From Muribaculaceae bacterium (GTDB lineage: Bacteria > Bacteroidota > Bacteroidia > Bacteroidales > Muribaculaceae): a stretch of DNA of 53,908 bases. The notes beneath the pieces were generated by a model. The model worked only from the letters and a program-made list of their open reading frames with translations. It did no database searches and was not told the DNA's origin. Position numbers and translations under genes: made by a program. Shown here one piece after another: positions 1 through 53,908 of the stretch; the first letter of the stretch is position 1; the number at the start of each line of letters is the position of its first letter. The DNA lies in contig RYWL01000003.1 of assembly GCA_003979155.1 (NCBI GenBank), positions 1-53,908 on the forward strand, read 5' to 3'.

Positions 1-19
1 AGATGTGTATAAGAGACAG
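1..19. other. Tn5 mosaic-end (Nextera) sequencing adapter remnant
   Basis: The first 19 bases are identical to the hyperactive Tn5 mosaic end used in Nextera library construction (AGATGTGTATAAGAGACAG). They replace the true continuation of queG, whose reading frame runs into them and yields the familiar artefact peptide VSYTH. Read the other way they produce the equally familiar MCIRDR. This is untrimmed adapter at a contig end, not biology. Confidence 0.96.
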
Positions 20-818
20 GCGTAAGGTCGAGCACCGACTGACGGGGACGGAGTTCGGGAAGAACATACACCGGGGCGGTGCTGAGGCCGTAGGGACACA
101 CATCGCGACATATATCGCAGCCGTAGATTCTGCCTGGCAGACGAAGCCCGTCGGGCAAAGCCTCGCGGTGTTCTATTGTAAGATACGACAGACACCGGCG
201 TGCGTCGAGACCTCCGCGGCCGTCGAGAGCCTGCAACGGACAGGCATGCACACAGGCGCCACAGGCTTCACATTTCCGCTGAATCGGTTCGTCGGGCTCT
301 ACGTCTCCACTCCACAGTATTTCGGCAAGAAAAACGCATGACCCCACGCCCGGAACAATAAACTGATTGTTGATTCCCACAAAGCCAATGCCGGCCTGCT
401 GAGCCCAGTAGCGCTCGCGGAGCGGTGCCGTGTCGATGCAGATGCGCGTGCCGGGCGAAATTTCGTCAAGCCGCGCGGCCACAGGCGAAAGCGCCTTGCG
501 GAGCACTTCGTGATAGTCACTTCCGAGCGCATAATCGGCAAAGAGCGGCGAGCGACTATACTCCGGCGAAGTGTAGGCAAAGGCGCAACTTATGAGCGTG
601 CGGCCTACAGCCCCCTCGAGCAGCAGCGCCGGATCACGCCTTAGCCTTGCATGCGTGGCCAGATACGACATGCGCCCGTGCCGGCCCTCCTCGAGCCAGC
701 GCTCATAGATGCCGATGGCCTCGTCGGATACCGGTCGGATACGCGCGAAGCCGGCAGCACAGGCTCCGGCTTCGAGACACAGACGCCGCAGCGTCTCTTT
801 ATCAACGAAGCCTTCCAT
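20..818 (-). CDS. queG: Epoxyqueuosine reductase QueG, 3' end missing
   Basis: QueG carries out the last step of queuosine synthesis, the cobalamin-dependent reduction of epoxyqueuosine to queuosine in the tRNA wobble position, in the cytoplasm. About 266 residues are present. An Asp in the CIDTAPLRER segment (about residue 129) fits the conserved catalytic Asp region. Two ferredoxin-like clusters follow: CxxCxxCxxxCP at Cys183/186/189/193 and CxxCxxxCP at Cys234/237/241. The start codon overlaps the stop of the upstream deacetylase gene (TAATG), so the two are probably translationally coupled. The C-terminal part is lost because the contig ends in adapter. The gene itself is probably intact in the organism. 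Confidence 0.93.
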
Positions 819-1438
819 TACATCGGAAGGGCTTCGAATGAATATCCTTGTTCACGCAGCCACTCTATAGAGCGCGGAAGCGCATAGCGCATATTGTCTC
901 CGGCCTTTATCGAATCATGAAACACGATAATCGAACCGTTTCGCGCATAGCGGCGCACATTGGCAAACACCTGCTCGCCGTTGAGCTTGCGCGAGTAGTC
1001 GCGGCTCACGAGATCGTACATCACTATGTTGTAGCGCTGATGCAGTATACGGGCTTGTTTCCATCGGAGAAGGCCGTGAGGCGGTCGGAAGAGCGGGCTG
1101 TCGATAAGCTCGTCGGCCTCTGCCACGTCGCGCAGATAACGCACGGCACGGACTTTCATGCCCTGCAGATGATGCATAGTGTGGTTGCCATAAGAGTGAC
1201 CGCGACGCTTGATTTCTTCGAGCAGCTCGGGATAACGCCTCACATTGTCGCCGACCATGAAGAAAGTGGCCTTGATGCCGTAGCCGTCGAGAAGGTCGAG
1301 CACCCACGGAGTCTGCTCGGGAATAGGGCCGTCGTCGAAGGTGAGATACACCACTTTGGTCCCACCTCTTTTCTTGATACGCCACACACACTCGGGAAAG
1401 AGAAGGCGATAAAGCAACGGCGGCTGTTCAATGAGCAT
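818..1438 (-). CDS. NodB-domain polysaccharide deacetylase family protein
   Basis: A 206-residue carbohydrate esterase family 4-like protein. The NodB signature is complete: TFDDGP with Asp35/Asp36, metal-binding His86 and His90 in NHTMHH, RPPHG at 118-122, and a C-terminal FHDS with His174. Such enzymes remove N-acetyl groups from peptidoglycan or other glycans; the substrate cannot be read from sequence. There is no clear cleavable signal peptide, only a short hydrophobic N-terminus. The gene starts 1 bp after the stop of the large membrane glycosyltransferase gene and overlaps queG, so the three probably form one transcript. A role in finishing an envelope glycan is plausible but inferred. 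Confidence 0.85.
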   Translation of the reverse strand: MLIEQPPLLYRLLFPECVWRIKKRGGTKVVYLTFDDGPIPEQTPWVLDLLDGYGIKATFFMVGDNVRRYPELLEEIKRRGHSYGNHTMHHLQGMKVRAVRYLRDVAEADELIDSPLFRPPHGLLRWKQARILHQRYNIVMYDLVSRDYSRKLNGEQVFANVRRYARNGSIIVFHDSIKAGDNMRYALPRSIEWLREQGYSFEALPM

Positions 1439-1439
1439 A

Positions 1440-4400
1440 TCAGTTGAGCACGTAGTCCCACTCCTGCGGGGTGAATCCGTATTTATTCATCAGCTCGTTG
1501 GCAAAAGCGGCAGCGTCGGTACCGGCCTCGCTGTTGGCTTTGAGCACAGTCAGGGCATTGCGCACCACTTTCTGCTGATAGGGCGACATTTTGTCGACCT
1601 CCGAAGCGAGCTCATCGTAATTATACTGGTTGATGAACAGCAGCGGAGCAATACGCAAGTCGCTTTCGAGGTCGAGCGATGCAAGGTCTCTGCGGAGCTC
1701 GGCATATTCGGGAGCAGTGGCAATCTCCGGACGGGCGGCAAACAACTCTGCACGGTTGAGCAGCGCCAGAGCCTCGCCAAGATACTGGAGGGCATATGTC
1801 TCCGAGCGTCCGAGCTGGTTGAACGATGTCGGATCGAGCGTAGTTGCATATTTCACAAGCTGTGCATAGCGGTCGGCTTCGCGACCACTGAGCGCAGCTG
1901 CTTTCTCGAGGTCTTCCACCTTGCCCTGCAGCAGATAGAGGTCGAGATAGGTGCGAGCGAAATATAAGCCGAGCATGCCGTCGTAGAGCGATACATCGCC
2001 CGGCATTTTGGCTTCCATTATGTCGAGCAGCTGACGCGCCATATCGGCATGTGTCTGAGGCTCGTCGAGACCGTTCTCTGAAGCAACTCTGCGGCTTTCG
2101 TCGCTTGCGGGCAGACCGGGTGTCATCATGAGATTTTCCACGATTGTATATATACCCGAGCGCATCGACGACACCATGCGCCGCACTGTCTCATCAAGAT
2201 ATAGCCCTTTGGCATCGGGTGCGTCGAGACCGCCCCAGCGGAATTTTCCGACCACATTGCGATAGCCTTTTTCTGCTGTTACGTTGTAATCGGGATCTCT
2301 GAACGGAGTCACCTCATAGGCCATACCTGTGGCCGACAGGAAATCGCCCATGCCGAGATAGTATGATGTAGGCACAGTTGTGGCGAAGTATACGGGACGC
2401 GACCAGTTTCCGGCCACGGAGTTGGCCACCATGTCAAGCGAGAGCACTTTGCTCTGGTTGAGACCCGAACCGTTTTTCGACAGGTCGGTGACGATATCGG
2501 TCACATAAGGCGCGATGAAGGCCGAGTCTATAGCGGCATTGCCCGAACTGTAGCGCGCCATGGCAGCGGCACTGTCGACTCCCAGGTAGATATTGGGACT
2601 CGAAAGGATGGGCACCCCATATGTGCCACGGTCGGAGGTATAAAGCTCCTCAAGCGACTTCAGCGCCGGAGTCAGCCCCTCGCGGTTTTTTACAAAGCCA
2701 AAGCTTGTCGACTCATCGTTTTTACCACTCTGGCGTGGTATGACGAAGCTGTATGCGAGTTTTTCGTATGCGTAATCGTCGGGAGTGGCGAGCATGTCTA
2801 TGGCCTTGCCCTCCGATGTGGGATACTGCATCTGGTTGGCATACCAGTCGGTGGTGAGGTACGACAGATTGACGACACGCACATCGGGACGGAAATTCTC
2901 AACTTCCTGCGCATACCACAAGGGGAAGGTGTCGTTATCGCCGTTAGTGAATATGATTGCGTCGGGGTCGACAGAGCTGAGGTAGTTGAAGCCGAAGTCG
3001 CGGGTCGTATAGCGGCCCGAGCGGTCGTGGTCGTCCCACGTCTGACTCACCATCTGCAGAGGCACGGCAAGACCGATGACGCATGCCAGCGCCACAGCGC
3101 CATTGGTAACGGCAGCCGACGGTTCGCGCTCGCTGCCGTCCTTCGCTTTCTTCACAAAGAGGTTGCGGAGCATTATGCCGATTGCAGGCACTCCCATGCC
3201 TATCCACAAGGCAAAGGCGTAGAACGAACCGGCAAACGCATAGTCGCGCTCACGAGGCTGGCCCGGTGTCTGGTTGAGATAAAGCACAATGGCGATACCG
3301 GTCATGAAGAAGAGGAAGAACACAACCCAGAATTGCTGTATGCCGCGCATCGGATTGGTGCGATGGTTGTACAACGCCTGATAGAGCAGGCCGATGAGGC
3401 CCAGAAGCAGGGGAAGCATGTAGAAAACATTGTGCCCCTTGTTGCCCTTGCCGAATTCGTCGGGCAGCGCCGACTGGTCGCCCAGACGCGCATTGTCGAT
3501 AAAAGGTATGCCCGAAATCCAGTTGCCCAGATGAGGCTCACCGTTGCCCTGGATATCGTTCTGGCGGCCGGCGAAATTCCACATGAAATATCGCCAGTAC
3601 ATATGATTGAGCTGATAATTGACAAAATAACGCAGGTTGACATCGAAGCCCGGCTTCCACACCGGCTCCTGGAGCACAGGCGCATCGGTTGCGCGGTCGA
3701 CAGCCGTTGTCACCGTCTGCATATTAGTCAGATAAGGCAGCAGTTCATATTTAGGAGCAAAGCCCTGCTCAGCCCACTGACGGCGCTTCTCGGCAGGAAT
3801 ATTGTTTATGTCGGGAGTCGAGTAGCCGGCCCACGACTTGTAGCCGCTCACATGCTGTCCCGAGGGGTCATTGCTGTATATGCGAGTGAAAAGCATGTTG
3901 AGGTCAGGCATAGTGGTGTACTCCGGACGCTCAACCTCGCGTACGTATTCGTCGGATTCGTCGGGCGAAATCTTCACCTTTTTGGTGTATACTTTCGAAG
4001 GATTGTTGAATGCCGAACCGTTCTCGTCGCGCAGATATCCGTCGAGAACGCGTGTACGCGGACGCCCATACTCGTCGACAAGCACATAGTAATTGCCCGA
4101 GCCGGCAGGATACTCTTCTTCCTGGAAAGTCTCGGCAAATACGGGCCCGTTGAACAGCGGACGGTCGCCATACTGCTCACGGTTGAGATACGACGCAAGA
4201 GCGAACACATTATCAGGTGCGTTCTGATTCATGGGCGTATTGGCAGATGCACGAATCAGAAGCAGTGCATACGACGAATAGCCGACGAATATGACAAACA
4301 CGCTGATTACAACCAGTGAGAATGCACGGGCCGGAACCTTCTTGCAGAATCCGTAGACATACACGGCAAGCGCAGCGATAATCACCACGCCGGCAAGCAC

Positions 4401-5333
4401 AGAGTGGCCGATAAAAGGCATGCCCGAAAGCGCTATCGACGCTATGCACAGTGTGCGTGTGAGCTTCGAGTCGGGGCGGGTATACAAGCCTCGGATAGCG
4501 AATATGAATGCGGCAGTAAGCAGCACAGCGTAGATAAACACGCCCATGTTGTACGGCATGTGGCACACATTGACAAAGAAAAGGTCGAACCACTGAGCCA
4601 CCTGCACAAAACCCGGGACAAGACCATAGAGAATTGCTCCGACAATGACACACGACACACCCAAGGCTATCAGAGAGCCGGTGGCGTTGGCAGCTTTACT
4701 CTTCCGGTAGTAGTAGATAAGACCGAGGGCCGGTATACAGAGCAGGTTGAGCAGGTGAACCGCAATCGACACACCTATAACATAGGCTATAAGCACAAGA
4801 TAGCGGTCGCTGTGAGGCTCGTCGGCACGGGTTTCCCATTTAAACATCAGCCACACCACAAGAGCCGTGCAGAACGACGAGAACGCATAGACCTCGCCCT
4901 CGACGGCCGAGAACCAGAAAGTATCGCTCCACGTATAGGCAAGTGCGCCGCAAACGCCGCCTCCCATAATAAGGGCAAGCTTCCAGAGTGGTATCTCAGC
5001 CGCATCGTCCGACACGATAAGCCGCTTCACAAGATGCGTCACCGACCAGAAAAGCAGCAATATGGTTGCCGCGCTCAGTAATGCCGACATAGTGTTCACA
5101 GCAAGCGCCGCAGTAGACATTTCGCCTCCGAAAAGCGTGATGAAGAAACGAGCGGCAAGCATGAAAATAGGATTGCCCGGCGGATGGCCTACTTCAAGTT
5201 TCGCGCCCTGCAGAATAAACTCGGGACAATCCCAAAATGACGCCGTAGGTTCGACCGTGAGAATATAGGTCACGGCTGCTATCACAAAGCAGAGCCAACC
5301 CATGGCGTTGTTGATTATATTGTATCTTTTCAT
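1440..5333 (-). CDS. TMEM260-like (DUF2723) multi-spanning membrane glycosyltransferase
   Basis: A protein of about 1297 residues. The first half is a polytopic membrane region that opens with an acidic luminal/periplasmic motif FWDCPE (Asp35, Glu38), the position of the catalytic acid in GT-C glycosyltransferases. The C-terminal third is soluble and rich in paired helices, TPR-like. The family (PF11028, DUF2723) includes human TMEM260, an O-mannosyltransferase, so protein or glycan transfer from a lipid-linked sugar is likely; donor and acceptor are unknown. An upstream Met at 5375 exists, but a consensus promoter sits at 5373-5401, so MKRYNIINN at 5333 is the credible start. It is the first gene of a probable operon with the deacetylase and queG. 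Confidence 0.85.
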   Translation of the reverse strand: MKRYNIINNAMGWLCFVIAAVTYILTVEPTASFWDCPEFILQGAKLEVGHPPGNPIFMLAARFFITLFGGEMSTAALAVNTMSALLSAATILLLFWSVTHLVKRLIVSDDAAEIPLWKLALIMGGGVCGALAYTWSDTFWFSAVEGEVYAFSSFCTALVVWLMFKWETRADEPHSDRYLVLIAYVIGVSIAVHLLNLLCIPALGLIYYYRKSKAANATGSLIALGVSCVIVGAILYGLVPGFVQVAQWFDLFFVNVCHMPYNMGVFIYAVLLTAAFIFAIRGLYTRPDSKLTRTLCIASIALSGMPFIGHSVLAGVVIIAALAVYVYGFCKKVPARAFSLVVISVFVIFVGYSSYALLLIRASANTPMNQNAPDNVFALASYLNREQYGDRPLFNGPVFAETFQEEEYPAGSGNYYVLVDEYGRPRTRVLDGYLRDENGSAFNNPSKVYTKKVKISPDESDEYVREVERPEYTTMPDLNMLFTRIYSNDPSGQHVSGYKSWAGYSTPDINNIPAEKRRQWAEQGFAPKYELLPYLTNMQTVTTAVDRATDAPVLQEPVWKPGFDVNLRYFVNYQLNHMYWRYFMWNFAGRQNDIQGNGEPHLGNWISGIPFIDNARLGDQSALPDEFGKGNKGHNVFYMLPLLLGLIGLLYQALYNHRTNPMRGIQQFWVVFFLFFMTGIAIVLYLNQTPGQPRERDYAFAGSFYAFALWIGMGVPAIGIMLRNLFVKKAKDGSEREPSAAVTNGAVALACVIGLAVPLQMVSQTWDDHDRSGRYTTRDFGFNYLSSVDPDAIIFTNGDNDTFPLWYAQEVENFRPDVRVVNLSYLTTDWYANQMQYPTSEGKAIDMLATPDDYAYEKLAYSFVIPRQSGKNDESTSFGFVKNREGLTPALKSLEELYTSDRGTYGVPILSSPNIYLGVDSAAAMARYSSGNAAIDSAFIAPYVTDIVTDLSKNGSGLNQSKVLSLDMVANSVAGNWSRPVYFATTVPTSYYLGMGDFLSATGMAYEVTPFRDPDYNVTAEKGYRNVVGKFRWGGLDAPDAKGLYLDETVRRMVSSMRSGIYTIVENLMMTPGLPASDESRRVASENGLDEPQTHADMARQLLDIMEAKMPGDVSLYDGMLGLYFARTYLDLYLLQGKVEDLEKAAALSGREADRYAQLVKYATTLDPTSFNQLGRSETYALQYLGEALALLNRAELFAARPEIATAPEYAELRRDLASLDLESDLRIAPLLFINQYNYDELASEVDKMSPYQQKVVRNALTVLKANSEAGTDAAAFANELMNKYGFTPQEWDYVLN

Positions 5334-5372
5334 ATTTGTGATGGAGTCGGCAATTGTCGCCGTTTCAATCTG

Positions 5373-5401
5373 CAAATTTAGCGATAATTACACTCTCTCA
5401 A
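5373..5401 (-). promoter_or_regulatory. Bacteroidota-type promoter for the TMEM260-like gene
   Basis: On the minus strand TTG (5399-5401) is followed after 18 nt by a perfect TAAATTTG (5373-5380). Transcription would start near 5366, leaving a leader of about 33 nt to the ATG at 5333 and excluding the upstream ATG at 5375. Confidence 0.7.
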
Positions 5402-5670
5402 TATATACAACTCTTAAATTAACATATTTTGTAGACCGGCGAAGATTCACTGCAGAGATTCACCGGCTTAACAGGCATCTCTGTTCGAAGGTTGCCGGCC
5501 GACCGTCTCGCAGGACCACTCAGGCAGTTTGCTCTCATAAGCATGGCGGCCGCCACTGCCGAGCCATAAATGCGGCTGCTGTCATTAAATTAAACATGGC
5601 GTTTAACTTTTGCAAAGTTGGCAATCAAAAACACTACGTAAAAGTTGCATAGTCCGGGGATATACCCGTT

Positions 5671-5716
5671 AAAACGCCAAAGAGGCGATACCGCGGGTGC
5701 GGCATAGCCTCTTTGG
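5671..5716 (-). terminator. Intrinsic terminator after rplQ
   Basis: Perfect 10-bp arms CCAAAGAGGC / GCCTCTTTGG (5677-5686, 5707-5716) enclose an inner CCGC/GCGG stem. On the minus strand the hairpin is followed by TTTT (5671-5674). It lies about 23 bp after the rplQ stop and closes the ribosomal cluster. Confidence 0.85.
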
Positions 5717-5738
5717 TGAATATTTGCGTTGCGGCCTA

Positions 5739-6230
5739 TTATTCGGCTGCAGGAGCTTCGGTCTGTTCGGCAGCGGGAGCTTCGGCAGCGGTTTCAGCAG
5801 CGGGAGCTGCTTTTTTGCGGCGGCTGCGGCGTGTCTTCGACTTGCCGGCTTCGCTGTCGTTGAGCATGGCTTCGTTGTAGTCTACCAGCTCGATGAAGCA
5901 TGTCTGGGCGTTGTCACCGAGACGGTTGCCGGTTTTGAGGATGCGGGTGTAACCGCCGGGACGCTGACCGATTTTCTCGGCAATTTCCTGGAAGAGAATC
6001 TTCACGGCCTCTTTGTTCTGGAGGTAGCTGAAGACGAGGCGGCGGTTGGCCATTGTATCTTCCTTAGCGCGGTTGATAAGGGGCTCGGCATAGATGCGGA
6101 GAGCCTTAGCCTTAGCAAGCGTTGTGTTGATACGCTTGTGGAAGATGAGCGAGATGGTCATATTGGCCAGCATCGACGAACGGTGAGCTGTCTTGCGGCC
6201 AAGGTGATTGAATTTCTTATTGTGTCTCAT
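5739..6230 (-). CDS. rplQ: 50S ribosomal protein L17
   Basis: Last gene of the cluster, 163 residues. The L17 core ([13 protein letters not shown] start, about residues 1-117) is followed by an extra tail: a Lys/Arg-rich linker and then an Ala/Glu/Pro low-complexity stretch to the C-terminus (about residues 129-163). E. coli L17 (127 residues) lacks this tail. L17 binds 23S rRNA near the peptide exit tunnel. The gene starts 6 bp after rpoA, the usual alpha-operon order. Confidence 0.97.
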
Positions 6231-6236
6231 CGTGAA

Positions 6237-7229
6237 TTATTCTTTATCGAGTTTGTATTTAGAGATGTCCATGCCGAAGGAGAGATTGAGGCTTGTAAGG
6301 AGGTCCTCAAGCTCGACGAGGGACTTTTTGCCGAAGTTGCGGAATTTGAGCAAATCGGTTTTGTTGAACACCACCAGTTCGGCGAGGGTCTCCACCTCGG
6401 CGCTCTTTAGGCAATTGAGGGCGCGTACGGAGAGCTGCATGTCGACGAGCTTCGTTTTGAGGAGCTGACGAACATGGAGCACTTCCTCGTCGAATTCCTC
6501 TCCGGGGTCGGGCTCGGTAGTCTCGAGGGTGATTTTCTCGTCGGAGAAAAGCATGAAGTGGTAGATAAGAATCTTAGCCGCTTCTTTGACGGCGTCTTTG
6601 GGGAGAATTGAGCCGTTGGTGCTTATCTCGAGGGTAAGTTTGTCGTAGTCGGTTTTCTGGTCTACGCGGTAGTTTTCGACGGTGTATTTGACGTTTTTAA
6701 TAGGGGTGTAGATTGAGTCGATAGCGATGGTCTCGATGTCGTCCTGGGGGGTGACATTTTCTTCGGCGGGGACCCAACCGCGGCCCTTGTTAATTGTCAG
6801 TACGATAGTGAAACTTGCGTCGGGATCCAAATGACAAATCACCAATTCGGGGTTCATGACCTCGAAGCCCGAAAGGGCTGCGGCGATGTCGCCGGCTGTG
6901 AACACTTCTTTGCCTGATACGGGTATGGTGACACGCTCGAATTCGTGGTCTTCGACTTTCTGCTTGAGGTCGACTTGCTTGAGGTTGAGGATGATGTTGG
7001 TCACATCTTCCTTAACGCCGGGCACAGCATCAAATTCGCTTTTAACGCCGTCGATTTTAATCGACGAGATTGCGTAGCCCTCGAGAGACGAGAGCAGTAC
7101 GCGACGGAGAGCGTTTCCGACGGTGATGCCATAGCCGGGTTCCAAAGGCTTGAACTCGAATTTGCCGTAGAAGTTGCCGGCTTCTACCATTACTACCCCT
7201 TCAGGTTTTTGGAATGCTAATATAGCCAT
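6237..7229 (-). CDS. rpoA: DNA-directed RNA polymerase alpha subunit
   Basis: A full-length alpha subunit of 330 residues. The N-terminal assembly domain (about 1-230) includes the [17 protein letters not shown] segment that holds the dimer and binds beta. A linker follows, then the helix-hairpin-helix C-terminal domain (about 255-325) with [15 protein letters not shown]. The Arg there corresponds to E. coli Arg265, used for UP-element DNA. Placed between rpsD and rplQ as in other Bacteroidota alpha operons, 21 bp after rpsD. Confidence 0.98.
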
Positions 7230-7250
7230 GGATCTTTGGGTTTGAAATTA

Positions 7251-7856
7251 TTACTTAGAGTAGAGCTCGACAATCAGCTGCTCCTTGATGTTCTCGGGGA
7301 TGTCTTCACGGGCGGGCACGTGGAGGAATTTGCCGCTCTTTGTGGTTTCGTCCCATTCAATCCAGGGATACTTGCTGTGGTTGAAGCCTGCGAGGGCGTC
7401 GGCGATTACTTCGAGAGATTTGCTGCGCTCACGAACGCCTACCACATCACCGGGTTTAACGGCATATGAAGCAACATTTACGACTTTGCCGTTTACTGTG
7501 ATGTGTTTGTGAAGCACTATCTGACGGGCTGCCGCACGGGTGGGGGCGATGCCCAGACGATACACTACGTTGTCGAGACGTCCTTCGAGAAGCTGGAGAA
7601 GAATCTCACCGGTGATACCTTTGAGGCTCGATGCTTTTTTGAAGAGGTTGCGGAACTGACGCTCGAGAACACCGTAGGTGTATTTTGCTTTCTGCTTTTC
7701 GCGGAGCTGTGTGCCGTATTCAGATGTTTTACGACGCTTGTTGGCTCCGTGCTGGCCGGGGGGGAAGTTACGGCGGGCCAGTACTTTGTCTTCGCCGAAA
7801 ATGGGTTCGCCGAACTTACGGGCTATTTTGGTCTTGGGACCTGTGTATCTTGCCAT
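7251..7856 (-). CDS. rpsD: 30S ribosomal protein S4
   Basis: Primary 16S rRNA-binding protein, 201 residues, that nucleates assembly of the 5' domain. The S4 RNA-binding fold spans about residues 90-155 ([10 protein letters not shown]...). There is no cysteine, so this is the zinc-free form. In E. coli S4 represses its own operon. Here the gene is preceded by an unusually long 283-bp spacer that folds into a closed structure ending 5 nt before this ATG (see the leader entry), which suggests autoregulation at this point. Confidence 0.98.
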
Positions 7857-8142
7857 TGTATTAAAATCAGTTTTTGCGTCGGGGCTTGGTTAGCTGCCGG
7901 TGCATGCCTTTGGCGCAGCCGCGACCATAGAGAGGTGATTGAATATGGTCTATTCGCCTTAGGAATGCTCGAGGGTCTGCCGCCGGCAGTCGCTGTGTCC
8001 GCACTTCCGGGCTTTGGTGCCAGGCGCGGAGTGGTACGACGCTTTGGTTGAGTATTGTTTTGTGTGGGAACTAAAAGTGAAAGCAGAGTTGAAGCCGGGG
8101 GCCGTGGCTGGGCCGTGGCCTGTGGCTTCGCTACTGATTTTA
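7857..8142 (-). promoter_or_regulatory. Candidate S4 autoregulatory leader between rpsK and rpsD
   Basis: The 283-nt spacer is bracketed on the minus strand by TAAAATCAGT (8133-8142, including the rpsK stop codon) and its exact complement ACTGATTTTA (7862-7871), a 10-bp closing stem ending 5 nt before the rpsD ATG. Nested inside are GAAGCC/GGCTTC (8091-8096 with 8124-8129), GCGTCG/CGACGC (8037-8042 with 7876-7881), GACCATA/TATGGTC (7923-7929 with 7944-7950) and GCTGC/GCAGC (7893-7897 with 7915-7919). These helices are mutually compatible and form a branched fold. In E. coli S4 regulates the alpha operon through a structured leader. A Bacteroidia S4 leader motif may already be described; I could not check. 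Confidence 0.7.
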
Positions 8143-8529
8143 TACTCTTCTGCGCTTGGGAGGGCGGCAACCGTTGTGGGGCAGCGGGGTCACGTCGATG
8201 ATTTCGGTGACTTTGATGCCGGCGCCGTCTACTGTGCGGACAGCGGATTCACGGCCGTTACCCGGGCCTTTGAGGTATGCCTTCACTTTGCGGAGGCCGA
8301 GGTCGTAGGCTACCTTTGCACAGTCCTGGGCTGCCATCTGGGCGGCATAGGGTGTGTTCTTTTTGGAGCCACGGAAGCCCATCTTGCCGGCCGACGACCA
8401 GCTGATGATTTGTCCTTCGCTATTGGCAAGGCAAACGATGATGTTGTTGAAAGACGAGTGTACGTGAAGCTGGCCTTCTGCGCCGACTTTAACGTTACGC
8501 TTCTTTGCTGCGACTGCTTTTTTTGCCAT
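8140..8529 (-). CDS. rpsK: 30S ribosomal protein S11
   Basis: S11, 129 residues, of the 30S platform, next to the mRNA exit channel. The basic N-terminal extension is followed by the core ([11 protein letters not shown]) and the conserved end [11 protein letters not shown]. It follows rpsM by 9 bp. Its TAA stop forms part of the closing stem of the downstream S4 leader candidate, so ribosomes finishing S11 would transiently open that stem. Confidence 0.98.
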
Positions 8530-8538
8530 ATTGATTGA

Positions 8539-8919
8539 TTATTTAGTAGCTTTCTTCTTGTTAGCAACAGTTTTCTTGCGGCCCTTGCGGGTGCGGGCAT
8601 TGTTTTTGGTGCTCTGTCCGCGAACGGGGAGGCCGTTGCGGTGACGGACGCCGCGGTAGCAGCCGATGTCCATCAGGCGCTTGATGTTGAGCTGGATTTC
8701 GCTGCGGAGGTCGCCTTCTACTTTGTAGTCGGCACCGATAACCTCGCGCACTTTGGCGGCCTGGTCGTCGCTCCAGTCTTTTACTTTGATGCTTGGGTCG
8801 ATTGCTGCTTTGTCGAGAATCGATTTGGCGGCGCTCCGGCCGATGCCGAAGATATATGTCAAGGCGATATCACCTCTTTTGTTTTGGGGGAGGTCAACTC
8901 CCACGATGCGTACTGCCAT
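8539..8919 (-). CDS. rpsM: 30S ribosomal protein S13
   Basis: S13, 126 residues, of the 30S head, contacting the P-site tRNA and 50S bridge B1. The N-terminal helix-two turn-helix part has [19 protein letters not shown]. The basic C-terminal tail that reaches the tRNA starts near [14 protein letters not shown] typical length. Confidence 0.98.
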
Positions 8920-8960
8920 ATTTCTGTGTCAGTTTGTTTTTTGGTTCAAAAATAACAGAA

Positions 8961-9077
8961 TTATCCTTGACGTTGTTTTAACTTAGGGTTTTTCTTGTTA
9001 ATGACATAGAGACGTCCTTTGCGACGGACAATCTTGCTGTCGGGAGTGCGTTTTTTGACGGAAGCTCTTACTTTCAT
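8961..9077 (-). CDS. rpmJ: 50S ribosomal protein L36, zinc-free form
   Basis: A 38-residue gene: starts [20 protein letters not shown], ends PKLKQRQG. The CxxC plus Cys/His zinc ligands of the classic L36 are absent: the first CxxC is replaced by TPDS and there is no Cys in the protein. It is therefore a zinc-independent (C-minus) L36. It sits in the standard place between infA (17 bp) and rpsM. Confidence 0.96.
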
Positions 9078-9094
9078 ATCTTTTAGTGTTTCGA

Positions 9095-9313
9095 TTATTT
9101 ATAGCGGAAGGCAATGCGTCCTTTGGACAGGTCATAGGGCGACATTTCTACGCGCACTTTGTCGCCGGGAAGGATTTTGATGTAGTGCATCCTCATTTTA
9201 CCGGAGATGTGTGCGGTGATTTCGTGCCCGTTCTCGAGCTCGACGCGAAACATTGCGTTGCTCAGAGCCTCGACGATTGTACCGTCCTGTTCGATTGCTG
9301 ATTGTTTTGCCAT
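9095..9313 (-). CDS. infA: Translation initiation factor IF-1
   Basis: A single OB-fold protein of 72 residues, the exact usual length. It covers the A site of the 30S subunit during initiation and assists IF-2 and IF-3. The segment [20 protein letters not shown] and the end GRIAFRYK are characteristic. Located 10 bp after map, the standard order secY-map-infA-rpmJ. Confidence 0.98.
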
Positions 9314-9323
9314 ATAAGGTGTT

Positions 9324-10106
9324 TCAAATAAATTTATCTGTGATTGCCTGATGAATGTAGTCGAATGTGGTGAGCACTTCGGTGCGGCCGTCGACTATGG
9401 CGAGCGTGTGCTCATAGTGTGCCGACGGACGGCGGTCGCGCGTGCGGCACTCCCAGCCGTTGGGCTCTATGACGATGTTGCGGCTACCCATGTTTATCAT
9501 GGGCTCGATGCAGATGCACATGCCGTCCTGCAGACGGTGTCCGATGCCGCGGCGGCCGTAATTGGGCACCTCGGGGTCTTCGTGCATGTGGCGTCCGATG
9601 CCGTGGCCGCACATTTCGCGCACTACCGAGTAGTTGCGCTTCTCGCAGTAGGTCTGCACTGCATTGGCGATGTCTCCGATGCGGGCGCCGGGTTTTGCGG
9701 CTTCGATGCCTACATAGAGCGATTCGCGGGTGGTGCGGCAGAGGGCTTTTTTCTCAGGGGAGATAGTGCCCACTGCGAAAGTGTAGCAACTGTCGCCCAT
9801 AAAGCCGTCTTTCTCTACCACAGTGTCGATGCCTACGATGTCGCCGTCGAGCAGGATGCGCTCGCTGGGGAATCCGTGCACGACTGTTTCGTTTACTTCA
9901 ATACAGAGCGTTCCCGGAAAGCCTTCGTAACCCAGACAGGCGGGCTTGCCCCCATTGTCCAGGATAAATTCCCGGGCAATGGTGTCAAGCTTGCGTGTGG
10001 TTACTCCGGGTTCAATCCAGCGGCCCACTTCTGCCAGTGTCTTGGAGACAAGAGCGGCTGCGGCCCGCATTTGTTCGATTTCTTCCGGTGTCTTGAGATA
10101 AATCAT
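9324..10106 (-). CDS. map: Methionine aminopeptidase, type I
   Basis: Removes the N-terminal Met from nascent proteins in the cytoplasm. 260 residues in the pita-bread fold. All metal ligands are visible: Asp94 (VGID), Asp105 (GFMGD), His168 ([11 protein letters not shown]), Glu201 (CIEPMI) and Glu232 (HYEHTLAI). Substrate-binding His77 lies in VVHGFP. Co-transcribed between secY and infA. Confidence 0.97.
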
Positions 10107-10143
10107 TTAAGTAAGTCTAATGAATTCTGCAGAATGGCGCTGC

Positions 10144-11493
10144 TCAATAAGCCTGACCGGTGGTGCGGCCTTTGATTTTGCCTTCTTTCATCAGGCCGTC
10201 GTAGTGGTGCATCATCAGGTGCGATTCAATCTGCTGGAGTGTGTCGAGCACTACGCCCACCATAATCAGCAGCGATGTGCCGCCGAAGAACTGGGCGAAG
10301 TTCTGGCTGATGCCGAAGAAGCGGGCAAAGGCCGGAAGGATTGCTACGATACCGAGGAAGATTGAGCCGGGAAGGGTGATGCGCGACATTATGGCGTCGA
10401 GATATTCGGCTGTCTTCTTGCCGGGTTTTACACCGGGAATGAATCCGTTGTTGCGCTTCATGTCTTCGGCCATCTGAGTGGGACGCACTGTGATAGCAGT
10501 GTAGAAGTATGTGAAGGCAACGATGAGGATGAAGAACACAGCGTTGTACCAGAAGCTGTTGATGTCGGTAAATGCGCCGAGGAAGCCCGACTCTGCGCCG
10601 CGGAAGCCTGCAAGTGTCATGGGAATGAACATGATGGCCTGGGCGAAGATGATAGGCATTACGCCGGCGGCGTTCACCTTCAGAGGTATGTACTGGCGAG
10701 CGCCGCCATACTGGCGGTTGCCCACGATGCGCTTGGCATACTGTACGGGCACTTTGCGGGTACCCTGTACGAGCAGTACTGCGCCAACGGTAACGGCGAA
10801 CAGGAGCACGATTTCTACGATGAACATCACCAGACCGCCCTGGCTGCCGGAGGCTCCCGGAAGACGGCTTACGAATTCATAGTAGAGAGCTCCCGGAAGA
10901 CGTGCGATGATACCGACGAGGATGATGAACGATATACCGTTGCCCACGCCGCGGTCGGTGATACGCTCACCGAGCCACATGATAAACATCGCACCTGCTG
11001 CAAGGATTATAGTGAGATAAACTACTGTCCAGAAACCGAGCTGGAGAGTGCTTCCGTTTGCGGCTCCGTTTACCTGCACCTGAAGGTTAATCAGGTAAGC
11101 GGGAGCCTGAAGGAAGAGGATGAGCACGGTGAGGTAGCGGGTGTACTGGTTGAGTTTCTGACGTCCGCTTTCACCCTCGCGCTGCATCTTCTGGAACGAA
11201 GGCAGTATCATGCCGCACAGCTGTATGACAATCGATGCCGTGATATAGGGCATGATGCCGAGTGCGAAGATAGATGCCTGTGAGAAAGCACCTCCGGAGA
11301 ACATATCCAGCAACTGCATGAGGCCGCTCTTGTTTGTGAAGTTTGCAAGGGCGTCTATGTCAGAAGGGGAGATGCCGGGGAGCACTACATAACAACCGAG
11401 ACGGTAGATGAATACCAGCAAGAGTGTTATGAGCAGCCTCTGGCGAAGCTCCTGGATTGTCCAGATATTTTTAAGGGTTTCTATAAATCTCAT
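10144..11493 (-). CDS. secY: Protein translocase subunit SecY
   Basis: Pore subunit of the SecYEG translocon in the inner membrane, 449 residues with ten predicted membrane spans. The N-terminus (MRFIETLKNIWTIQELRQR) and the cytoplasmic loop with YPGVKPG-type sequence (FIPGVKPGKKTAEYLD) are typical, as is the QGTRKVPVQYAKR region in the C4 loop that binds SecA and ribosomes. It begins 2 bp after rplO, as expected for the end of the spc block. Confidence 0.98.
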   Translation of the reverse strand: MRFIETLKNIWTIQELRQRLLITLLLVFIYRLGCYVVLPGISPSDIDALANFTNKSGLMQLLDMFSGGAFSQASIFALGIMPYITASIVIQLCGMILPSFQKMQREGESGRQKLNQYTRYLTVLILFLQAPAYLINLQVQVNGAANGSTLQLGFWTVVYLTIILAAGAMFIMWLGERITDRGVGNGISFIILVGIIARLPGALYYEFVSRLPGASGSQGGLVMFIVEIVLLFAVTVGAVLLVQGTRKVPVQYAKRIVGNRQYGGARQYIPLKVNAAGVMPIIFAQAIMFIPMTLAGFRGAESGFLGAFTDINSFWYNAVFFILIVAFTYFYTAITVRPTQMAEDMKRNNGFIPGVKPGKKTAEYLDAIMSRITLPGSIFLGIVAILPAFARFFGISQNFAQFFGGTSLLIMVGVVLDTLQQIESHLMMHHYDGLMKEGKIKGRTTGQAY

Positions 11494-11495
11494 AA

Positions 11496-11942
11496 TCAGA
11501 TGGTTTGAACATTTCCGCCGGCAGCCTCGATAGCTGCTTTAGCTGCTGCGGAGAATGCGTTGGCTTCAACGGTGAGAGGAGTGTTGACCGTGCCTACGGC
11601 GAGCACCTTCACAAGCTGGCCGCGACGGAGGTAGCCTGCTTCGCGGAGCTCCTCGATGCCCACTTTCTGAAGCTGACGTGCTTCGGCAAGTGCTGCGATG
11701 AGGGTGAGGTTGATAGCTTTGTATTCAACACGGTTCAAGTTCTTGAAGCCGAATTTGGGCACGCGGCGCTGGAGGGGCATCTGACCGCCCTCGAAGCCGA
11801 TTTTACGCTTGTAGCCCGAGCGCGACTTGGCGCCTTTGTGACCACGGGTCGATGTGCCGCCTTTACCGGAGCCGGGACCGCGGCCGATGCGTTTGCCGGC
11901 CTTTACTGAGCCGGGAGCGGGCTGAAGATTGCTTAATTTCAT
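11496..11942 (-). CDS. rplO: 50S ribosomal protein L15
   Basis: L15, 148 residues. The Gly/Arg-rich N-terminal extension ([19 protein letters not shown]) threads into 23S rRNA. The globular C-terminal domain ends with [17 protein letters not shown] late-assembling protein near the peptidyl transferase periphery. Confidence 0.97.
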
Positions 11943-11956
11943 TGTGCTGGTCGTTT

Positions 11957-12136
11957 TTAAGCGTTCGTCACTTCTACGAGGTGACGGACTTGGTTTACCA
12001 TACCCATCACAGAGGGTGTGTTTTCTTTCACCACGGTGTGATTCATTTTCTTGAGGCCGAGGGCATCGAGTGTGCGCTTCTGAACGGCGGGGCAGTTGAT
12101 GCGGCTCTTTATTTGTTTGATTTTAATCTGTGCCAT
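11957..12136 (-). CDS. rpmD: 50S ribosomal protein L30
   Basis: A 59-residue gene: starts [16 protein letters not shown], ends HLVEVTNA. The compact ferredoxin-like L30 fold with [13 protein letters not shown] is intact. Lies 14 bp before rplO and 20 bp after rpsE. The start is the only ATG that preserves the conserved N-terminus. Confidence 0.96.
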
Positions 12137-12156
12137 GTTAAGTGTTGTTTTACGGG

Positions 12157-12675
12157 TTAGCCTTTGAACACTTTCTCAACCGATATACCGCGGTTCTGTG
12201 CCACCTGGGCGGGCGAACGCATTTCATCGAGAGCGGCGATTGTGGCCTTGACGAGGTTGTGGGGGTTCGACGAACCTTTGGATTTGGCGAGCACGTCGGT
12301 GATACCCACGCTCTCGAGCACGGCACGCATAGCACCACCGGCTTTCACACCGGTACCGTGGCTTGCGGGCTTCAGGATAATGCGGCTACCGCCGAATTTA
12401 GCCACCTGCTCGTGGGGAATGGTGCCTTTGTGAACGGGCACGCGGATAAGGTTTTTCTTTGCAGCCTCTACGCCTTTGGCGATAGCTGCCTGTACTTCGT
12501 TGGCTTTGCCAAGACCCCAGCCGATGATGCCGTCTTCGTTACCGACAACGACAATGGCCGAGAAGGTGAAAGTACGGCCACCTTTGGTTACTTTGGTAAC
12601 GCGGTTGATGGCTACCAGGCGGTCTTTGAGGTCGAGGTCGCCGGTTGTCTTTACTCTGTTGTTTCTTTTAGCCAT
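12157..12675 (-). CDS. rpsE: 30S ribosomal protein S5
   Basis: S5, 172 residues. The N-terminal double-stranded-RNA-binding-like domain has [18 protein letters not shown], and the C-terminal alpha/beta domain has the glycine-rich [15 protein letters not shown]. It lies at the neck of the 30S subunit and affects decoding fidelity and helicase activity at the mRNA entry. Confidence 0.98.
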
Positions 12676-12681
12676 AGTTTA

Positions 12682-13026
12682 TCAGAATTTGAGGCCGGCG
12701 CTGCGTGCAGCATCAGCGAGAGATTTAACACGGCCATGGAAGAGGTAACCGTTGCGGTCAAATACCACTTCGGTGATGCCTGCTTCGAGGGCTTTGGCTG
12801 CGATTGCAGTGCCTACGGCGGCTGCGATTTCGCATTTGGTGGCCTTCATGTCGAGGCCTTTGGAGCTTGTAGCAACGAGTGTGCGGCCGGCGAGGTCGTC
12901 GATAATCTGCACGTAAATCTGTTTGTTGCTGCGGAAGACGGTCATGCGCGGACGCTCGGCGGTGCCGGAGATTTTGCCGCGGATACGTGTCTTGATTTTA
13001 TTTCGTCTTGCTATCTTTGAAATCAT
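12682..13026 (-). CDS. rplR: 50S ribosomal protein L18
   Basis: A 5S rRNA-binding protein of 114 residues with the expected basic N-terminus ([17 protein letters not shown]) and core [14 protein letters not shown]. Together with L5 and L25-type proteins it attaches 5S rRNA to the central protuberance. It ends 6 bp before rpsE. Confidence 0.98.
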
Positions 13027-13042
13027 GACTTGCTCTTATTTG

Positions 13043-13603
13043 TTATTTGGCGCCGGCCTTCTTGCCGGACTTGCGGCGGATGATTTCGCCGACGAACTTG
13101 ATACCTTTGCCCTTATAAGGTTCGGGCTTGCGGAATGAGCGAATCTTTGCGCATACCTGGCCGAGGAGCTGCTTGTCGTCGCTCTCAAGGATGATAAGCG
13201 GGTTTTTGTTACGCTCCGACTTTGCTTCCACGGTCACTTCGGGCGGAAGCTTGAGATATATGGCGTGCGAGTAGCCCAGGGCGAGCTCGAGAACGTTGTT
13301 TGCGGCGCTGGCGCGATAGCCTACACCTACAAGCTCCATTTCTTTGCGGTAGCGCTGATGCACACCTTCTACCATGTTGTGGAAAAGGGCACGGTAGAGG
13401 CCGTGCTGGGAGCGGTGCTCGATGTCGTCGCTCGGACGGGTTACAAGAATCTGATTGTCTGCGACGGTGACGGTGAGGTCGGGATGATATTTCTGGCTTA
13501 ATTCACCGTATTTTCCTTTGACGGTCACGACGTGGTTTTTCTCATCAACCGTCACTGTTACGCCTGCGGGAATCGCGATAGGGGCTTTACCAATTCTAGA
13601 CAT
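13043..13603 (-). CDS. rplF: 50S ribosomal protein L6
   Basis: L6, 186 residues, made of two tandem copies of the same alpha/beta fold. The start MSRIGKAPIAIPAGV and the C-terminal signature region KPEPYKGKGIKFVGE are diagnostic. Sits near the GTPase-associated centre. Follows rpsH by 24 bp. Confidence 0.98.
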   Translation of the reverse strand: MSRIGKAPIAIPAGVTVTVDEKNHVVTVKGKYGELSQKYHPDLTVTVADNQILVTRPSDDIEHRSQHGLYRALFHNMVEGVHQRYRKEMELVGVGYRASAANNVLELALGYSHAIYLKLPPEVTVEAKSERNKNPLIILESDDKQLLGQVCAKIRSFRKPEPYKGKGIKFVGEIIRRKSGKKAGAK

Positions 13604-13627
13604 AATCGATAATTTTTAACGGGTTGA

Positions 13628-14026
13628 TTAATATACGTAGCAAAGTACTTCGCCGCCGATTTTCTTCTCGGCAGCTGCTTTGTTTGTCATGACGCCTTGT
13701 GAGGTCGACAGGATGGCGATGCCGAGGCCGTTGAGCACGCGAGGCATGTCTTTGTATCCTGTGTACTGGCGGAGACCGGGACGCGATACGCGCTTGAGGC
13801 CTTTGATGGCGCTCACGCGGTCTGCCGGGTCGTATTTGAGGGCGATTTTGATGAGGCCCTGATTGTTTTCGCCGTCTATAAACTTGTAGTTAAGAATATA
13901 GCCTTGTTCAAAGAGAATCTTTGTAATCTCTTTCTTCAAGTTTGAGGCGGGAACTTCCACTACTCGGTGGTTGGCTTTGATAGCGTTCCTCAATCTTGTG
14001 AGATAATCTGCTATTGGGTCAGTCAT
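13628..14026 (-). CDS. rpsH: 30S ribosomal protein S8
   Basis: Primary 16S rRNA-binding protein for the central domain, 132 residues. The N-terminus (MTDPIADYLTRLRNA) and C-terminal RNA-binding part (GIAILSTSQGVMTNKAA) are typical. In E. coli S8 represses the spc operon by binding mRNA at rplE. Here the gene is preceded directly by a 135-bp hairpin-rich spacer, which is where an S8-responsive site would be expected in this genome. Confidence 0.98.
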   Translation of the reverse strand: MTDPIADYLTRLRNAIKANHRVVEVPASNLKKEITKILFEQGYILNYKFIDGENNQGLIKIALKYDPADRVSAIKGLKRVSRPGLRQYTGYKDMPRVLNGLGIAILSTSQGVMTNKAAAEKKIGGEVLCYVY

Positions 14027-14161
14027 TGTTATGATTGTTTAAATTGATTGGGCCGGAATGCCCAACAATATTTAATACTCTCGGATGCGGTGCGGTCAAT
14101 ATCCGCCACGGGCGGATTGGCCTCGCCGCCTGCCCGGAAAGGGGCAAGCCGGGGAGAGTGA
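14027..14161 (-). promoter_or_regulatory. Candidate S8 autoregulatory leader between rpsN and rpsH
   Basis: The 135-nt spacer contains a long-range stem ACTCTC/GAGAGT (14154-14159 with 14077-14082) enclosing two perfect hairpins: TGCCC/GGGCA (14131-14146) and ATCCGCC/GGCGGAT with a 3-nt loop (14101-14117). This is a three-way-junction layout. A separate hairpin, TTGGGC/GCCCAA extended by ATTG/CAAT with one bulge (14043-14069), stands immediately upstream of the rpsH start. Neighbouring spacers are about 9-24 bp. S8 is a known operon repressor in E. coli; the link here is inference. Confidence 0.6.
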
Positions 14162-14479
14162 TTACCAGCTTGCCTTTTTAACGCCGGGGATAAGGCCCTG
14201 TGAGGCCATTTCGCGGAACTGGATGCGGGAGATGCCAAACTGACGCATGTAACCCTTGGGACGACCGGTGATTGAGCAGCGGTTGTGCAGACGGATGTAA
14301 GATGCGTTTTTGGGCATGCTCTGGAGAGCCTGGGCGGCTTCGTAGGCTGCAGCGCGCTTCTCGTCGTCGGGCTGGTTGCCTTCATTGACGATTTTTTTGA
14401 GCTCGGCCTTACGCTGGGCGTATTTCTGGACGAGTTTCTGGCGCTTTACCTCGCGGGCTTTCATTGATTCTTTAGCCAT
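14162..14479 (-). CDS. rpsN: 30S ribosomal protein S14, long zinc-free form
   Basis: S14, 105 residues. The CxxC...CxxC zinc ligands of short S14 are absent, so this is the long zinc-independent type. The conserved C-terminal half is [19 protein letters not shown]. The middle, about residues 28-60, is longer than in most long S14 proteins (about 89-101 residues). Located in the 30S head. Ends in [12 protein letters not shown]-type sequence as usual. Confidence 0.97.
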
Positions 14480-14488
14480 ATTGCTTCT

Positions 14489-15037
14489 TTATTTTTTAGC
14501 GTTTTTGAAGGGGAGGCCGAAGTGCTTGAGCAGTGCGTATCCTTCTTCGTCGGTATTGGCGGTGGTAACGAATGTGATGTTCATACCCATGAGCTTGTTT
14601 ATCTGGTCGATATTAATTTCGGGGAAGATAATCTGCTCGGTGATACCCAGTGTGTAGTTGCCACGGCCGTCGAGCTTGCCTTCGATACCCTTGAAGTCGC
14701 GGATACGGGGAAGAGCGACACGGATGAGGCGCTCGAGGAATTCGTACATTTTGTCGCGACGGAGTGTGACACGTACGCCGACGGGCATTTTTTTGCGGAG
14801 CTTGAAGTTGGAGATATCCTTCTTCGAGAGCGTTGCAACGGCTTTCTGACCGGTGATGGCGGTAAGCTCGTTGATTGCGGTCTCGATGAGTTTCTTGTCC
14901 TGAGTTGCTTCGCCGATGCCTTGATTGATAACAATCTTCTCAAGGCGGGGCACCTGCATCACAGTTGTATAGTTGAACTCACGCTCGAGAGCCGGAACGA
15001 TGCGCTCCTTGTAGTCTTTTTGCAGTGTGGTGCTCAT
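14489..15037 (-). CDS. rplE: 50S ribosomal protein L5
   Basis: L5, 182 residues, binds 5S rRNA and contacts the P-site tRNA in the central protuberance. [21 protein letters not shown]-type core and the C-terminal [18 protein letters not shown] are visible. Its start overlaps the rplX stop by one base (TAATG), suggesting coupled translation. Confidence 0.98.
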
Positions 15038-15354
15038 TATTTGATTTCCTGATTGGATTTTTTAGCGATACGGATAACCTTGCCGTTTTCGCGCTTGATA
15101 GCGATGCGGGTAGGTTTGCCCGATTTGGGATCGGCCAGGTTGATGTTAGAGATGTGAATGGGGGCTTCTTTCTTCACCAGGCCGCCCTGGGGATACTGTG
15201 CGGTGGGCTTGGTGGCTTTGGTGACGATGTTTACGCCTTCGACGATTGCACGGTTCTTGTCGCGGAGCACGGCCAGCACGCGACCGGTCTTGCCCTTGTC
15301 TTCGCCGGCAATGACAACGACTGTGTCGCCTTTTTTAATGTTTATCTTGCTCAT
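15037..15354 (-). CDS. rplX: 50S ribosomal protein L24
   Basis: Assembly-initiating 50S protein of 105 residues. A KOW motif occupies about residues 8-30 ([16 protein letters not shown]). The C-terminal part carries the Lys/Arg-rich contacts near the exit tunnel. 22 bp after rplN. Confidence 0.98.
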
Positions 15355-15376
15355 AGCGGTTCTTGATTGTTAATGA

Positions 15377-15742
15377 TTAGAGTACCTCGGGAGCGAGTGA
15401 AACGATTTTCATGTTCTTGGCACGGAGCTCGCGGGCTACGGGGCCGAAGATACGTGTGCCGCGCAGGTCGCCGTCGTTTTTGAGGAGCACGCAAGCGTTG
15501 TCGTCGAAGCGGATATATGAACCGTCGGGACGGCGCACTTCTTTCTTGGTGCGGACAACCATAGCACGAGATACTGTGCCCTTCTTCACTTCAGCACCGG
15601 GGATGGCGCTCTTTACGGTGACAACGATAACATCGCCTACCGAAGCGTAGCGGCGTCCGGTGCCGCCGAGTACGTGAATGCACAGAACTTCTTTTGCGCC
15701 GCTGTTGTCGGCCACGTTGAGACGTGATTCGGTCTGTATCAT
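15377..15742 (-). CDS. rplN: 50S ribosomal protein L14
   Basis: L14, 121 residues, the usual length. Starts [19 protein letters not shown] and contains the signature [13 protein letters not shown]. Part of intersubunit bridge B8 and the RsfS silencing-factor binding face. 2 bp after rpsQ. Confidence 0.98.
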
Positions 15743-15744
15743 TT

Positions 15745-16005
15745 TTACTTAACTTTTTCGATGATTTCAACTAATCTCCAGCGCTTGGTCTTGCTCAGAG
15801 GACGGGTCTCCATCAGGCGAACGGTGTCGCCGATTGAGCACTCGTTTTTCTCGTCGTGTGCGTGGTATTTTTTGGTCTTGTTGACGAACTTGCCGTAGAT
15901 AGGGTGTTTTTCCTTATACTTGACGGTGACGGTGATAGTCTTGTCGCCTTTATTGCTGGAGACCACGCCGATGCGTTCTTTTCGCAGGTTACGTTTTTCT
16001 TCCAT
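15745..16005 (-). CDS. rpsQ: 30S ribosomal protein S17
   Basis: A primary 16S rRNA-binding OB-fold protein of 86 residues. KTRKYHAHDE-like segment ([18 protein letters not shown]) and the conserved [16 protein letters not shown] end are present. Located 12 bp after rpmC. Confidence 0.98.
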
Positions 16006-16017
16006 TGTTGGCGTTGC

Positions 16018-16215
16018 TTATTTGTTGTTGAGTTCGCGCTGACGGAGCTCTGTTTTCACACGTGCGATAGTGCGGCGGTCGGCGGTTATCTTGGCGGTAT
16101 TGTCCAGGGGAGTGACAGCGTGGGTGGCGTTCTGCTGAAGGTATTCCTTCTGAAGCTGGGCCAGACGCTCTTTGAGGTCAGCGGTGGACATTTCGCGGAT
16201 TTCTTCTTTCTTCAT
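16018..16215 (-). CDS. rpmC: 50S ribosomal protein L29
   Basis: A two-helix protein of 65 residues at the exit tunnel, where it contributes with L23 to the docking site for trigger factor and SRP. The MKKEEIREMSTADLKERL start is typical, and the RTIARVKTELRQRE end matches the family signature. Confidence 0.97.
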   Translation of the reverse strand: MKKEEIREMSTADLKERLAQLQKEYLQQNATHAVTPLDNTAKITADRRTIARVKTELRQRELNNK

Positions 16216-16221
16216 AGCTTA

Positions 16222-16653
16222 TTACACGTTTTGAGAGGGGTCATAGTCGCGGCGAACGACAAATTTGGTCAGCACGGGGAGTTTCTGTGCTGCCAGGCGA
16301 AGTGCTTCTTTTGCGATGTCGTAGCTTACGCCTTCAACTTCGATAAGTATGCGGCCCGGTGTAACAGGTGCGACGAATCCTTCGGGATTACCTTTACCTT
16401 TACCCATTCGGACGTCGGCAGGCTTGCGGGTGATAGGCTTGTCGGGGAATATGCGAATCCAGATTTGGCCCTGACGCTGCATGTGACGTGTAACGGCGAT
16501 ACGGGCAGCCTCTATCTGACGGCCGGTAATCCATTTGGTATCAAGAGTCTTGATGCCGAAAGACCCGAAAGCAAGCTGGTTGCCGCGCTGGGCGTTGCCT
16601 TTCTGACGGCCCTTCTGTGAGCGGCGGAATTTTGTTTTCTTAGGCTGTAACAT
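16222..16653 (-). CDS. rplP: 50S ribosomal protein L16
   Basis: L16, 143 residues. Starts [15 protein letters not shown] and has the signatures [16 protein letters not shown] and [16 protein letters not shown]. It lies beside the A-site tRNA elbow and is needed for late 50S assembly. Gap to rpmC is 6 bp. Confidence 0.98.
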
Positions 16654-16671
16654 AGTTTTATGCTTTCAGAG

Positions 16672-17406
16672 TTAACGGGTGGGTTTCTGTGAGCGGAAGT
16701 TGCGGCGCTCGCGGTCGCGACGGCCACCGGCGGGACGAGACTCCTTCTGCTGTGTGCTGAACTGGGGAGCGAGGTCGCGCTTGCCATATACCTCACCGCG
16801 GCAAATCCATACTTTCACACCTACGGCACCTACTTTGGTGTGTGCCTCTACGAGAGCGTAGTCGATATCGGCGCGAAGGGTGTGCAGCGGGGTGCGGCCT
16901 TCTTTGAACATCTCCGAACGTGCCATTTCGGCACCGTTCAGACGGCCCGACACCTGAATCTTGATGCCTTCGGCTCCGGCACGCATTGTCGATGCGACTG
17001 CCATCTTGACGGCGCGGCGGTAAGCCACTTTGCCTTCAATCTGACGTGCGATGGTCGAAGCTACGATTTCGGCGTCAAGTTCGGGACGCTTTACTTCGTA
17101 GATATTGATTTGTACGTCTTTGTCGGTGATTTTCTTGAGCTCTTCTTTGAGCTTCTCTACTTCCTGGCCGCCCTTGCCGATGATGAGGCCGGGACGCGAG
17201 GTGCAGACGGTGATGGTGATAAGCTTGAGCGTACGCTCGATAACGATGCGCGAGACACTGCATTTTGCCAGACGCACGTTGAGGTATTCGCGGATTTTAT
17301 AGTCCTCGAGGATGTTGTCGGGGTATTTGCCTTTTTCCGACCAGTTGGAGTCCCAGCCGCGGATTACGCCCAGGCGGTTGCTTATAGGATTAACTTTCTG
17401 TCCCAT
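16672..17406 (-). CDS. rpsC: 30S ribosomal protein S3
   Basis: S3, 244 residues. A type II KH domain with [14 protein letters not shown] (GKGG at 77-80) binds RNA. The C-terminal S3 domain ([13 protein letters not shown]) and a short basic Arg-rich tail follow. With S4 and S5 it lines the mRNA entry tunnel and unwinds mRNA. 3 bp after rplV. Confidence 0.98.
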
Positions 17407-17409
17407 TGG

Positions 17410-17823
17410 TTATGCCTCGGTTTTTTCGTTTTTTTCGATAGTGTCAACTTCCACGTAAACGTGGTTGGAGCGCTTGCGGATGCGGTAGCCGCGGCCCTGG
17501 GGGGCAGTGCGGAGGCGCTTGAGCATGGGAGCGCAGCTGACTTTGATAGTGGTGATGAAGAGCTCGCCGTCTTCGGCTTTGCGCTCGTTTTTCTGTTCCC
17601 AGTTGGCTACGGCCGAGCGTACGAGTTTCTCGACGCGTGCAGAAGCCTCTTTGTTAGAGAACTTGAGTATGCCGAGTGCGCGGAATACTTCTTTACCGCG
17701 AACCATGTCGGCTACCAGGCGCATTTTGCGGGGAGAGGTCGGAACGTTGAGGAGCTTTGCAAAAGCAATGCTCTTGTTTTCCTCCTTGCGCTGGTCGGCT
17801 GATATTCTTTTTCTTTTGCCCAT
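17410..17823 (-). CDS. rplV: 50S ribosomal protein L22
   Basis: L22, 137 residues, whose extended beta-hairpin lines the exit tunnel constriction where macrolides act. Core [18 protein letters not shown]. The hairpin tip lies around [19 protein letters not shown], with no visible deletion. A slightly acidic C-terminal tail follows. Confidence 0.98.
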
Positions 17824-17870
17824 TGTTATTTGGTCGTCTCTTTTAATCGATTGTTAAATTTTTCGGGCCC

Positions 17871-18140
17871 TTATTTCTTCTTGTTGCCTGAGTGACCGCG
17901 GAATGTGCGGGTGGGGGCGAACTCACCGAGTTTGTGGCCTACCATGTTTTCGGTCACATATACGGGGATGAACTTGTTGCCGTTGTGAACGGCGAAAGTC
18001 ATACCCACAAATTCGGGAGCAATCATGGAAGCACGGCTCCAGGTCTTGATTACGTTGCTCTTTCCGGAGGCTGCCATGGCGGCCACTTTCTTTTCGAGCT
18101 TAACGCTGATGAAGGGACCTTTTTTTAATGAACGGCTCAT
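17871..18140 (-). CDS. rpsS: 30S ribosomal protein S19
   Basis: S19, 89 residues, forming a head complex with S13. [15 protein letters not shown] start and the signature [16 protein letters not shown] are present. 47 bp separate it from rplV and 18 bp from rplB. Confidence 0.98.
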
Positions 18141-18158
18141 ATTGAATGCTATTTCAGA

Positions 18159-18989
18159 TTACTTCTTTTTTCTTCTCTCGATGATGTACTTGTTCGAAAG
18201 CTTCTTGGGCGAACGAGTCTTGAGACCTTTGCTGTAGAGGCCTTTGCGCGAACGGGGATGACCGCCGGAAGCGCGGCCTTCGCCACCGCCCATGGGGTGG
18301 TCTACAGGGTTCATCACAACACCACGGTTGTGCGGACGGCGGCCGAGCCAGCGGCTGCGACCGGCCTTGCCGGAGCTCTCAAGCGAGTGCTCGCTGTTGC
18401 CTACGGTGCCTACAGTGGCACGGCACTCGGCAAGCACTTTGCGGGTCTCGCCCGAAGGTAATTTGATGATAGCATAGTTTCCTTCACGGGAAACGAGCTG
18501 GGCGAAAGTGCCGGCAGAACGTGCCATGAAGGCACCCTGGCCGGGACGAAGCTCGATGCAGTGGATAACGGTGCCGACAGGAATCTTGCTCAGGGGAAGA
18601 GTGTTGCCGACTTCGGGTGCTGCATCGGGACCGCTGAGGAGTGTGGCACCTACCTGAAGGCCGTTGGGGGCGATGATGTAGGTCTTCACACCGTCAGCAT
18701 AGCAAAGCAGGGCTATGCGGGCCGAACGGTTGGGGTCGTACTCGATAGTCTTGACTGTTGCGGGTATGCCGTCGCGATTTCTCTTAAAGTCTATGATACG
18801 GTATTTGCGTTTGTGACCACCGCCAAGGTATCGGGCGGTGAGATGGCCTTCGCTATTACGGCCGCCGGTGGCACGCTTACCGACTGTAAGAGATTTTTCC
18901 GGTGTGGTAGCAGTGATTGTACCTTTAAACACACCGATGACTTTGTGACGCTGCCCAGGGGTGGTGGGCTTGAATTTTCTTACTGCCAT
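18159..18989 (-). CDS. rplB: 50S ribosomal protein L2
   Basis: The largest core 50S protein, 276 residues, required for subunit association and peptidyl transferase assembly. The start at [13 protein letters not shown] was chosen because the further upstream ATG adds 23 non-conserved residues and would overlap rplW. The C-terminal loop [13 protein letters not shown] keeps the essential His (E. coli His229); the second His of the E. coli HPH is Met here. Confidence 0.98.
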
Positions 18990-18994
18990 TGTTG

Positions 18995-19285
18995 TTAGAT
19001 GTTGCTGAAGAATTCGATGGACTGGCCGTCGGCGACGGTTACATAAGCTTTCTTCCAACGGCTTGTTTTGCCTTTGAGAAGGCCGCTCTTAGTCCAGCGT
19101 GATTTGTTCTTGCCGCGCATGACGGCGGTGTTGACGTTAGCCACTTTTACGCCGTAGAGCTGCTCGACCAGCGATTTAATCTGGCACTTGTTTGCAGAAG
19201 GCGACACGCGGAAGGTATAGCAATTGCGCTTTTCGGTAAGCTTAGTTGCTGCCTCGGTAATTATGGGGGTGATTGAAATTTCCAT
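18995..19285 (-). CDS. rplW: 50S ribosomal protein L23
   Basis: L23, 96 residues, at the tunnel exit and the main ribosomal anchor for trigger factor. Conserved features are the N-terminal ITEAATKL, the [20 protein letters not shown] segment with its exposed Glu, and the KSRWTKSG loop. 17 bp after rplD. Confidence 0.97.
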
Positions 19286-19302
19286 TGTGTGTGGTCTCCG
19301 TG

Positions 19303-19923
19303 TTAGAGTTTATTAAGCACGTCAACGCTGCCCTCGGTGAGAACCAGCGCGTTGTTGTTGAGTACTGCATACGTATTTATGTCCGATGCTGCCATCAGTC
19401 TGGCATCGGGCACATTACGCATTGACAAAAGTACGTTATTATTCTTTTCCGACAAAACGAGAAGTACTTTTTTGCCTTCAACTTTAATATTTTTAGCAAA
19501 ATTTATATATTCTTTAGTTTTGGGAGCTTCGAATGTAACGTTGTCTACCACAATAATCTCACCGGCAGCAGCTTTGAGGCTGAGTGCCGAACGACGTGCG
19601 AGGTCTTTGAGCTTCTTGTTGAGCTTGAAGCGGTAGTCGCGGGGACGGGGTCCGAAAACGCGTGCGCCGCCTACGAGTACGGGCGAGTTGATATCGCCGA
19701 TACGCGCGCCGCCGCCGCCTTTCTGCTTGTGAAGCTTGCGGGTTGAGCCGCTGAGCTCGCTGCGCTCTTTCGATTTGTGTGTGCCCTGGCGCTGGTTGGC
19801 AAGGTACTGCTTAACGTCGAGATAAAGGGCGTGCTCGTTGGGCTCGATTGCGAATACCTCGTCGTTGAGGGTTACGCGGCGGCCTGTATCCTGGCCTTGC
19901 TGGTTGTATACTGCGAGTTCCAT
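19303..19923 (-). CDS. rplD: 50S ribosomal protein L4
   Basis: L4, 206 residues. The long internal loop that enters the exit tunnel is visible as [19 protein letters not shown]. In E. coli L4 represses the S10 operon by attenuation in the rpsJ leader; here rpsJ has only 19 bp in front of it, so that mechanism has no room at the same place. 2 bp after rplC. Confidence 0.98.
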
Positions 19924-19925
19924 GT

Positions 19926-20543
19926 TTATTTCTCAATTAAGACGATTGAACCTTTGCTTCCGGGAATCGAGCCCTTAATCATGATAAGGTTGTGCTCGGG
20001 AATCACTTTGATAATCTGAAGGTTTTGTACTGTGACGCGTTCGTTGCCTGTCTGGCCGGCCATGCGCATGCCTTTGAACACCTTTGCGGGGTAAGAGCAG
20101 GCACCTACCGAACCGGGAGCGCGGAGACGGTCGTCCTGACCGTGTGTGGCCTGGCCGACACCGCCGAATCCGTGACGCTTCACTACACCCTGGAAACCCT
20201 TACCTTTGCTGGTGCCGATTACGTCGACAAAGTCAGCTTCGGTGAAGAAGTCGGCGCCGATTGTGTCGCCGAGAGCGTATGCGTTACCAAATCCTTTGAA
20301 CTCGGCCAAGTGACGCTTGGGAGCCACTCCGGCTTTCTTGAAGTGACCGAGCTGGGGCTGTGTGAGGTGCTTCTCCTTGATATCCTCGAAACCGAGCTGG
20401 AGTGCCTCGTAGCCGTCGGTGGCTTCTGTCTTAACCTGAGTGACAACACAAGGACCTACTTCGATGACAGTGCACGGCACATTGCGGCCGTCGGCACTGA
20501 AAACGGATGTCATTCCGATTTTCTTTCCAATTAATCCTGGCAT
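19926..20543 (-). CDS. rplC: 50S ribosomal protein L3
   Basis: L3, 205 residues, binds near the 3' end of 23S rRNA and starts 50S assembly. [16 protein letters not shown] start, and the central loop [19 protein letters not shown] that points to the peptidyl transferase centre. Separated from rpsJ by 57 bp, the largest ordinary gap in the cluster. Confidence 0.98.
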
Positions 20544-20600
20544 TTCTCTGTTAATTTGTATATTGGTTGTTTTTGTGAGGTGACTTTAGCGTTGTGCGTA

Positions 20601-20906
20601 TCAGCACTTGATTTCTACTTCTACACCGCTGGGAAGTTCGAGCTTCATCAGCGCGTCTACAATCTTGGGAGTAGCGTTGTAGATGTCGATGAGACGCTTG
20701 TAGCAGTTGAGTTCGAACTGTTCGCGGCTCTTCTTGTTGACAAAGGTAGAGCGGTTGACTGTGAAGATACGCTTGTGGGTGGGCAGGGGAATGGGACCGC
20801 TGATGACCGCTCCAATCGACTTCACTGTCTTTACGATTTTCTCGGCCGACTTATCGACGAGACTGTGGTCGTAAGATTTAAGTTTGATACGGATAATGGG
20901 GTTCAT
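20601..20906 (-). CDS. rpsJ: 30S ribosomal protein S10 (NusE)
   Basis: S10, 101 residues, of the 30S head that also acts as NusE in antitermination and transcription-translation coupling with Nus[22 protein letters not shown] and the long loop [19 protein letters not shown] are conserved. Follows fusA by 19 bp without an obvious promoter, so the str and S10 blocks look fused into one transcription unit. Confidence 0.98.
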
Positions 20907-20925
20907 ATATTTTGTATGTATTTTA

Positions 20926-23052
20926 TTATTTGATGAGGTCTACACGGCCCTGGCACTCGGTGAGTACTTCTTTGGCGATAGAGTTGGAGACTTCAGCGTA
21001 GTGCGAGAACGACATTGTGCTGGTTGCGCGGCCCGAGGTGATTGTACGGAGGGCTGTCACATAGCCGAACATTTCGGCAAGAGGTGCCTTGGCTTTCACA
21101 ACGCGTGCGCCCGAGCGGCTGTTTTCCATGCCCTCTACCTGACCGCGACGCTTGTTAAGGTCGGAGATTACGTCGCCCATCGATTCTTCGGGGGTAACGA
21201 CTTCTATCTTCATGATAGGCTCCATGAGCACGGGACCTGCCTTTTCGCTGGCTTTCTTGAATGCCTGGATTGCACAGAGTTCGAACGAAAGCTGATCGGA
21301 GTCGACCGGGTGGAACGAACCGTCGAGAACTGTTACTTTGAGGTGCTCTACGGGGAAGCCGGCAAGCACACCGTTCTTCATAGCGGTCTGGAAGCCCTTC
21401 TGAATCGAGGGGATGAATTCCTTAGGAATGTTACCGCCCTTGACTTCGTCAACGAACTGGAGGCTGCCGTCGAAACCTTCGTCAACCGGTTCGATACGAA
21501 CGATGATATCGGCGAATTTACCACGGCCACCGGTCTGCTTCTTGAATACTTCGCGGAGCTCGACAGGACGTGTGATAGCTTCTTTGTATGTAACCTGAGG
21601 ACGACCCTGGTTGCACTCTACCTTGAATTCGCGACGAAGACGGTCAATGATGATGTCGAGGTGAAGCTCGCCCATACCAGAGATAACGGTCTGTCCGGTC
21701 TCTTCATTGGTTTCAACACGGAATGTGGGGTCTTCTTCGGCAAGTTTCTGGAGACCAACGCCGAGTTTGTCAAGGTCTTTCTGAGTCTTGGGTTCTACTG
21801 CGATACCGATAACGGGATCGGGGAATTCCATTGCTTCGAGAACCATAGGAGCGTCTTCCGAGCAGAGTGTATCACCGGTGCGGATATCTTTGAAACCTAC
21901 ACCTGCGCCGATATCACCGCAGCCGATAGCTTCCATGGGGTTCTGTTTGTTGGAGTGCATCTGGAAGAGACGCGATACGCGCTCTTTCTTACCCGAACGG
22001 GTATTGTAGATATAGCTGCCGGCTACCATGTCGCCGGAGTAGACGCGGAAGAATGTGAGACGACCTACATAGGGGTCGGTTGCAATCTTGAACGCGAGAG
22101 CGCACAGAGGCGAGTCGCTCGAGGGAGTGCGGGTAACTACTTCGTCGGGGTTGTCTACAGCGCGGCCTTCAACATCACCTGTATCAATAGGGCTGGGGAG
22201 GTATGCGCATACAGCGTCGAGCAGATACTGAACGCCTTTGTTCTTGAACGACGAACCGCAGATCATGGGCACGAGGTCCATTGAAAGAGTTGCCTTGCGA
22301 AGAGCGCGCTTGATTTCCTCTTCTGTGATAGTAGAGGGATCGTCGAAATATTTAGCCATGAGATCGTCGTCATATTCGGCGATTTTCTCAAGCATCTTGT
22401 CGCGCCACTGTTCAGCTTCGTCAACGAGAGTCGACGGAATCTCTTCGAGGGTATAGTCGGCACCCATGGTTTCGTCGTGCCAGAGCACGGCTTTCATCTT
22501 GATAAGGTCGACTACGCCTTTGAAAGTTTCTTCGCTGCCGATAGGAATTTCAATGGGGCAGGGATTTGCGCCGAGTACATCGTGCACCTGACGGACAACT
22601 TCATAGAAGTTAGCGCCCGAGCGGTCCATTTTGTTTACGTAACCAATACGGGGCACGTTGTATTTGTCAGCCTGACGCCATACGGTTTCCGACTGGGGTT
22701 CAACACCACCAACAGCGCAGAAAGCAGCCACAGCACCGTCGAGTACACGGAGCGAACGCTCTACCTCGACAGTAAAGTCGACGTGTCCCGGAGTGTCGAT
22801 GAGGTTGATTTTATATTTTTCGTTGTTGTAGTTCCAGAAAGCCGTTGTAGCAGCAGAGGTAATTGTGATACCGCGCTCCTGCTCCTGTGCCATCCAGTCC
22901 ATTGTGGCGGCACCATCGTGCACCTCACCGATTTTGTGGGTAAGACCGGTGTAGAAAAGGATACGCTCCGATGTGGTGGTCTTGCCGGCATCGATGTGAG
23001 CCATGATGCCGATATTACGCGTATATTTAAGATGTGCGTCTTTTGTAGACAT
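20926..23052 (-). CDS. fusA: Elongation factor G
   Basis: Translocation GTPase of 708 residues. Domain I carries the P-loop AHIDAGKTT (18-26), the DTPGHVDF switch 2 and NKMDRSG. Domains II-V follow, with [15 protein letters not shown] and the C-terminal [13 protein letters not shown] loop. Works on the ribosome in translocation and, with RRF, in recycling. Located in the str block after rpsG, but no tuf gene follows, the usual Bacteroidota arrangement. Confidence 0.98.
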
Positions 23053-23091
23053 TTTAGTTGTATTGAGAATTTATAATCAACGGAAAATCGT

Positions 23092-23568
23092 TTAGAAACG
23101 GAAGTGAGCGAAAGCACGGTTGGCCTCGGCCATCTTGTGCATATCTTCCTTACGCTTGAATGCGCCGCCCTGGTTGTTGAAAGCGTCGACGATTTCAGCA
23201 GCAAGTTTGTCGGCCATTGTTTTGCCGCCGCGCTTGCGTGCGTAAGCGATAAGATTTTTCATTGAAATAGATTCTTTGCGGTCTGCGCGAATCTCGGTGG
23301 GCACCTGGAATGTCGCACCGCCCACACGGCGGCTCTTGACTTCTACCAAAGGTGTTACGTTCTCGAGAGCTTTCTTCCAGATATCGAGAGCAGCAAGCTC
23401 TTCGTTGGGGAGTTTTGCCTTCACTGTCTCGAGGGCGCTATAGAAAATTGCGAAAGCGGTATTTTTCTTACCGTCATACATGAGGTGGTTGACAAATTTG
23501 GTCACACGCACGTCACCATAAACAGGATCAGGGAGAATAATCCTTTTTTTAGGCTTTGCCTTTCTCAT
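23092..23568 (-). CDS. rpsG: 30S ribosomal protein S7
   Basis: Primary 16S rRNA-binding protein that nucleates the head domain, 158 residues. Starts [19 protein letters not shown] and contains the signature region [12 protein letters not shown]. In E. coli S7 represses str translation by binding the rpsL-rpsG intercistronic RNA. The same spacer is expanded here to 207 bp and is rich in hairpins. Confidence 0.98.
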
Positions 23569-23775
23569 TAGAGGTTTTTGTGTTTTTGTTTTTGATTGCT
23601 TGGTTGCTTTCTTCGTTTTTCTTCAGCGGTGCGGCCTCTGCCGCGTTGCTTACTCAACCATAAAGGACAGCTGCAAGAAATGCAAAAACGAGTTTAAAAA
23701 TTGATTTTTACTCGGGTGCTATAAGATTGCTTCACCCGCCGGGCCCTTCATTTCGAAGGAAAAACGTACGGCGAA
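23569..23775 (-). promoter_or_regulatory. Candidate S7 regulatory intercistronic region (rpsL-rpsG)
   Basis: The 207-nt spacer holds several stems in minus-strand order: CCTTC/GAAGG close to rpsL, GGGTG/CACCC (23733-23737 with 23714-23718), CGAGT/ACTCG enclosing AAAAAT/ATTTTT (23689-23714) directly followed by TTTTT (terminator-like), and GCGGC/GCCGC nearer rpsG. The E. coli equivalent is the S7 binding site. An attenuator here would separate S12 from S7 and everything downstream. A weak promoter-like pair (TTTTTG, 20 nt, TATGGTTG; 23655-23688) overlaps the hairpin and cannot be separated from it by eye. Confidence 0.5.
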
Positions 23776-24165
23776 TTACTTCTTGGCAGCACCGGCCTTG
23801 GGACGCTTGGCACCGTATTTCGAACGGCGCTGAGTGCGGTCTTTCACACCTGCGGTATCGAGAGTACCACGAACGATGTGATAGCGTACACCAGGAAGGT
23901 CTTTTACACGACCGCCGCGAACGAGCACAATCGAGTGCTCCTGCAGGTTGTGGCCTTCGCCGGGAATGTAAGAGTTGACTTCCTTACCGTTGGTGAGGCG
24001 CACACGGGCAACTTTACGCATTGCCGAGTTAGGCTTCTTGGGAGTGGTGGTGTACACACGCACACAAACGCCACGACGCTGAGGACACGAGTCGAGAGCG
24101 GGGCTCTTGCTCTTGTCTTCCAACGCCACGCGTCCTTTTCGTACTAATTGCTGAATAGTAGGCAT
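23776..24165 (-). CDS. rpsL: 30S ribosomal protein S12
   Basis: Decoding-centre protein of 129 residues. Lys43 ([11 protein letters not shown]) and Lys88 (GGRVKDLPG), the classic streptomycin-resistance positions, are the sensitive wild-type residues. Asp89, the usual methylthiolation site, is present. It is the first gene of the ribosomal cluster, with a leader of roughly 150 nt between the predicted transcription start and the ATG. Confidence 0.98.
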
Positions 24166-24322
24166 CTTAGTTGGTTTGCTTTGTTACTTTTAATATCTTA
24201 TATTCGTTTTCTCGTTTTTGTCATCGAACGCGCACACAGGACATACACCCATAAAGCGCCCATCACGCTGCTGTACAACAACTTAGCGACGGAGCGGCAT
24301 TGAAGCGCACTGTTCAACGCCG

Positions 24323-24354
24323 CAAAGTTAGCAATTATTCGGCTAATAGCCAAA
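24323..24354 (-). promoter_or_regulatory. Promoter of the rpsL (str-S10-spc-alpha) cluster
   Basis: On the minus strand TTTG (24351-24354), a 20-nt spacer, and TAACTTTG (24323-24330): a perfect match to the Bacteroidota housekeeping consensus. The expected start near 24315 gives a long untranslated leader before rpsL. No equally good promoter is seen further downstream in the 18.4-kb cluster. Confidence 0.85.
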
Positions 24355-24479
24355 TGTTTTAGCATTTTTATTCACAATTTTTCTCCAGGCAAGTTTTGCA
24401 CAAGTTTTCACAATCTGTCTGCACCTCATTTCGCTGCCCGCTACCCTGCACCAGCGTGGCTCAGACAAAAAAATTGGCC

Positions 24480-24508
24480 TTGCTTTAAACTTTTTTAAAA
24501 TATATTTG
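24480..24508 (+). promoter_or_regulatory. Promoter of the small membrane protein gene
   Basis: TATATTTG at 24501-24508 matches the -7 consensus exactly. TTG at 24480-24482 lies 18 nt upstream. The leader to the ATG at 24587 would be about 70 nt. Confidence 0.65.
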
Positions 24509-24586
24509 TCATATTTATAAAAGGCCGTCGGAGCTATGGCTATCCGGTCAGTTCCTACACGCCTGCGCCTGATAGAAAATAATGAA

Positions 24587-24913
24587 ATGAACGATACTGA
24601 CAAACACACTGTAGAAGAGCCCACCGAGGGCATCAAGACCAAGACACCGGCCTCAAAGAAGTGGCCGGTGTGGATATCTGTCATTCTCGCCATGCTTTCG
24701 TGGATGGCACTGATGATTCTAAGCAATGACTACAGCGGCTACGTGGCCCTTGGTCTCGGCATTGCCGCTGTCGTGGCCGGTTTCCGTGGAGCATATGTCA
24801 ACGAACGCTCACTGAGACGGCTGGCAATAACAGCAACCATTGCCGCAGGTGTACTTGTGGTAGTGCTAGCGTCGTTTATAGTAGTTGTAAAAGTGTGTAT
24901 GGCAGGCTCTTAG
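24587..24913 (+). CDS. Small inner-membrane protein, unknown function
   Basis: A protein of 108 residues. A hydrophilic, charged N-terminus of about 30 residues (MNDTDKHTVEEPTEG) is followed by three predicted membrane helices (around WISVILAMLSWMALMIL, YVALGLGIAAVVAGF and ATIAAGVLVVVLASFIVVV). There is no recognisable catalytic motif. The start at MNDTDKH is preferred over an ATG 51 bp upstream because the extra residues are Arg-rich and not signal-like. It is divergent from rpsL and convergent with lpxB (15 bp apart). I do not recognise the family. Confidence 0.75.
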   Translation: MNDTDKHTVEEPTEGIKTKTPASKKWPVWISVILAMLSWMALMILSNDYSGYVALGLGIAAVVAGFRGAYVNERSLRRLAITATIAAGVLVVVLASFIVVVKVCMAGS

Positions 24914-24928
24914 AACCGGAGCACGGAC

Positions 24929-26059
24929 TCAGCGCCTTAAGTCATTCAGAATGGCTCCGGCCGTATTGTCGGCCGCATCTGCAGTGCCGAGAATGCGACG
25001 CATTTCGGCATAGCCGTCTAGCTGTGCCCGACGCTCCGAAGTATCCCTGAGCAAGGGACCGATTTTCTCAGCCACGAGCGACGGAGAGCAATAATGCATG
25101 AGCATTTCTGGAATAATTTCCCGGCCGGCAATAAGATTGGGAAGAGTTACGAAATCGATGTCGAGCACACGTTTCATCACTTCATATGTGATTTTCGTGC
25201 CGTTGCCACGATACAGCGCCACTTGAGGAACGCCCACAAGAGCCGTCTCGAGCGTCGCCGTTCCCGAGGTGACCAATGCAGCACGGCAATGCGCAAGCAC
25301 ATCAACCGCGCTTTCGACTCGCAGAAGTGGCAACATACCGGCTCCACACGCCTTGTAGACCTCATCGTCGATTCCGGGAGCACCGATTATCACGCCGCGG
25401 TACTGGGGATATTGGTTGAGAGCAAGATTCATCACGGCAAGATTGTTGCGTATTTCGCCAAAGCGGCTGCCCGGCATAAGAGCCACCAGCGGACGGTCGC
25501 GCAAGCCAAATTTTTTCAGGAATTCCTCCCGTGGCAACAGGTTTTTCAGGCGTGCATCCACCTCAGCCACCGAAGGGTTTCCCACATACAGCGAGTCGAA
25601 ACCGTTTTCGCGGTAGAACGCAGGCTCGAAAGGCAGAATTGAAAACACCTTGCGAACCATGCGACGGATGTCGCGCACTCGCCATTTTTTCCACGCCCAG
25701 ATTTTGGGAGAGATGTAATAGTAAACAGGTATACCGGCCTTGAAAGCCGTAGCGGCCACCTTGAGGTTGAACGACGGGTAATCAATCAGAATGAGGCAGT
25801 CGGGCTGAGCCATAAGCAGCGACCTGCGTGCCGTGCGCAGATTGGCCATAACCTTCGACAGATTGCGCACAACTTCGCTGAACCCCATATAGGCCATTTC
25901 GCGGTAGTGTACAAGAGGCTGAGTCGAAGCGGCCCTGGCCATGCAATCGCCACCAAGAAAAGTAAAAACCGCATCGGGGTCGCGATGCCGGAGCGCTTCG
26001 ATAAGATTGCCGCCGTGAAGGTCGCCGGAGGCTTCGCCGGCTATGAGGAAATAGTGCAT
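24929..26059 (-). CDS. lpxB: Lipid-A-disaccharide synthase
   Basis: GT19 glycosyltransferase of 376 residues that joins UDP-2,3-diacylglucosamine and lipid X to make the lipid A disaccharide at the inner face of the inner membrane. The N-terminal IAGEASGDLHGG motif and the C-terminal TSGTATLETALVGVPQV donor-binding segment are diagnostic. Last gene of a minus-strand set rnz-tadA-lpxB, 46 bp after tadA. Its presence confirms a Gram-negative LPS-type envelope. Confidence 0.96.
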   Translation of the reverse strand: MHYFLIAGEASGDLHGGNLIEALRHRDPDAVFTFLGGDCMARAASTQPLVHYREMAYMGFSEVVRNLSKVMANLRTARRSLLMAQPDCLILIDYPSFNLKVAATAFKAGIPVYYYISPKIWAWKKWRVRDIRRMVRKVFSILPFEPAFYRENGFDSLYVGNPSVAEVDARLKNLLPREEFLKKFGLRDRPLVALMPGSRFGEIRNNLAVMNLALNQYPQYRGVIIGAPGIDDEVYKACGAGMLPLLRVESAVDVLAHCRAALVTSGTATLETALVGVPQVALYRGNGTKITYEVMKRVLDIDFVTLPNLIAGREIIPEMLMHYCSPSLVAEKIGPLLRDTSERRAQLDGYAEMRRILGTADAADNTAGAILNDLRR

Positions 26060-26105
26060 CTGTCTTTCGTTTTTAATGAAGAAACATACTCATGGCTGCG
26101 CCGGT

Positions 26106-26567
26106 TTATTTGATATCGGGTTTGTTGCGCCGGCGACGGAAAAAATCCTGCATCAGAAAGCGGCATTCGTCTTCCAGAACGCCCGTCACTACTTCGGCTC
26201 TCGGATGAAAGGGCGTGACGCCGGGGCGTGCCACCGAGGTATATCCGCGCTTCGAGTCGCCAGTGCCGACAACAATTCTCGACACCTGAGCCCAACCGAT
26301 TGCTCCGGCACACATCACACAAGGCTCCACAGTGACATAAAGTGAGCAACCGCTCAGATATTTCCCTCCCATGGCCTGCGATGCAGCCGTGATGGCAATC
26401 ATCTCGGCATGGGCGGTCACGTCGCGCAGACGTTCGGTCTGATTGTGCCCGCGGCCAATAATGCGGCCAGCTGCGACAACCACCGCACCCACGGGAATTT
26501 CTCCCTCGTCGGCAGCCATACGAGCTTCGATGAGAGCCTGGTGCATGAAATATTCGTCGGGAGTCAT
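26106..26567 (-). CDS. tadA: tRNA-specific adenosine deaminase TadA
   Basis: Zinc deaminase of 153 residues converting A34 to inosine in tRNA-Arg(ACG). Ligands and catalytic residue are His53 and Glu55 (TAHAEM) and Cys83/Cys86 (EPCVMCAGA). The C-terminal LMQDFFRRRRNK matches TadA rather than cytidine or guanine deaminases. The start MTPDEYF at 26567 overlaps the rnz stop (ATGA), so translation is coupled; a longer in-frame reading would lie inside rnz. Confidence 0.92.
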   Translation of the reverse strand: MTPDEYFMHQALIEARMAADEGEIPVGAVVVAAGRIIGRGHNQTERLRDVTAHAEMIAITAASQAMGGKYLSGCSLYVTVEPCVMCAGAIGWAQVSRIVVGTGDSKRGYTSVARPGVTPFHPRAEVVTGVLEDECRFLMQDFFRRRRNKPDIK

Positions 26568-27484
26568 ATCAAATCTATCTGAAGGCCTTCGCGCGCAGCT
26601 GTTACCGGCTGTCCGAAACTCTCGGCGGCCTCGGCGGCAAGGGCGGTCTCGTCGACTATCGTTTTTGAATAATGGCCTATCACCAGACGGCCGGCTCCGG
26701 CGAGTCTGGCGATGTCGCCGGCCTGGCGGGCTGTGGAGTGTCCGCGCGGTGCAGCATGACATGCACGCTCGTCGCCATATGTGGCTTCGTGATAGAGCAC
26801 ATCGACACTTTTCACCGCCTCGGCGACTCGTGTATCGAACATCGTGTCGCTGCAGTACGCGTAGCTTTTCGACGCGTCGGCATCTGTCGTGAGCCACGCA
26901 TTAGGCACTACCCTGCCGTCGGCACAGGTGAAATCGGCGCCTTCGCGTATGCTCTCCAACATATATACCGGCACATTATAAAACTTCGCGGCCTCGCCGT
27001 TGATATGCCGTTTTTTGGGTTTTTCGTCGAAGCGATAGCCGACACAAGGAACGCGGTGATAGAGCGGAAAGGCCGTAACTAGCAGGTTATTGTCTTCGTA
27101 AACGACTCCCGGAGCCGACGGATTGATTATGTTGTAGTTGATTTTGAATGTGCGTTCCTTACAGAACACATCGAGTATACGCCTGAGGATATCGGCTCCC
27201 TCGGCGAAGGTGTGCACCGTTACCGCACCCTCAACATTGTGCAGAGCCATGGTCGACAGCAGTCCTGGCAGACCCAGAAAATGGTCGCCATGAAGATGCG
27301 ATATGAAAATATCACTGATTCGCGCAAACGACAGCCCATAGCGGCGCAACTGAAGCTGTGTGCCTTCGGCACAGTCTACGAGCATCAGTTTGTTGCGGTA
27401 GCGCACAGCCTGAGCACTGGGATTGTGCTTCAGTGTCGGTGTGGCCGAGCCGCAGCCTAATATTGTGACATTGAAATACGACAT
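26564..27484 (-). CDS. rnz: Ribonuclease Z
   Basis: Metallo-beta-lactamase-fold tRNA 3' endonuclease of 306 residues. HLHGDH at 63-68 supplies the zinc site; GSATPT near the N-terminus, the HEATYGDE segment and a late IGHYSK follow the RNase Z pattern. The start at MSYFNVTIL was chosen over an ATG 21 bp upstream because the consensus promoter at 27503-27510 implies a start of transcription close to or after that codon. Its overlap with tadA places two tRNA-maturation enzymes in one operon. Confidence 0.95.
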   Translation of the reverse strand: MSYFNVTILGCGSATPTLKHNPSAQAVRYRNKLMLVDCAEGTQLQLRRYGLSFARISDIFISHLHGDHFLGLPGLLSTMALHNVEGAVTVHTFAEGADILRRILDVFCKERTFKINYNIINPSAPGVVYEDNNLLVTAFPLYHRVPCVGYRFDEKPKKRHINGEAAKFYNVPVYMLESIREGADFTCADGRVVPNAWLTTDADASKSYAYCSDTMFDTRVAEAVKSVDVLYHEATYGDERACHAAPRGHSTARQAGDIARLAGAGRLVIGHYSKTIVDETALAAEAAESFGQPVTAAREGLQIDLI

Positions 27485-27502
27485 ATCGTTGCTATCTGAG
27501 TG

Positions 27503-27539
27503 CAAATTTAGATAAAAAACACCGCTTTAGTGCAAAAAA
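27503..27539 (-). promoter_or_regulatory. Promoter of rnz-tadA-lpxB
   Basis: Minus strand: a T-rich TTTTTTG (27533-27539), 22 nt, then a perfect TAAATTTG (27503-27510). The spacing is slightly long. Transcription would begin only about 10 nt before the rnz ATG. Confidence 0.65.
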
Positions 27540-27673
27540 TCAGTAAAAAACAACAGCAGGGCACCCCTCTACGAAACATTCATCGCTTTATAAACGTATA
27601 TTCGATAGCAACAGCAGAAAGAAGTAAGTATTAATTTTGTTTTTTCATAGGATTAGATTTTTAAAGGTTTAGA

Positions 27674-27709
27674 AAAAGAACAGGCCGTCGTGAGACGGCC
27701 TGTTCTTTT
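27674..27709 (-). terminator. Strong terminator after the 1143-residue secreted protein gene
   Basis: A perfect 16-bp stem (AAAAGAACAGGCCGTC and its complement) with a GTGA loop. On the minus strand it ends in TTTTT. The A-tract on the other arm makes it usable in both directions. Confidence 0.9.
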
Positions 27710-27727
27710 ATTTAATGGTGTGGTTTC

Positions 27728-30700
27728 TTATTTTACAACCACCTTGCGGACAGTATCGCCGGCCTTGACTACATAAATTGCAGCAGATGCGGCAATGGTC
27801 ACTGTGTCGGATGCGCTCTCGACCGACGCAAGCGTACGGCCGTCGATTGTGAACACAGCCACGCTCTCGCCGGCGTAACCGCGGACAATCACTACACCTT
27901 CGCCGCCTTCGATAGACTTCGAGCTTGCCTCGACACCGGCAACACCCGCCGTGACGCCCTTGACAGCAACTTCTTCGATAATTACGAAGGGCTCAGTGCT
28001 TGTCACGTTGCCATTGATGTTGATTTGTACCCATCCTTTGCCGAGGAGCGACCCGGGCAGCGAAGCGGTGAGAGTATTCCACTGGTTGTCGGCTGTGATC
28101 ACATTGCCCGGCACCTCCACAATATCAGGAGCTGCTGCGGCTGTAGCTGTCACATAAGGCACAGCACCTTTGTTGCCGCCCCAGAACACAATTTCAACAG
28201 TAGCGCTTTCGAGGCCGACAGTTGTGAATCGCGGCATAGACATGCACAACTGTCCGGCACCGTTGGCCGAAGCCTGATAGCCCATGATGCCATTGGTAGT
28301 GTACAAATCGTCGTTGAAGATCTCGGCCATCGATGAGAAATTCCATTTCTGATTCGTGCAGGCGTCGGTGGGATAATTGATAGCCCAGGGATTTATTGCG
28401 AGGGGTTCGTATTCGCCTTCCTCAAAGTCCTCGGCGATAGGCAGCTCATAGGGAGTTCCGAGAATCACGGCTTCGGAGTTGAGGTAATCGGCCAGACCGG
28501 CTTCGTTGGTTGTAACAACTGCAATTTTGTAGAAGTCCTGAACCGAACCGGCCGGGATAGAGAACGTGTATGTGAACACGTTTTTACCGAGCTCTGCATA
28601 GGGCTCAAAACCGTAGCCGGTATCAACCCATATTTCATAAGCCACATTCTCGGGTACTATATAACCGCCGTTGGCACCTTCGTCGGGAGCTTCCCATGTC
28701 ATTACGGCGCTAAGCATATCGTCAGACGGTGTGACAACAAGATTGCGAACCATGCCAGGATTGTCTACGCCAGTGTAAACTTTCACTGTAGCCTCGGGGC
28801 TGTTGTTGCCGTCAATCGAAGCGATAACGCTAATGGTGTTGATGCCCTGTACGGTAGCGACATTGGCCGATACCTTTTGACCGGGCTTGCCGCTTACGAC
28901 CACGCTTTCGGCACCTGTGACGGTAGCCGACACTGTTGTTGTTTCGGGAATATCAGCACCGCCGACGGTCTTCTGCGGAAGGACGAAAGAAACATTGGCC
29001 TTGAGTTCACCCTGCTCGGCAGCGACAGCTACAATGTCGGAAACTGCTTCGGGCGAGACTTCGACGATGCCGGGGTCGGTAACGGAGATATTGTTGACAA
29101 TAACGCCATAGCGGTTATAATCCGACACACAGTGTATGCCTATATAATATACTCCGGCTTCAGGTACAGAGAAGTAAACGTCGCCTTTCTGCTCTTGTCC
29201 GTTGGCAAATTCCACTTTAGTTTTCTCAATGAGTTCCTGCGACATTGCGTCGGCTTCGGGTTCGGAACCAATGAATACTTCGTAGTACTCACCGTCAATA
29301 GTGCTGCCCATACGGTCAACATCGAACTTGAGACGATATTTGTTCTTATTGCTTGCAAAGTTGATTGCAGGGAGGAAGAGCCAGTCGTCTGACGGACCAT
29401 CAAGCGAGTAGTAGCAGATAAATGCTGTCGAGCCGCGGAAGTCGGGATAGAAATCCCAGCTGCTGTCGTCGTAGTTTTCATCTGTAACAGTGAAAAGCCC
29501 GGCTTCCTCAGGAGTGGGGGCAAAAGTTACATCAGGTGTAAAGGGTTTGCCAGCAACAACCTTGTCTGACCCGGTCGGAGCCGATGTCATGCCGTTGCAT
29601 GTAGCTTCGACAGATATAATGTAGACAGCAAGGTCGGCATCGGCAGGCAGAGACACAGTCATCGATGTTCCGGCTGTTTTGCCCACCGGCTCATCATTGA
29701 GATAGACATTATATTCCACCTTCGAAGCATCGACATAGCCGCCATGCACGCCTTCATCGACAGCGGGCCAGCTTGCAACACCATTCTCAAAAGTCACATA
29801 TGCCGGAGCTACCGGGGTGTCATTGCCCACATAGAAACGGGTGTTGGCCGAGGTGCCTTCAGCGTCTTTGTCGGTAGCGTAGAACGAGAATGCGTGCATG
29901 TCATCGCTCAGATTCGTAAACTCTACAACAACACTCTCACCTGGAGCGGCCTTGCCGGTCTTGTACACTTCGCGGTCGATAGTGGCAGTCCACGATATTT
30001 CGGGCGAGAGGTCGCCGCCGCTGACATTCTTTACGGGCAGCGCTATTGTAATTGTGCCCGATGTTGCGCCGTCGGCAAAATCACATGCCTTCACAACAGG
30101 TGCTTCCGGAGACTCGGGAGCACGGGTCGGGTCGGTGCATATCATTATACTTAATGTATCCTCGTCGGGCATGTCAATGATTTTGGTCACTGTCTTGGCG
30201 ACAGGATCAATGAAATAGAGTTCTGACGATTCTTCCGAAGTATAGTTCACATAGAAACCTGCAGCCGAGTTGCTGTATGCCATAGTGCCCTGATACAGTG
30301 TTTCACCCATTTCGCTTACATCAAACAGTTTCTCCAGCGAGCCGTCGGCGGCTATACGCACCAGCCAGCCTTCGTAGTTGATACCATAGAGGTTCTTGTC
30401 GGCCGCATTGTAGCAGATATAGGGACAAGTCTCCTCTTTTTCAACGTCGATGTCGATAGTCTTGATGACTTCAAATCCATCGGGATTTGAGCCCGGAGTC
30501 TTTGCAAAAATATAATTCTCGCCTTCGCCGTTAATACCGAAGCCATAGACTGTGTCATCGTCTTCGTTATAAGCGCAGACCGAGAAATAGCCGTTGTCGA
30601 TATTTTCTATCTCAACATCGGAGCCTTCGATAAACTCTCCTGTCTCAAAATCGCATTCATAATAATAGAGTGCTACCAGGTAGGGCCCCCAGTATGCGGG

Positions 30701-31159
30701 CGCATAACCGCAGAGATGTCCGTTGCGGAGCCATCCGCTGCCATAGTAGAGATACTCTTCGGCATACATGTCATCGTACCACAGGTTTTCGAGACTTTCG
30801 CCCTGAAATTCGTAGAGACCCACAACCTCGGCATCTTCATCGTACATCAGTTCTTGATTGAAATAGACATAGCCATAGAGATTGGCACCGCGCGAGGTAA
30901 CACGGGCCGGAGCGCTGACACGTGACTTCGCCTTTGCCGGACGGCTTGCCACTTTCGTTTTCAGTTTCGAAGGTGTGGCTTTGTGAAAACGTGCATCCGA
31001 AGCATCGGCAGCCATGCGGCTGCGCACCTTCGACGACACTTTTATCGCCTTACCTTCTTTCACGAGCTCAGCAGCCTGCGATGCGCCTATGCGCGGCAAC
31101 GCTGCTGATGCGACCATAGCCACAGCCGCAAACAACAGGAGTAAAAGTTTTTTTCGCAT
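27728..31159 (-). CDS. Large secreted modular protein with FN3-like modules and a sorting-type C-terminal tail
   Basis: A protein of 1143 residues with signal peptide MRKKLLLLLFAAVAMVASA. A basic Lys/Arg/Ala-rich linker (about 35-88) is followed by a propeller-like region of Tyr/Asp-rich repeats (about 90-350). Then come two FN3-like modules sharing DEGxxGGY (about 440-530 and 800-900), with a choice-of-anchor J-like jelly roll between them (about 545-690, SDDWLFLPAINF) and a second such sandwich at about 905-1060. The last 75 residues (VAVFTIDGRTLASVES, ending VRKVVVK) resemble a type IX secretion sorting domain. It is probably exported and cell-surface linked; the ligand is unknown. Confidence 0.8.
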   Translation of the reverse strand: MRKKLLLLLFAAVAMVASAALPRIGASQAAELVKEGKAIKVSSKVRSRMAADASDARFHKATPSKLKTKVASRPAKAKSRVSAPARVTSRGANLYGYVYFNQELMYDEDAEVVGLYEFQGESLENLWYDDMYAEEYLYYGSGWLRNGHLCGYAPAYWGPYLVALYYYECDFETGEFIEGSDVEIENIDNGYFSVCAYNEDDDTVYGFGINGEGENYIFAKTPGSNPDGFEVIKTIDIDVEKEETCPYICYNAADKNLYGINYEGWLVRIAADGSLEKLFDVSEMGETLYQGTMAYSNSAAGFYVNYTSEESSELYFIDPVAKTVTKIIDMPDEDTLSIMICTDPTRAPESPEAPVVKACDFADGATSGTITIALPVKNVSGGDLSPEISWTATIDREVYKTGKAAPGESVVVEFTNLSDDMHAFSFYATDKDAEGTSANTRFYVGNDTPVAPAYVTFENGVASWPAVDEGVHGGYVDASKVEYNVYLNDEPVGKTAGTSMTVSLPADADLAVYIISVEATCNGMTSAPTGSDKVVAGKPFTPDVTFAPTPEEAGLFTVTDENYDDSSWDFYPDFRGSTAFICYYSLDGPSDDWLFLPAINFASNKNKYRLKFDVDRMGSTIDGEYYEVFIGSEPEADAMSQELIEKTKVEFANGQEQKGDVYFSVPEAGVYYIGIHCVSDYNRYGVIVNNISVTDPGIVEVSPEAVSDIVAVAAEQGELKANVSFVLPQKTVGGADIPETTTVSATVTGAESVVVSGKPGQKVSANVATVQGINTISVIASIDGNNSPEATVKVYTGVDNPGMVRNLVVTPSDDMLSAVMTWEAPDEGANGGYIVPENVAYEIWVDTGYGFEPYAELGKNVFTYTFSIPAGSVQDFYKIAVVTTNEAGLADYLNSEAVILGTPYELPIAEDFEEGEYEPLAINPWAINYPTDACTNQKWNFSSMAEIFNDDLYTTNGIMGYQASANGAGQLCMSMPRFTTVGLESATVEIVFWGGNKGAVPYVTATAAAAPDIVEVPGNVITADNQWNTLTASLPGSLLGKGWVQININGNVTSTEPFVIIEEVAVKGVTAGVAGVEASSKSIEGGEGVVIVRGYAGESVAVFTIDGRTLASVESASDTVTIAASAAIYVVKAGDTVRKVVVK

Positions 31160-31227
31160 ATTATATAATTTGGTTTATGATTGGCTCTTTGAGAGCAGAC
31201 TGGAAAAAGACCTTGCACTAACACGGG

Positions 31228-31258
31228 CAAAGTTAAGCAAAATTTCTTTAACAAACAA
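31228..31258 (-). promoter_or_regulatory. Promoter of the 1143-residue secreted protein gene
   Basis: Minus strand TTG (31256-31258), 20 nt, perfect TAACTTTG (31228-31235). It predicts a leader of about 60 nt. The remaining gap to the efflux operon is very AT-rich and shows no equally good plus-strand promoter. Confidence 0.8.
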
Positions 31259-31418
31259 TTATTATCATCTTTTTGAAAAAATATTCAAAAAAATTGTGGC
31301 AAAATGTAATTTTCTACCCTGTCTTAACGTCTATAAAGACATGCGGCCTGCCGATAGCATCAGATAATTATCGCGTCCACGTGTAATATTTTCTTTCTAA
31401 CTGCGTCTATAGAAGCAT

Positions 31419-32120
31419 ATGACAAATCTTGAATTTAATGAAATGGATACTATCATTTCCCTTCGCGATGTAAACAAGACCTACCCCGGCGTAGTGCCTC
31501 TGCATGTTCTCAAAGATATCAATCTTGAGATACAGCGTGGCGAACTTGTGTCGATTATGGGAGCTTCGGGCTCCGGAAAATCAACGTTGCTCAATATACT
31601 GGGAATCCTCGACAGCTATGACTCGGGTGATTATGTGCTCGACGGGGTGCCAATCCACGACCTGAACGAGAACCGTGCCGCCGAGTTGCGCAATCATCTT
31701 ATCGGCTTCGTTTTCCAGTCGTTCAATCTCATTAATTATAAGAATGCGCTCGAAAACGTAGCACTGCCGCTCTTCTACCAGGGCGTAAGCCGCAAAACAC
31801 GAAACGCCATGGCAATGGAACAGCTCGAACGCCTCGGCCTCGCCGACCGTGCCACACACCTGCCGGGCGAGCTCTCAGGCGGACAGAAACAGCGTGTAGC
31901 CATAGCTCGCGCACTTGTCACAAACCCCTCGCTCATCCTTGCCGATGAGCCCACCGGAGCACTCGATTCCCATACGTCAAAAGAGGTGATGCAGATTTTC
32001 CGCGACCTCAACGCTGAAGGTATGACTACCGTGATTGTGACCCACGACCCCAATGTAGGCGCCGCGACAAACCGAATAATCCGTATCACCGACGGCCAAA
32101 TTCTCAACGACAATGCTTGA
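31419..32120 (+). CDS. ABC transporter ATP-binding protein, MacB/LolD type
   Basis: An ATPase of 233 residues (225 if translation starts at the second ATG, 31443, MDTIISLRDVNK, which is the more typical N-terminus). Walker A GASGSGKST (48-56), signature LSGGQKQR (from 152) and Walker B LILADE (172-177) are complete. It energises the two FtsX-type permeases encoded directly downstream, the first of which overlaps it by 8 bp. In MacB-type systems the ATPase drives mechanical efflux from the periplasm rather than import. Confidence 0.93.
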   Translation: MTNLEFNEMDTIISLRDVNKTYPGVVPLHVLKDINLEIQRGELVSIMGASGSGKSTLLNILGILDSYDSGDYVLDGVPIHDLNENRAAELRNHLIGFVFQSFNLINYKNALENVALPLFYQGVSRKTRNAMAMEQLERLGLADRATHLPGELSGGQKQRVAIARALVTNPSLILADEPTGALDSHTSKEVMQIFRDLNAEGMTTVIVTHDPNVGAATNRIIRITDGQILNDNA

Positions 32121-33348
32121 CCTCATACACGAAATAGGCCAGACTCTGCGCAACAGCCGCCTGAGAACTTTTCTCACAGGTCTTGCTGTGGCATGGGGTG
32201 TGTTCATGCTAATCATTCTGCTGGGCATGGCCCGCGGCGTGCAGAACTCTTTCAACGACAATATGGGCTCGAGCGTCAACAACACCATAGTCGTATGGGG
32301 AGGCATGACCGGCAAAGGATACAAAGGATACAAGGCCGGACGACGCATCAACTTGAAAGAAAGCGACATGACGGCTGTGGCTAAAGACAAAGACAATATC
32401 AATCTGACACAAGTGAGCACCACAGCCTCAAGCACGGCAAACATCATAGGCCCCAAAGGTATTGTGAGCGGATTTGATGCCGTTTTCCCCGAGGCCGACT
32501 TCAGCATGGCGCGCGTCACCATGACTGCCGGACGAAGAATCAACGGCCCCGACATCAGCGGCCGCCGACGTTCGATACTCATAAGCGAGGACAGCATGCA
32601 CAGACTCTTCGGCAATGACGCCAAAGCCGAAGATGTGGTGGGTAAAACCATCAGATGCATGGATCTGAGCTGGAATATCGTCGGCGTTTATAATCACCGC
32701 TGGCAGACTGGATCTTATGTTCCCTACACCACATACAAGGCTATAACGGGATTTGACGACAACGTGGAATCGCTGACAGCGGAATACGAAGGCATTGTCA
32801 CCGAGGAAGAGGGCGATGCCGCCGAAGAACGTCTGCGCGCCACACTCGCCTCCACGCATAGCTTTGACCGGGAAGACAATAGCGCTCTGTGGACATGGAA
32901 TCGGCTCTCACAAAGCATTTCCTCAGGCAAGGCACTCATTTATCTTCAATGGGCCACATGGGTCATAGGCATATTCACCCTGCTTACCGGCATCGTGGGC
33001 GTGAGCAACATCATGTTCGTGTCGGTACGCGAGCGCACTCATGAAATCGGCATCCGTCGTGCTATCGGAGCAAAACCTCGTTCGATTCTCACACAGATTC
33101 TGGCTGAATCCGTGGCTATCACGGCCATATCGGGCTATGCCGGCGTTTTTCTGGGCATGCTTGTGCTTCAGGCAATCGATGCCATACTCAGCAATACCGA
33201 CAATCCTCCCGTAAGCAATCCGACAGTTGATATCAGCATTGCCGTACAAGTAACGATAACCCTGGTGATAGCAGGAGCTCTGGCCGGACTGCTGCCTGCG
33301 CTCAAGGCAATCAAAGTCAAACCCGTAGAAGCCCTCAGAGACGAATGA
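32113..33348 (+). CDS. MacB/FtsX-family ABC permease, first copy
   Basis: A protein of 411 residues. TM1 near the N-terminus (RTFLTGLAVAWGVFMLIILL), a periplasmic MacB-like core domain (about 45-280), then three C-terminal helices with the FtsX signature (VRERTHEIGIRRAIGAKP). It lacks an ATPase domain, unlike E. coli MacB. It overlaps the next permease by 4 bp (ATGA). The two permeases are related but clearly different, so a heterodimer is likely. Confidence 0.9.
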   Translation: MLDLIHEIGQTLRNSRLRTFLTGLAVAWGVFMLIILLGMARGVQNSFNDNMGSSVNNTIVVWGGMTGKGYKGYKAGRRINLKESDMTAVAKDKDNINLTQVSTTASSTANIIGPKGIVSGFDAVFPEADFSMARVTMTAGRRINGPDISGRRRSILISEDSMHRLFGNDAKAEDVVGKTIRCMDLSWNIVGVYNHRWQTGSYVPYTTYKAITGFDDNVESLTAEYEGIVTEEEGDAAEERLRATLASTHSFDREDNSALWTWNRLSQSISSGKALIYLQWATWVIGIFTLLTGIVGVSNIMFVSVRERTHEIGIRRAIGAKPRSILTQILAESVAITAISGYAGVFLGMLVLQAIDAILSNTDNPPVSNPTVDISIAVQVTITLVIAGALAGLLPALKAIKVKPVEALRDE

Positions 33349-34592
33349 AACTAAGAATATTCGACATCGAAAACTGGCGAGAGATAGGCGCTACCCTTGC
33401 CCGGAACAAAACCCGCACATTCCTCACGGCCTTCGGAATTTTCTGGGGCACAGCCATGCTCGGCATGCTTTGGGGCGGAGCTAACGGCTTTCAAGGCATT
33501 ATGAGCCGCAACTTTGCCGGCCTGTCCACCAATATGGGGGGCATTTTCCCCGGAGCCCGCTCAATGTCTTACAAAGGGTTCAACAAAGGCAGCTACTGGA
33601 ATCTCACCGAAGAAGACCTCAAGGCCGTGCGTACAAACGCTCCCTACATAGAGTATTCGAGCGGAGTGAACAACATGAGCGGCACGGCAGCCTACAACGA
33701 CAAAAGCGCCGCAGGTACTGTCATAGGTATAGAACCCGACTATGGCCGTATATGTCTACCACTCATCGAAAAAGGACGCTTCATCAACGAAGCCGACTAT
33801 TCGTCGTCGGCAAAAGTGACAGTTATAGGCAAAAGCCGGGCCGACGACCTCTTCGGGGCAGTTGACCCCGTGGGCAAATATATAAGCCTCAACGGTGTAT
33901 ACTTCCGCGTTATCGGAGTTGCCTCGCAGTTGGGCGAAGCCTCAATCGGCGGACGTGTCGACGAATCATTCATCGTGCCAGGCACCACTATGCGCAGGAC
34001 ACTGTCGACACATCGCAATGTCAATTATTTCGTATTCACCGCTACCGGAGGTCATAAGCCTTCGGACAACTTCAGTAGCATACGCCGCACCCTGGCTCAG
34101 CTGCACTCGTTTCATCCGTCCGACGAGCAGGCTGTAGGCACCATGGATCTGTCGGAGATGTTCGAGATGATATCAAAAGTATTCCTCGGCGTATCAATGC
34201 TTGCATTCTTTGTGGGCTTCGGCACCCTTATGGCCGGTGTGATTGGTGTGGGCAATATAATGTGGATTATAGTTAAGGAGCGCACGCACGAGTTCGGCAT
34301 ACGCCGCGCCATAGGTGCAAAACCGGCCGACATCACCGGACAGGTACTTTCCGAAAGCGTGCTCCTCACTCTCGTATCGGGCACCGGCGGCGTTTGCTTC
34401 GCCACGCTCGTGCTCTATATAGCCGACAAAATCACCTACAATCCCATTTTAGGCTACGCAGGCTTCCAGCTGAGTTTCGGCATGGCCGTGGGCATTGTTT
34501 TCACATTTTTCATTCTTGGCTCGCTCGCCGGCACGCTGCCTGCGATAAAAGCCATGCGCATCAAGCCTATCGAGGCTCTGCGCGACAAATAA
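33345..34592 (+). CDS. MacB/FtsX-family ABC permease, second copy
   Basis: A protein of 415 residues with the same plan as its neighbour: TM1 (TRTFLTAFGIFWGTAMLGML), a large periplasmic domain, and three C-terminal helices containing VKERTHEFGIRRAIGAKP. The periplasmic domain differs in a Gly/Ser/Tyr-rich segment after TM1. Translationally coupled to the first permease. Separated by 34 bp from the adaptor gene. Confidence 0.9.
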   Translation: MKLRIFDIENWREIGATLARNKTRTFLTAFGIFWGTAMLGMLWGGANGFQGIMSRNFAGLSTNMGGIFPGARSMSYKGFNKGSYWNLTEEDLKAVRTNAPYIEYSSGVNNMSGTAAYNDKSAAGTVIGIEPDYGRICLPLIEKGRFINEADYSSSAKVTVIGKSRADDLFGAVDPVGKYISLNGVYFRVIGVASQLGEASIGGRVDESFIVPGTTMRRTLSTHRNVNYFVFTATGGHKPSDNFSSIRRTLAQLHSFHPSDEQAVGTMDLSEMFEMISKVFLGVSMLAFFVGFGTLMAGVIGVGNIMWIIVKERTHEFGIRRAIGAKPADITGQVLSESVLLTLVSGTGGVCFATLVLYIADKITYNPILGYAGFQLSFGMAVGIVFTFFILGSLAGTLPAIKAMRIKPIEALRDK

Positions 34593-34626
34593 GAATTTAA
34601 TAAAACCGTTAATACAATAATCTACG

Positions 34627-35724
34627 ATGAAAAAAGTATTCCGTATCATGCTCTGGACTATAATTGTCCTGATGTTCGTGGGTACATTCGTGTTCCTCTA
34701 TCTCAATTCACGCGAGAAAGAGATTCTTTATGCCGATGTGCATCCCACAGAGACAACAATCGAGCGCTCGACCGTGCTCACAGGCAAAATCGAGCCTCGC
34801 GACGAAATTCAAATCAAACCCCAGATTTCGGGCATTATCAGCGAAATCTGTGTGGAGGCCGGCGAGTTTGTGAAAGAAGGCGATATTATCGCAAAAATCA
34901 AGGTCATTCCCGAAGCGTCGCAACTTTCGTCGGCTCAGAGCCGCGTAAACTCTGCGACAATCGACCTCAACGACGCACAGGTAAAATACGACCGCGCAAA
35001 AGCGCTATATGACAAGAAAGTAATTTCGCGTGAGGAATTTGAATCGGCAAAGAAAGATATCGACAAAGCTACCGAAGAACTCTCGGCGGCAAAAGACACA
35101 TATACCATTATACGCGAAGGCGTGTCGAAATACAACGCCAATGAAAGCAACACCCTCGTCCGCGCCACTATAACCGGACTGATTCTCGATGTGCCCGTGA
35201 AGGTAGGCTCGTCGGTGATTCAGGCAAACACTATGAACGACGGTACCACCGTGGCGACCATCGCCGACATGAACAACCTTATTTTCATAGGTAACGTCGA
35301 TGAGACTGAAGTGGGAAGCCTCCGCGTGGGTATGCCCATGAACATCACAATCGGCGCTATGCCCGACATCGCACCCACAGCCGTTATCGAATACATCTCG
35401 CCCAAAGGAACCGACAACGGCGGTGCCAATACCTTTGAAATCAAAGCAGCCCTCACGCTCGACAGCGCCGAAGGTCTCCGTGCCGGATACAGCGCCAACG
35501 CCGCAGTAATCCTCGACAAGGCCGAAAATGTGCTCTCCGTGCCCGAAGGAGTTGTTGTTTTCGAGGGCGACAGCACATTTGTATATATACTCGCCGACTC
35601 GGCAAAGCACGTTTACACCAAAACGGCATTCAAAGCCGGCCTGAGCGACGGCATCAATCTCGAGGTTAAAGAAGGATTTGATAAAAACGCCGTGCTGCGC
35701 GGCGACGAAATCTCACAGAAATGA
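34627..35724 (+). CDS. Periplasmic adaptor (MacA/HlyD family) of the efflux system
   Basis: A protein of 365 residues. An N-terminal membrane anchor (IMLWTIIVLMFVGTFVFLYL) is followed by a lipoyl-like half (GKIEPRDEIQIKPQISG), an alpha-helical hairpin of about residues 95-165 and beta-barrel and membrane-proximal domains. It would link the permease pair to the TolC-like channel. Its stop overlaps the start of that channel gene (ATGA), which supports one assembled tripartite pump. Confidence 0.92.
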   Translation: MKKVFRIMLWTIIVLMFVGTFVFLYLNSREKEILYADVHPTETTIERSTVLTGKIEPRDEIQIKPQISGIISEICVEAGEFVKEGDIIAKIKVIPEASQLSSAQSRVNSATIDLNDAQVKYDRAKALYDKKVISREEFESAKKDIDKATEELSAAKDTYTIIREGVSKYNANESNTLVRATITGLILDVPVKVGSSVIQANTMNDGTTVATIADMNNLIFIGNVDETEVGSLRVGMPMNITIGAMPDIAPTAVIEYISPKGTDNGGANTFEIKAALTLDSAEGLRAGYSANAAVILDKAENVLSVPEGVVVFEGDSTFVYILADSAKHVYTKTAFKAGLSDGINLEVKEGFDKNAVLRGDEISQK

Positions 35725-37016
35725 AACGCATACTATTATTGATAACCACGGCTGCTGCCATTGCTACAACGGCTGCCGCGCGCCAATGGTCGCTTGACGA
35801 CTGCATAGCATATGCCATTGACCACAATATAGAAGTGCGCCAGCGAATAGTGTCGCAACAGCAGGGCGAACTTTCCGTCACCGAGGCAAAAGATCAGTTC
35901 TTGCCACAGCTCAGTGGCTACAGTTCTCAGAACTTCAACTTCGGCCGCGCCCTCACCGCCGACAACACATACGCAAACCGAAACACATCTTCTTTCTCTG
36001 TTGGAGCGTCGCTGTCGATGCCGGTTTTTCAGGGCTTGCGTGCCATCCGCAACCTCGAGTACTCGCGCATATCGCTCCGCGCGCTGGTCGAACGCACCGA
36101 GGCGGCTAAAGAAAATGTGACACTCAATGTAATCGGAGCTTATCTCCAAGCTCTCTACGCATCAGAGATGCTACGTGTGGCAAACATTAATCTTGCCATA
36201 TCGAACGACGAACTGGCACGTCGCCGTCAGCTGCTCGAGGCCGGAAAAATCCCCGAACTCGATATTTTCGAGGCCGAGTCGCAGGTAGCTCGCGACGAAC
36301 TGAGTGTTGTCAACGCCGAAAACGACTCTATTCTCGCGCTTGTCGACCTCTCGCAACTCCTGAATCTCCCGGCATCCGAAGAGTTCTCGGTGCTGCCGCT
36401 CAACAACGGACGTCTGCCCCTGCTCGACCCGGAAGAGGTTTTCGCCAATGCAATGCAAAACAATCATTCCATACGCGCCGGACGTATCGAAAAGGAAGCT
36501 GCCGACAAGTATATCGACGTGACCCGCTCGGGCTACATTCCCACACTGTCGCTCAGTGCAGGCGTAGGCACGAACTACTACAAGACATCTGGCTTAGACA
36601 ACGAGAACTTCGGAGCACAGATGCGACACAATTTCTCCAAATCAATCGGCTTCTCTCTCAGCGTGCCTATTTTCGACCGCTTCGGCACACGCAACAACAT
36701 CCGCCGGGCCAAAGCCCAGGCCGCTGTCACCGCACTTCAGTTCGACGACGCACGCAACAACCTCTACAAGGCTATAACACAGGCCTATACCCAGGCCGTC
36801 GGCGCCGAAAAAAAACATTCGGCAGCCACGCACGCCACGGCATCGGCACAAGCGGCTTTCGAGGCCATGCAGGTGAAGTACAACAACGGCAGGGCCAATG
36901 CCACAGAGTTCGCCAAGGCAAAATCGGACTATACCACGGCTCTGGCAAATGAGGTGCAGGCAAAATACGAGGCAATGCTCCGCGCCCGCATTCTCGACTT
37001 CTACAACAAGCAATAA
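35721..37016 (+). CDS. TolC-family outer-membrane efflux channel
   Basis: A protein of 431 residues with a signal peptide (MKRILLLITTAAAIATTAAA) followed directly by the typical opening WSLDDCIAYAIDHNIEVRQ. Two repeats of the outer membrane efflux family with long coiled helices follow (about 20-215 and 230-425). It provides the exit duct for the ABC pump. Last gene of the operon, followed by a strong terminator. What is exported (peptide, lipid or toxic compound) is not shown by sequence. Confidence 0.93.
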   Translation: MKRILLLITTAAAIATTAAARQWSLDDCIAYAIDHNIEVRQRIVSQQQGELSVTEAKDQFLPQLSGYSSQNFNFGRALTADNTYANRNTSSFSVGASLSMPVFQGLRAIRNLEYSRISLRALVERTEAAKENVTLNVIGAYLQALYASEMLRVANINLAISNDELARRRQLLEAGKIPELDIFEAESQVARDELSVVNAENDSILALVDLSQLLNLPASEEFSVLPLNNGRLPLLDPEEVFANAMQNNHSIRAGRIEKEAADKYIDVTRSGYIPTLSLSAGVGTNYYKTSGLDNENFGAQMRHNFSKSIGFSLSVPIFDRFGTRNNIRRAKAQAAVTALQFDDARNNLYKAITQAYTQAVGAEKKHSAATHATASAQAAFEAMQVKYNNGRANATEFAKAKSDYTTALANEVQAKYEAMLRARILDFYNKQ

Positions 37017-37071
37017 AGCCACAGTCTTAGATAAGGGCACAAGAAAAGTAAGACAGCACCCGCTCGTCCTC

Positions 37072-37108
37072 AACGCCCCCGGAAGCTTCTGCTTCCGGGG
37101 GCGTTTTT
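37072..37108 (+). terminator. Terminator of the ABC efflux operon
   Basis: A perfect 15-bp stem AACGCCCCCGGAAGC / GCTTCCGGGGGCGTT with loop TTCT, ending in TTTTT (37104-37108). Confidence 0.95.
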
Positions 37109-37192
37109 ATATGCTTTTGAAACTGTAATTTATTTGTAACAGCATTGTAGTCGTATTGTATAGTAAAACTGCGCAAGAATCACCGAGATTAA

Positions 37193-37222
37193 TTGACAGC
37201 TTCGCAAATTGTATTAACTTTG
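37193..37222 (+). promoter_or_regulatory. Promoter of the 957-residue secreted protein gene
   Basis: TTG (37193-37195), 19 nt, TAACTTTG (37215-37222), a perfect Bacteroidota consensus. Confidence 0.85.
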
Positions 37223-37328
37223 CGACAAACCAAACCCAAAACGTCAAATATTCCAGCAAAAACCAGTCACATTTCCACACAAACACGATTTTTCCAATCA
37301 TTTTTCATTAGTTTAAACCAAGAAAAAT

Positions 37329-40202
37329 ATGAAGAAACGATTTACCCTTTTACTACTGTCCATCATGTTGGCGATGCCTTTTATAGCATACGCAAGCCAG
37401 CCTTCCGAAGCACAATCGCGTGCCGGAGGAGACAACAACGGCACATTTGCCTATGTGATCACATCGCCCGAACCCGGCGATGAAAAGTTCTATAATATCA
37501 GCATCCAATTTACAAACGCACATACAATAGCTTTCATACCCTCATTTTTCGACAGATCGAACTATGTGGAATTCAAACGAGACGGCGAGATATTCACGCC
37601 CGAATATGCTTATCCCGGGTTCGATGGAAACACACTGAACCTCGACTTAGGCGGCGAGACCGGCCTGGTCAACGAACGCTGGGAAGTGACACTCCTCCCG
37701 GGCTTGTTCAATCTCCTGGATGAAAACTCAACAGTGATAGCCGAAAATCCGAGAATCGACATCGTAGTCACCGAAGGCACTCCGCAGAGCGAGGTCGACT
37801 TCTCATTTGAGACAGAGCCGGCCGACCCCAACGGAAAACTTCTGCTCACCAGTCTCTCATCGGTATCATTTACCTTCACCGCGCTTACATCCGTATCGGT
37901 CGACGCCGACGCGGTAGTTGTCACAGCAGGCGAAACTACTGTCGACAAATCGTCGTATACAGTTGTATCGACCGGCAGCGACAACGTAGTCACAGTCAAT
38001 TTCAATCCGGCAATCAACTCCGACGAGGACATCACAGCGACAGTGACCTTCCCCGAAGAAGCGCTTACCGGCACTCAGGGCGACTCAAGCGACTCAAACA
38101 AGGCTCCGGTAGAAGCTTCTTATACGATTGTGCCGCCGGCGGTCTACGACCTCGACATCGATTTCTACACCCCCAAGCCCGATGCGGACTCCAACATTAG
38201 CGTCGGAGCAAGCTTCGGGACTATGATATTGATCTGCGACACGCCCGACATTAAAGCGGTGCTCGACGACAACAACGTTGTAACTCTTAAGGAAGTCGAC
38301 GGAGACTTCGAAAGCACGACATCCATCACCACATTATCGGGTATGGAAGCCGGCAAATCGACATTCATCGCATCGTTCCAGACTCCGGTATACAATGGCA
38401 AGTATACCATTACAATTCCCAAAGGCGTTATTGGCGATACTCGCTGGCGCGGCAACCACGAGGTAGGCCGCTCTAACGACGAAGTGGTGCTGACTTTCAA
38501 GATAAGCGACGGCCAGGAAAAGACTCCCCACATCGACCTTTCCACCGCCTATACAGACCCCGAGATAATTACTGTGAAAGGCGTTCCATCCGACAATAAT
38601 ATCTACTGGTATGCAAATATCATCGAAGCTTCGCAATATCCGGGCGATGACGAAATTCTCGAAGCGGTGATCAACTTCTTCAAGACCGGCGCCGAGCTCT
38701 TCAACCAAGACTGGATTACCATTTATCAGATGACAGCCAAGAAAGGCACCGTCACATGGGGCTTCGACGACCTCTACCCTGCTTCCGACTACATTGTCTA
38801 CGCACTGGGGCTCGACGAAAACGGCAAGCTATATATTCCGGTGACAAAAATCGACGTACGCACCGCCGACCCAATTATTTCCGACAACACATTCTCTGTA
38901 GAACTTGTGTCGGTTGACGACGGCACCGAGCCCGAGACAAAAAAGGTGACTGTAAAAGTAAAGCCCACCAACGACGATGCCTATACGGCTGTTGTTGTCG
39001 ATAAATACATTACCGACCGCTACGACCTCACAGACCCCGTTGCCGAGAAAGAATATATGCGCAATGAGCTGCGTCAGCTTGTAGAAGCAGAGCGCATCTA
39101 CACCGGCGAGCAGACTATTGTCTTCGACAACATCAAGATTGATGCCTTTATGCAGGTAGCTGTCTACGGTATCGAGGGCCGCTACGAGACCACATCGCCC
39201 GAAATCACCGACTTCAGCACTGTCGACGAGAATTTCGAGGCAATGTTCATCGAAGCATATGACCCCACTATCAGCGGAGTTTCGGCATCTGTTTACTCCT
39301 TCGACATGGCTCGTCCTTACATATTCGGTGTAATAAGCGCTGACAGAGCTACCGAGTTGGGCGGCATCGAAAAAGTACATGAAAACTACAATATTCCCAG
39401 CTGGGAGGCAGCCACTATGGGATACTACGACTGGAAAGTCTTTGCCCGAAGAGACCTCAACTTCAAGCCGCTCGACGGCCCTCTCTCGGAAATTGCCGGC
39501 ATTTCGTCGCTCAAATGGGATACCGAATACTATCTCTACGGATATCTCATGGACGACGGCGGCTACCGCACTTCTCCCGTCTACTACACCTCATTCACCA
39601 CGGCTCCGCGCAATACATTCGACCTCGGATTTGAGCTGAGACTGGACAAAATCAGCTCGAACGCGCCTTACTCTTCGACCACATACACGGCTGAAATGAC
39701 CATCATACCTACCAACGCATCGGAGAACTATGCTCTTTATTACGGAGAAACATACGACTTCGAAAAATATCTGGAAGAGGACCGTCTGCAAGACTGGATA
39801 TATGATGTGTTCATGCAGCGCAGAGTGAAGAAGACCTACAGCGGCGAACTCAACTTTGGCTATGGCGGCGTTTACGCCGACAAGAAATACATACTCATTG
39901 TTACCGGTTTTGACGAAGCTCCTACAACCGAACCCGTATGGATGCTCTTCGACAAGGACGGTGTTATTGAAAACACCTCGTCGGGTGTCGGCTTTACTGC
40001 CGGCAGTGAACTAAGGGTATATTCGGCCGGACGCGCTATCTATATCGACGGCGACTTCAACGAAGCTGTTGCATATACCGCCGACGGTGTCGCCTCCGGC
40101 ACTTTCTCCGGAAACAGATGCAACGTGAACAATGCCGGATGCTACATAGTACGTGTATGCACCGACTCCGGCACAGTGACACGTAAAGTTGTTGTCCGCT
40201 AA
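37329..40202 (+). CDS. Secreted multi-module protein with a sorting-type C-terminal tail
   Basis: A protein of 957 residues. Signal peptide MKKRFTLLLLSIMLAMPFIAYA, then two or three Ig-like beta modules (about 35-390). Four successive modules of 115-125 residues follow, beginning near 400, 518, 637 and 761. Each has a beta strand, a polar helix and a strand ending in a Tyr-rich segment (for example PTNDDAYTAVVVD and PTNASENYALYYG). The last about 70 residues (SELRVYSAGRAIYID, ending RKVVVR) resemble a type IX sorting domain. I recognise no enzyme motif. Surface adhesion or binding is a guess. Confidence 0.75.
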   Translation: MKKRFTLLLLSIMLAMPFIAYASQPSEAQSRAGGDNNGTFAYVITSPEPGDEKFYNISIQFTNAHTIAFIPSFFDRSNYVEFKRDGEIFTPEYAYPGFDGNTLNLDLGGETGLVNERWEVTLLPGLFNLLDENSTVIAENPRIDIVVTEGTPQSEVDFSFETEPADPNGKLLLTSLSSVSFTFTALTSVSVDADAVVVTAGETTVDKSSYTVVSTGSDNVVTVNFNPAINSDEDITATVTFPEEALTGTQGDSSDSNKAPVEASYTIVPPAVYDLDIDFYTPKPDADSNISVGASFGTMILICDTPDIKAVLDDNNVVTLKEVDGDFESTTSITTLSGMEAGKSTFIASFQTPVYNGKYTITIPKGVIGDTRWRGNHEVGRSNDEVVLTFKISDGQEKTPHIDLSTAYTDPEIITVKGVPSDNNIYWYANIIEASQYPGDDEILEAVINFFKTGAELFNQDWITIYQMTAKKGTVTWGFDDLYPASDYIVYALGLDENGKLYIPVTKIDVRTADPIISDNTFSVELVSVDDGTEPETKKVTVKVKPTNDDAYTAVVVDKYITDRYDLTDPVAEKEYMRNELRQLVEAERIYTGEQTIVFDNIKIDAFMQVAVYGIEGRYETTSPEITDFSTVDENFEAMFIEAYDPTISGVSASVYSFDMARPYIFGVISADRATELGGIEKVHENYNIPSWEAATMGYYDWKVFARRDLNFKPLDGPLSEIAGISSLKWDTEYYLYGYLMDDGGYRTSPVYYTSFTTAPRNTFDLGFELRLDKISSNAPYSSTTYTAEMTIIPTNASENYALYYGETYDFEKYLEEDRLQDWIYDVFMQRRVKKTYSGELNFGYGGVYADKKYILIVTGFDEAPTTEPVWMLFDKDGVIENTSSGVGFTAGSELRVYSAGRAIYIDGDFNEAVAYTADGVASGTFSGNRCNVNNAGCYIVRVCTDSGTVTRKVVVR

Positions 40203-40220
40203 GCATAATATCTGAATTAC

Positions 40221-40246
40221 AGCGGGAGATCGTCCGGTCTCCCGCT
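40221..40246 (+). terminator. Intercistronic hairpin, weak terminator or processing site
   Basis: A perfect 9-bp stem AGCGGGAGA / TCTCCCGCT with loop TCGTCCGG, without a proper T-tract. It lies between the 957- and 689-residue protein genes and may lower expression of the second rather than stop transcription. Confidence 0.55.
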
Positions 40247-40281
40247 TGTCTCAGAAGACACATTATAATAATATTATAACA

Positions 40282-42351
40282 ATGAAAAAAATAACGATAC
40301 AGGCAATCTCCGCGGTGGCAATCGCCCTTGCTGCCGCTCTCCCGGCCAATGCGTCGCCGTTCTCGCCAATCCTTACTAGAACTTCGCCGCCCGACAGCCC
40401 GCTGCACACAAAAATCGCAGCCTCGGCCAACACATGCCTGTCGGTGGCAAAAGCCGCTTCGTATCGCATTACCGTAAGCATAACTCTCGACCAAGGAAGA
40501 GAGCAGGAAGTACAGAATGTTCTTGCAATTTCTACCGATTCTCAAAACAAAAAATTGTACCAGGCCACTCAGGTCGGTTCACTATATCAGCTCAATGCCG
40601 ACCCCGGCGTATACGACGTTGTGGCATTCATAAAATCTGACGACGGAGATACACAGATATTGCTCTTTGAAGAAGATGTCGACCTGTCGTCGAACCAGCG
40701 CATAATGTTCAACCAACGCAATGCAAAGATAGTAACGCGAGTAGAACGGAAATCGCCGGCCGGTGGAGAACTCACACTTCCCTCGACCAACGACCCGGGC
40801 GACTGCTCGATTGCCGACCATGTGCTTATGTTCAGACACAACGATTTCGGCACAATCGTAATGGACGAAACCGTGGCGTTCCGGAAAAATTGCTCGACAA
40901 TTGCAACAAATCTTGTTCCTAAACGATTTACCCTTACTCGAATGGATGCCTTCGCATGGGAACAAGGCCCGGTGTTCATGGTTATTCCCATTGATTTGGA
41001 GAAAGAATTCAACGGTCCGACAGACGGCGGATGGCAATCGGTTTCGGCCGACTTCGCCCAGACCCCGTTGAGCAAGGCCTGGCTGCCAACTCAGCCTTCG
41101 CCCACTTACTCTATGACGGGCTATCTCATCTCGGCCGACAACAAATGCTGCGCTTATGTGAACATGGGCAACTACAAGCACGAATTTCCCACCGACCGAT
41201 GCTACTACTGGAGTCCGGAGGGTTACGACAAAACTTATGAATATTATCCCGTACTCCGCGACGGGCTCATTGTCATACAAGAAGCGTCGGTGTCGTCGAT
41301 GCCCTATCGGCTCACTCCCGACGGGCTCGTGCCGAGCGGGCTCAATCTTATCTGCTCGGCAGGCATTATGCTCGACGACAGGACCTTCCCCGACGAAGGG
41401 CATCCTGAATTCAGCTCTCCCCTGCCCGACGATGCCCGCCTGGCCAATGCAGTTCCGGCTCTTGTATGCATTCCGGGCTCGAACGATGCCAATATCTGGA
41501 ATAACGGCTTCCAGTATGGCTACACCGGCCGCTATGGCGAAGAGCTCGGCATAAACGCATGCGTGTTCTCCGACGAACCGTCGCCTGAGGAACTCGACCG
41601 CTGCGGAGGCTACCGCCGCTCCCTCTCGGTGACTTGCGACGACCGCGAAATCTGCTCCGACCCCGCAGATTTTTCCAAATGGCTCGACTGGGGCTCCGGC
41701 GACTCTTATGAGATGCAGATAGAGATGTCGAACGTGCTTATCGACAACAGCATCGAGGGTGTCAACAAAGCATCTCTGTCGTACAAAGCATCCGACAAAT
41801 ACATTCCCACTGTGACGGCTCTGCAGTTGCGCGACAAGGGCAAGCCCACAGACCGATTCGCAAGCAACACCGATGCTTCGCTCGTCTTTACCGCAGCGAC
41901 ATTGTCCTACGTCCGCATGTTGGCATTCGACTTCAAGGCTCCGTCGGCAGTAAGAGCGGAGTACGCCCCTCACGGAAGCAACGAGTTCGAGGATCTTGAG
42001 GTAAGCGAAGTTCCCGAGAATTTCTACATGCCCGGCTACGGAAATTATTACATAGCGCCACTCGATATAATTGACCACGAAAGCGACAGCAAATGGTACG
42101 ACCTGCGGATAAGCGTCGAAGGCGACGGTGGTGCGGTTCAGACTCAGCTTATCTCACCGGCCTTCAGACTTGAGGCTCTGAGTTCGTCTGTCGGCACAAC
42201 CATAGCCGGAAGCGACACACGATGCGATGTCTACTCAACCGACGGCCGTACGATTGCACTCGGAGCCGAAAGCATAGGCTCACTCAATCTCGAGCCCGGC
42301 ATTTACATTGTAAAAGAAGGCGGCTCGGCACGCAAAGTCCGCATTGACTAG
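40282..42351 (+). CDS. Secreted protein of unknown function with a sorting-type C-terminal tail
   Basis: A protein of 689 residues. Start MKKITIQAISAVAIALAAALPANA gives a clear signal peptide; an ATG 36 bp upstream would bury it. A predicted beta-rich N-terminal domain (about 45-150, ITVSITLDQGREQ) is followed by a long region with unusually many Cys for a Bacteroidota surface protein (about 12, several in the 270-460 stretch). The end (CDVYSTDGRTIALGA, then LEPGIYIVKEGGSARKV) matches the type IX sorting pattern. It follows the 957-residue gene by 79 bp and is probably co-expressed. I do not recognise its central domain. Confidence 0.72.
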   Translation: MKKITIQAISAVAIALAAALPANASPFSPILTRTSPPDSPLHTKIAASANTCLSVAKAASYRITVSITLDQGREQEVQNVLAISTDSQNKKLYQATQVGSLYQLNADPGVYDVVAFIKSDDGDTQILLFEEDVDLSSNQRIMFNQRNAKIVTRVERKSPAGGELTLPSTNDPGDCSIADHVLMFRHNDFGTIVMDETVAFRKNCSTIATNLVPKRFTLTRMDAFAWEQGPVFMVIPIDLEKEFNGPTDGGWQSVSADFAQTPLSKAWLPTQPSPTYSMTGYLISADNKCCAYVNMGNYKHEFPTDRCYYWSPEGYDKTYEYYPVLRDGLIVIQEASVSSMPYRLTPDGLVPSGLNLICSAGIMLDDRTFPDEGHPEFSSPLPDDARLANAVPALVCIPGSNDANIWNNGFQYGYTGRYGEELGINACVFSDEPSPEELDRCGGYRRSLSVTCDDREICSDPADFSKWLDWGSGDSYEMQIEMSNVLIDNSIEGVNKASLSYKASDKYIPTVTALQLRDKGKPTDRFASNTDASLVFTAATLSYVRMLAFDFKAPSAVRAEYAPHGSNEFEDLEVSEVPENFYMPGYGNYYIAPLDIIDHESDSKWYDLRISVEGDGGAVQTQLISPAFRLEALSSSVGTTIAGSDTRCDVYSTDGRTIALGAESIGSLNLEPGIYIVKEGGSARKVRID

Positions 42352-42501
42352 CAGAGACGCCAAAGTCAAAATCAATCGAGAAGGAGGTAAACTCTAATCA
42401 CCAAAGATTTAGCTTGCTTACCAGACAGCTACTATCAATCAGCTTTGTTGAGTCAGCAAAATGCTCAGAAAGCATAATTAAGTACGCAATACGCGAAAAA
42501 G

Positions 42502-42547
42502 AGCATAAAAAGAGCGACTGTGCAGACACAGTCGCTCTTTTTATGCT
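42502..42547 (+). terminator. Bidirectional terminator between the 689-residue gene and asnS
   Basis: A 21-bp perfect stem (arms 42502-42522 and 42527-42547) with loop CAGA. The core AAAAAGAGCGACTGTG is complemented by CACAGTCGCTCTTTTT, so either strand ends in a T-run. It serves the convergent plus-strand gene and asnS (stop at 42557). Confidence 0.93.
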
Positions 42548-42556
42548 TTGAAGTTT

Positions 42557-43945
42557 TTAGAACTCTGCGTTGTTTGGAGTGCGCGGGAAGGGGATGACGT
42601 CGCGGATGTTGGTCATGCCCGTAACAAAAAGCACGAGGCGCTCAAAACCAAGGCCGAAGCCGCTGTGAGGCACTGTGCCGAAACGACGTGTATCGAGATA
42701 CCACCACATGTCTTTCATGGGTATGTTCAGCTCCTCGATGCGGGCAAGCAGCTTGTCATAGTCGGCTTCACGCTCCGAACCGCCAATGATTTCGCCGATC
42801 ATGGGGAAAAGCACGTCCATGGCACGGACAGTGCGGCCATCGTCGTTCTGCTTCATGTAGAAAGCCTTGATTTCCTTGGGATAGTCGGTAAGAATTACCG
42901 GACGCTTGAAGTGCTCTTCTACAAGGAAGCGCTCATGCTCGCTCTGAAGGTCGACACCCCACTCTACCGGGAACTCAAATTTCTTGCCGGAGGCCTTAAG
43001 AATCTCTATACCCTCGGTATATGGCAGACGTACGAAGTCGTTGTGGAGAACAAATTCGAGACGCTCCACAAGCTTGGCATCGAAGTGCTCCATGAGGAAG
43101 TTGATGTCATCGCGGCAGTTGTCGAGGGCATAGCCGATGCAATACTTCACAAACTCCTCGGCGAGGTCCATATTGTCGGTGATGTCGTAGAATGCCATTT
43201 CAGGCTCTATCATCCAGAACTCGGCAAGGTGACGGGGCGTATTGGAGTTTTCGGCACGGAATGTGGGGCCGAAGGTGTAAATCGCACCGAGGGCTGTTGC
43301 GCCGAGCTCGCCTTCGAGCTGACCCGACACAGTGAGTGCGGTAGGCTTGCCGAAGAAGTCTTTGCTGTAGTCGATGCTGCCGTCGTCGGTCTTGGGGAGC
43401 TTGTCGAGAGGAAGTGTAGTCACCTGAAACATTGCGCCTGCACCCTCGCAGTCGCTCCCGGTAATCAGAGGTGTATGGAGATAGAAAAATCCTTTCTCCT
43501 GAAAGAACTTGTGAATTGCAAAGGCAAGTGCCGAACGGATACGGAGGATGGCACCGAATGTGGCTGTGCGCGGACGCAGGTGCGCTTTCTCGCGGAGGAA
43601 TTCGAGTGTATGTCCTTTTTTCTGGAGGGGGTATTCGTTGGGGTCGGCGGTGCCGTAGATTTCGAGGCTGTCGGCCTGCACTTCACATGTCTGGCCTTTG
43701 CCCATCGACTCTACAAGCTTGCCGATAACACATATCGACGAACCAGTGGTAACTGGTTTGAGCTGCTCGTCGCTGAACTTTGTCAGGTCGAACACCACCT
43801 GCAGGTTGCGCACAGTGGAGCCGTCGTTGAGGGCCACGAACTGCACGTTTTTATTGCCGCGGCGCGTGCGCACCCAGCCTTTGACGCATACTTCGCTACC
43901 AATATGCTCTGGAGCGAAGATGTCGACTATTTTCGTACGTTTCAT
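42557..43945 (-). CDS. asnS: Asparaginyl-tRNA synthetase
   Basis: Class IIb synthetase of 462 residues. The N-terminal OB-fold anticodon-binding domain ([19 protein letters not shown]) is followed by the catalytic domain with motif 2 ([11 protein letters not shown]) and motif 3 ([10 protein letters not shown]). The conserved residues fit AsnRS rather than AspRS. Charges tRNA-Asn with asparagine in the cytoplasm. Single gene with its own promoter and terminator. Confidence 0.96.
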
Positions 43946-43976
43946 ATCTTTTATTCCGATTCTTTGTTCTAAACCG

Positions 43977-44007
43977 CAAATTTACAAGTTTTCAGCGAAT
44001 TTACAGC
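43977..44007 (-). promoter_or_regulatory. Promoter of asnS
   Basis: Minus strand perfect TAAATTTG (43977-43984), with CTG (44005-44007) in place of TTG 20 nt upstream. Leader about 25 nt. Confidence 0.6.
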
Positions 44008-44025
44008 CTTTTACCACCCTATTTT

Positions 44026-44457
44026 TCAGAACAAGGGGAATTTTGACTGGGTGTAGAGGAATTTGCGGTTGAATTCCTCGTCACTCATCAGCAGCATAAG
44101 TATGCCTTGAACAAATGTCACCACTTGCCACAGACCACAGGTGACGAGGCTTATGATGATGCAGAGTATACCGGCAATGTTTTTGCCTATGTAGAAATAC
44201 TGCACGCCGATGCCGCCGAGGAAAAGAGCGAGAATACCGGCCACGATTTTCGATTTTACAGGAGGGGGAGGCACTGAGCCTACGGGCGACTGCCCCATCA
44301 AGTCGACAAGCTCGGGAACTGTGCCGGCCGGAGACCAGTCGGCCATGCCCTGGCACCATACGTTCGAGTCGAGGCTGAGACCGTATTTTAGAAGTTCGTA
44401 TTTATCCATCGGCCCGGTCTGCTGGCCGTTGTAGACGATATACCATTTCTTTTCCAT
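44026..44457 (-). CDS. GYF_2 and TM2 domain membrane protein
   Basis: A protein of 143 residues. The N-terminal GYF_2-type domain (WYIVYNGQQTGPM, then VWCQGMADWSPAG, about 1-55) often mediates protein contacts. A short Pro-rich linker (PPPPVKSK) leads to a TM2 domain with two helices and the typical GGIGVQYFYIGK turn (about 70-125). The function is unknown; TM2 proteins are small membrane proteins of varied context. It follows the GNAT-like gene by 24 bp and may belong to that operon. Confidence 0.85.
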   Translation of the reverse strand: MEKKWYIVYNGQQTGPMDKYELLKYGLSLDSNVWCQGMADWSPAGTVPELVDLMGQSPVGSVPPPPVKSKIVAGILALFLGGIGVQYFYIGKNIAGILCIIISLVTCGLWQVVTFVQGILMLLMSDEEFNRKFLYTQSKFPLF

Positions 44458-44481
44458 AACATATTGATTTTTAGTATTTGG

Positions 44482-45417
44482 TCATAATTGAATACTGTAG
44501 GCGTTATAAGCCACGGCGCGGCCACCGAAGCCGCATTTCTGCCTTATAAGTCCTTCATTGAGCACGAGGCCGCCGTCTTCGTTCGAAGTACCGAAGTCGA
44601 AGTATCGCCGCAATGCGTAGACGTCGAGTACATGCCTGTAGAGCAGCGGCAAAGCCCTCGAGCGGCGCCCTTCGTCGGTGGAGGCGCAGTACTGGCTGTG
44701 AACGGCCGTGCCGCAGTCGTAGACAACAACCCCGGCAATCATGCGACCCTCGAGAGTGGCTGCATAAAGCTTTATATTTTCGGGGAAACGCTCACGGAGC
44801 ATAAGTACCTCGTCGAGCGTGTGAACCGGATGCGCATTATAGCGCTCCTGCAGCCGACCAGAGAGAATAGTCCAGAAAGCTGCCCAGTCGGCCGATTCAC
44901 CGACCTCGACTCCCGACGCGGCGGCCTTGCGCACCGACTGCCGCGAAGCCATGTCAAAACCGCGAGGACAGCTGTTGTCGACAACGCTCGACACCTGCAC
45001 CGCCTTGAGCGAGCCTCCGGCACGGTAAAGAGCATAGATATCTTCTTCGGCCGGGTAGCGGTGATAGATATGTGGCGAAGGCCTGTAATAAAGGCTTCGC
45101 CAGCCGCGGCTGCGGTAATACTCTGCCATCGAGGCCCACACCTCCATCATGGCTGCCATATCGGCACGCTGCGTCATAAGCCAGCCTCCGAAAGTGAGCC
45201 CCCGGTGCGACGACACCTCATCGCCGCTCACATGCGCCGGCAGGACGGCTATTATACGTCGCCTCGCATCGGAGGCGAGCAGCGAACAGTCGCAAAAACG
45301 CTGAGCATGATAGTCCATATAGTCACGCCGATGCTGGAAGAGACCATTGCGCGATTCTGCAACAGCTTCGTCCCACAACATCTTGTACTGCGGAGCATAT
45401 GGAATAATTTCTATCAT
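44482..45417 (-). CDS. GNAT/FemAB-like acyltransferase
   Basis: A protein of 311 residues. The fold resembles tandem GNAT domains of the FemAB/Acetyltransf_6 type, with a C-terminal half containing YAATLEGRMIAGVVVYDCG and the end FGGRAVAYN. A conserved aromatic and Arg-rich middle (WRSLYYRPSPHIYHR) may be a substrate site. Substrates of this group include peptidoglycan precursors and surface glycans; none can be assigned here. The start MIEIIPYAP overlaps the stop of the TolC-like gene by 4 bp (ATGA), which is unusual company and suggests joint function. Confidence 0.75.
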   Translation of the reverse strand: MIEIIPYAPQYKMLWDEAVAESRNGLFQHRRDYMDYHAQRFCDCSLLASDARRRIIAVLPAHVSGDEVSSHRGLTFGGWLMTQRADMAAMMEVWASMAEYYRSRGWRSLYYRPSPHIYHRYPAEEDIYALYRAGGSLKAVQVSSVVDNSCPRGFDMASRQSVRKAAASGVEVGESADWAAFWTILSGRLQERYNAHPVHTLDEVLMLRERFPENIKLYAATLEGRMIAGVVVYDCGTAVHSQYCASTDEGRRSRALPLLYRHVLDVYALRRYFDFGTSNEDGGLVLNEGLIRQKCGFGGRAVAYNAYSIQL

Positions 45418-46628
45418 TGACCTAAGATGTCGTAGCGCGCCAGCGAGGCTATGCCGGCGGCAAGCTCGCCACAAAGCTGTATGTATGCGGTTTTCGACTG
45501 ATAATATTCGCGATACGAATTGAGATATTCGTAGAGATTGATTCGTCGTGCGTCGAGAGCCTTTTTAAGCAAAGCCGGATAATCGTCGGACGAAAAAGTA
45601 GAGCGCGCGTCATCGACACGCCGGTTAAGCGTGCGGCATCTTGCATAGTCGCTCATCAGCCGGGCATTGACACGCATGGCATAGTCGTCAGCCTCGAAAA
45701 CGGCTGCATCGAGCTCGGCTTTGGCTGCCCGCACGGCTTTGCCGCGGTTCCATGTTGGAAACGAGATACCCACCGAAAATCCGTTGAAATGCACGTTCTC
45801 TTCAAAATCGTGCGTGTAGGCAAGTTTAAACGAGGGCAAGGCGCTCCGGCGTGCCACTTTCACCTCGGCGGAGGCCACACCGGCCAGACTTGAGGCGGCG
45901 GCGATTGTCGGGTCGTTGGCAAGAAGGAGTTCGTGGTAATATTCATATGGCTGCAACACCATATTGTCGGTAACATCGGGCAACACTATGGCCGACGGGT
46001 CGGCCCCGTAAGCCCTGAGCGAGGCCTCGACATCTTCGAGCGAGGCCTCGGCTTCGGCTACAAGATTGGAAATTTCAAAAATCTGAAGTTTGATTTTCGA
46101 CACATCGAGAATCGTAGCCTCTCCGCGGTCGTATGCACCCGAGTAGGCTTCGGCAAGGCGATGTGCGGCAAATTCGGCCTCCTGCATGGTCGACAGATGA
46201 CTTCGCGCCACCGACAGCTTCACAAGGAGCTGCTTCACTTCATAGGCACGCTCAAGCAGAGCCGCACGATAGAGCCGATTGTAAGCCTCTGCCTGATAGC
46301 CGGCCGAAGCACGCCGCGCGCCATATACACCGGGCCAGTCGAAAGCCTGTCCAACAGACACACCCCATTTGTCGGGACCGCCGGCAGCGTTGAATTTATA
46401 TCCGAAATCCATTTCAGGGCCCTGAAGCACATTGGCTGCACGTGCCTGCTGCAACTCGGCGTCGTATCGGGCACGGACAGCCGCCACGTCGGGGGCCGCT
46501 TCGGCAATTGACAGTGCCACCGAATCGGCACTTGCTATACCGGCGACATTGCCGGCAGATACTGTATTGTTAATATTAAATATGTATAACACGGTGCATG
46601 CCACCGCTGCAAGTCGTACAAAATTCAT
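45414..46628 (-). CDS. TolC/CzcC-like outer membrane protein without an adjacent pump
   Basis: A protein of 404 residues with a signal peptide in MNFVRLAAVACTVLYIFNI and two efflux-channel repeats. The second begins near VARRSALPSFKLAY and contains SVGISFPTWNRGKA, the CzcC-like pattern. The start at MNFVR was chosen because upstream residues are non-conserved and precede the -7 element at 46664-46671. No inner-membrane pump or adaptor gene accompanies it; its neighbours are the GNAT-like and GYF/TM2 genes. Confidence 0.85.
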   Translation of the reverse strand: MNFVRLAAVACTVLYIFNINNTVSAGNVAGIASADSVALSIAEAAPDVAAVRARYDAELQQARAANVLQGPEMDFGYKFNAAGGPDKWGVSVGQAFDWPGVYGARRASAGYQAEAYNRLYRAALLERAYEVKQLLVKLSVARSHLSTMQEAEFAAHRLAEAYSGAYDRGEATILDVSKIKLQIFEISNLVAEAEASLEDVEASLRAYGADPSAIVLPDVTDNMVLQPYEYYHELLLANDPTIAAASSLAGVASAEVKVARRSALPSFKLAYTHDFEENVHFNGFSVGISFPTWNRGKAVRAAKAELDAAVFEADDYAMRVNARLMSDYARCRTLNRRVDDARSTFSSDDYPALLKKALDARRINLYEYLNSYREYYQSKTAYIQLCGELAAGIASLARYDILGQ

Positions 46629-46663
46629 ATTATCCTTAATCGCTACGTTGCTTGTAATAACGG

Positions 46664-46671
46664 CAAAATTA
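46664..46671 (-). promoter_or_regulatory. -7 element for the TolC-like gene
   Basis: Minus strand TAATTTTG, matching TAnnTTTG, about 36 nt before the ATG. No TTG is found at the expected -33 position, so it may be weak or need an activator. Confidence 0.45.
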
Positions 46672-46786
46672 AGTAAAATCTTCCGATTGGCAGAGCATCG
46701 CCATGTTTTTTTTGAAAAATATGCAAACGTATTGCAAAAGTAAATAAATAGATAAGATAATATAAAAAGCGAGCGTCCGTTCACGT

Positions 46787-46794
46787 TAATTTTG
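46787..46794 (+). promoter_or_regulatory. -7 element for the GH5 glucanase gene
   Basis: TAATTTTG matches TAnnTTTG; the -33 region lacks TTG. A start near 46801 leaves the ATG at 46858 as the first usable initiator and excludes an in-frame ATG at 46792. Confidence 0.5.
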
Positions 46795-46857
46795 CACAGA
46801 TTATCAACACTGTGGCCGTCGGACCTTCGGCAACCCTCTCGGCCACACAAAAACTTA

Positions 46858-47829
46858 ATGACAATGCCACTGATAAAAACTCTTGTTCTTTCAATAATCT
46901 CAATAGCAAGCGTGCTCGGTCTCTCGGCCCGTACGCCCGTCGAACGTCACGGCCGGCTACGCGTAGAAGGCACTCAGATAGTGAACAGCTACGGCGAGCC
47001 CGTCCAGCTCCGCGGTGTGAGCATGGGCTGGCACAATATGTGGCCGCGGTTTTACAAGCCGGGTACTGTGACGAGTCTCGCCAACGACTGGAGTGCCGAC
47101 CTTGTGCGCTGCTCTATCGGCGTAGCTCATCTTGGAAGCGGGTTCGACTGCGACAGCATCGCTGCCTACGCTGCCGTCGACAGCATTGTGCAGGGCGCAC
47201 TCGACAATGGTGTATATGTGCTTGTCGACTTCCACAGCCACCCCAACAAGCTCGACAACGCAAAACGCTTCTTTTCACATGTGGCATCGAAATACAGCAA
47301 TGTCCCCAACCTGATGTATGAAATCTGGAATGAACCCACAGAGGTAAGCTGGGACGAATGCAAAGAATATGCCGAGCAACTGATTCCGCTAATCCGCAGC
47401 CTCAGTCCGGAGGCAATTGTGGTAGTACCTACCCCACGCTGGGACCAGGAGGTCGACAAAGCGGCCGACAATCCTGTCTCCGGTTACAAAAACCTGCTTT
47501 ATTCGCTTCACTATTATGCAGCAACTCACACACAGTGGCTTCGCGACAAAGCCGACTACGCCCTTTCGAAAGGATTACCTCTGATTATGAGTGAATGTGC
47601 CGGCATGGAGCACACCGGCGACGGAGTCATAAATCCGAAAGAATGGGACGAATGGATGCAATACGCCGACCGCAACGGCATAAGCTGGGTGGCGTGGAGC
47701 ATCAGCGACAAAGACGAGACCTGCTCAATGCTCAGGCCGTCGGCGGCCGACGATGGCCGCTATTGGAAAGACAGCGACCTCAAGCCCTGGGCCGTGCTCG
47801 TGCGACACTATCTCCGACGCGGCAGATAA
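46858..47829 (+). CDS. GH5-family endoglucanase-like glycoside hydrolase
   Basis: A protein of 323 residues with a signal peptide (MTMPLIKTLVLSIISIASVLGLSA), so exported to the periplasm or beyond. It is a complete (beta/alpha)8 GH5 domain. Acid/base Glu159 lies in YEIWNEP and nucleophile Glu246 in LIMSECAG; LRGVSMGWHN and WVAWSISDKDE are also typical of the GH5_2 cellulase type. The likely substrate is a beta-1,4-glucan or mixed-linkage glucan. It stands alone, with no SusC/SusD pair or binding module nearby, so it is not part of a visible polysaccharide utilisation locus. Confidence 0.9.
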   Translation: MTMPLIKTLVLSIISIASVLGLSARTPVERHGRLRVEGTQIVNSYGEPVQLRGVSMGWHNMWPRFYKPGTVTSLANDWSADLVRCSIGVAHLGSGFDCDSIAAYAAVDSIVQGALDNGVYVLVDFHSHPNKLDNAKRFFSHVASKYSNVPNLMYEIWNEPTEVSWDECKEYAEQLIPLIRSLSPEAIVVVPTPRWDQEVDKAADNPVSGYKNLLYSLHYYAATHTQWLRDKADYALSKGLPLIMSECAGMEHTGDGVINPKEWDEWMQYADRNGISWVAWSISDKDETCSMLRPSAADDGRYWKDSDLKPWAVLVRHYLRRGR

Positions 47830-47918
47830 AAGCACACAGGCTCACAACCTTTACGACTGCCGGGGCGTTTGTTCTTACTGAATAAAGCCCCCCTTAAATA
47901 AATTATTAACAAACATAC

Positions 47919-48431
47919 ATGTCCATGATTAGAAAACTCGCACTACTGGCTGTGATGATACTCGGCGTAATATCGGCTTCGGCGATAATTCCGCTCGACA
48001 AATACAGCATAAACCGCAAAGACTTGCCACAGGCCGCACGCGAGATGCTCGATGAGAATTTTCCAAAGGCAAAAGTGAGCATGATAAAGGTAGACAAACA
48101 CTTGCTGAAACGGACAGATTACGATGTCAAGCTCACCAACGGCACCAAAATCGAGTTCAGCAACAAAGGCCGGTGGACGCTTGTCGACTGCAAAAAGAAA
48201 AGCGTGCCCGAATCACTTGTCCCCAAAGCTATCCGCAGCAATGTGGCAAAAAAATATCCCGGAGAAAAGATTGTGCGCATAAGCCGCTCGACCCTATACT
48301 ATGTCATCGGACTCGCCAACGGCAAAGAGCTTAAATACGACCTGCTCGGCATATTCCAGTGCGAACTTACACCTAAGGAAGCAGAGCAATTCGAGGCCGA
48401 CGCTCTTGCCGAAGCCGACAGCGACGAATAA
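47919..48431 (+). CDS. PepSY-like periplasmic protein
   Basis: A protein of 170 residues with a signal peptide (IRKLALLAVMILGVISASA). Two PepSY-like units follow (about 35-95 and 105-160), each with a helix then strands (AREMLDENFPKAKVSMIK and AIRSNVAKKYPGEKIVRIS). The C-terminus is acidic. Such small proteins are abundant in Bacteroidota, and a protease-inhibitor-like role has been suggested for PepSY domains. Either ATG at 47919 or 47925 can serve as start. Confidence 0.8.
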   Translation: MSMIRKLALLAVMILGVISASAIIPLDKYSINRKDLPQAAREMLDENFPKAKVSMIKVDKHLLKRTDYDVKLTNGTKIEFSNKGRWTLVDCKKKSVPESLVPKAIRSNVAKKYPGEKIVRISRSTLYYVIGLANGKELKYDLLGIFQCELTPKEAEQFEADALAEADSDE

Positions 48432-48513
48432 ACACCGACATACTTAAAATCAAATAAAGACAAGTTGCAAAATTTATTCTGTCAAAGACCCGACAGAACT
48501 CATTGTTTTTTCT

Positions 48514-48521
48514 TACCTTTG
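48514..48521 (+). promoter_or_regulatory. -7 element for the membrane protein / M48 protease pair
   Basis: TACCTTTG matches TAnnTTTG exactly, 33 nt before the ATG at 48555. No TTG at the expected -33 distance. It makes the longer reading that begins at 48465 unlikely. Confidence 0.5.
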
Positions 48522-48554
48522 TACCGTCGAACATCTGACATCTGTTTCTGCGGC

Positions 48555-49127
48555 ATGAAATCGGGCATATTGAAGAATATCGTCACTGCTTTAATTGTCA
48601 CTCTCGCAGTGTCGGGCATCGGTACATGCCTGGCATTGCGCACTCTCACCTTAGTCGACACATGGATTGTAGCCGCAATCGCTGTCTGCGCCGCTTTTCC
48701 GCTCACCGCCGCACTGACACGAAACAGCAATCTTTTCAACTTCTCGAAAAAATCACTGCGCCTCGCCATATGGCAGATAATCGTCACCTCGCTTCTTTGC
48801 GGTGCCTTTTATGGCGTGAACTACGCCGGCGCCGACGAAGACCATACCACAACGGCCGACGCCACAGTAGAGCGCAGATACTATAAGGAGCGACAGCGCA
48901 CACGACGCGTGGGACGCGGACGATACGTAGCCACCGGCGAAAAATACAAGCTCCACTACGCCGACATCAGAATTGCCGACGGACATCTTGTGACAATACA
49001 ACTCACTCAAAGCCAGACAAACAGCATCCGCAACGGACAGCCCCTCGAGGTAAGCATTGCCAAAGGCCTGCTCGGTGTGCCTGTTGTATTACGGAACAGC
49101 ATACTTAAACATCATTCCACGATATGA
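48555..49127 (+). CDS. Membrane protein of unknown function coupled to an M48 protease
   Basis: A protein of 190 residues. Three predicted membrane helices (around ILKNIVTALIVTLAVSGIGTC-type, TWIVAAIAVCAAFPLTA and LAIWQIIVTSLLCGAFYGV) are followed by a basic segment (YYKERQRTRRVGRGR) and a small beta-rich domain (KLHYADIRIADGHLVTIQL). I do not recognise the family. Its last codons overlap the M48 protease start (ATGA), so the two are very likely made together. Confidence 0.75.
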   Translation: MKSGILKNIVTALIVTLAVSGIGTCLALRTLTLVDTWIVAAIAVCAAFPLTAALTRNSNLFNFSKKSLRLAIWQIIVTSLLCGAFYGVNYAGADEDHTTTADATVERRYYKERQRTRRVGRGRYVATGEKYKLHYADIRIADGHLVTIQLTQSQTNSIRNGQPLEVSIAKGLLGVPVVLRNSILKHHSTI

Positions 49128-49918
49128 AACGCATCTTTGTCAAATTTCTCACATTAGCATTTCTGCTTTCGATAGCCTTCGAGGCTCCCGCACAGTTCAA
49201 TCTCAAAAAAGCCGTAAGCGGTGCCGCAAAAGCCGCTCAGGCCGCAACACTGACCGATGCCCAAATGGCAGCATATGTCAAAGAATCGGTAGACTGGATG
49301 GACAAGAACAACCCCGTGCTCCCCGAAGACGACCCCTACACCATACGCCTGCGAAAGCTCACCGAAGGCATTACCGATGCCGACGGCATTCCTCTCAACT
49401 TCAAAGTATACAACGTTATCGATGTAAACGCATTTGCCTGTCCCGACGGCAGCGTGCGTGTGTTTGCAGCACTTATGGACATCATGAGCGACGATGAGCT
49501 CCTCGGCATTATCGGACATGAAATAGGCCACGTGCTCAAACGCCACTCCAAAAACGCATTCCGCACACAGCTCCTCACCGACGCGCTCAAAGACGGCGTA
49601 GCATCGACCGGTGGCAAGGCCGCCGCACTCACAGAGTCGCAGCTCGGAGCAATCACCCAGTCGCTCATCAATGCAAAATACTCCCAGAAGCAAGAAAACG
49701 AAGCCGATGACTGCGGCTACGATTTCCTTGTGGCAAATGGCAAAAACCCCTGGGGTATGGTAATGGCATTTGAAAAATTCCTCTCCATGGAATCGGGACA
49801 GGGAAGCAACTCTTACGTGCAGAAGATGTTTTCTTCGCACCCAGAAACCCAGGCCCGCATAAAAAAAATGACACAACGCTGCGAAAAAGACAACTACCAA
49901 CGCCCGGCCGCAGAATAA
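49124..49918 (+). CDS. M48-family periplasmic zinc metalloprotease
   Basis: A protein of 264 residues with a signal peptide (IFVKFLTLAFLLSIAFEAPA) and no membrane span, so soluble periplasmic or outer-membrane associated like BepA/LoiP/YcaL. The zinc site is intact: HEIGH at 132-136 plus Glu193 in the QENEADDCGYDF helix. The C-terminal SHPETQARIKKM is also typical. Homologues degrade misassembled outer-membrane proteins; the target here is unknown. It has no TPR extension. Followed by the frd promoter. Confidence 0.92.
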   Translation: MKRIFVKFLTLAFLLSIAFEAPAQFNLKKAVSGAAKAAQAATLTDAQMAAYVKESVDWMDKNNPVLPEDDPYTIRLRKLTEGITDADGIPLNFKVYNVIDVNAFACPDGSVRVFAALMDIMSDDELLGIIGHEIGHVLKRHSKNAFRTQLLTDALKDGVASTGGKAAALTESQLGAITQSLINAKYSQKQENEADDCGYDFLVANGKNPWGMVMAFEKFLSMESGQGSNSYVQKMFSSHPETQARIKKMTQRCEKDNYQRPAAE

Positions 49919-49957
49919 GCGATTAACACTTGCACCGACAGTTTTTAAGATAATAAG

Positions 49958-49988
49958 TTGCACTAATTGTTTAAAAGAGCTAAATTTG
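49958..49988 (+). promoter_or_regulatory. Promoter of frdCAB
   Basis: TTG (49958-49960), 20 nt, perfect TAAATTTG (49981-49988). The leader to frdC is about 80 nt. Confidence 0.85.
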
Positions 49989-50074
49989 CAAAATAAAACT
50001 CTGTGCTCCACGGCGCAGAGATTTCGCACCGCAATAAACAAACAATTAATATTCAATCCAAAAACAATCATCTT

Positions 50075-51130
50075 ATGTGGTTAACATGCTCATCTATAGG
50101 ACGTAAGTTCGTGATGGCCCTCACCGGCATCTGCTTGGTCCTATTCGTAACATTTCACGTGTTGATGAACGCAGTGGCACTTATCTGGCCCGGCGCATAT
50201 AACGCCGTGTGTGAGTTTCTCGGTGCAAACTGGTACGCGCTTGTTGCGTCGCTCGGCCTTGCAGCCCTGTTCATCATCCATATCATTTACGCCCTCTGGC
50301 TCACAGTGCAGAACCGCAGAGCCCGCGGCGTAGACCGCTATGCCGTCAGCGCACACTATCCCGGCGTTGAATGGTCGTCGAAGAACATGCTCGTTCTCGG
50401 CATCGTTGTGCTCGCCTTCCTCGTGGTACACATGGTACAGTTCTGGTCAAAGATGCAGCTTCAGGAACTCCTGTCGCACAATCTTTCAGCCTACCCCACA
50501 GTAAATGGCCTCATCGCCGACCCCGCTTACGGCACACTCTTCCTCGAGCTTGCCTTCTCGCAATGGTACACCCCCGTTATCTACATCATCGGCTTCATCG
50601 CTCTCTGGTTCCACATGAACCACGGCTTCTGGTCGATGTTCCAGACCATAGGCTGGAATAACAACACATGGCTTCCCCGTCTCAAGAAAATCGCCCTCTG
50701 GTGGACTTCGATTGTTGTAGCTCTTTTCATCGCACAGGCAATTGTATTCACAGTTCGTGCTAACCAGAACTACTACACAACAAACGAAGCTCTCGTTGAG
50801 CAGTACGCCAAAGGTCTCGCTGAGCGCGCCGAAGAACCCGTGACCAAATTCATGGAAAGCTGGCAGGCCCTGCAGCAGCAGGCTATGTATGGCGGACAGC
50901 AGGTTATGGAGCAGTTCATCGCCGAAAACGGTCAGAAATACCTCGACGAGCTCGCACCAATCGCCGACGCTGCCAAAGCAATGCCCGCAGCTTCTACCGA
51001 CCGCTACCTCTCGACTGCTATCCAGATTGTGGACATGCTCCGCGAACATGTGCAGCAGGCCGCTCCCGCACAGGAAACAGTCGCTGTTGAAGAAACAGTA
51101 GTTGAGGAAACAACCGATTCTATAAACTAA
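50075..51130 (+). CDS. frdC: Fumarate reductase / succinate dehydrogenase cytochrome b subunit with an extended tail
   Basis: Membrane anchor of the menaquinol:fumarate reductase. The start [11 protein letters not shown] is preferred over an ATG 72 bp upstream. Five predicted helices with candidate heme-ligand His (for example His28 in TFHVLMN) occupy about residues 1-228, the normal full length of this diheme subunit. A further 123 residues follow: helical Gln/Glu/Ala-rich sequence (about 229-325) and an acidic Val/Glu/Thr tail. The extension has no known function. Order C-A-B is that of Bacteroides and Wolinella; in Bacteroides the enzyme mainly runs as fumarate reductase in anaerobic respiration. 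Confidence 0.93.
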
Positions 51131-51147
51131 TAATTCCGCTCAGAGAT

Positions 51148-53175
51148 ATGGCACAGACACTCAACCTTGAGGGTATGATAGATTCTACCCCCATCATGCA
51201 GGAATTCGCCGACGTCGAAACCGGCAACAAGCCCGAGTACACCATCGACTCTAAGATTCCCGAAGGTCCCATCGCTGAGAAATGGACCAACTACAAAGCT
51301 CACCAGCACCTTGTAAACCCCGCCAACAAGCGCAACCTCGACATCATCGTCGTTGGTACAGGCCTTGCAGGCGCTTCAGCCGCGTCTACACTCGGCGAAC
51401 TCGGTTTCAACGTATATAACTTCTGCATTCAGGACAGCCCCCGCCGCGCTCACTCGATTGCCGCACAGGGTGGTATCAATGCAGCCAAAAACTATCAGAA
51501 CGACGGCGACTCTGTTTACCGTCTCTTCTACGACACAGTAAAAGGCGGTGACTTCCGCTCGCGCGAAGCCAACGTTTACCGTCTGGCCGAAGTGTCTAAC
51601 AACATCATCGACCAGTGCGTTGCACAAGGTGTTCCCTTCGCTCGCGAATACGGCGGCCTCCTCGCCAACCGTTCGTTTGGCGGCGCTCAGGTAAGCCGTA
51701 CTTTCTACGCTAAAGGCCAGACCGGCCAGCAGCTCCTCCTCGGCGCCTACAGCTCGCTCAACCGCCAGATTCAGAAAGGCACTGTCAAGTCGTTCACACG
51801 CCGCGAAATGCTCGATGTTGTCATCATCGACGGCCGCGCTCGCGGTATCATCGTCCGCAACCTCGTCACCGGCGAAATCGAGCGCTACGCCGCTCATGCA
51901 GTTGTGCTCGCCACTGGCGGTTACGGCCGTGCCTTCTTCCTCTCGACCAACGCCATGGGCTGCAACGGCTCTGCCGCTGTACAGGCTTTCAAGAAAGGCG
52001 CTTACCTGGCAAACCTCGCCTTCACTCAGATTCACCCCACCTGTATCCCCGTTCACGGCGAAGACCAGAGCAAGCTCACACTTATGAGCGAATCGCTCCG
52101 TAACGACGGCCGCATATGGGTGCCTGCAAAGAAAGAAGATGCCGAAGCTATCCGCGCCGGCAAGAAGAAACCGACCGATATTCCCGACGAAGACCGCGAC
52201 TTCTACCTCGAACGCCGCTATCCCGCTTTCGGCAACCTCTGCCCCCGCGACATCGCTTCGCGTGCCGCTAAAGAACGTTGCGACGCCGGCTATGGTGTAG
52301 GTACCGGCAACGCCGTATACCTCGACTTCAAATACGCCATCCAGCGCCTCGGAGCAGACGTAGTACGCGACCGCTACGGCAACCTCTTCGACATGTATCA
52401 GATGATTTCGGACGACAACCCCTACGAAACTCCCATGATGATTTTCCCCGCAAGCCACTACACCATGGGCGGTATCTGGGTTGACTACGAACTCCAGACT
52501 TCTGTAAAGGGCCTCTTCGCTATCGGCGAATGCAACTTCTCGGACCACGGCGCAAACCGTCTCGGCGCATCGGCCCTCATGCAGGGTCTTGCCGACGGAT
52601 ACTTCGTTATCCCCTACACAATGCAGAACTACCTCAGCGACCAGATCAAGGTGCCCCGCTTCAAAACTTCGGCACCCGAATTCGACAAAGCCGAGGCCGA
52701 CGTCCGCGCTCGCATCCAGAAGCTCATGGACATCAAGGGCACAAAGAGCCCCGATGAAATCCACAAACGTCTCGGACACGTAATGTGGAACCTCGTAGGC
52801 ATGGGCCGCACACTCCAGAGCCTTGTGAAAGCTCTCGAAGAAATCGAAGAAGTCAAGAAGGAATTCTACACCGACCTCCGCATCGTAGGTAAGGCCGACG
52901 ACCTCAACACCGAGCTCGAAAAGGCTCTCCGCCTCGAAGACTTCCTCGTGATTGCAAAAATGATGGCTATCGACGCCCTCAACCGCAACGAATCGTGCGG
53001 TGCTCACTTCCGCGAAGAATACCAGACCCCCGACGGAGAAGCAGCTCGTCGCGACGACAAATACATGTATGTAAGCTGCTGGAAATATACCGGCGACGGC
53101 GAGAAGCCCATACTTATCAAAGAGCCTCTCAACTACGAAGCCATAAAGGTACAGACCCGTAACTATAAATCCTAA
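51148..53175 (+). CDS. frdA: Fumarate reductase flavoprotein subunit
   Basis: Catalytic subunit of 675 residues on the cytoplasmic face, interconverting fumarate and succinate. The FAD-binding [16 protein letters not shown] leads to His102 in [11 protein letters not shown], the covalent FAD attachment residue. Active-site elements are [17 protein letters not shown] with its catalytic Arg, and [21 protein letters not shown] closes the FAD site. About 25 residues longer at the N-terminus than many homologues. 17 bp after frdC. Confidence 0.96.
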
Positions 53176-53189
53176 TTTCTACCCACGCG

Positions 53190-53225
53190 GCGGAGGCCGG
53201 CAAGCTTTCGCTTAAATGCCTCCGC
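53190..53225 (+). promoter_or_regulatory. Hairpin between frdA and frdB
   Basis: A perfect 8-bp stem GCGGAGGC / GCCTCCGC, with an inner AAGC/GCTT stem (53202-53213) capped by TTTC. There is no T-tract, so a role in mRNA processing or stability is more likely than termination. The frdB ATG lies 24 nt further. Confidence 0.55.
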
Positions 53226-53248
53226 TACCAAAGAATCAACATCGTAAA

Positions 53249-53908
53249 ATGGAACATACTATCAGCGTAAAACTGAAAATTTGGCGTCAACGTGGTCCCA
53301 AAGAAAAAGGACAGTTCGTCAACTATGCCCTCGACAACGTGTCGACCGGCAGCAGCTTCCTCGAAATGCTTGATATGCTCAACCAGCAGCTTGTTGAAAA
53401 AGGCGAAGAGCCTGTAGTTTTCGACAACGACTGCCGCGAAGGCATCTGCGGCATGTGCTCTCTCTACATCAACGGACACCCCCACGGTCCCGTACAGGGG
53501 ATAACAACCTGCCAGCTCCACATGCGTAAGTTCAACGACGGCGACACTATCACCATCGAACCTTGGCGCTCGGCTGCATTCCCCGTTATCCGCGACCTCA
53601 TGGTCGACCGCACTGCCTTCGACAAGATACAGCAGGCCGGCGGTTACGTTTCGTTCAACTGCGGCGGTGCTCCCGACGCAAACGATATGCCAATCAGCAA
53701 AACCGTTGCCGACACCGCAATGGACTCCGCTACATGCATCGGATGCGGCGCATGTGTCGCTGCCTGCAAAAACGGCTCGGCCATGCTTTTCGTTTCAGCT
53801 AAGGTCAGCCAGTTCGCACTCCTCCCCCAGGGCCAGGTAGAACGCAAGCGTCGCGCTCGCGCAATGGTACGCAAAATGGACGAACTCGGTTTCGGTAACT
53901 GCACAAAC
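53249..53908 (+). CDS. frdB: Fumarate reductase iron-sulfur subunit, 3' end outside the window
   Basis: Electron-transfer subunit between flavin and heme; 220 codons are present. The N-terminal plant-type ferredoxin domain binds [2Fe-2S] through Cys62, Cys67, Cys70 and Cys88 (CREGICGMC). The C-terminal domain shows CxxCxxCxxxC at 163/166/169/173, and Cys218 in GFGNCTN begins the next cluster motif, whose remainder is cut off. The reading frame is open to the last base. Confidence 0.95.

Follow-up and report, generated by a model that had tools for sequence, protein, structure and literature searches.

Covarying RNA elements precede the S7, S8 and S4 genes in the ribosomal protein cluster of Bacteroidales and probably serve as autoregulatory leaders

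We analysed a stretch of 53,908 nucleotides from a Muribaculaceae bacterium (GCA_003979155.1, contig RYWL01000003.1; hereafter, the window) and found that one covarying RNA element lies directly upstream of each of rpsG, rpsH and rpsD, an arrangement common to part of the Bacteroidales; an earlier note on this DNA had supposed an RNA sensor at each of these places. In E. coli each of the three gene products (S7, S8 and S4) is known to regulate its own synthesis. From what is directly observed (the elements, their covariation, position, spacing and distribution, and the resemblance of the S7 core to known S7 sites), we infer, with a probability of roughly 0.78, that each spacer carries a cis-acting autoregulatory leader, bound by the protein encoded next downstream and mediating its repression. 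The S7 and S4 parts of this reading are each very probable, the ligand of the S4 element coming from prior work.

Results

Table 1. Features of the ribosomal protein cluster in the window (all on the minus strand).
Feature	Position	Strand	Evidence or remark
Promoter-like -7 box upstream of rpsL (TAACTTTG)	24323..24330	-	read back from sequence
rpsL (S12)	23776..24165	-	ORF and gene order
rpsL-rpsG spacer	23569..23775	-	207 nt
S7 element: P1 GGUUG (23655-23659)/CAACC (23602-23606), AGUA (23651-23654), P2 (23625-23650), UGAAG	23599..23661	-	model R2, 38.4 bits, E 1.7e-7
rpsG (S7)	23092..23568	-	PF00177, 192.4 bits
rpsN-rpsH spacer	14027..14161	-	135 nt
S8 element: UUAAA/UUUAA stem, asymmetric loop (UAUUGU / AUYAA), covarying hairpin	14036..14077	-	model R1, 57.1 bits; fold z -3.01
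rpsH (S8)	13628..14026	-	as query, found relatives across the order
Promoter-like -7 box before rpsM (TATTTTTG)	8947..8954	-	such a box in 60/84 rpmJ-rpsM spacers
rpsK-rpsD spacer	7857..8139	-	283 nt
Long-range stem that may close the rpsD spacer: AAUCAGU (8133-8139) with ACUGAUU (7865-7871)	7865..8139	-	close relatives only; both halves in 12/35 distinct loci
S4 element with outer stem GGCG/CGCC (often GUG/CAC in relatives)	7912..7958	-	fold z only -1.56
S4-Bacteroidia ribosomal leader, RF03139	7916..7950	-	38.9 bits vs gathering 34.7
rpsD (S4)	7251..7856	-	ORF and gene order

The cluster extends on the minus strand from rpsL (24165) to rplQ (5739). Its common direction and its span of 18.4 kb agree with the earlier note, which counted 32 genes where there are 33, separated by 32 gaps (rpsN, read from the sequence, lies at 14479-14162). 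The three outlying spacers that had drawn attention to the cluster, 207 nt before rpsG, 135 nt before rpsH and 283 nt before rpsD, were recovered, the next largest gaps being those before rplC (57 nt), rplV (47 nt) and rpsM (41 nt); by simple arithmetic, exactly these three genes would take the top three of 32 gaps by chance once in 4960. The long spacers recur in relatives. Across Bacteroidales loci, counted without the distant L048-L051 and with some duplicate genomes included, the median gap is 159 nt before rpsG, 152 nt before rpsD and 86.5 nt before rpsH, all remaining medians being at most 61 nt, and spacers above 100 nt precede rpsG in 66/66, rpsD in 56/80 and rpsH in 43/92 loci, while individual lengths spread widely at rpsH (45-571 nt) and rpsD (18-474 nt). 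Long spacers before non-regulatory genes do exist in relatives (above 100 nt at rplC in 21/65 and at rpsM in 20/86 loci), and some relatives, such as L042, have them at many other genes. Since no common motif was found by eye in the long rplC spacers, we set aside the view that long spacers are a general property of the cluster.

The motif specific to each gene was found directly before it in 66/66 (S7), 90/92 (S8) and 44/80 (S4) Bacteroidales loci (duplicates included, four distant loci left out), at a median distance from the start codon of 30 nt (21-37, n=66), 12 nt (5-19, n=90) and 57 nt (38-193, n=44), respectively. In the order surveys with the element models each matching genome gave one match. 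Largely the same genomes carry all three elements, which differ from one another in structure.

The S7 element, about 30 nt upstream of rpsG, consists of a closing stem (GGUUG/CAACC), AGUA, a strongly covarying hairpin and UGAAG, which begins at the final base of the hairpin; in the window it folds as modelled (z -2.14). Its model, R2, matches 71 of the 80 non-16S sources in 1.15 Mb, once apiece and always at the rpsL-rpsG position; of the nine sources lacking a match, six hold no spacer or just its end and three (L049-L051) are distant. The element stands upstream of a ribosomal protein gene in 33/33 survey loci tested and in 42/45 order-survey matches, the other 3 being weak and located elsewhere; the weak R2 matches G145, G147, G148 and G538 are located away from genes for ribosomal proteins. 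In an alignment fitted to the model, changes on both sides of a pair fill 158 cells compared with 40.2 after shuffling, and the covariation score of 0.492 exceeds both the shuffled value (0.159) and the slid values (0.078 at most); the MAFFT alignment A5 gives 43 both-side changes vs 11.7. The covariation sits in the hairpin, as the closing stem is nearly invariant (one both-sides change). Further upstream an A/U-rich block recurs, yet it is unpaired in the consensus fold. The S7 element thus shows the covariation and gene position by which ribosomal leaders are recognised.

The S8 element is a stem of 39 nt that covaries and contains a conserved asymmetric loop; it ends about 12 nt upstream of rpsH (9 nt in the window). 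Model R1, run mostly on its own source loci, matches 75/81 non-16S sources in 1.57 Mb, and 75/75 matches lie just before rpsH; all 34 survey loci tested carry the element upstream of a ribosomal protein gene. Both-side changes number 109 vs 38.0, and the score of 0.323 is above the shuffled value (0.137) and all slid values (0.073 at most). Because the alignment was selected by a pattern (AATATTGT, ATYAATT), missing in 2/92 core loci (L101 and L152), the invariance of the loop is partly an artefact of selection. The S8 element, too, has the covariation and gene position characteristic of ribosomal leaders.

The covariation that the earlier note had asked for in relatives is hence present, the pair counts of the S7 and S8 elements far exceeding both shuffled and slid controls. 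On these counts we set aside a chance origin, in which the spacers evolve loosely and the S4 leader is the sole real element; the wide variation in rpsH and rpsD spacer lengths and the long spacers at many other genes in some relatives would suit such an origin, which is nevertheless hardly credible given the counts and the lack of a motif, by eye, common to the long rplC spacers.

The rpsD element of the window is already catalogued as RF03139, and it lies upstream of rpsD, rpoA and rplQ, the same downstream genes as reported for the family (Eckert and Weinberg, 2020, PMC7247131, Table 1). The RF03139 model (34 nt) has no outer stem; 3-6 outer pairs can be drawn in 32/36 relatives with a recognisable inner stem, a count obtained by choosing the best linker per relative and without a control. 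The S4 pattern is missing in 36/80 core loci, and its spacing to the start codon is loose. Of the Rfam leaders that the earlier note had suggested looking for, only the S4 one was matched; neither the S7 nor the S8 element corresponds to an Rfam family. In the literature covered, passages of published and largely open-access papers, we saw no Bacteroidota leader described for either S7 or S8, and both elements appear to be new.

Discussion

The S7 core, made up of AGUA, a helix that opens with an A-U pair and GAA, is present in Bacteroidales 16S rRNA in one place only, helix 43 (7/7 sequences), a region that we take to lie in the S7 footprint; the hairpin sequence and loop differ between the two, and the closing stem of the element is not the rRNA one. 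A 5-pair version of the core test was passed by 52/70 rpsG spacers and failed by 18, including that of the window (3 pairs), with one further match elsewhere on the window's two strands. The E. coli str operator (S12-S7), likewise between rpsL and rpsG, has these parts in the same sequence and in a looser form: a closing stem, AGUA, the helix with its initial A-U pair, and GAA. Its closing-stem sequence differs, an extra base precedes AGUA, just 3 inner pairs are contiguous, and it has a longer arm in the place where Bacteroidales mostly have one short hairpin. With a 7-bp closing stem the E. coli spacer fits in a way seen in 4/5000 shuffles and 1/3160 windows, under a test that was adapted once the E. 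coli sequence had been seen, by reducing the minimum inner helix to 3 pairs and by requiring a closing stem. Given the core common to helix 43 and the E. coli operator, the S7 control site may be either ancient or repeatedly reinvented. The case for S7 as the ligand of the S7 element is strong. According to PMC10931766, E. coli S7 repression requires rpsL-rpsG coupling and the E. coli structure is not obviously conserved, with a cyanobacterial suggestion besides E. coli. Among 40 class- and phylum-level loci fetched, 19 without a mappable rpsG start were dropped, and the core was absent in the 21 others (13 class, 8 phylum).

In the E. coli spc operator and in 16S helix 21, as in the S8 element, a helix is broken by a small conserved asymmetric loop, and a G-pyrimidine and a U-A pair of the element can be aligned to G597-C643 and U598-A640; however, no clear A642 equivalent is present in the counted pairing, while the RNAalifold register offers an A. 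Moreover, the element adjoins rpsH, whereas the E. coli site is at rplE. PMC10931766 notes no advance from phylogenetic work on S8 control. Assigned by position, S8 is the likely ligand.

The S7 and S8 elements probably act on translation initiation: at their fixed short distance from the start (~30 and ~12 nt) a bound protein would hinder access of the 30S subunit. When S7, S8 or S4 is in excess over 16S rRNA, free protein would bind its own element, and at the S7 or S8 element this would repress that cistron and the genes translated after it. Another partner (a ribosomal protein, ribonuclease or RNA chaperone) could instead bind the conserved structures, or these could tune mRNA stability or re-initiation constitutively. 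A general processing system might also place the three elements in largely the same genomes, and the S8 loop does not clearly copy the site in rRNA. We consider this alternative unlikely: the elements differ in structure, within the searched loci neither the S7 nor the S8 model matched anywhere but at its own gene, the S7 core corresponds both to a site in 16S rRNA and to the operator of S7 in E. coli, and all three proteins are autoregulators in E. coli.

The operon context proposed earlier fared less well. A TAnnTTTG box, which we take to be the Bacteroidetes -7 element, occurs before rpsM in 60/84 loci and argues against a single giant operon, as the earlier note had it; since a TTG lies 17-23 nt further upstream in just 3/84, the box is promoter-like rather than proven. 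A box also lies 131-144 nt upstream of rpsL in 24/30 loci, among those listed. The recurrent rpsM box might favour the view that the spacers serve chiefly as internal promoters, or as the 5' UTRs of distinct operons, with incidental structures. This seems very improbable, as the box, representing this promoter type alone, is almost absent from the three spacers (2/66 rpsG, 2/92 rpsH, 0/80 rpsD), and DNA elements would leave covariation and fixed spacing unexplained; internal promoters as the role of the spacers were hence set aside. Terminator-like sites occurred about as often as after shuffling (28 vs 29.2) and sigma-70-like sites somewhat more often (21 vs 13.2), none being useful here. From a poor alignment of the rpsL leader, RNAalifold predicted no structure. 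Nor does the supposed contrast with E. coli operon heads hold, as of the three E. coli sites only that of S4 stands at one. S7 acts between rpsL and rpsG, and the site of S8 is at rplE, within the spc operon (PMC10931766).

Should the autoregulatory reading be correct, the S7 and S8 elements would show ribosomal protein feedback working without Shine-Dalgarno pairing. For each of the two proteins there is now a specific RNA that can be put to the test in a major lineage of the gut, and the common S7 core allows one to ask whether S7 regulation is ancestral or convergent. We give even odds to the full picture, in which a lineage initiating without Shine-Dalgarno pairing gates its long ribosomal cluster by three leaders, each directly ahead of a gene for a primary 16S-binding protein, the S7 core being ancient or repeatedly reinvented by rRNA mimicry and the S8 leader being a new mode of RNA recognition by S8, without the classical A642-type core.

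The several stems that the earlier note saw in each spacer are, unlike the elements, absent from most other loci, and some of them recur in close relatives. An ACTCTC/GAGAGT stem surrounds the rpsH spacer in the window, L033 and L036 (GCTCTC/GAGAGT in L083), and the complementary rpsD spacer ends ATCAGT/ACTGAT are shared by 12/35 distinct loci from the genus of the window and its nearest named relatives.

Long spacers in the ribosomal protein cluster

On the minus strand of the window the cluster runs from rpsL to rplQ (24165-5739). Judged by S8, the closest named relatives are assemblies of Muribaculaceae and other Bacteroidales, which places the source in Bacteroidales and probably in Muribaculaceae. 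As the earlier note had claimed, its long spacers precede rpsG (207 nt), rpsH (135 nt) and rpsD (283 nt), the next largest gap being 57 nt; the gene total needed correction, as we counted 33 genes and not 32. Gaps were tabulated for 20 genomes and then for a larger locus set, from which the distant loci L048-L051 were excluded and in which some duplicate genomes were included. Among these core loci, gaps above 100 nt occurred in 66/66 at rpsG, 56/80 at rpsD and 43/92 at rpsH. The corresponding gaps (rpsG/rpsH/rpsD) are 93/24/116 nt in L048, where the S7 element described below is present, 29/23/34 nt in L049, 25/18/35 nt in L050 and -4/54/22 nt in L051. We also inspected 20 additional Bacteroidales loci chosen from lower-identity S7 matches: the rpsG spacer was 14-33 nt in 18 of them, L296 has a 114-nt spacer with the S7 core, and in the 106-nt spacer of L301 this core was looked for and was absent. 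In L042 (genome G023, of the same genus as the window) many of the ribosomal genes have unusually long spacers: rplC 139, rplP 309, rpsH 352, rplO 179, map 193, infA 141, rpmJ 142 and rpsD 444 nt.

Features on the minus strand of the window, with the basis for each
Feature	Position	Strand	Basis
S4 element, Rfam RF03139	7916-7950	-	Rfam search
rpsD spacer ends, AAUCAGU/ACUGAUU	8133-8139 and 7865-7871	-	complementarity, window and close relatives
Promoter-like TAnnTTTG box before rpsM	8947-8954	-	60/84 loci
Extra stem region, rpsH spacer	14027-14161	-	comparison with relatives
Promoter-like box and long 5' UTR upstream of rpsL	24166-24330	-	comparison of relatives

Covarying elements before rpsG and rpsH

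The earlier note suggested RNA sensors in the long spacers, and in alignments across Bacteroidales the expected covarying pairs were found before both rpsG and rpsH. The S7 element is laid out as GGUUG-AGUA-(hairpin)-GAAGA-variable-CAACC. Two of its alignments were built from sequences selected by the pattern GGTTGAGTAA; L041 and L086 deviate from this pattern yet were recovered by R2, a model of the element. The hairpin sequence is free to change while its pairing is kept: cells changed on both sides numbered 43 versus 11.7 shuffled in a MAFFT alignment of 17, and 158 versus 40.2 in 59 distinct model-fitted rows, for which the score was 0.492 versus 0.159 shuffled and at most 0.078 in slid controls. 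At the second hairpin pair, 47 rows carry A-U and 11 carry G-C. There is hardly any variation in the closing stem; by eye, AGUUG/CAGCU represents a matching change in two genomes of family f100. R2 matched 71 of 80 non-16S sources, once in each, and gave no match in four 16S loci. Both rpsL and rpsG are mapped in 66 core loci and L048 among these 71, and rpsG lies downstream in the remaining L033, L035, L036 and L038, the match in L036 being incomplete at the locus boundary.

The hairpin loop is mostly an RGNG-type tetraloop (AGAG, GGAG, AGCG, GGCG, GGUG); certain species (L087, L099, L103) have insertions there. In relatives, a block of approximately GUUU..UUUAUUGGAUAGGCU recurs upstream of the element, at a distance of about 20-50 nt (columns 10-50 of alignment A7); consistent pairing was not found for it, and it is perhaps part of the element or a protein contact.

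The S8 element, UUAAA-UA-UUGU-(hairpin)-AUYAA-UUUAA, lies within about 45 nt of rpsH. Its alignment comprised 76 of 78 pattern-found sequences (L109 and L128 were removed, the pattern having overrun), and 96.4% of the cells were paired. Both-side changes amounted to 109 versus 38.0 in the control, with a score of 0.323 versus 0.137 shuffled and no more than 0.073 in slid controls. At one outer pair, 59 sequences carry A-U and 17 carry U-A. In the loop everything is constant except for one C/U position, in sequences selected by a pattern covering most of it; because the pattern predetermined most of the loop, its conservation is better gauged by the pattern fit, 90 of 92 core loci (exceptions L101 and L152). 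R1, the model of this element, matched 75 of 81 non-16S sources, always directly upstream of rpsH, and was without match in L048-L051, L101 and L152; since most scanned loci had also been used to build R1, the order survey below is the more independent test.

As set out in the pertinent part of PMC4176348, the classical S8 core comprises G597-C643, U641, A642 and an A595-(A596-U644) triple. G-pyrimidine and U-A pairs are available in the leader; the counterpart of A642 is missing in the counted pairing, whereas an A is present in the RNAalifold register. The assignment of S8 as the putative ligand therefore rests on gene position and on its known autoregulation. An extra stem, ACTCTC/GAGAGT, surrounds the rpsH spacer and encloses another hairpin in the window, L033 and L036; L083 carries the variant GCTCTC/GAGAGT, and the stem was not seen in most other loci.

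Resemblance of the S7 core to 16S rRNA and the E. coli spacer

A descriptor of the S7 core (AGUA, a helix of at least 5 pairs beginning with A-U, then GAA) finds a single 16S site, helix 43, in 7/7 sequences of the order, and matched shuffled 16S in 5/400 and 0/400 cases; helix 43 presumably lies within the S7 footprint. Over the two strands of the window together the descriptor matches once, away from the S7 leader, which itself has 3 contiguous inner pairs; 52 of 70 rpsG spacers pass at 5 pairs. In the S12-S7 spacer of E. coli K-12, closing stem, AGUA, helix and GAA are ordered as in the Bacteroidales element; the closing stem has 7 bp, a single base stands before AGUA, and the inner helix has 3 pairs. 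This fit was equalled by 4/5000 shuffles (52/5000 if the closing stem is dropped) and was unique among 3160 windows (38 kb, both strands), figures that are too favourable because, although the core was already defined, the minimum of 3 pairs and the requirement for a closing stem were fixed after E. coli had been examined.

The rpsD spacer and previously known leaders

The ribosomal leader is a kind of element already known, as is the S4 element itself: PMC7247131 describes RF03139 as a Bacteroidia leader preceding rpsD, rpoA and rplQ. Of the Rfam leaders that the earlier note had proposed to look for, that for S4 was found, but Rfam 15 held no match to an S7 or S8 leader for the cluster, even at a loose threshold; nor did a literature search find one for Bacteroidota. 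Passages of a 2024 review (PMC10931766) describe S7 control as otherwise unstudied and phylogenetic work on S8 control as not advanced.

The S4 pattern is present in 44/80 core loci, and in the window its fold stands out only slightly from shuffled sequences (z -1.56). In 32/36 relatives having a recognisable inner stem, 3-6 pairs of an outer stem can be drawn, often GCG/CGC or GUG/CAC, with the best linker chosen and no control. In close relatives the spacer ends are likewise complementary, AUCAGU following rpsK and ACUGAU lying near the rpsD start; both halves occur, invariant, in 12 of 35 distinct close loci. Judging from this complementarity, the rpsD start region could be drawn into a long-range stem. 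Within this spacer a block, CUCUGCUUUCACUUUUAG, recurs. The leader stretch CGCGGCUGC is exactly complementary to GCAGCCGCG, a sequence present a single time in 5/5 16S sequences examined, close to position 520, a site we take to be the 530 loop.

Distribution across genomes

Among 198 genomes of the order, R2 gave 45 matches, R1 36 and RF03139 27; surveys of more than 40 genomes used stricter filters, and weak matches were lost. R2 matches lie at rpsG in 42 of 45 cases (30 by locus, 10 by coordinates, 2 in a further check), the other three (G145, G147, G148) being weak and away from rpsG. For R1, position was checked individually for all matches except those in G126, G168, G176 and G212: by locus in 30, via L238 in G185 and by coordinates in G059. 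The RF03139 figure counts genome-wide matches irrespective of position relative to rpsD; all 27 genomes have an R2 match, and 24 have all three. Fisher values computed for this co-occurrence include the three false R2 matches and take no account of phylogeny. In 217 genomes of the class, all matches but one (R2 8, R1 8) fell within Bacteroidales, the exception being a weak R2 match in G538 with no adjoining ribosomal protein gene.

Possible mode of action and transcription starts

The distance to the start codon is tight for the S8 element (median 12 nt, range 5-19, n=90) and the S7 element (median 30 nt, range 21-37, n=66), and loose for the S4 element (median 57 nt, range 38-193, n=44). Members of the phylum initiate without Shine-Dalgarno pairing, according to the section of PMC10931766 on this point. 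With an element so near the AUG, a protein clamped on it would plausibly keep the 30S subunit from loading.

Promoter-like TAnnTTTG boxes are scarce in the rpsG, rpsH and rpsD spacers and common before rpsM. Therefore, the three elements seem to lie between cistrons, and transcription of the cluster probably begins at two sites or more, rpsL and rpsM. The single giant operon proposed earlier is not supported, as the rpsM box in 60/84 loci suggests a separate start for the rpsM-rplQ part; only 3 of the 84 also have TTG 17-23 nt further upstream. Upstream of rpsL, a box lies 131-144 nt from the gene in 24 of the 30 rows listed. A consensus fold of this region yielded no structure; by eye, a long hairpin, e.g., around AUAAUC-NNNU-GAUUAU, recurs there and is a possible further ribosomal leader.
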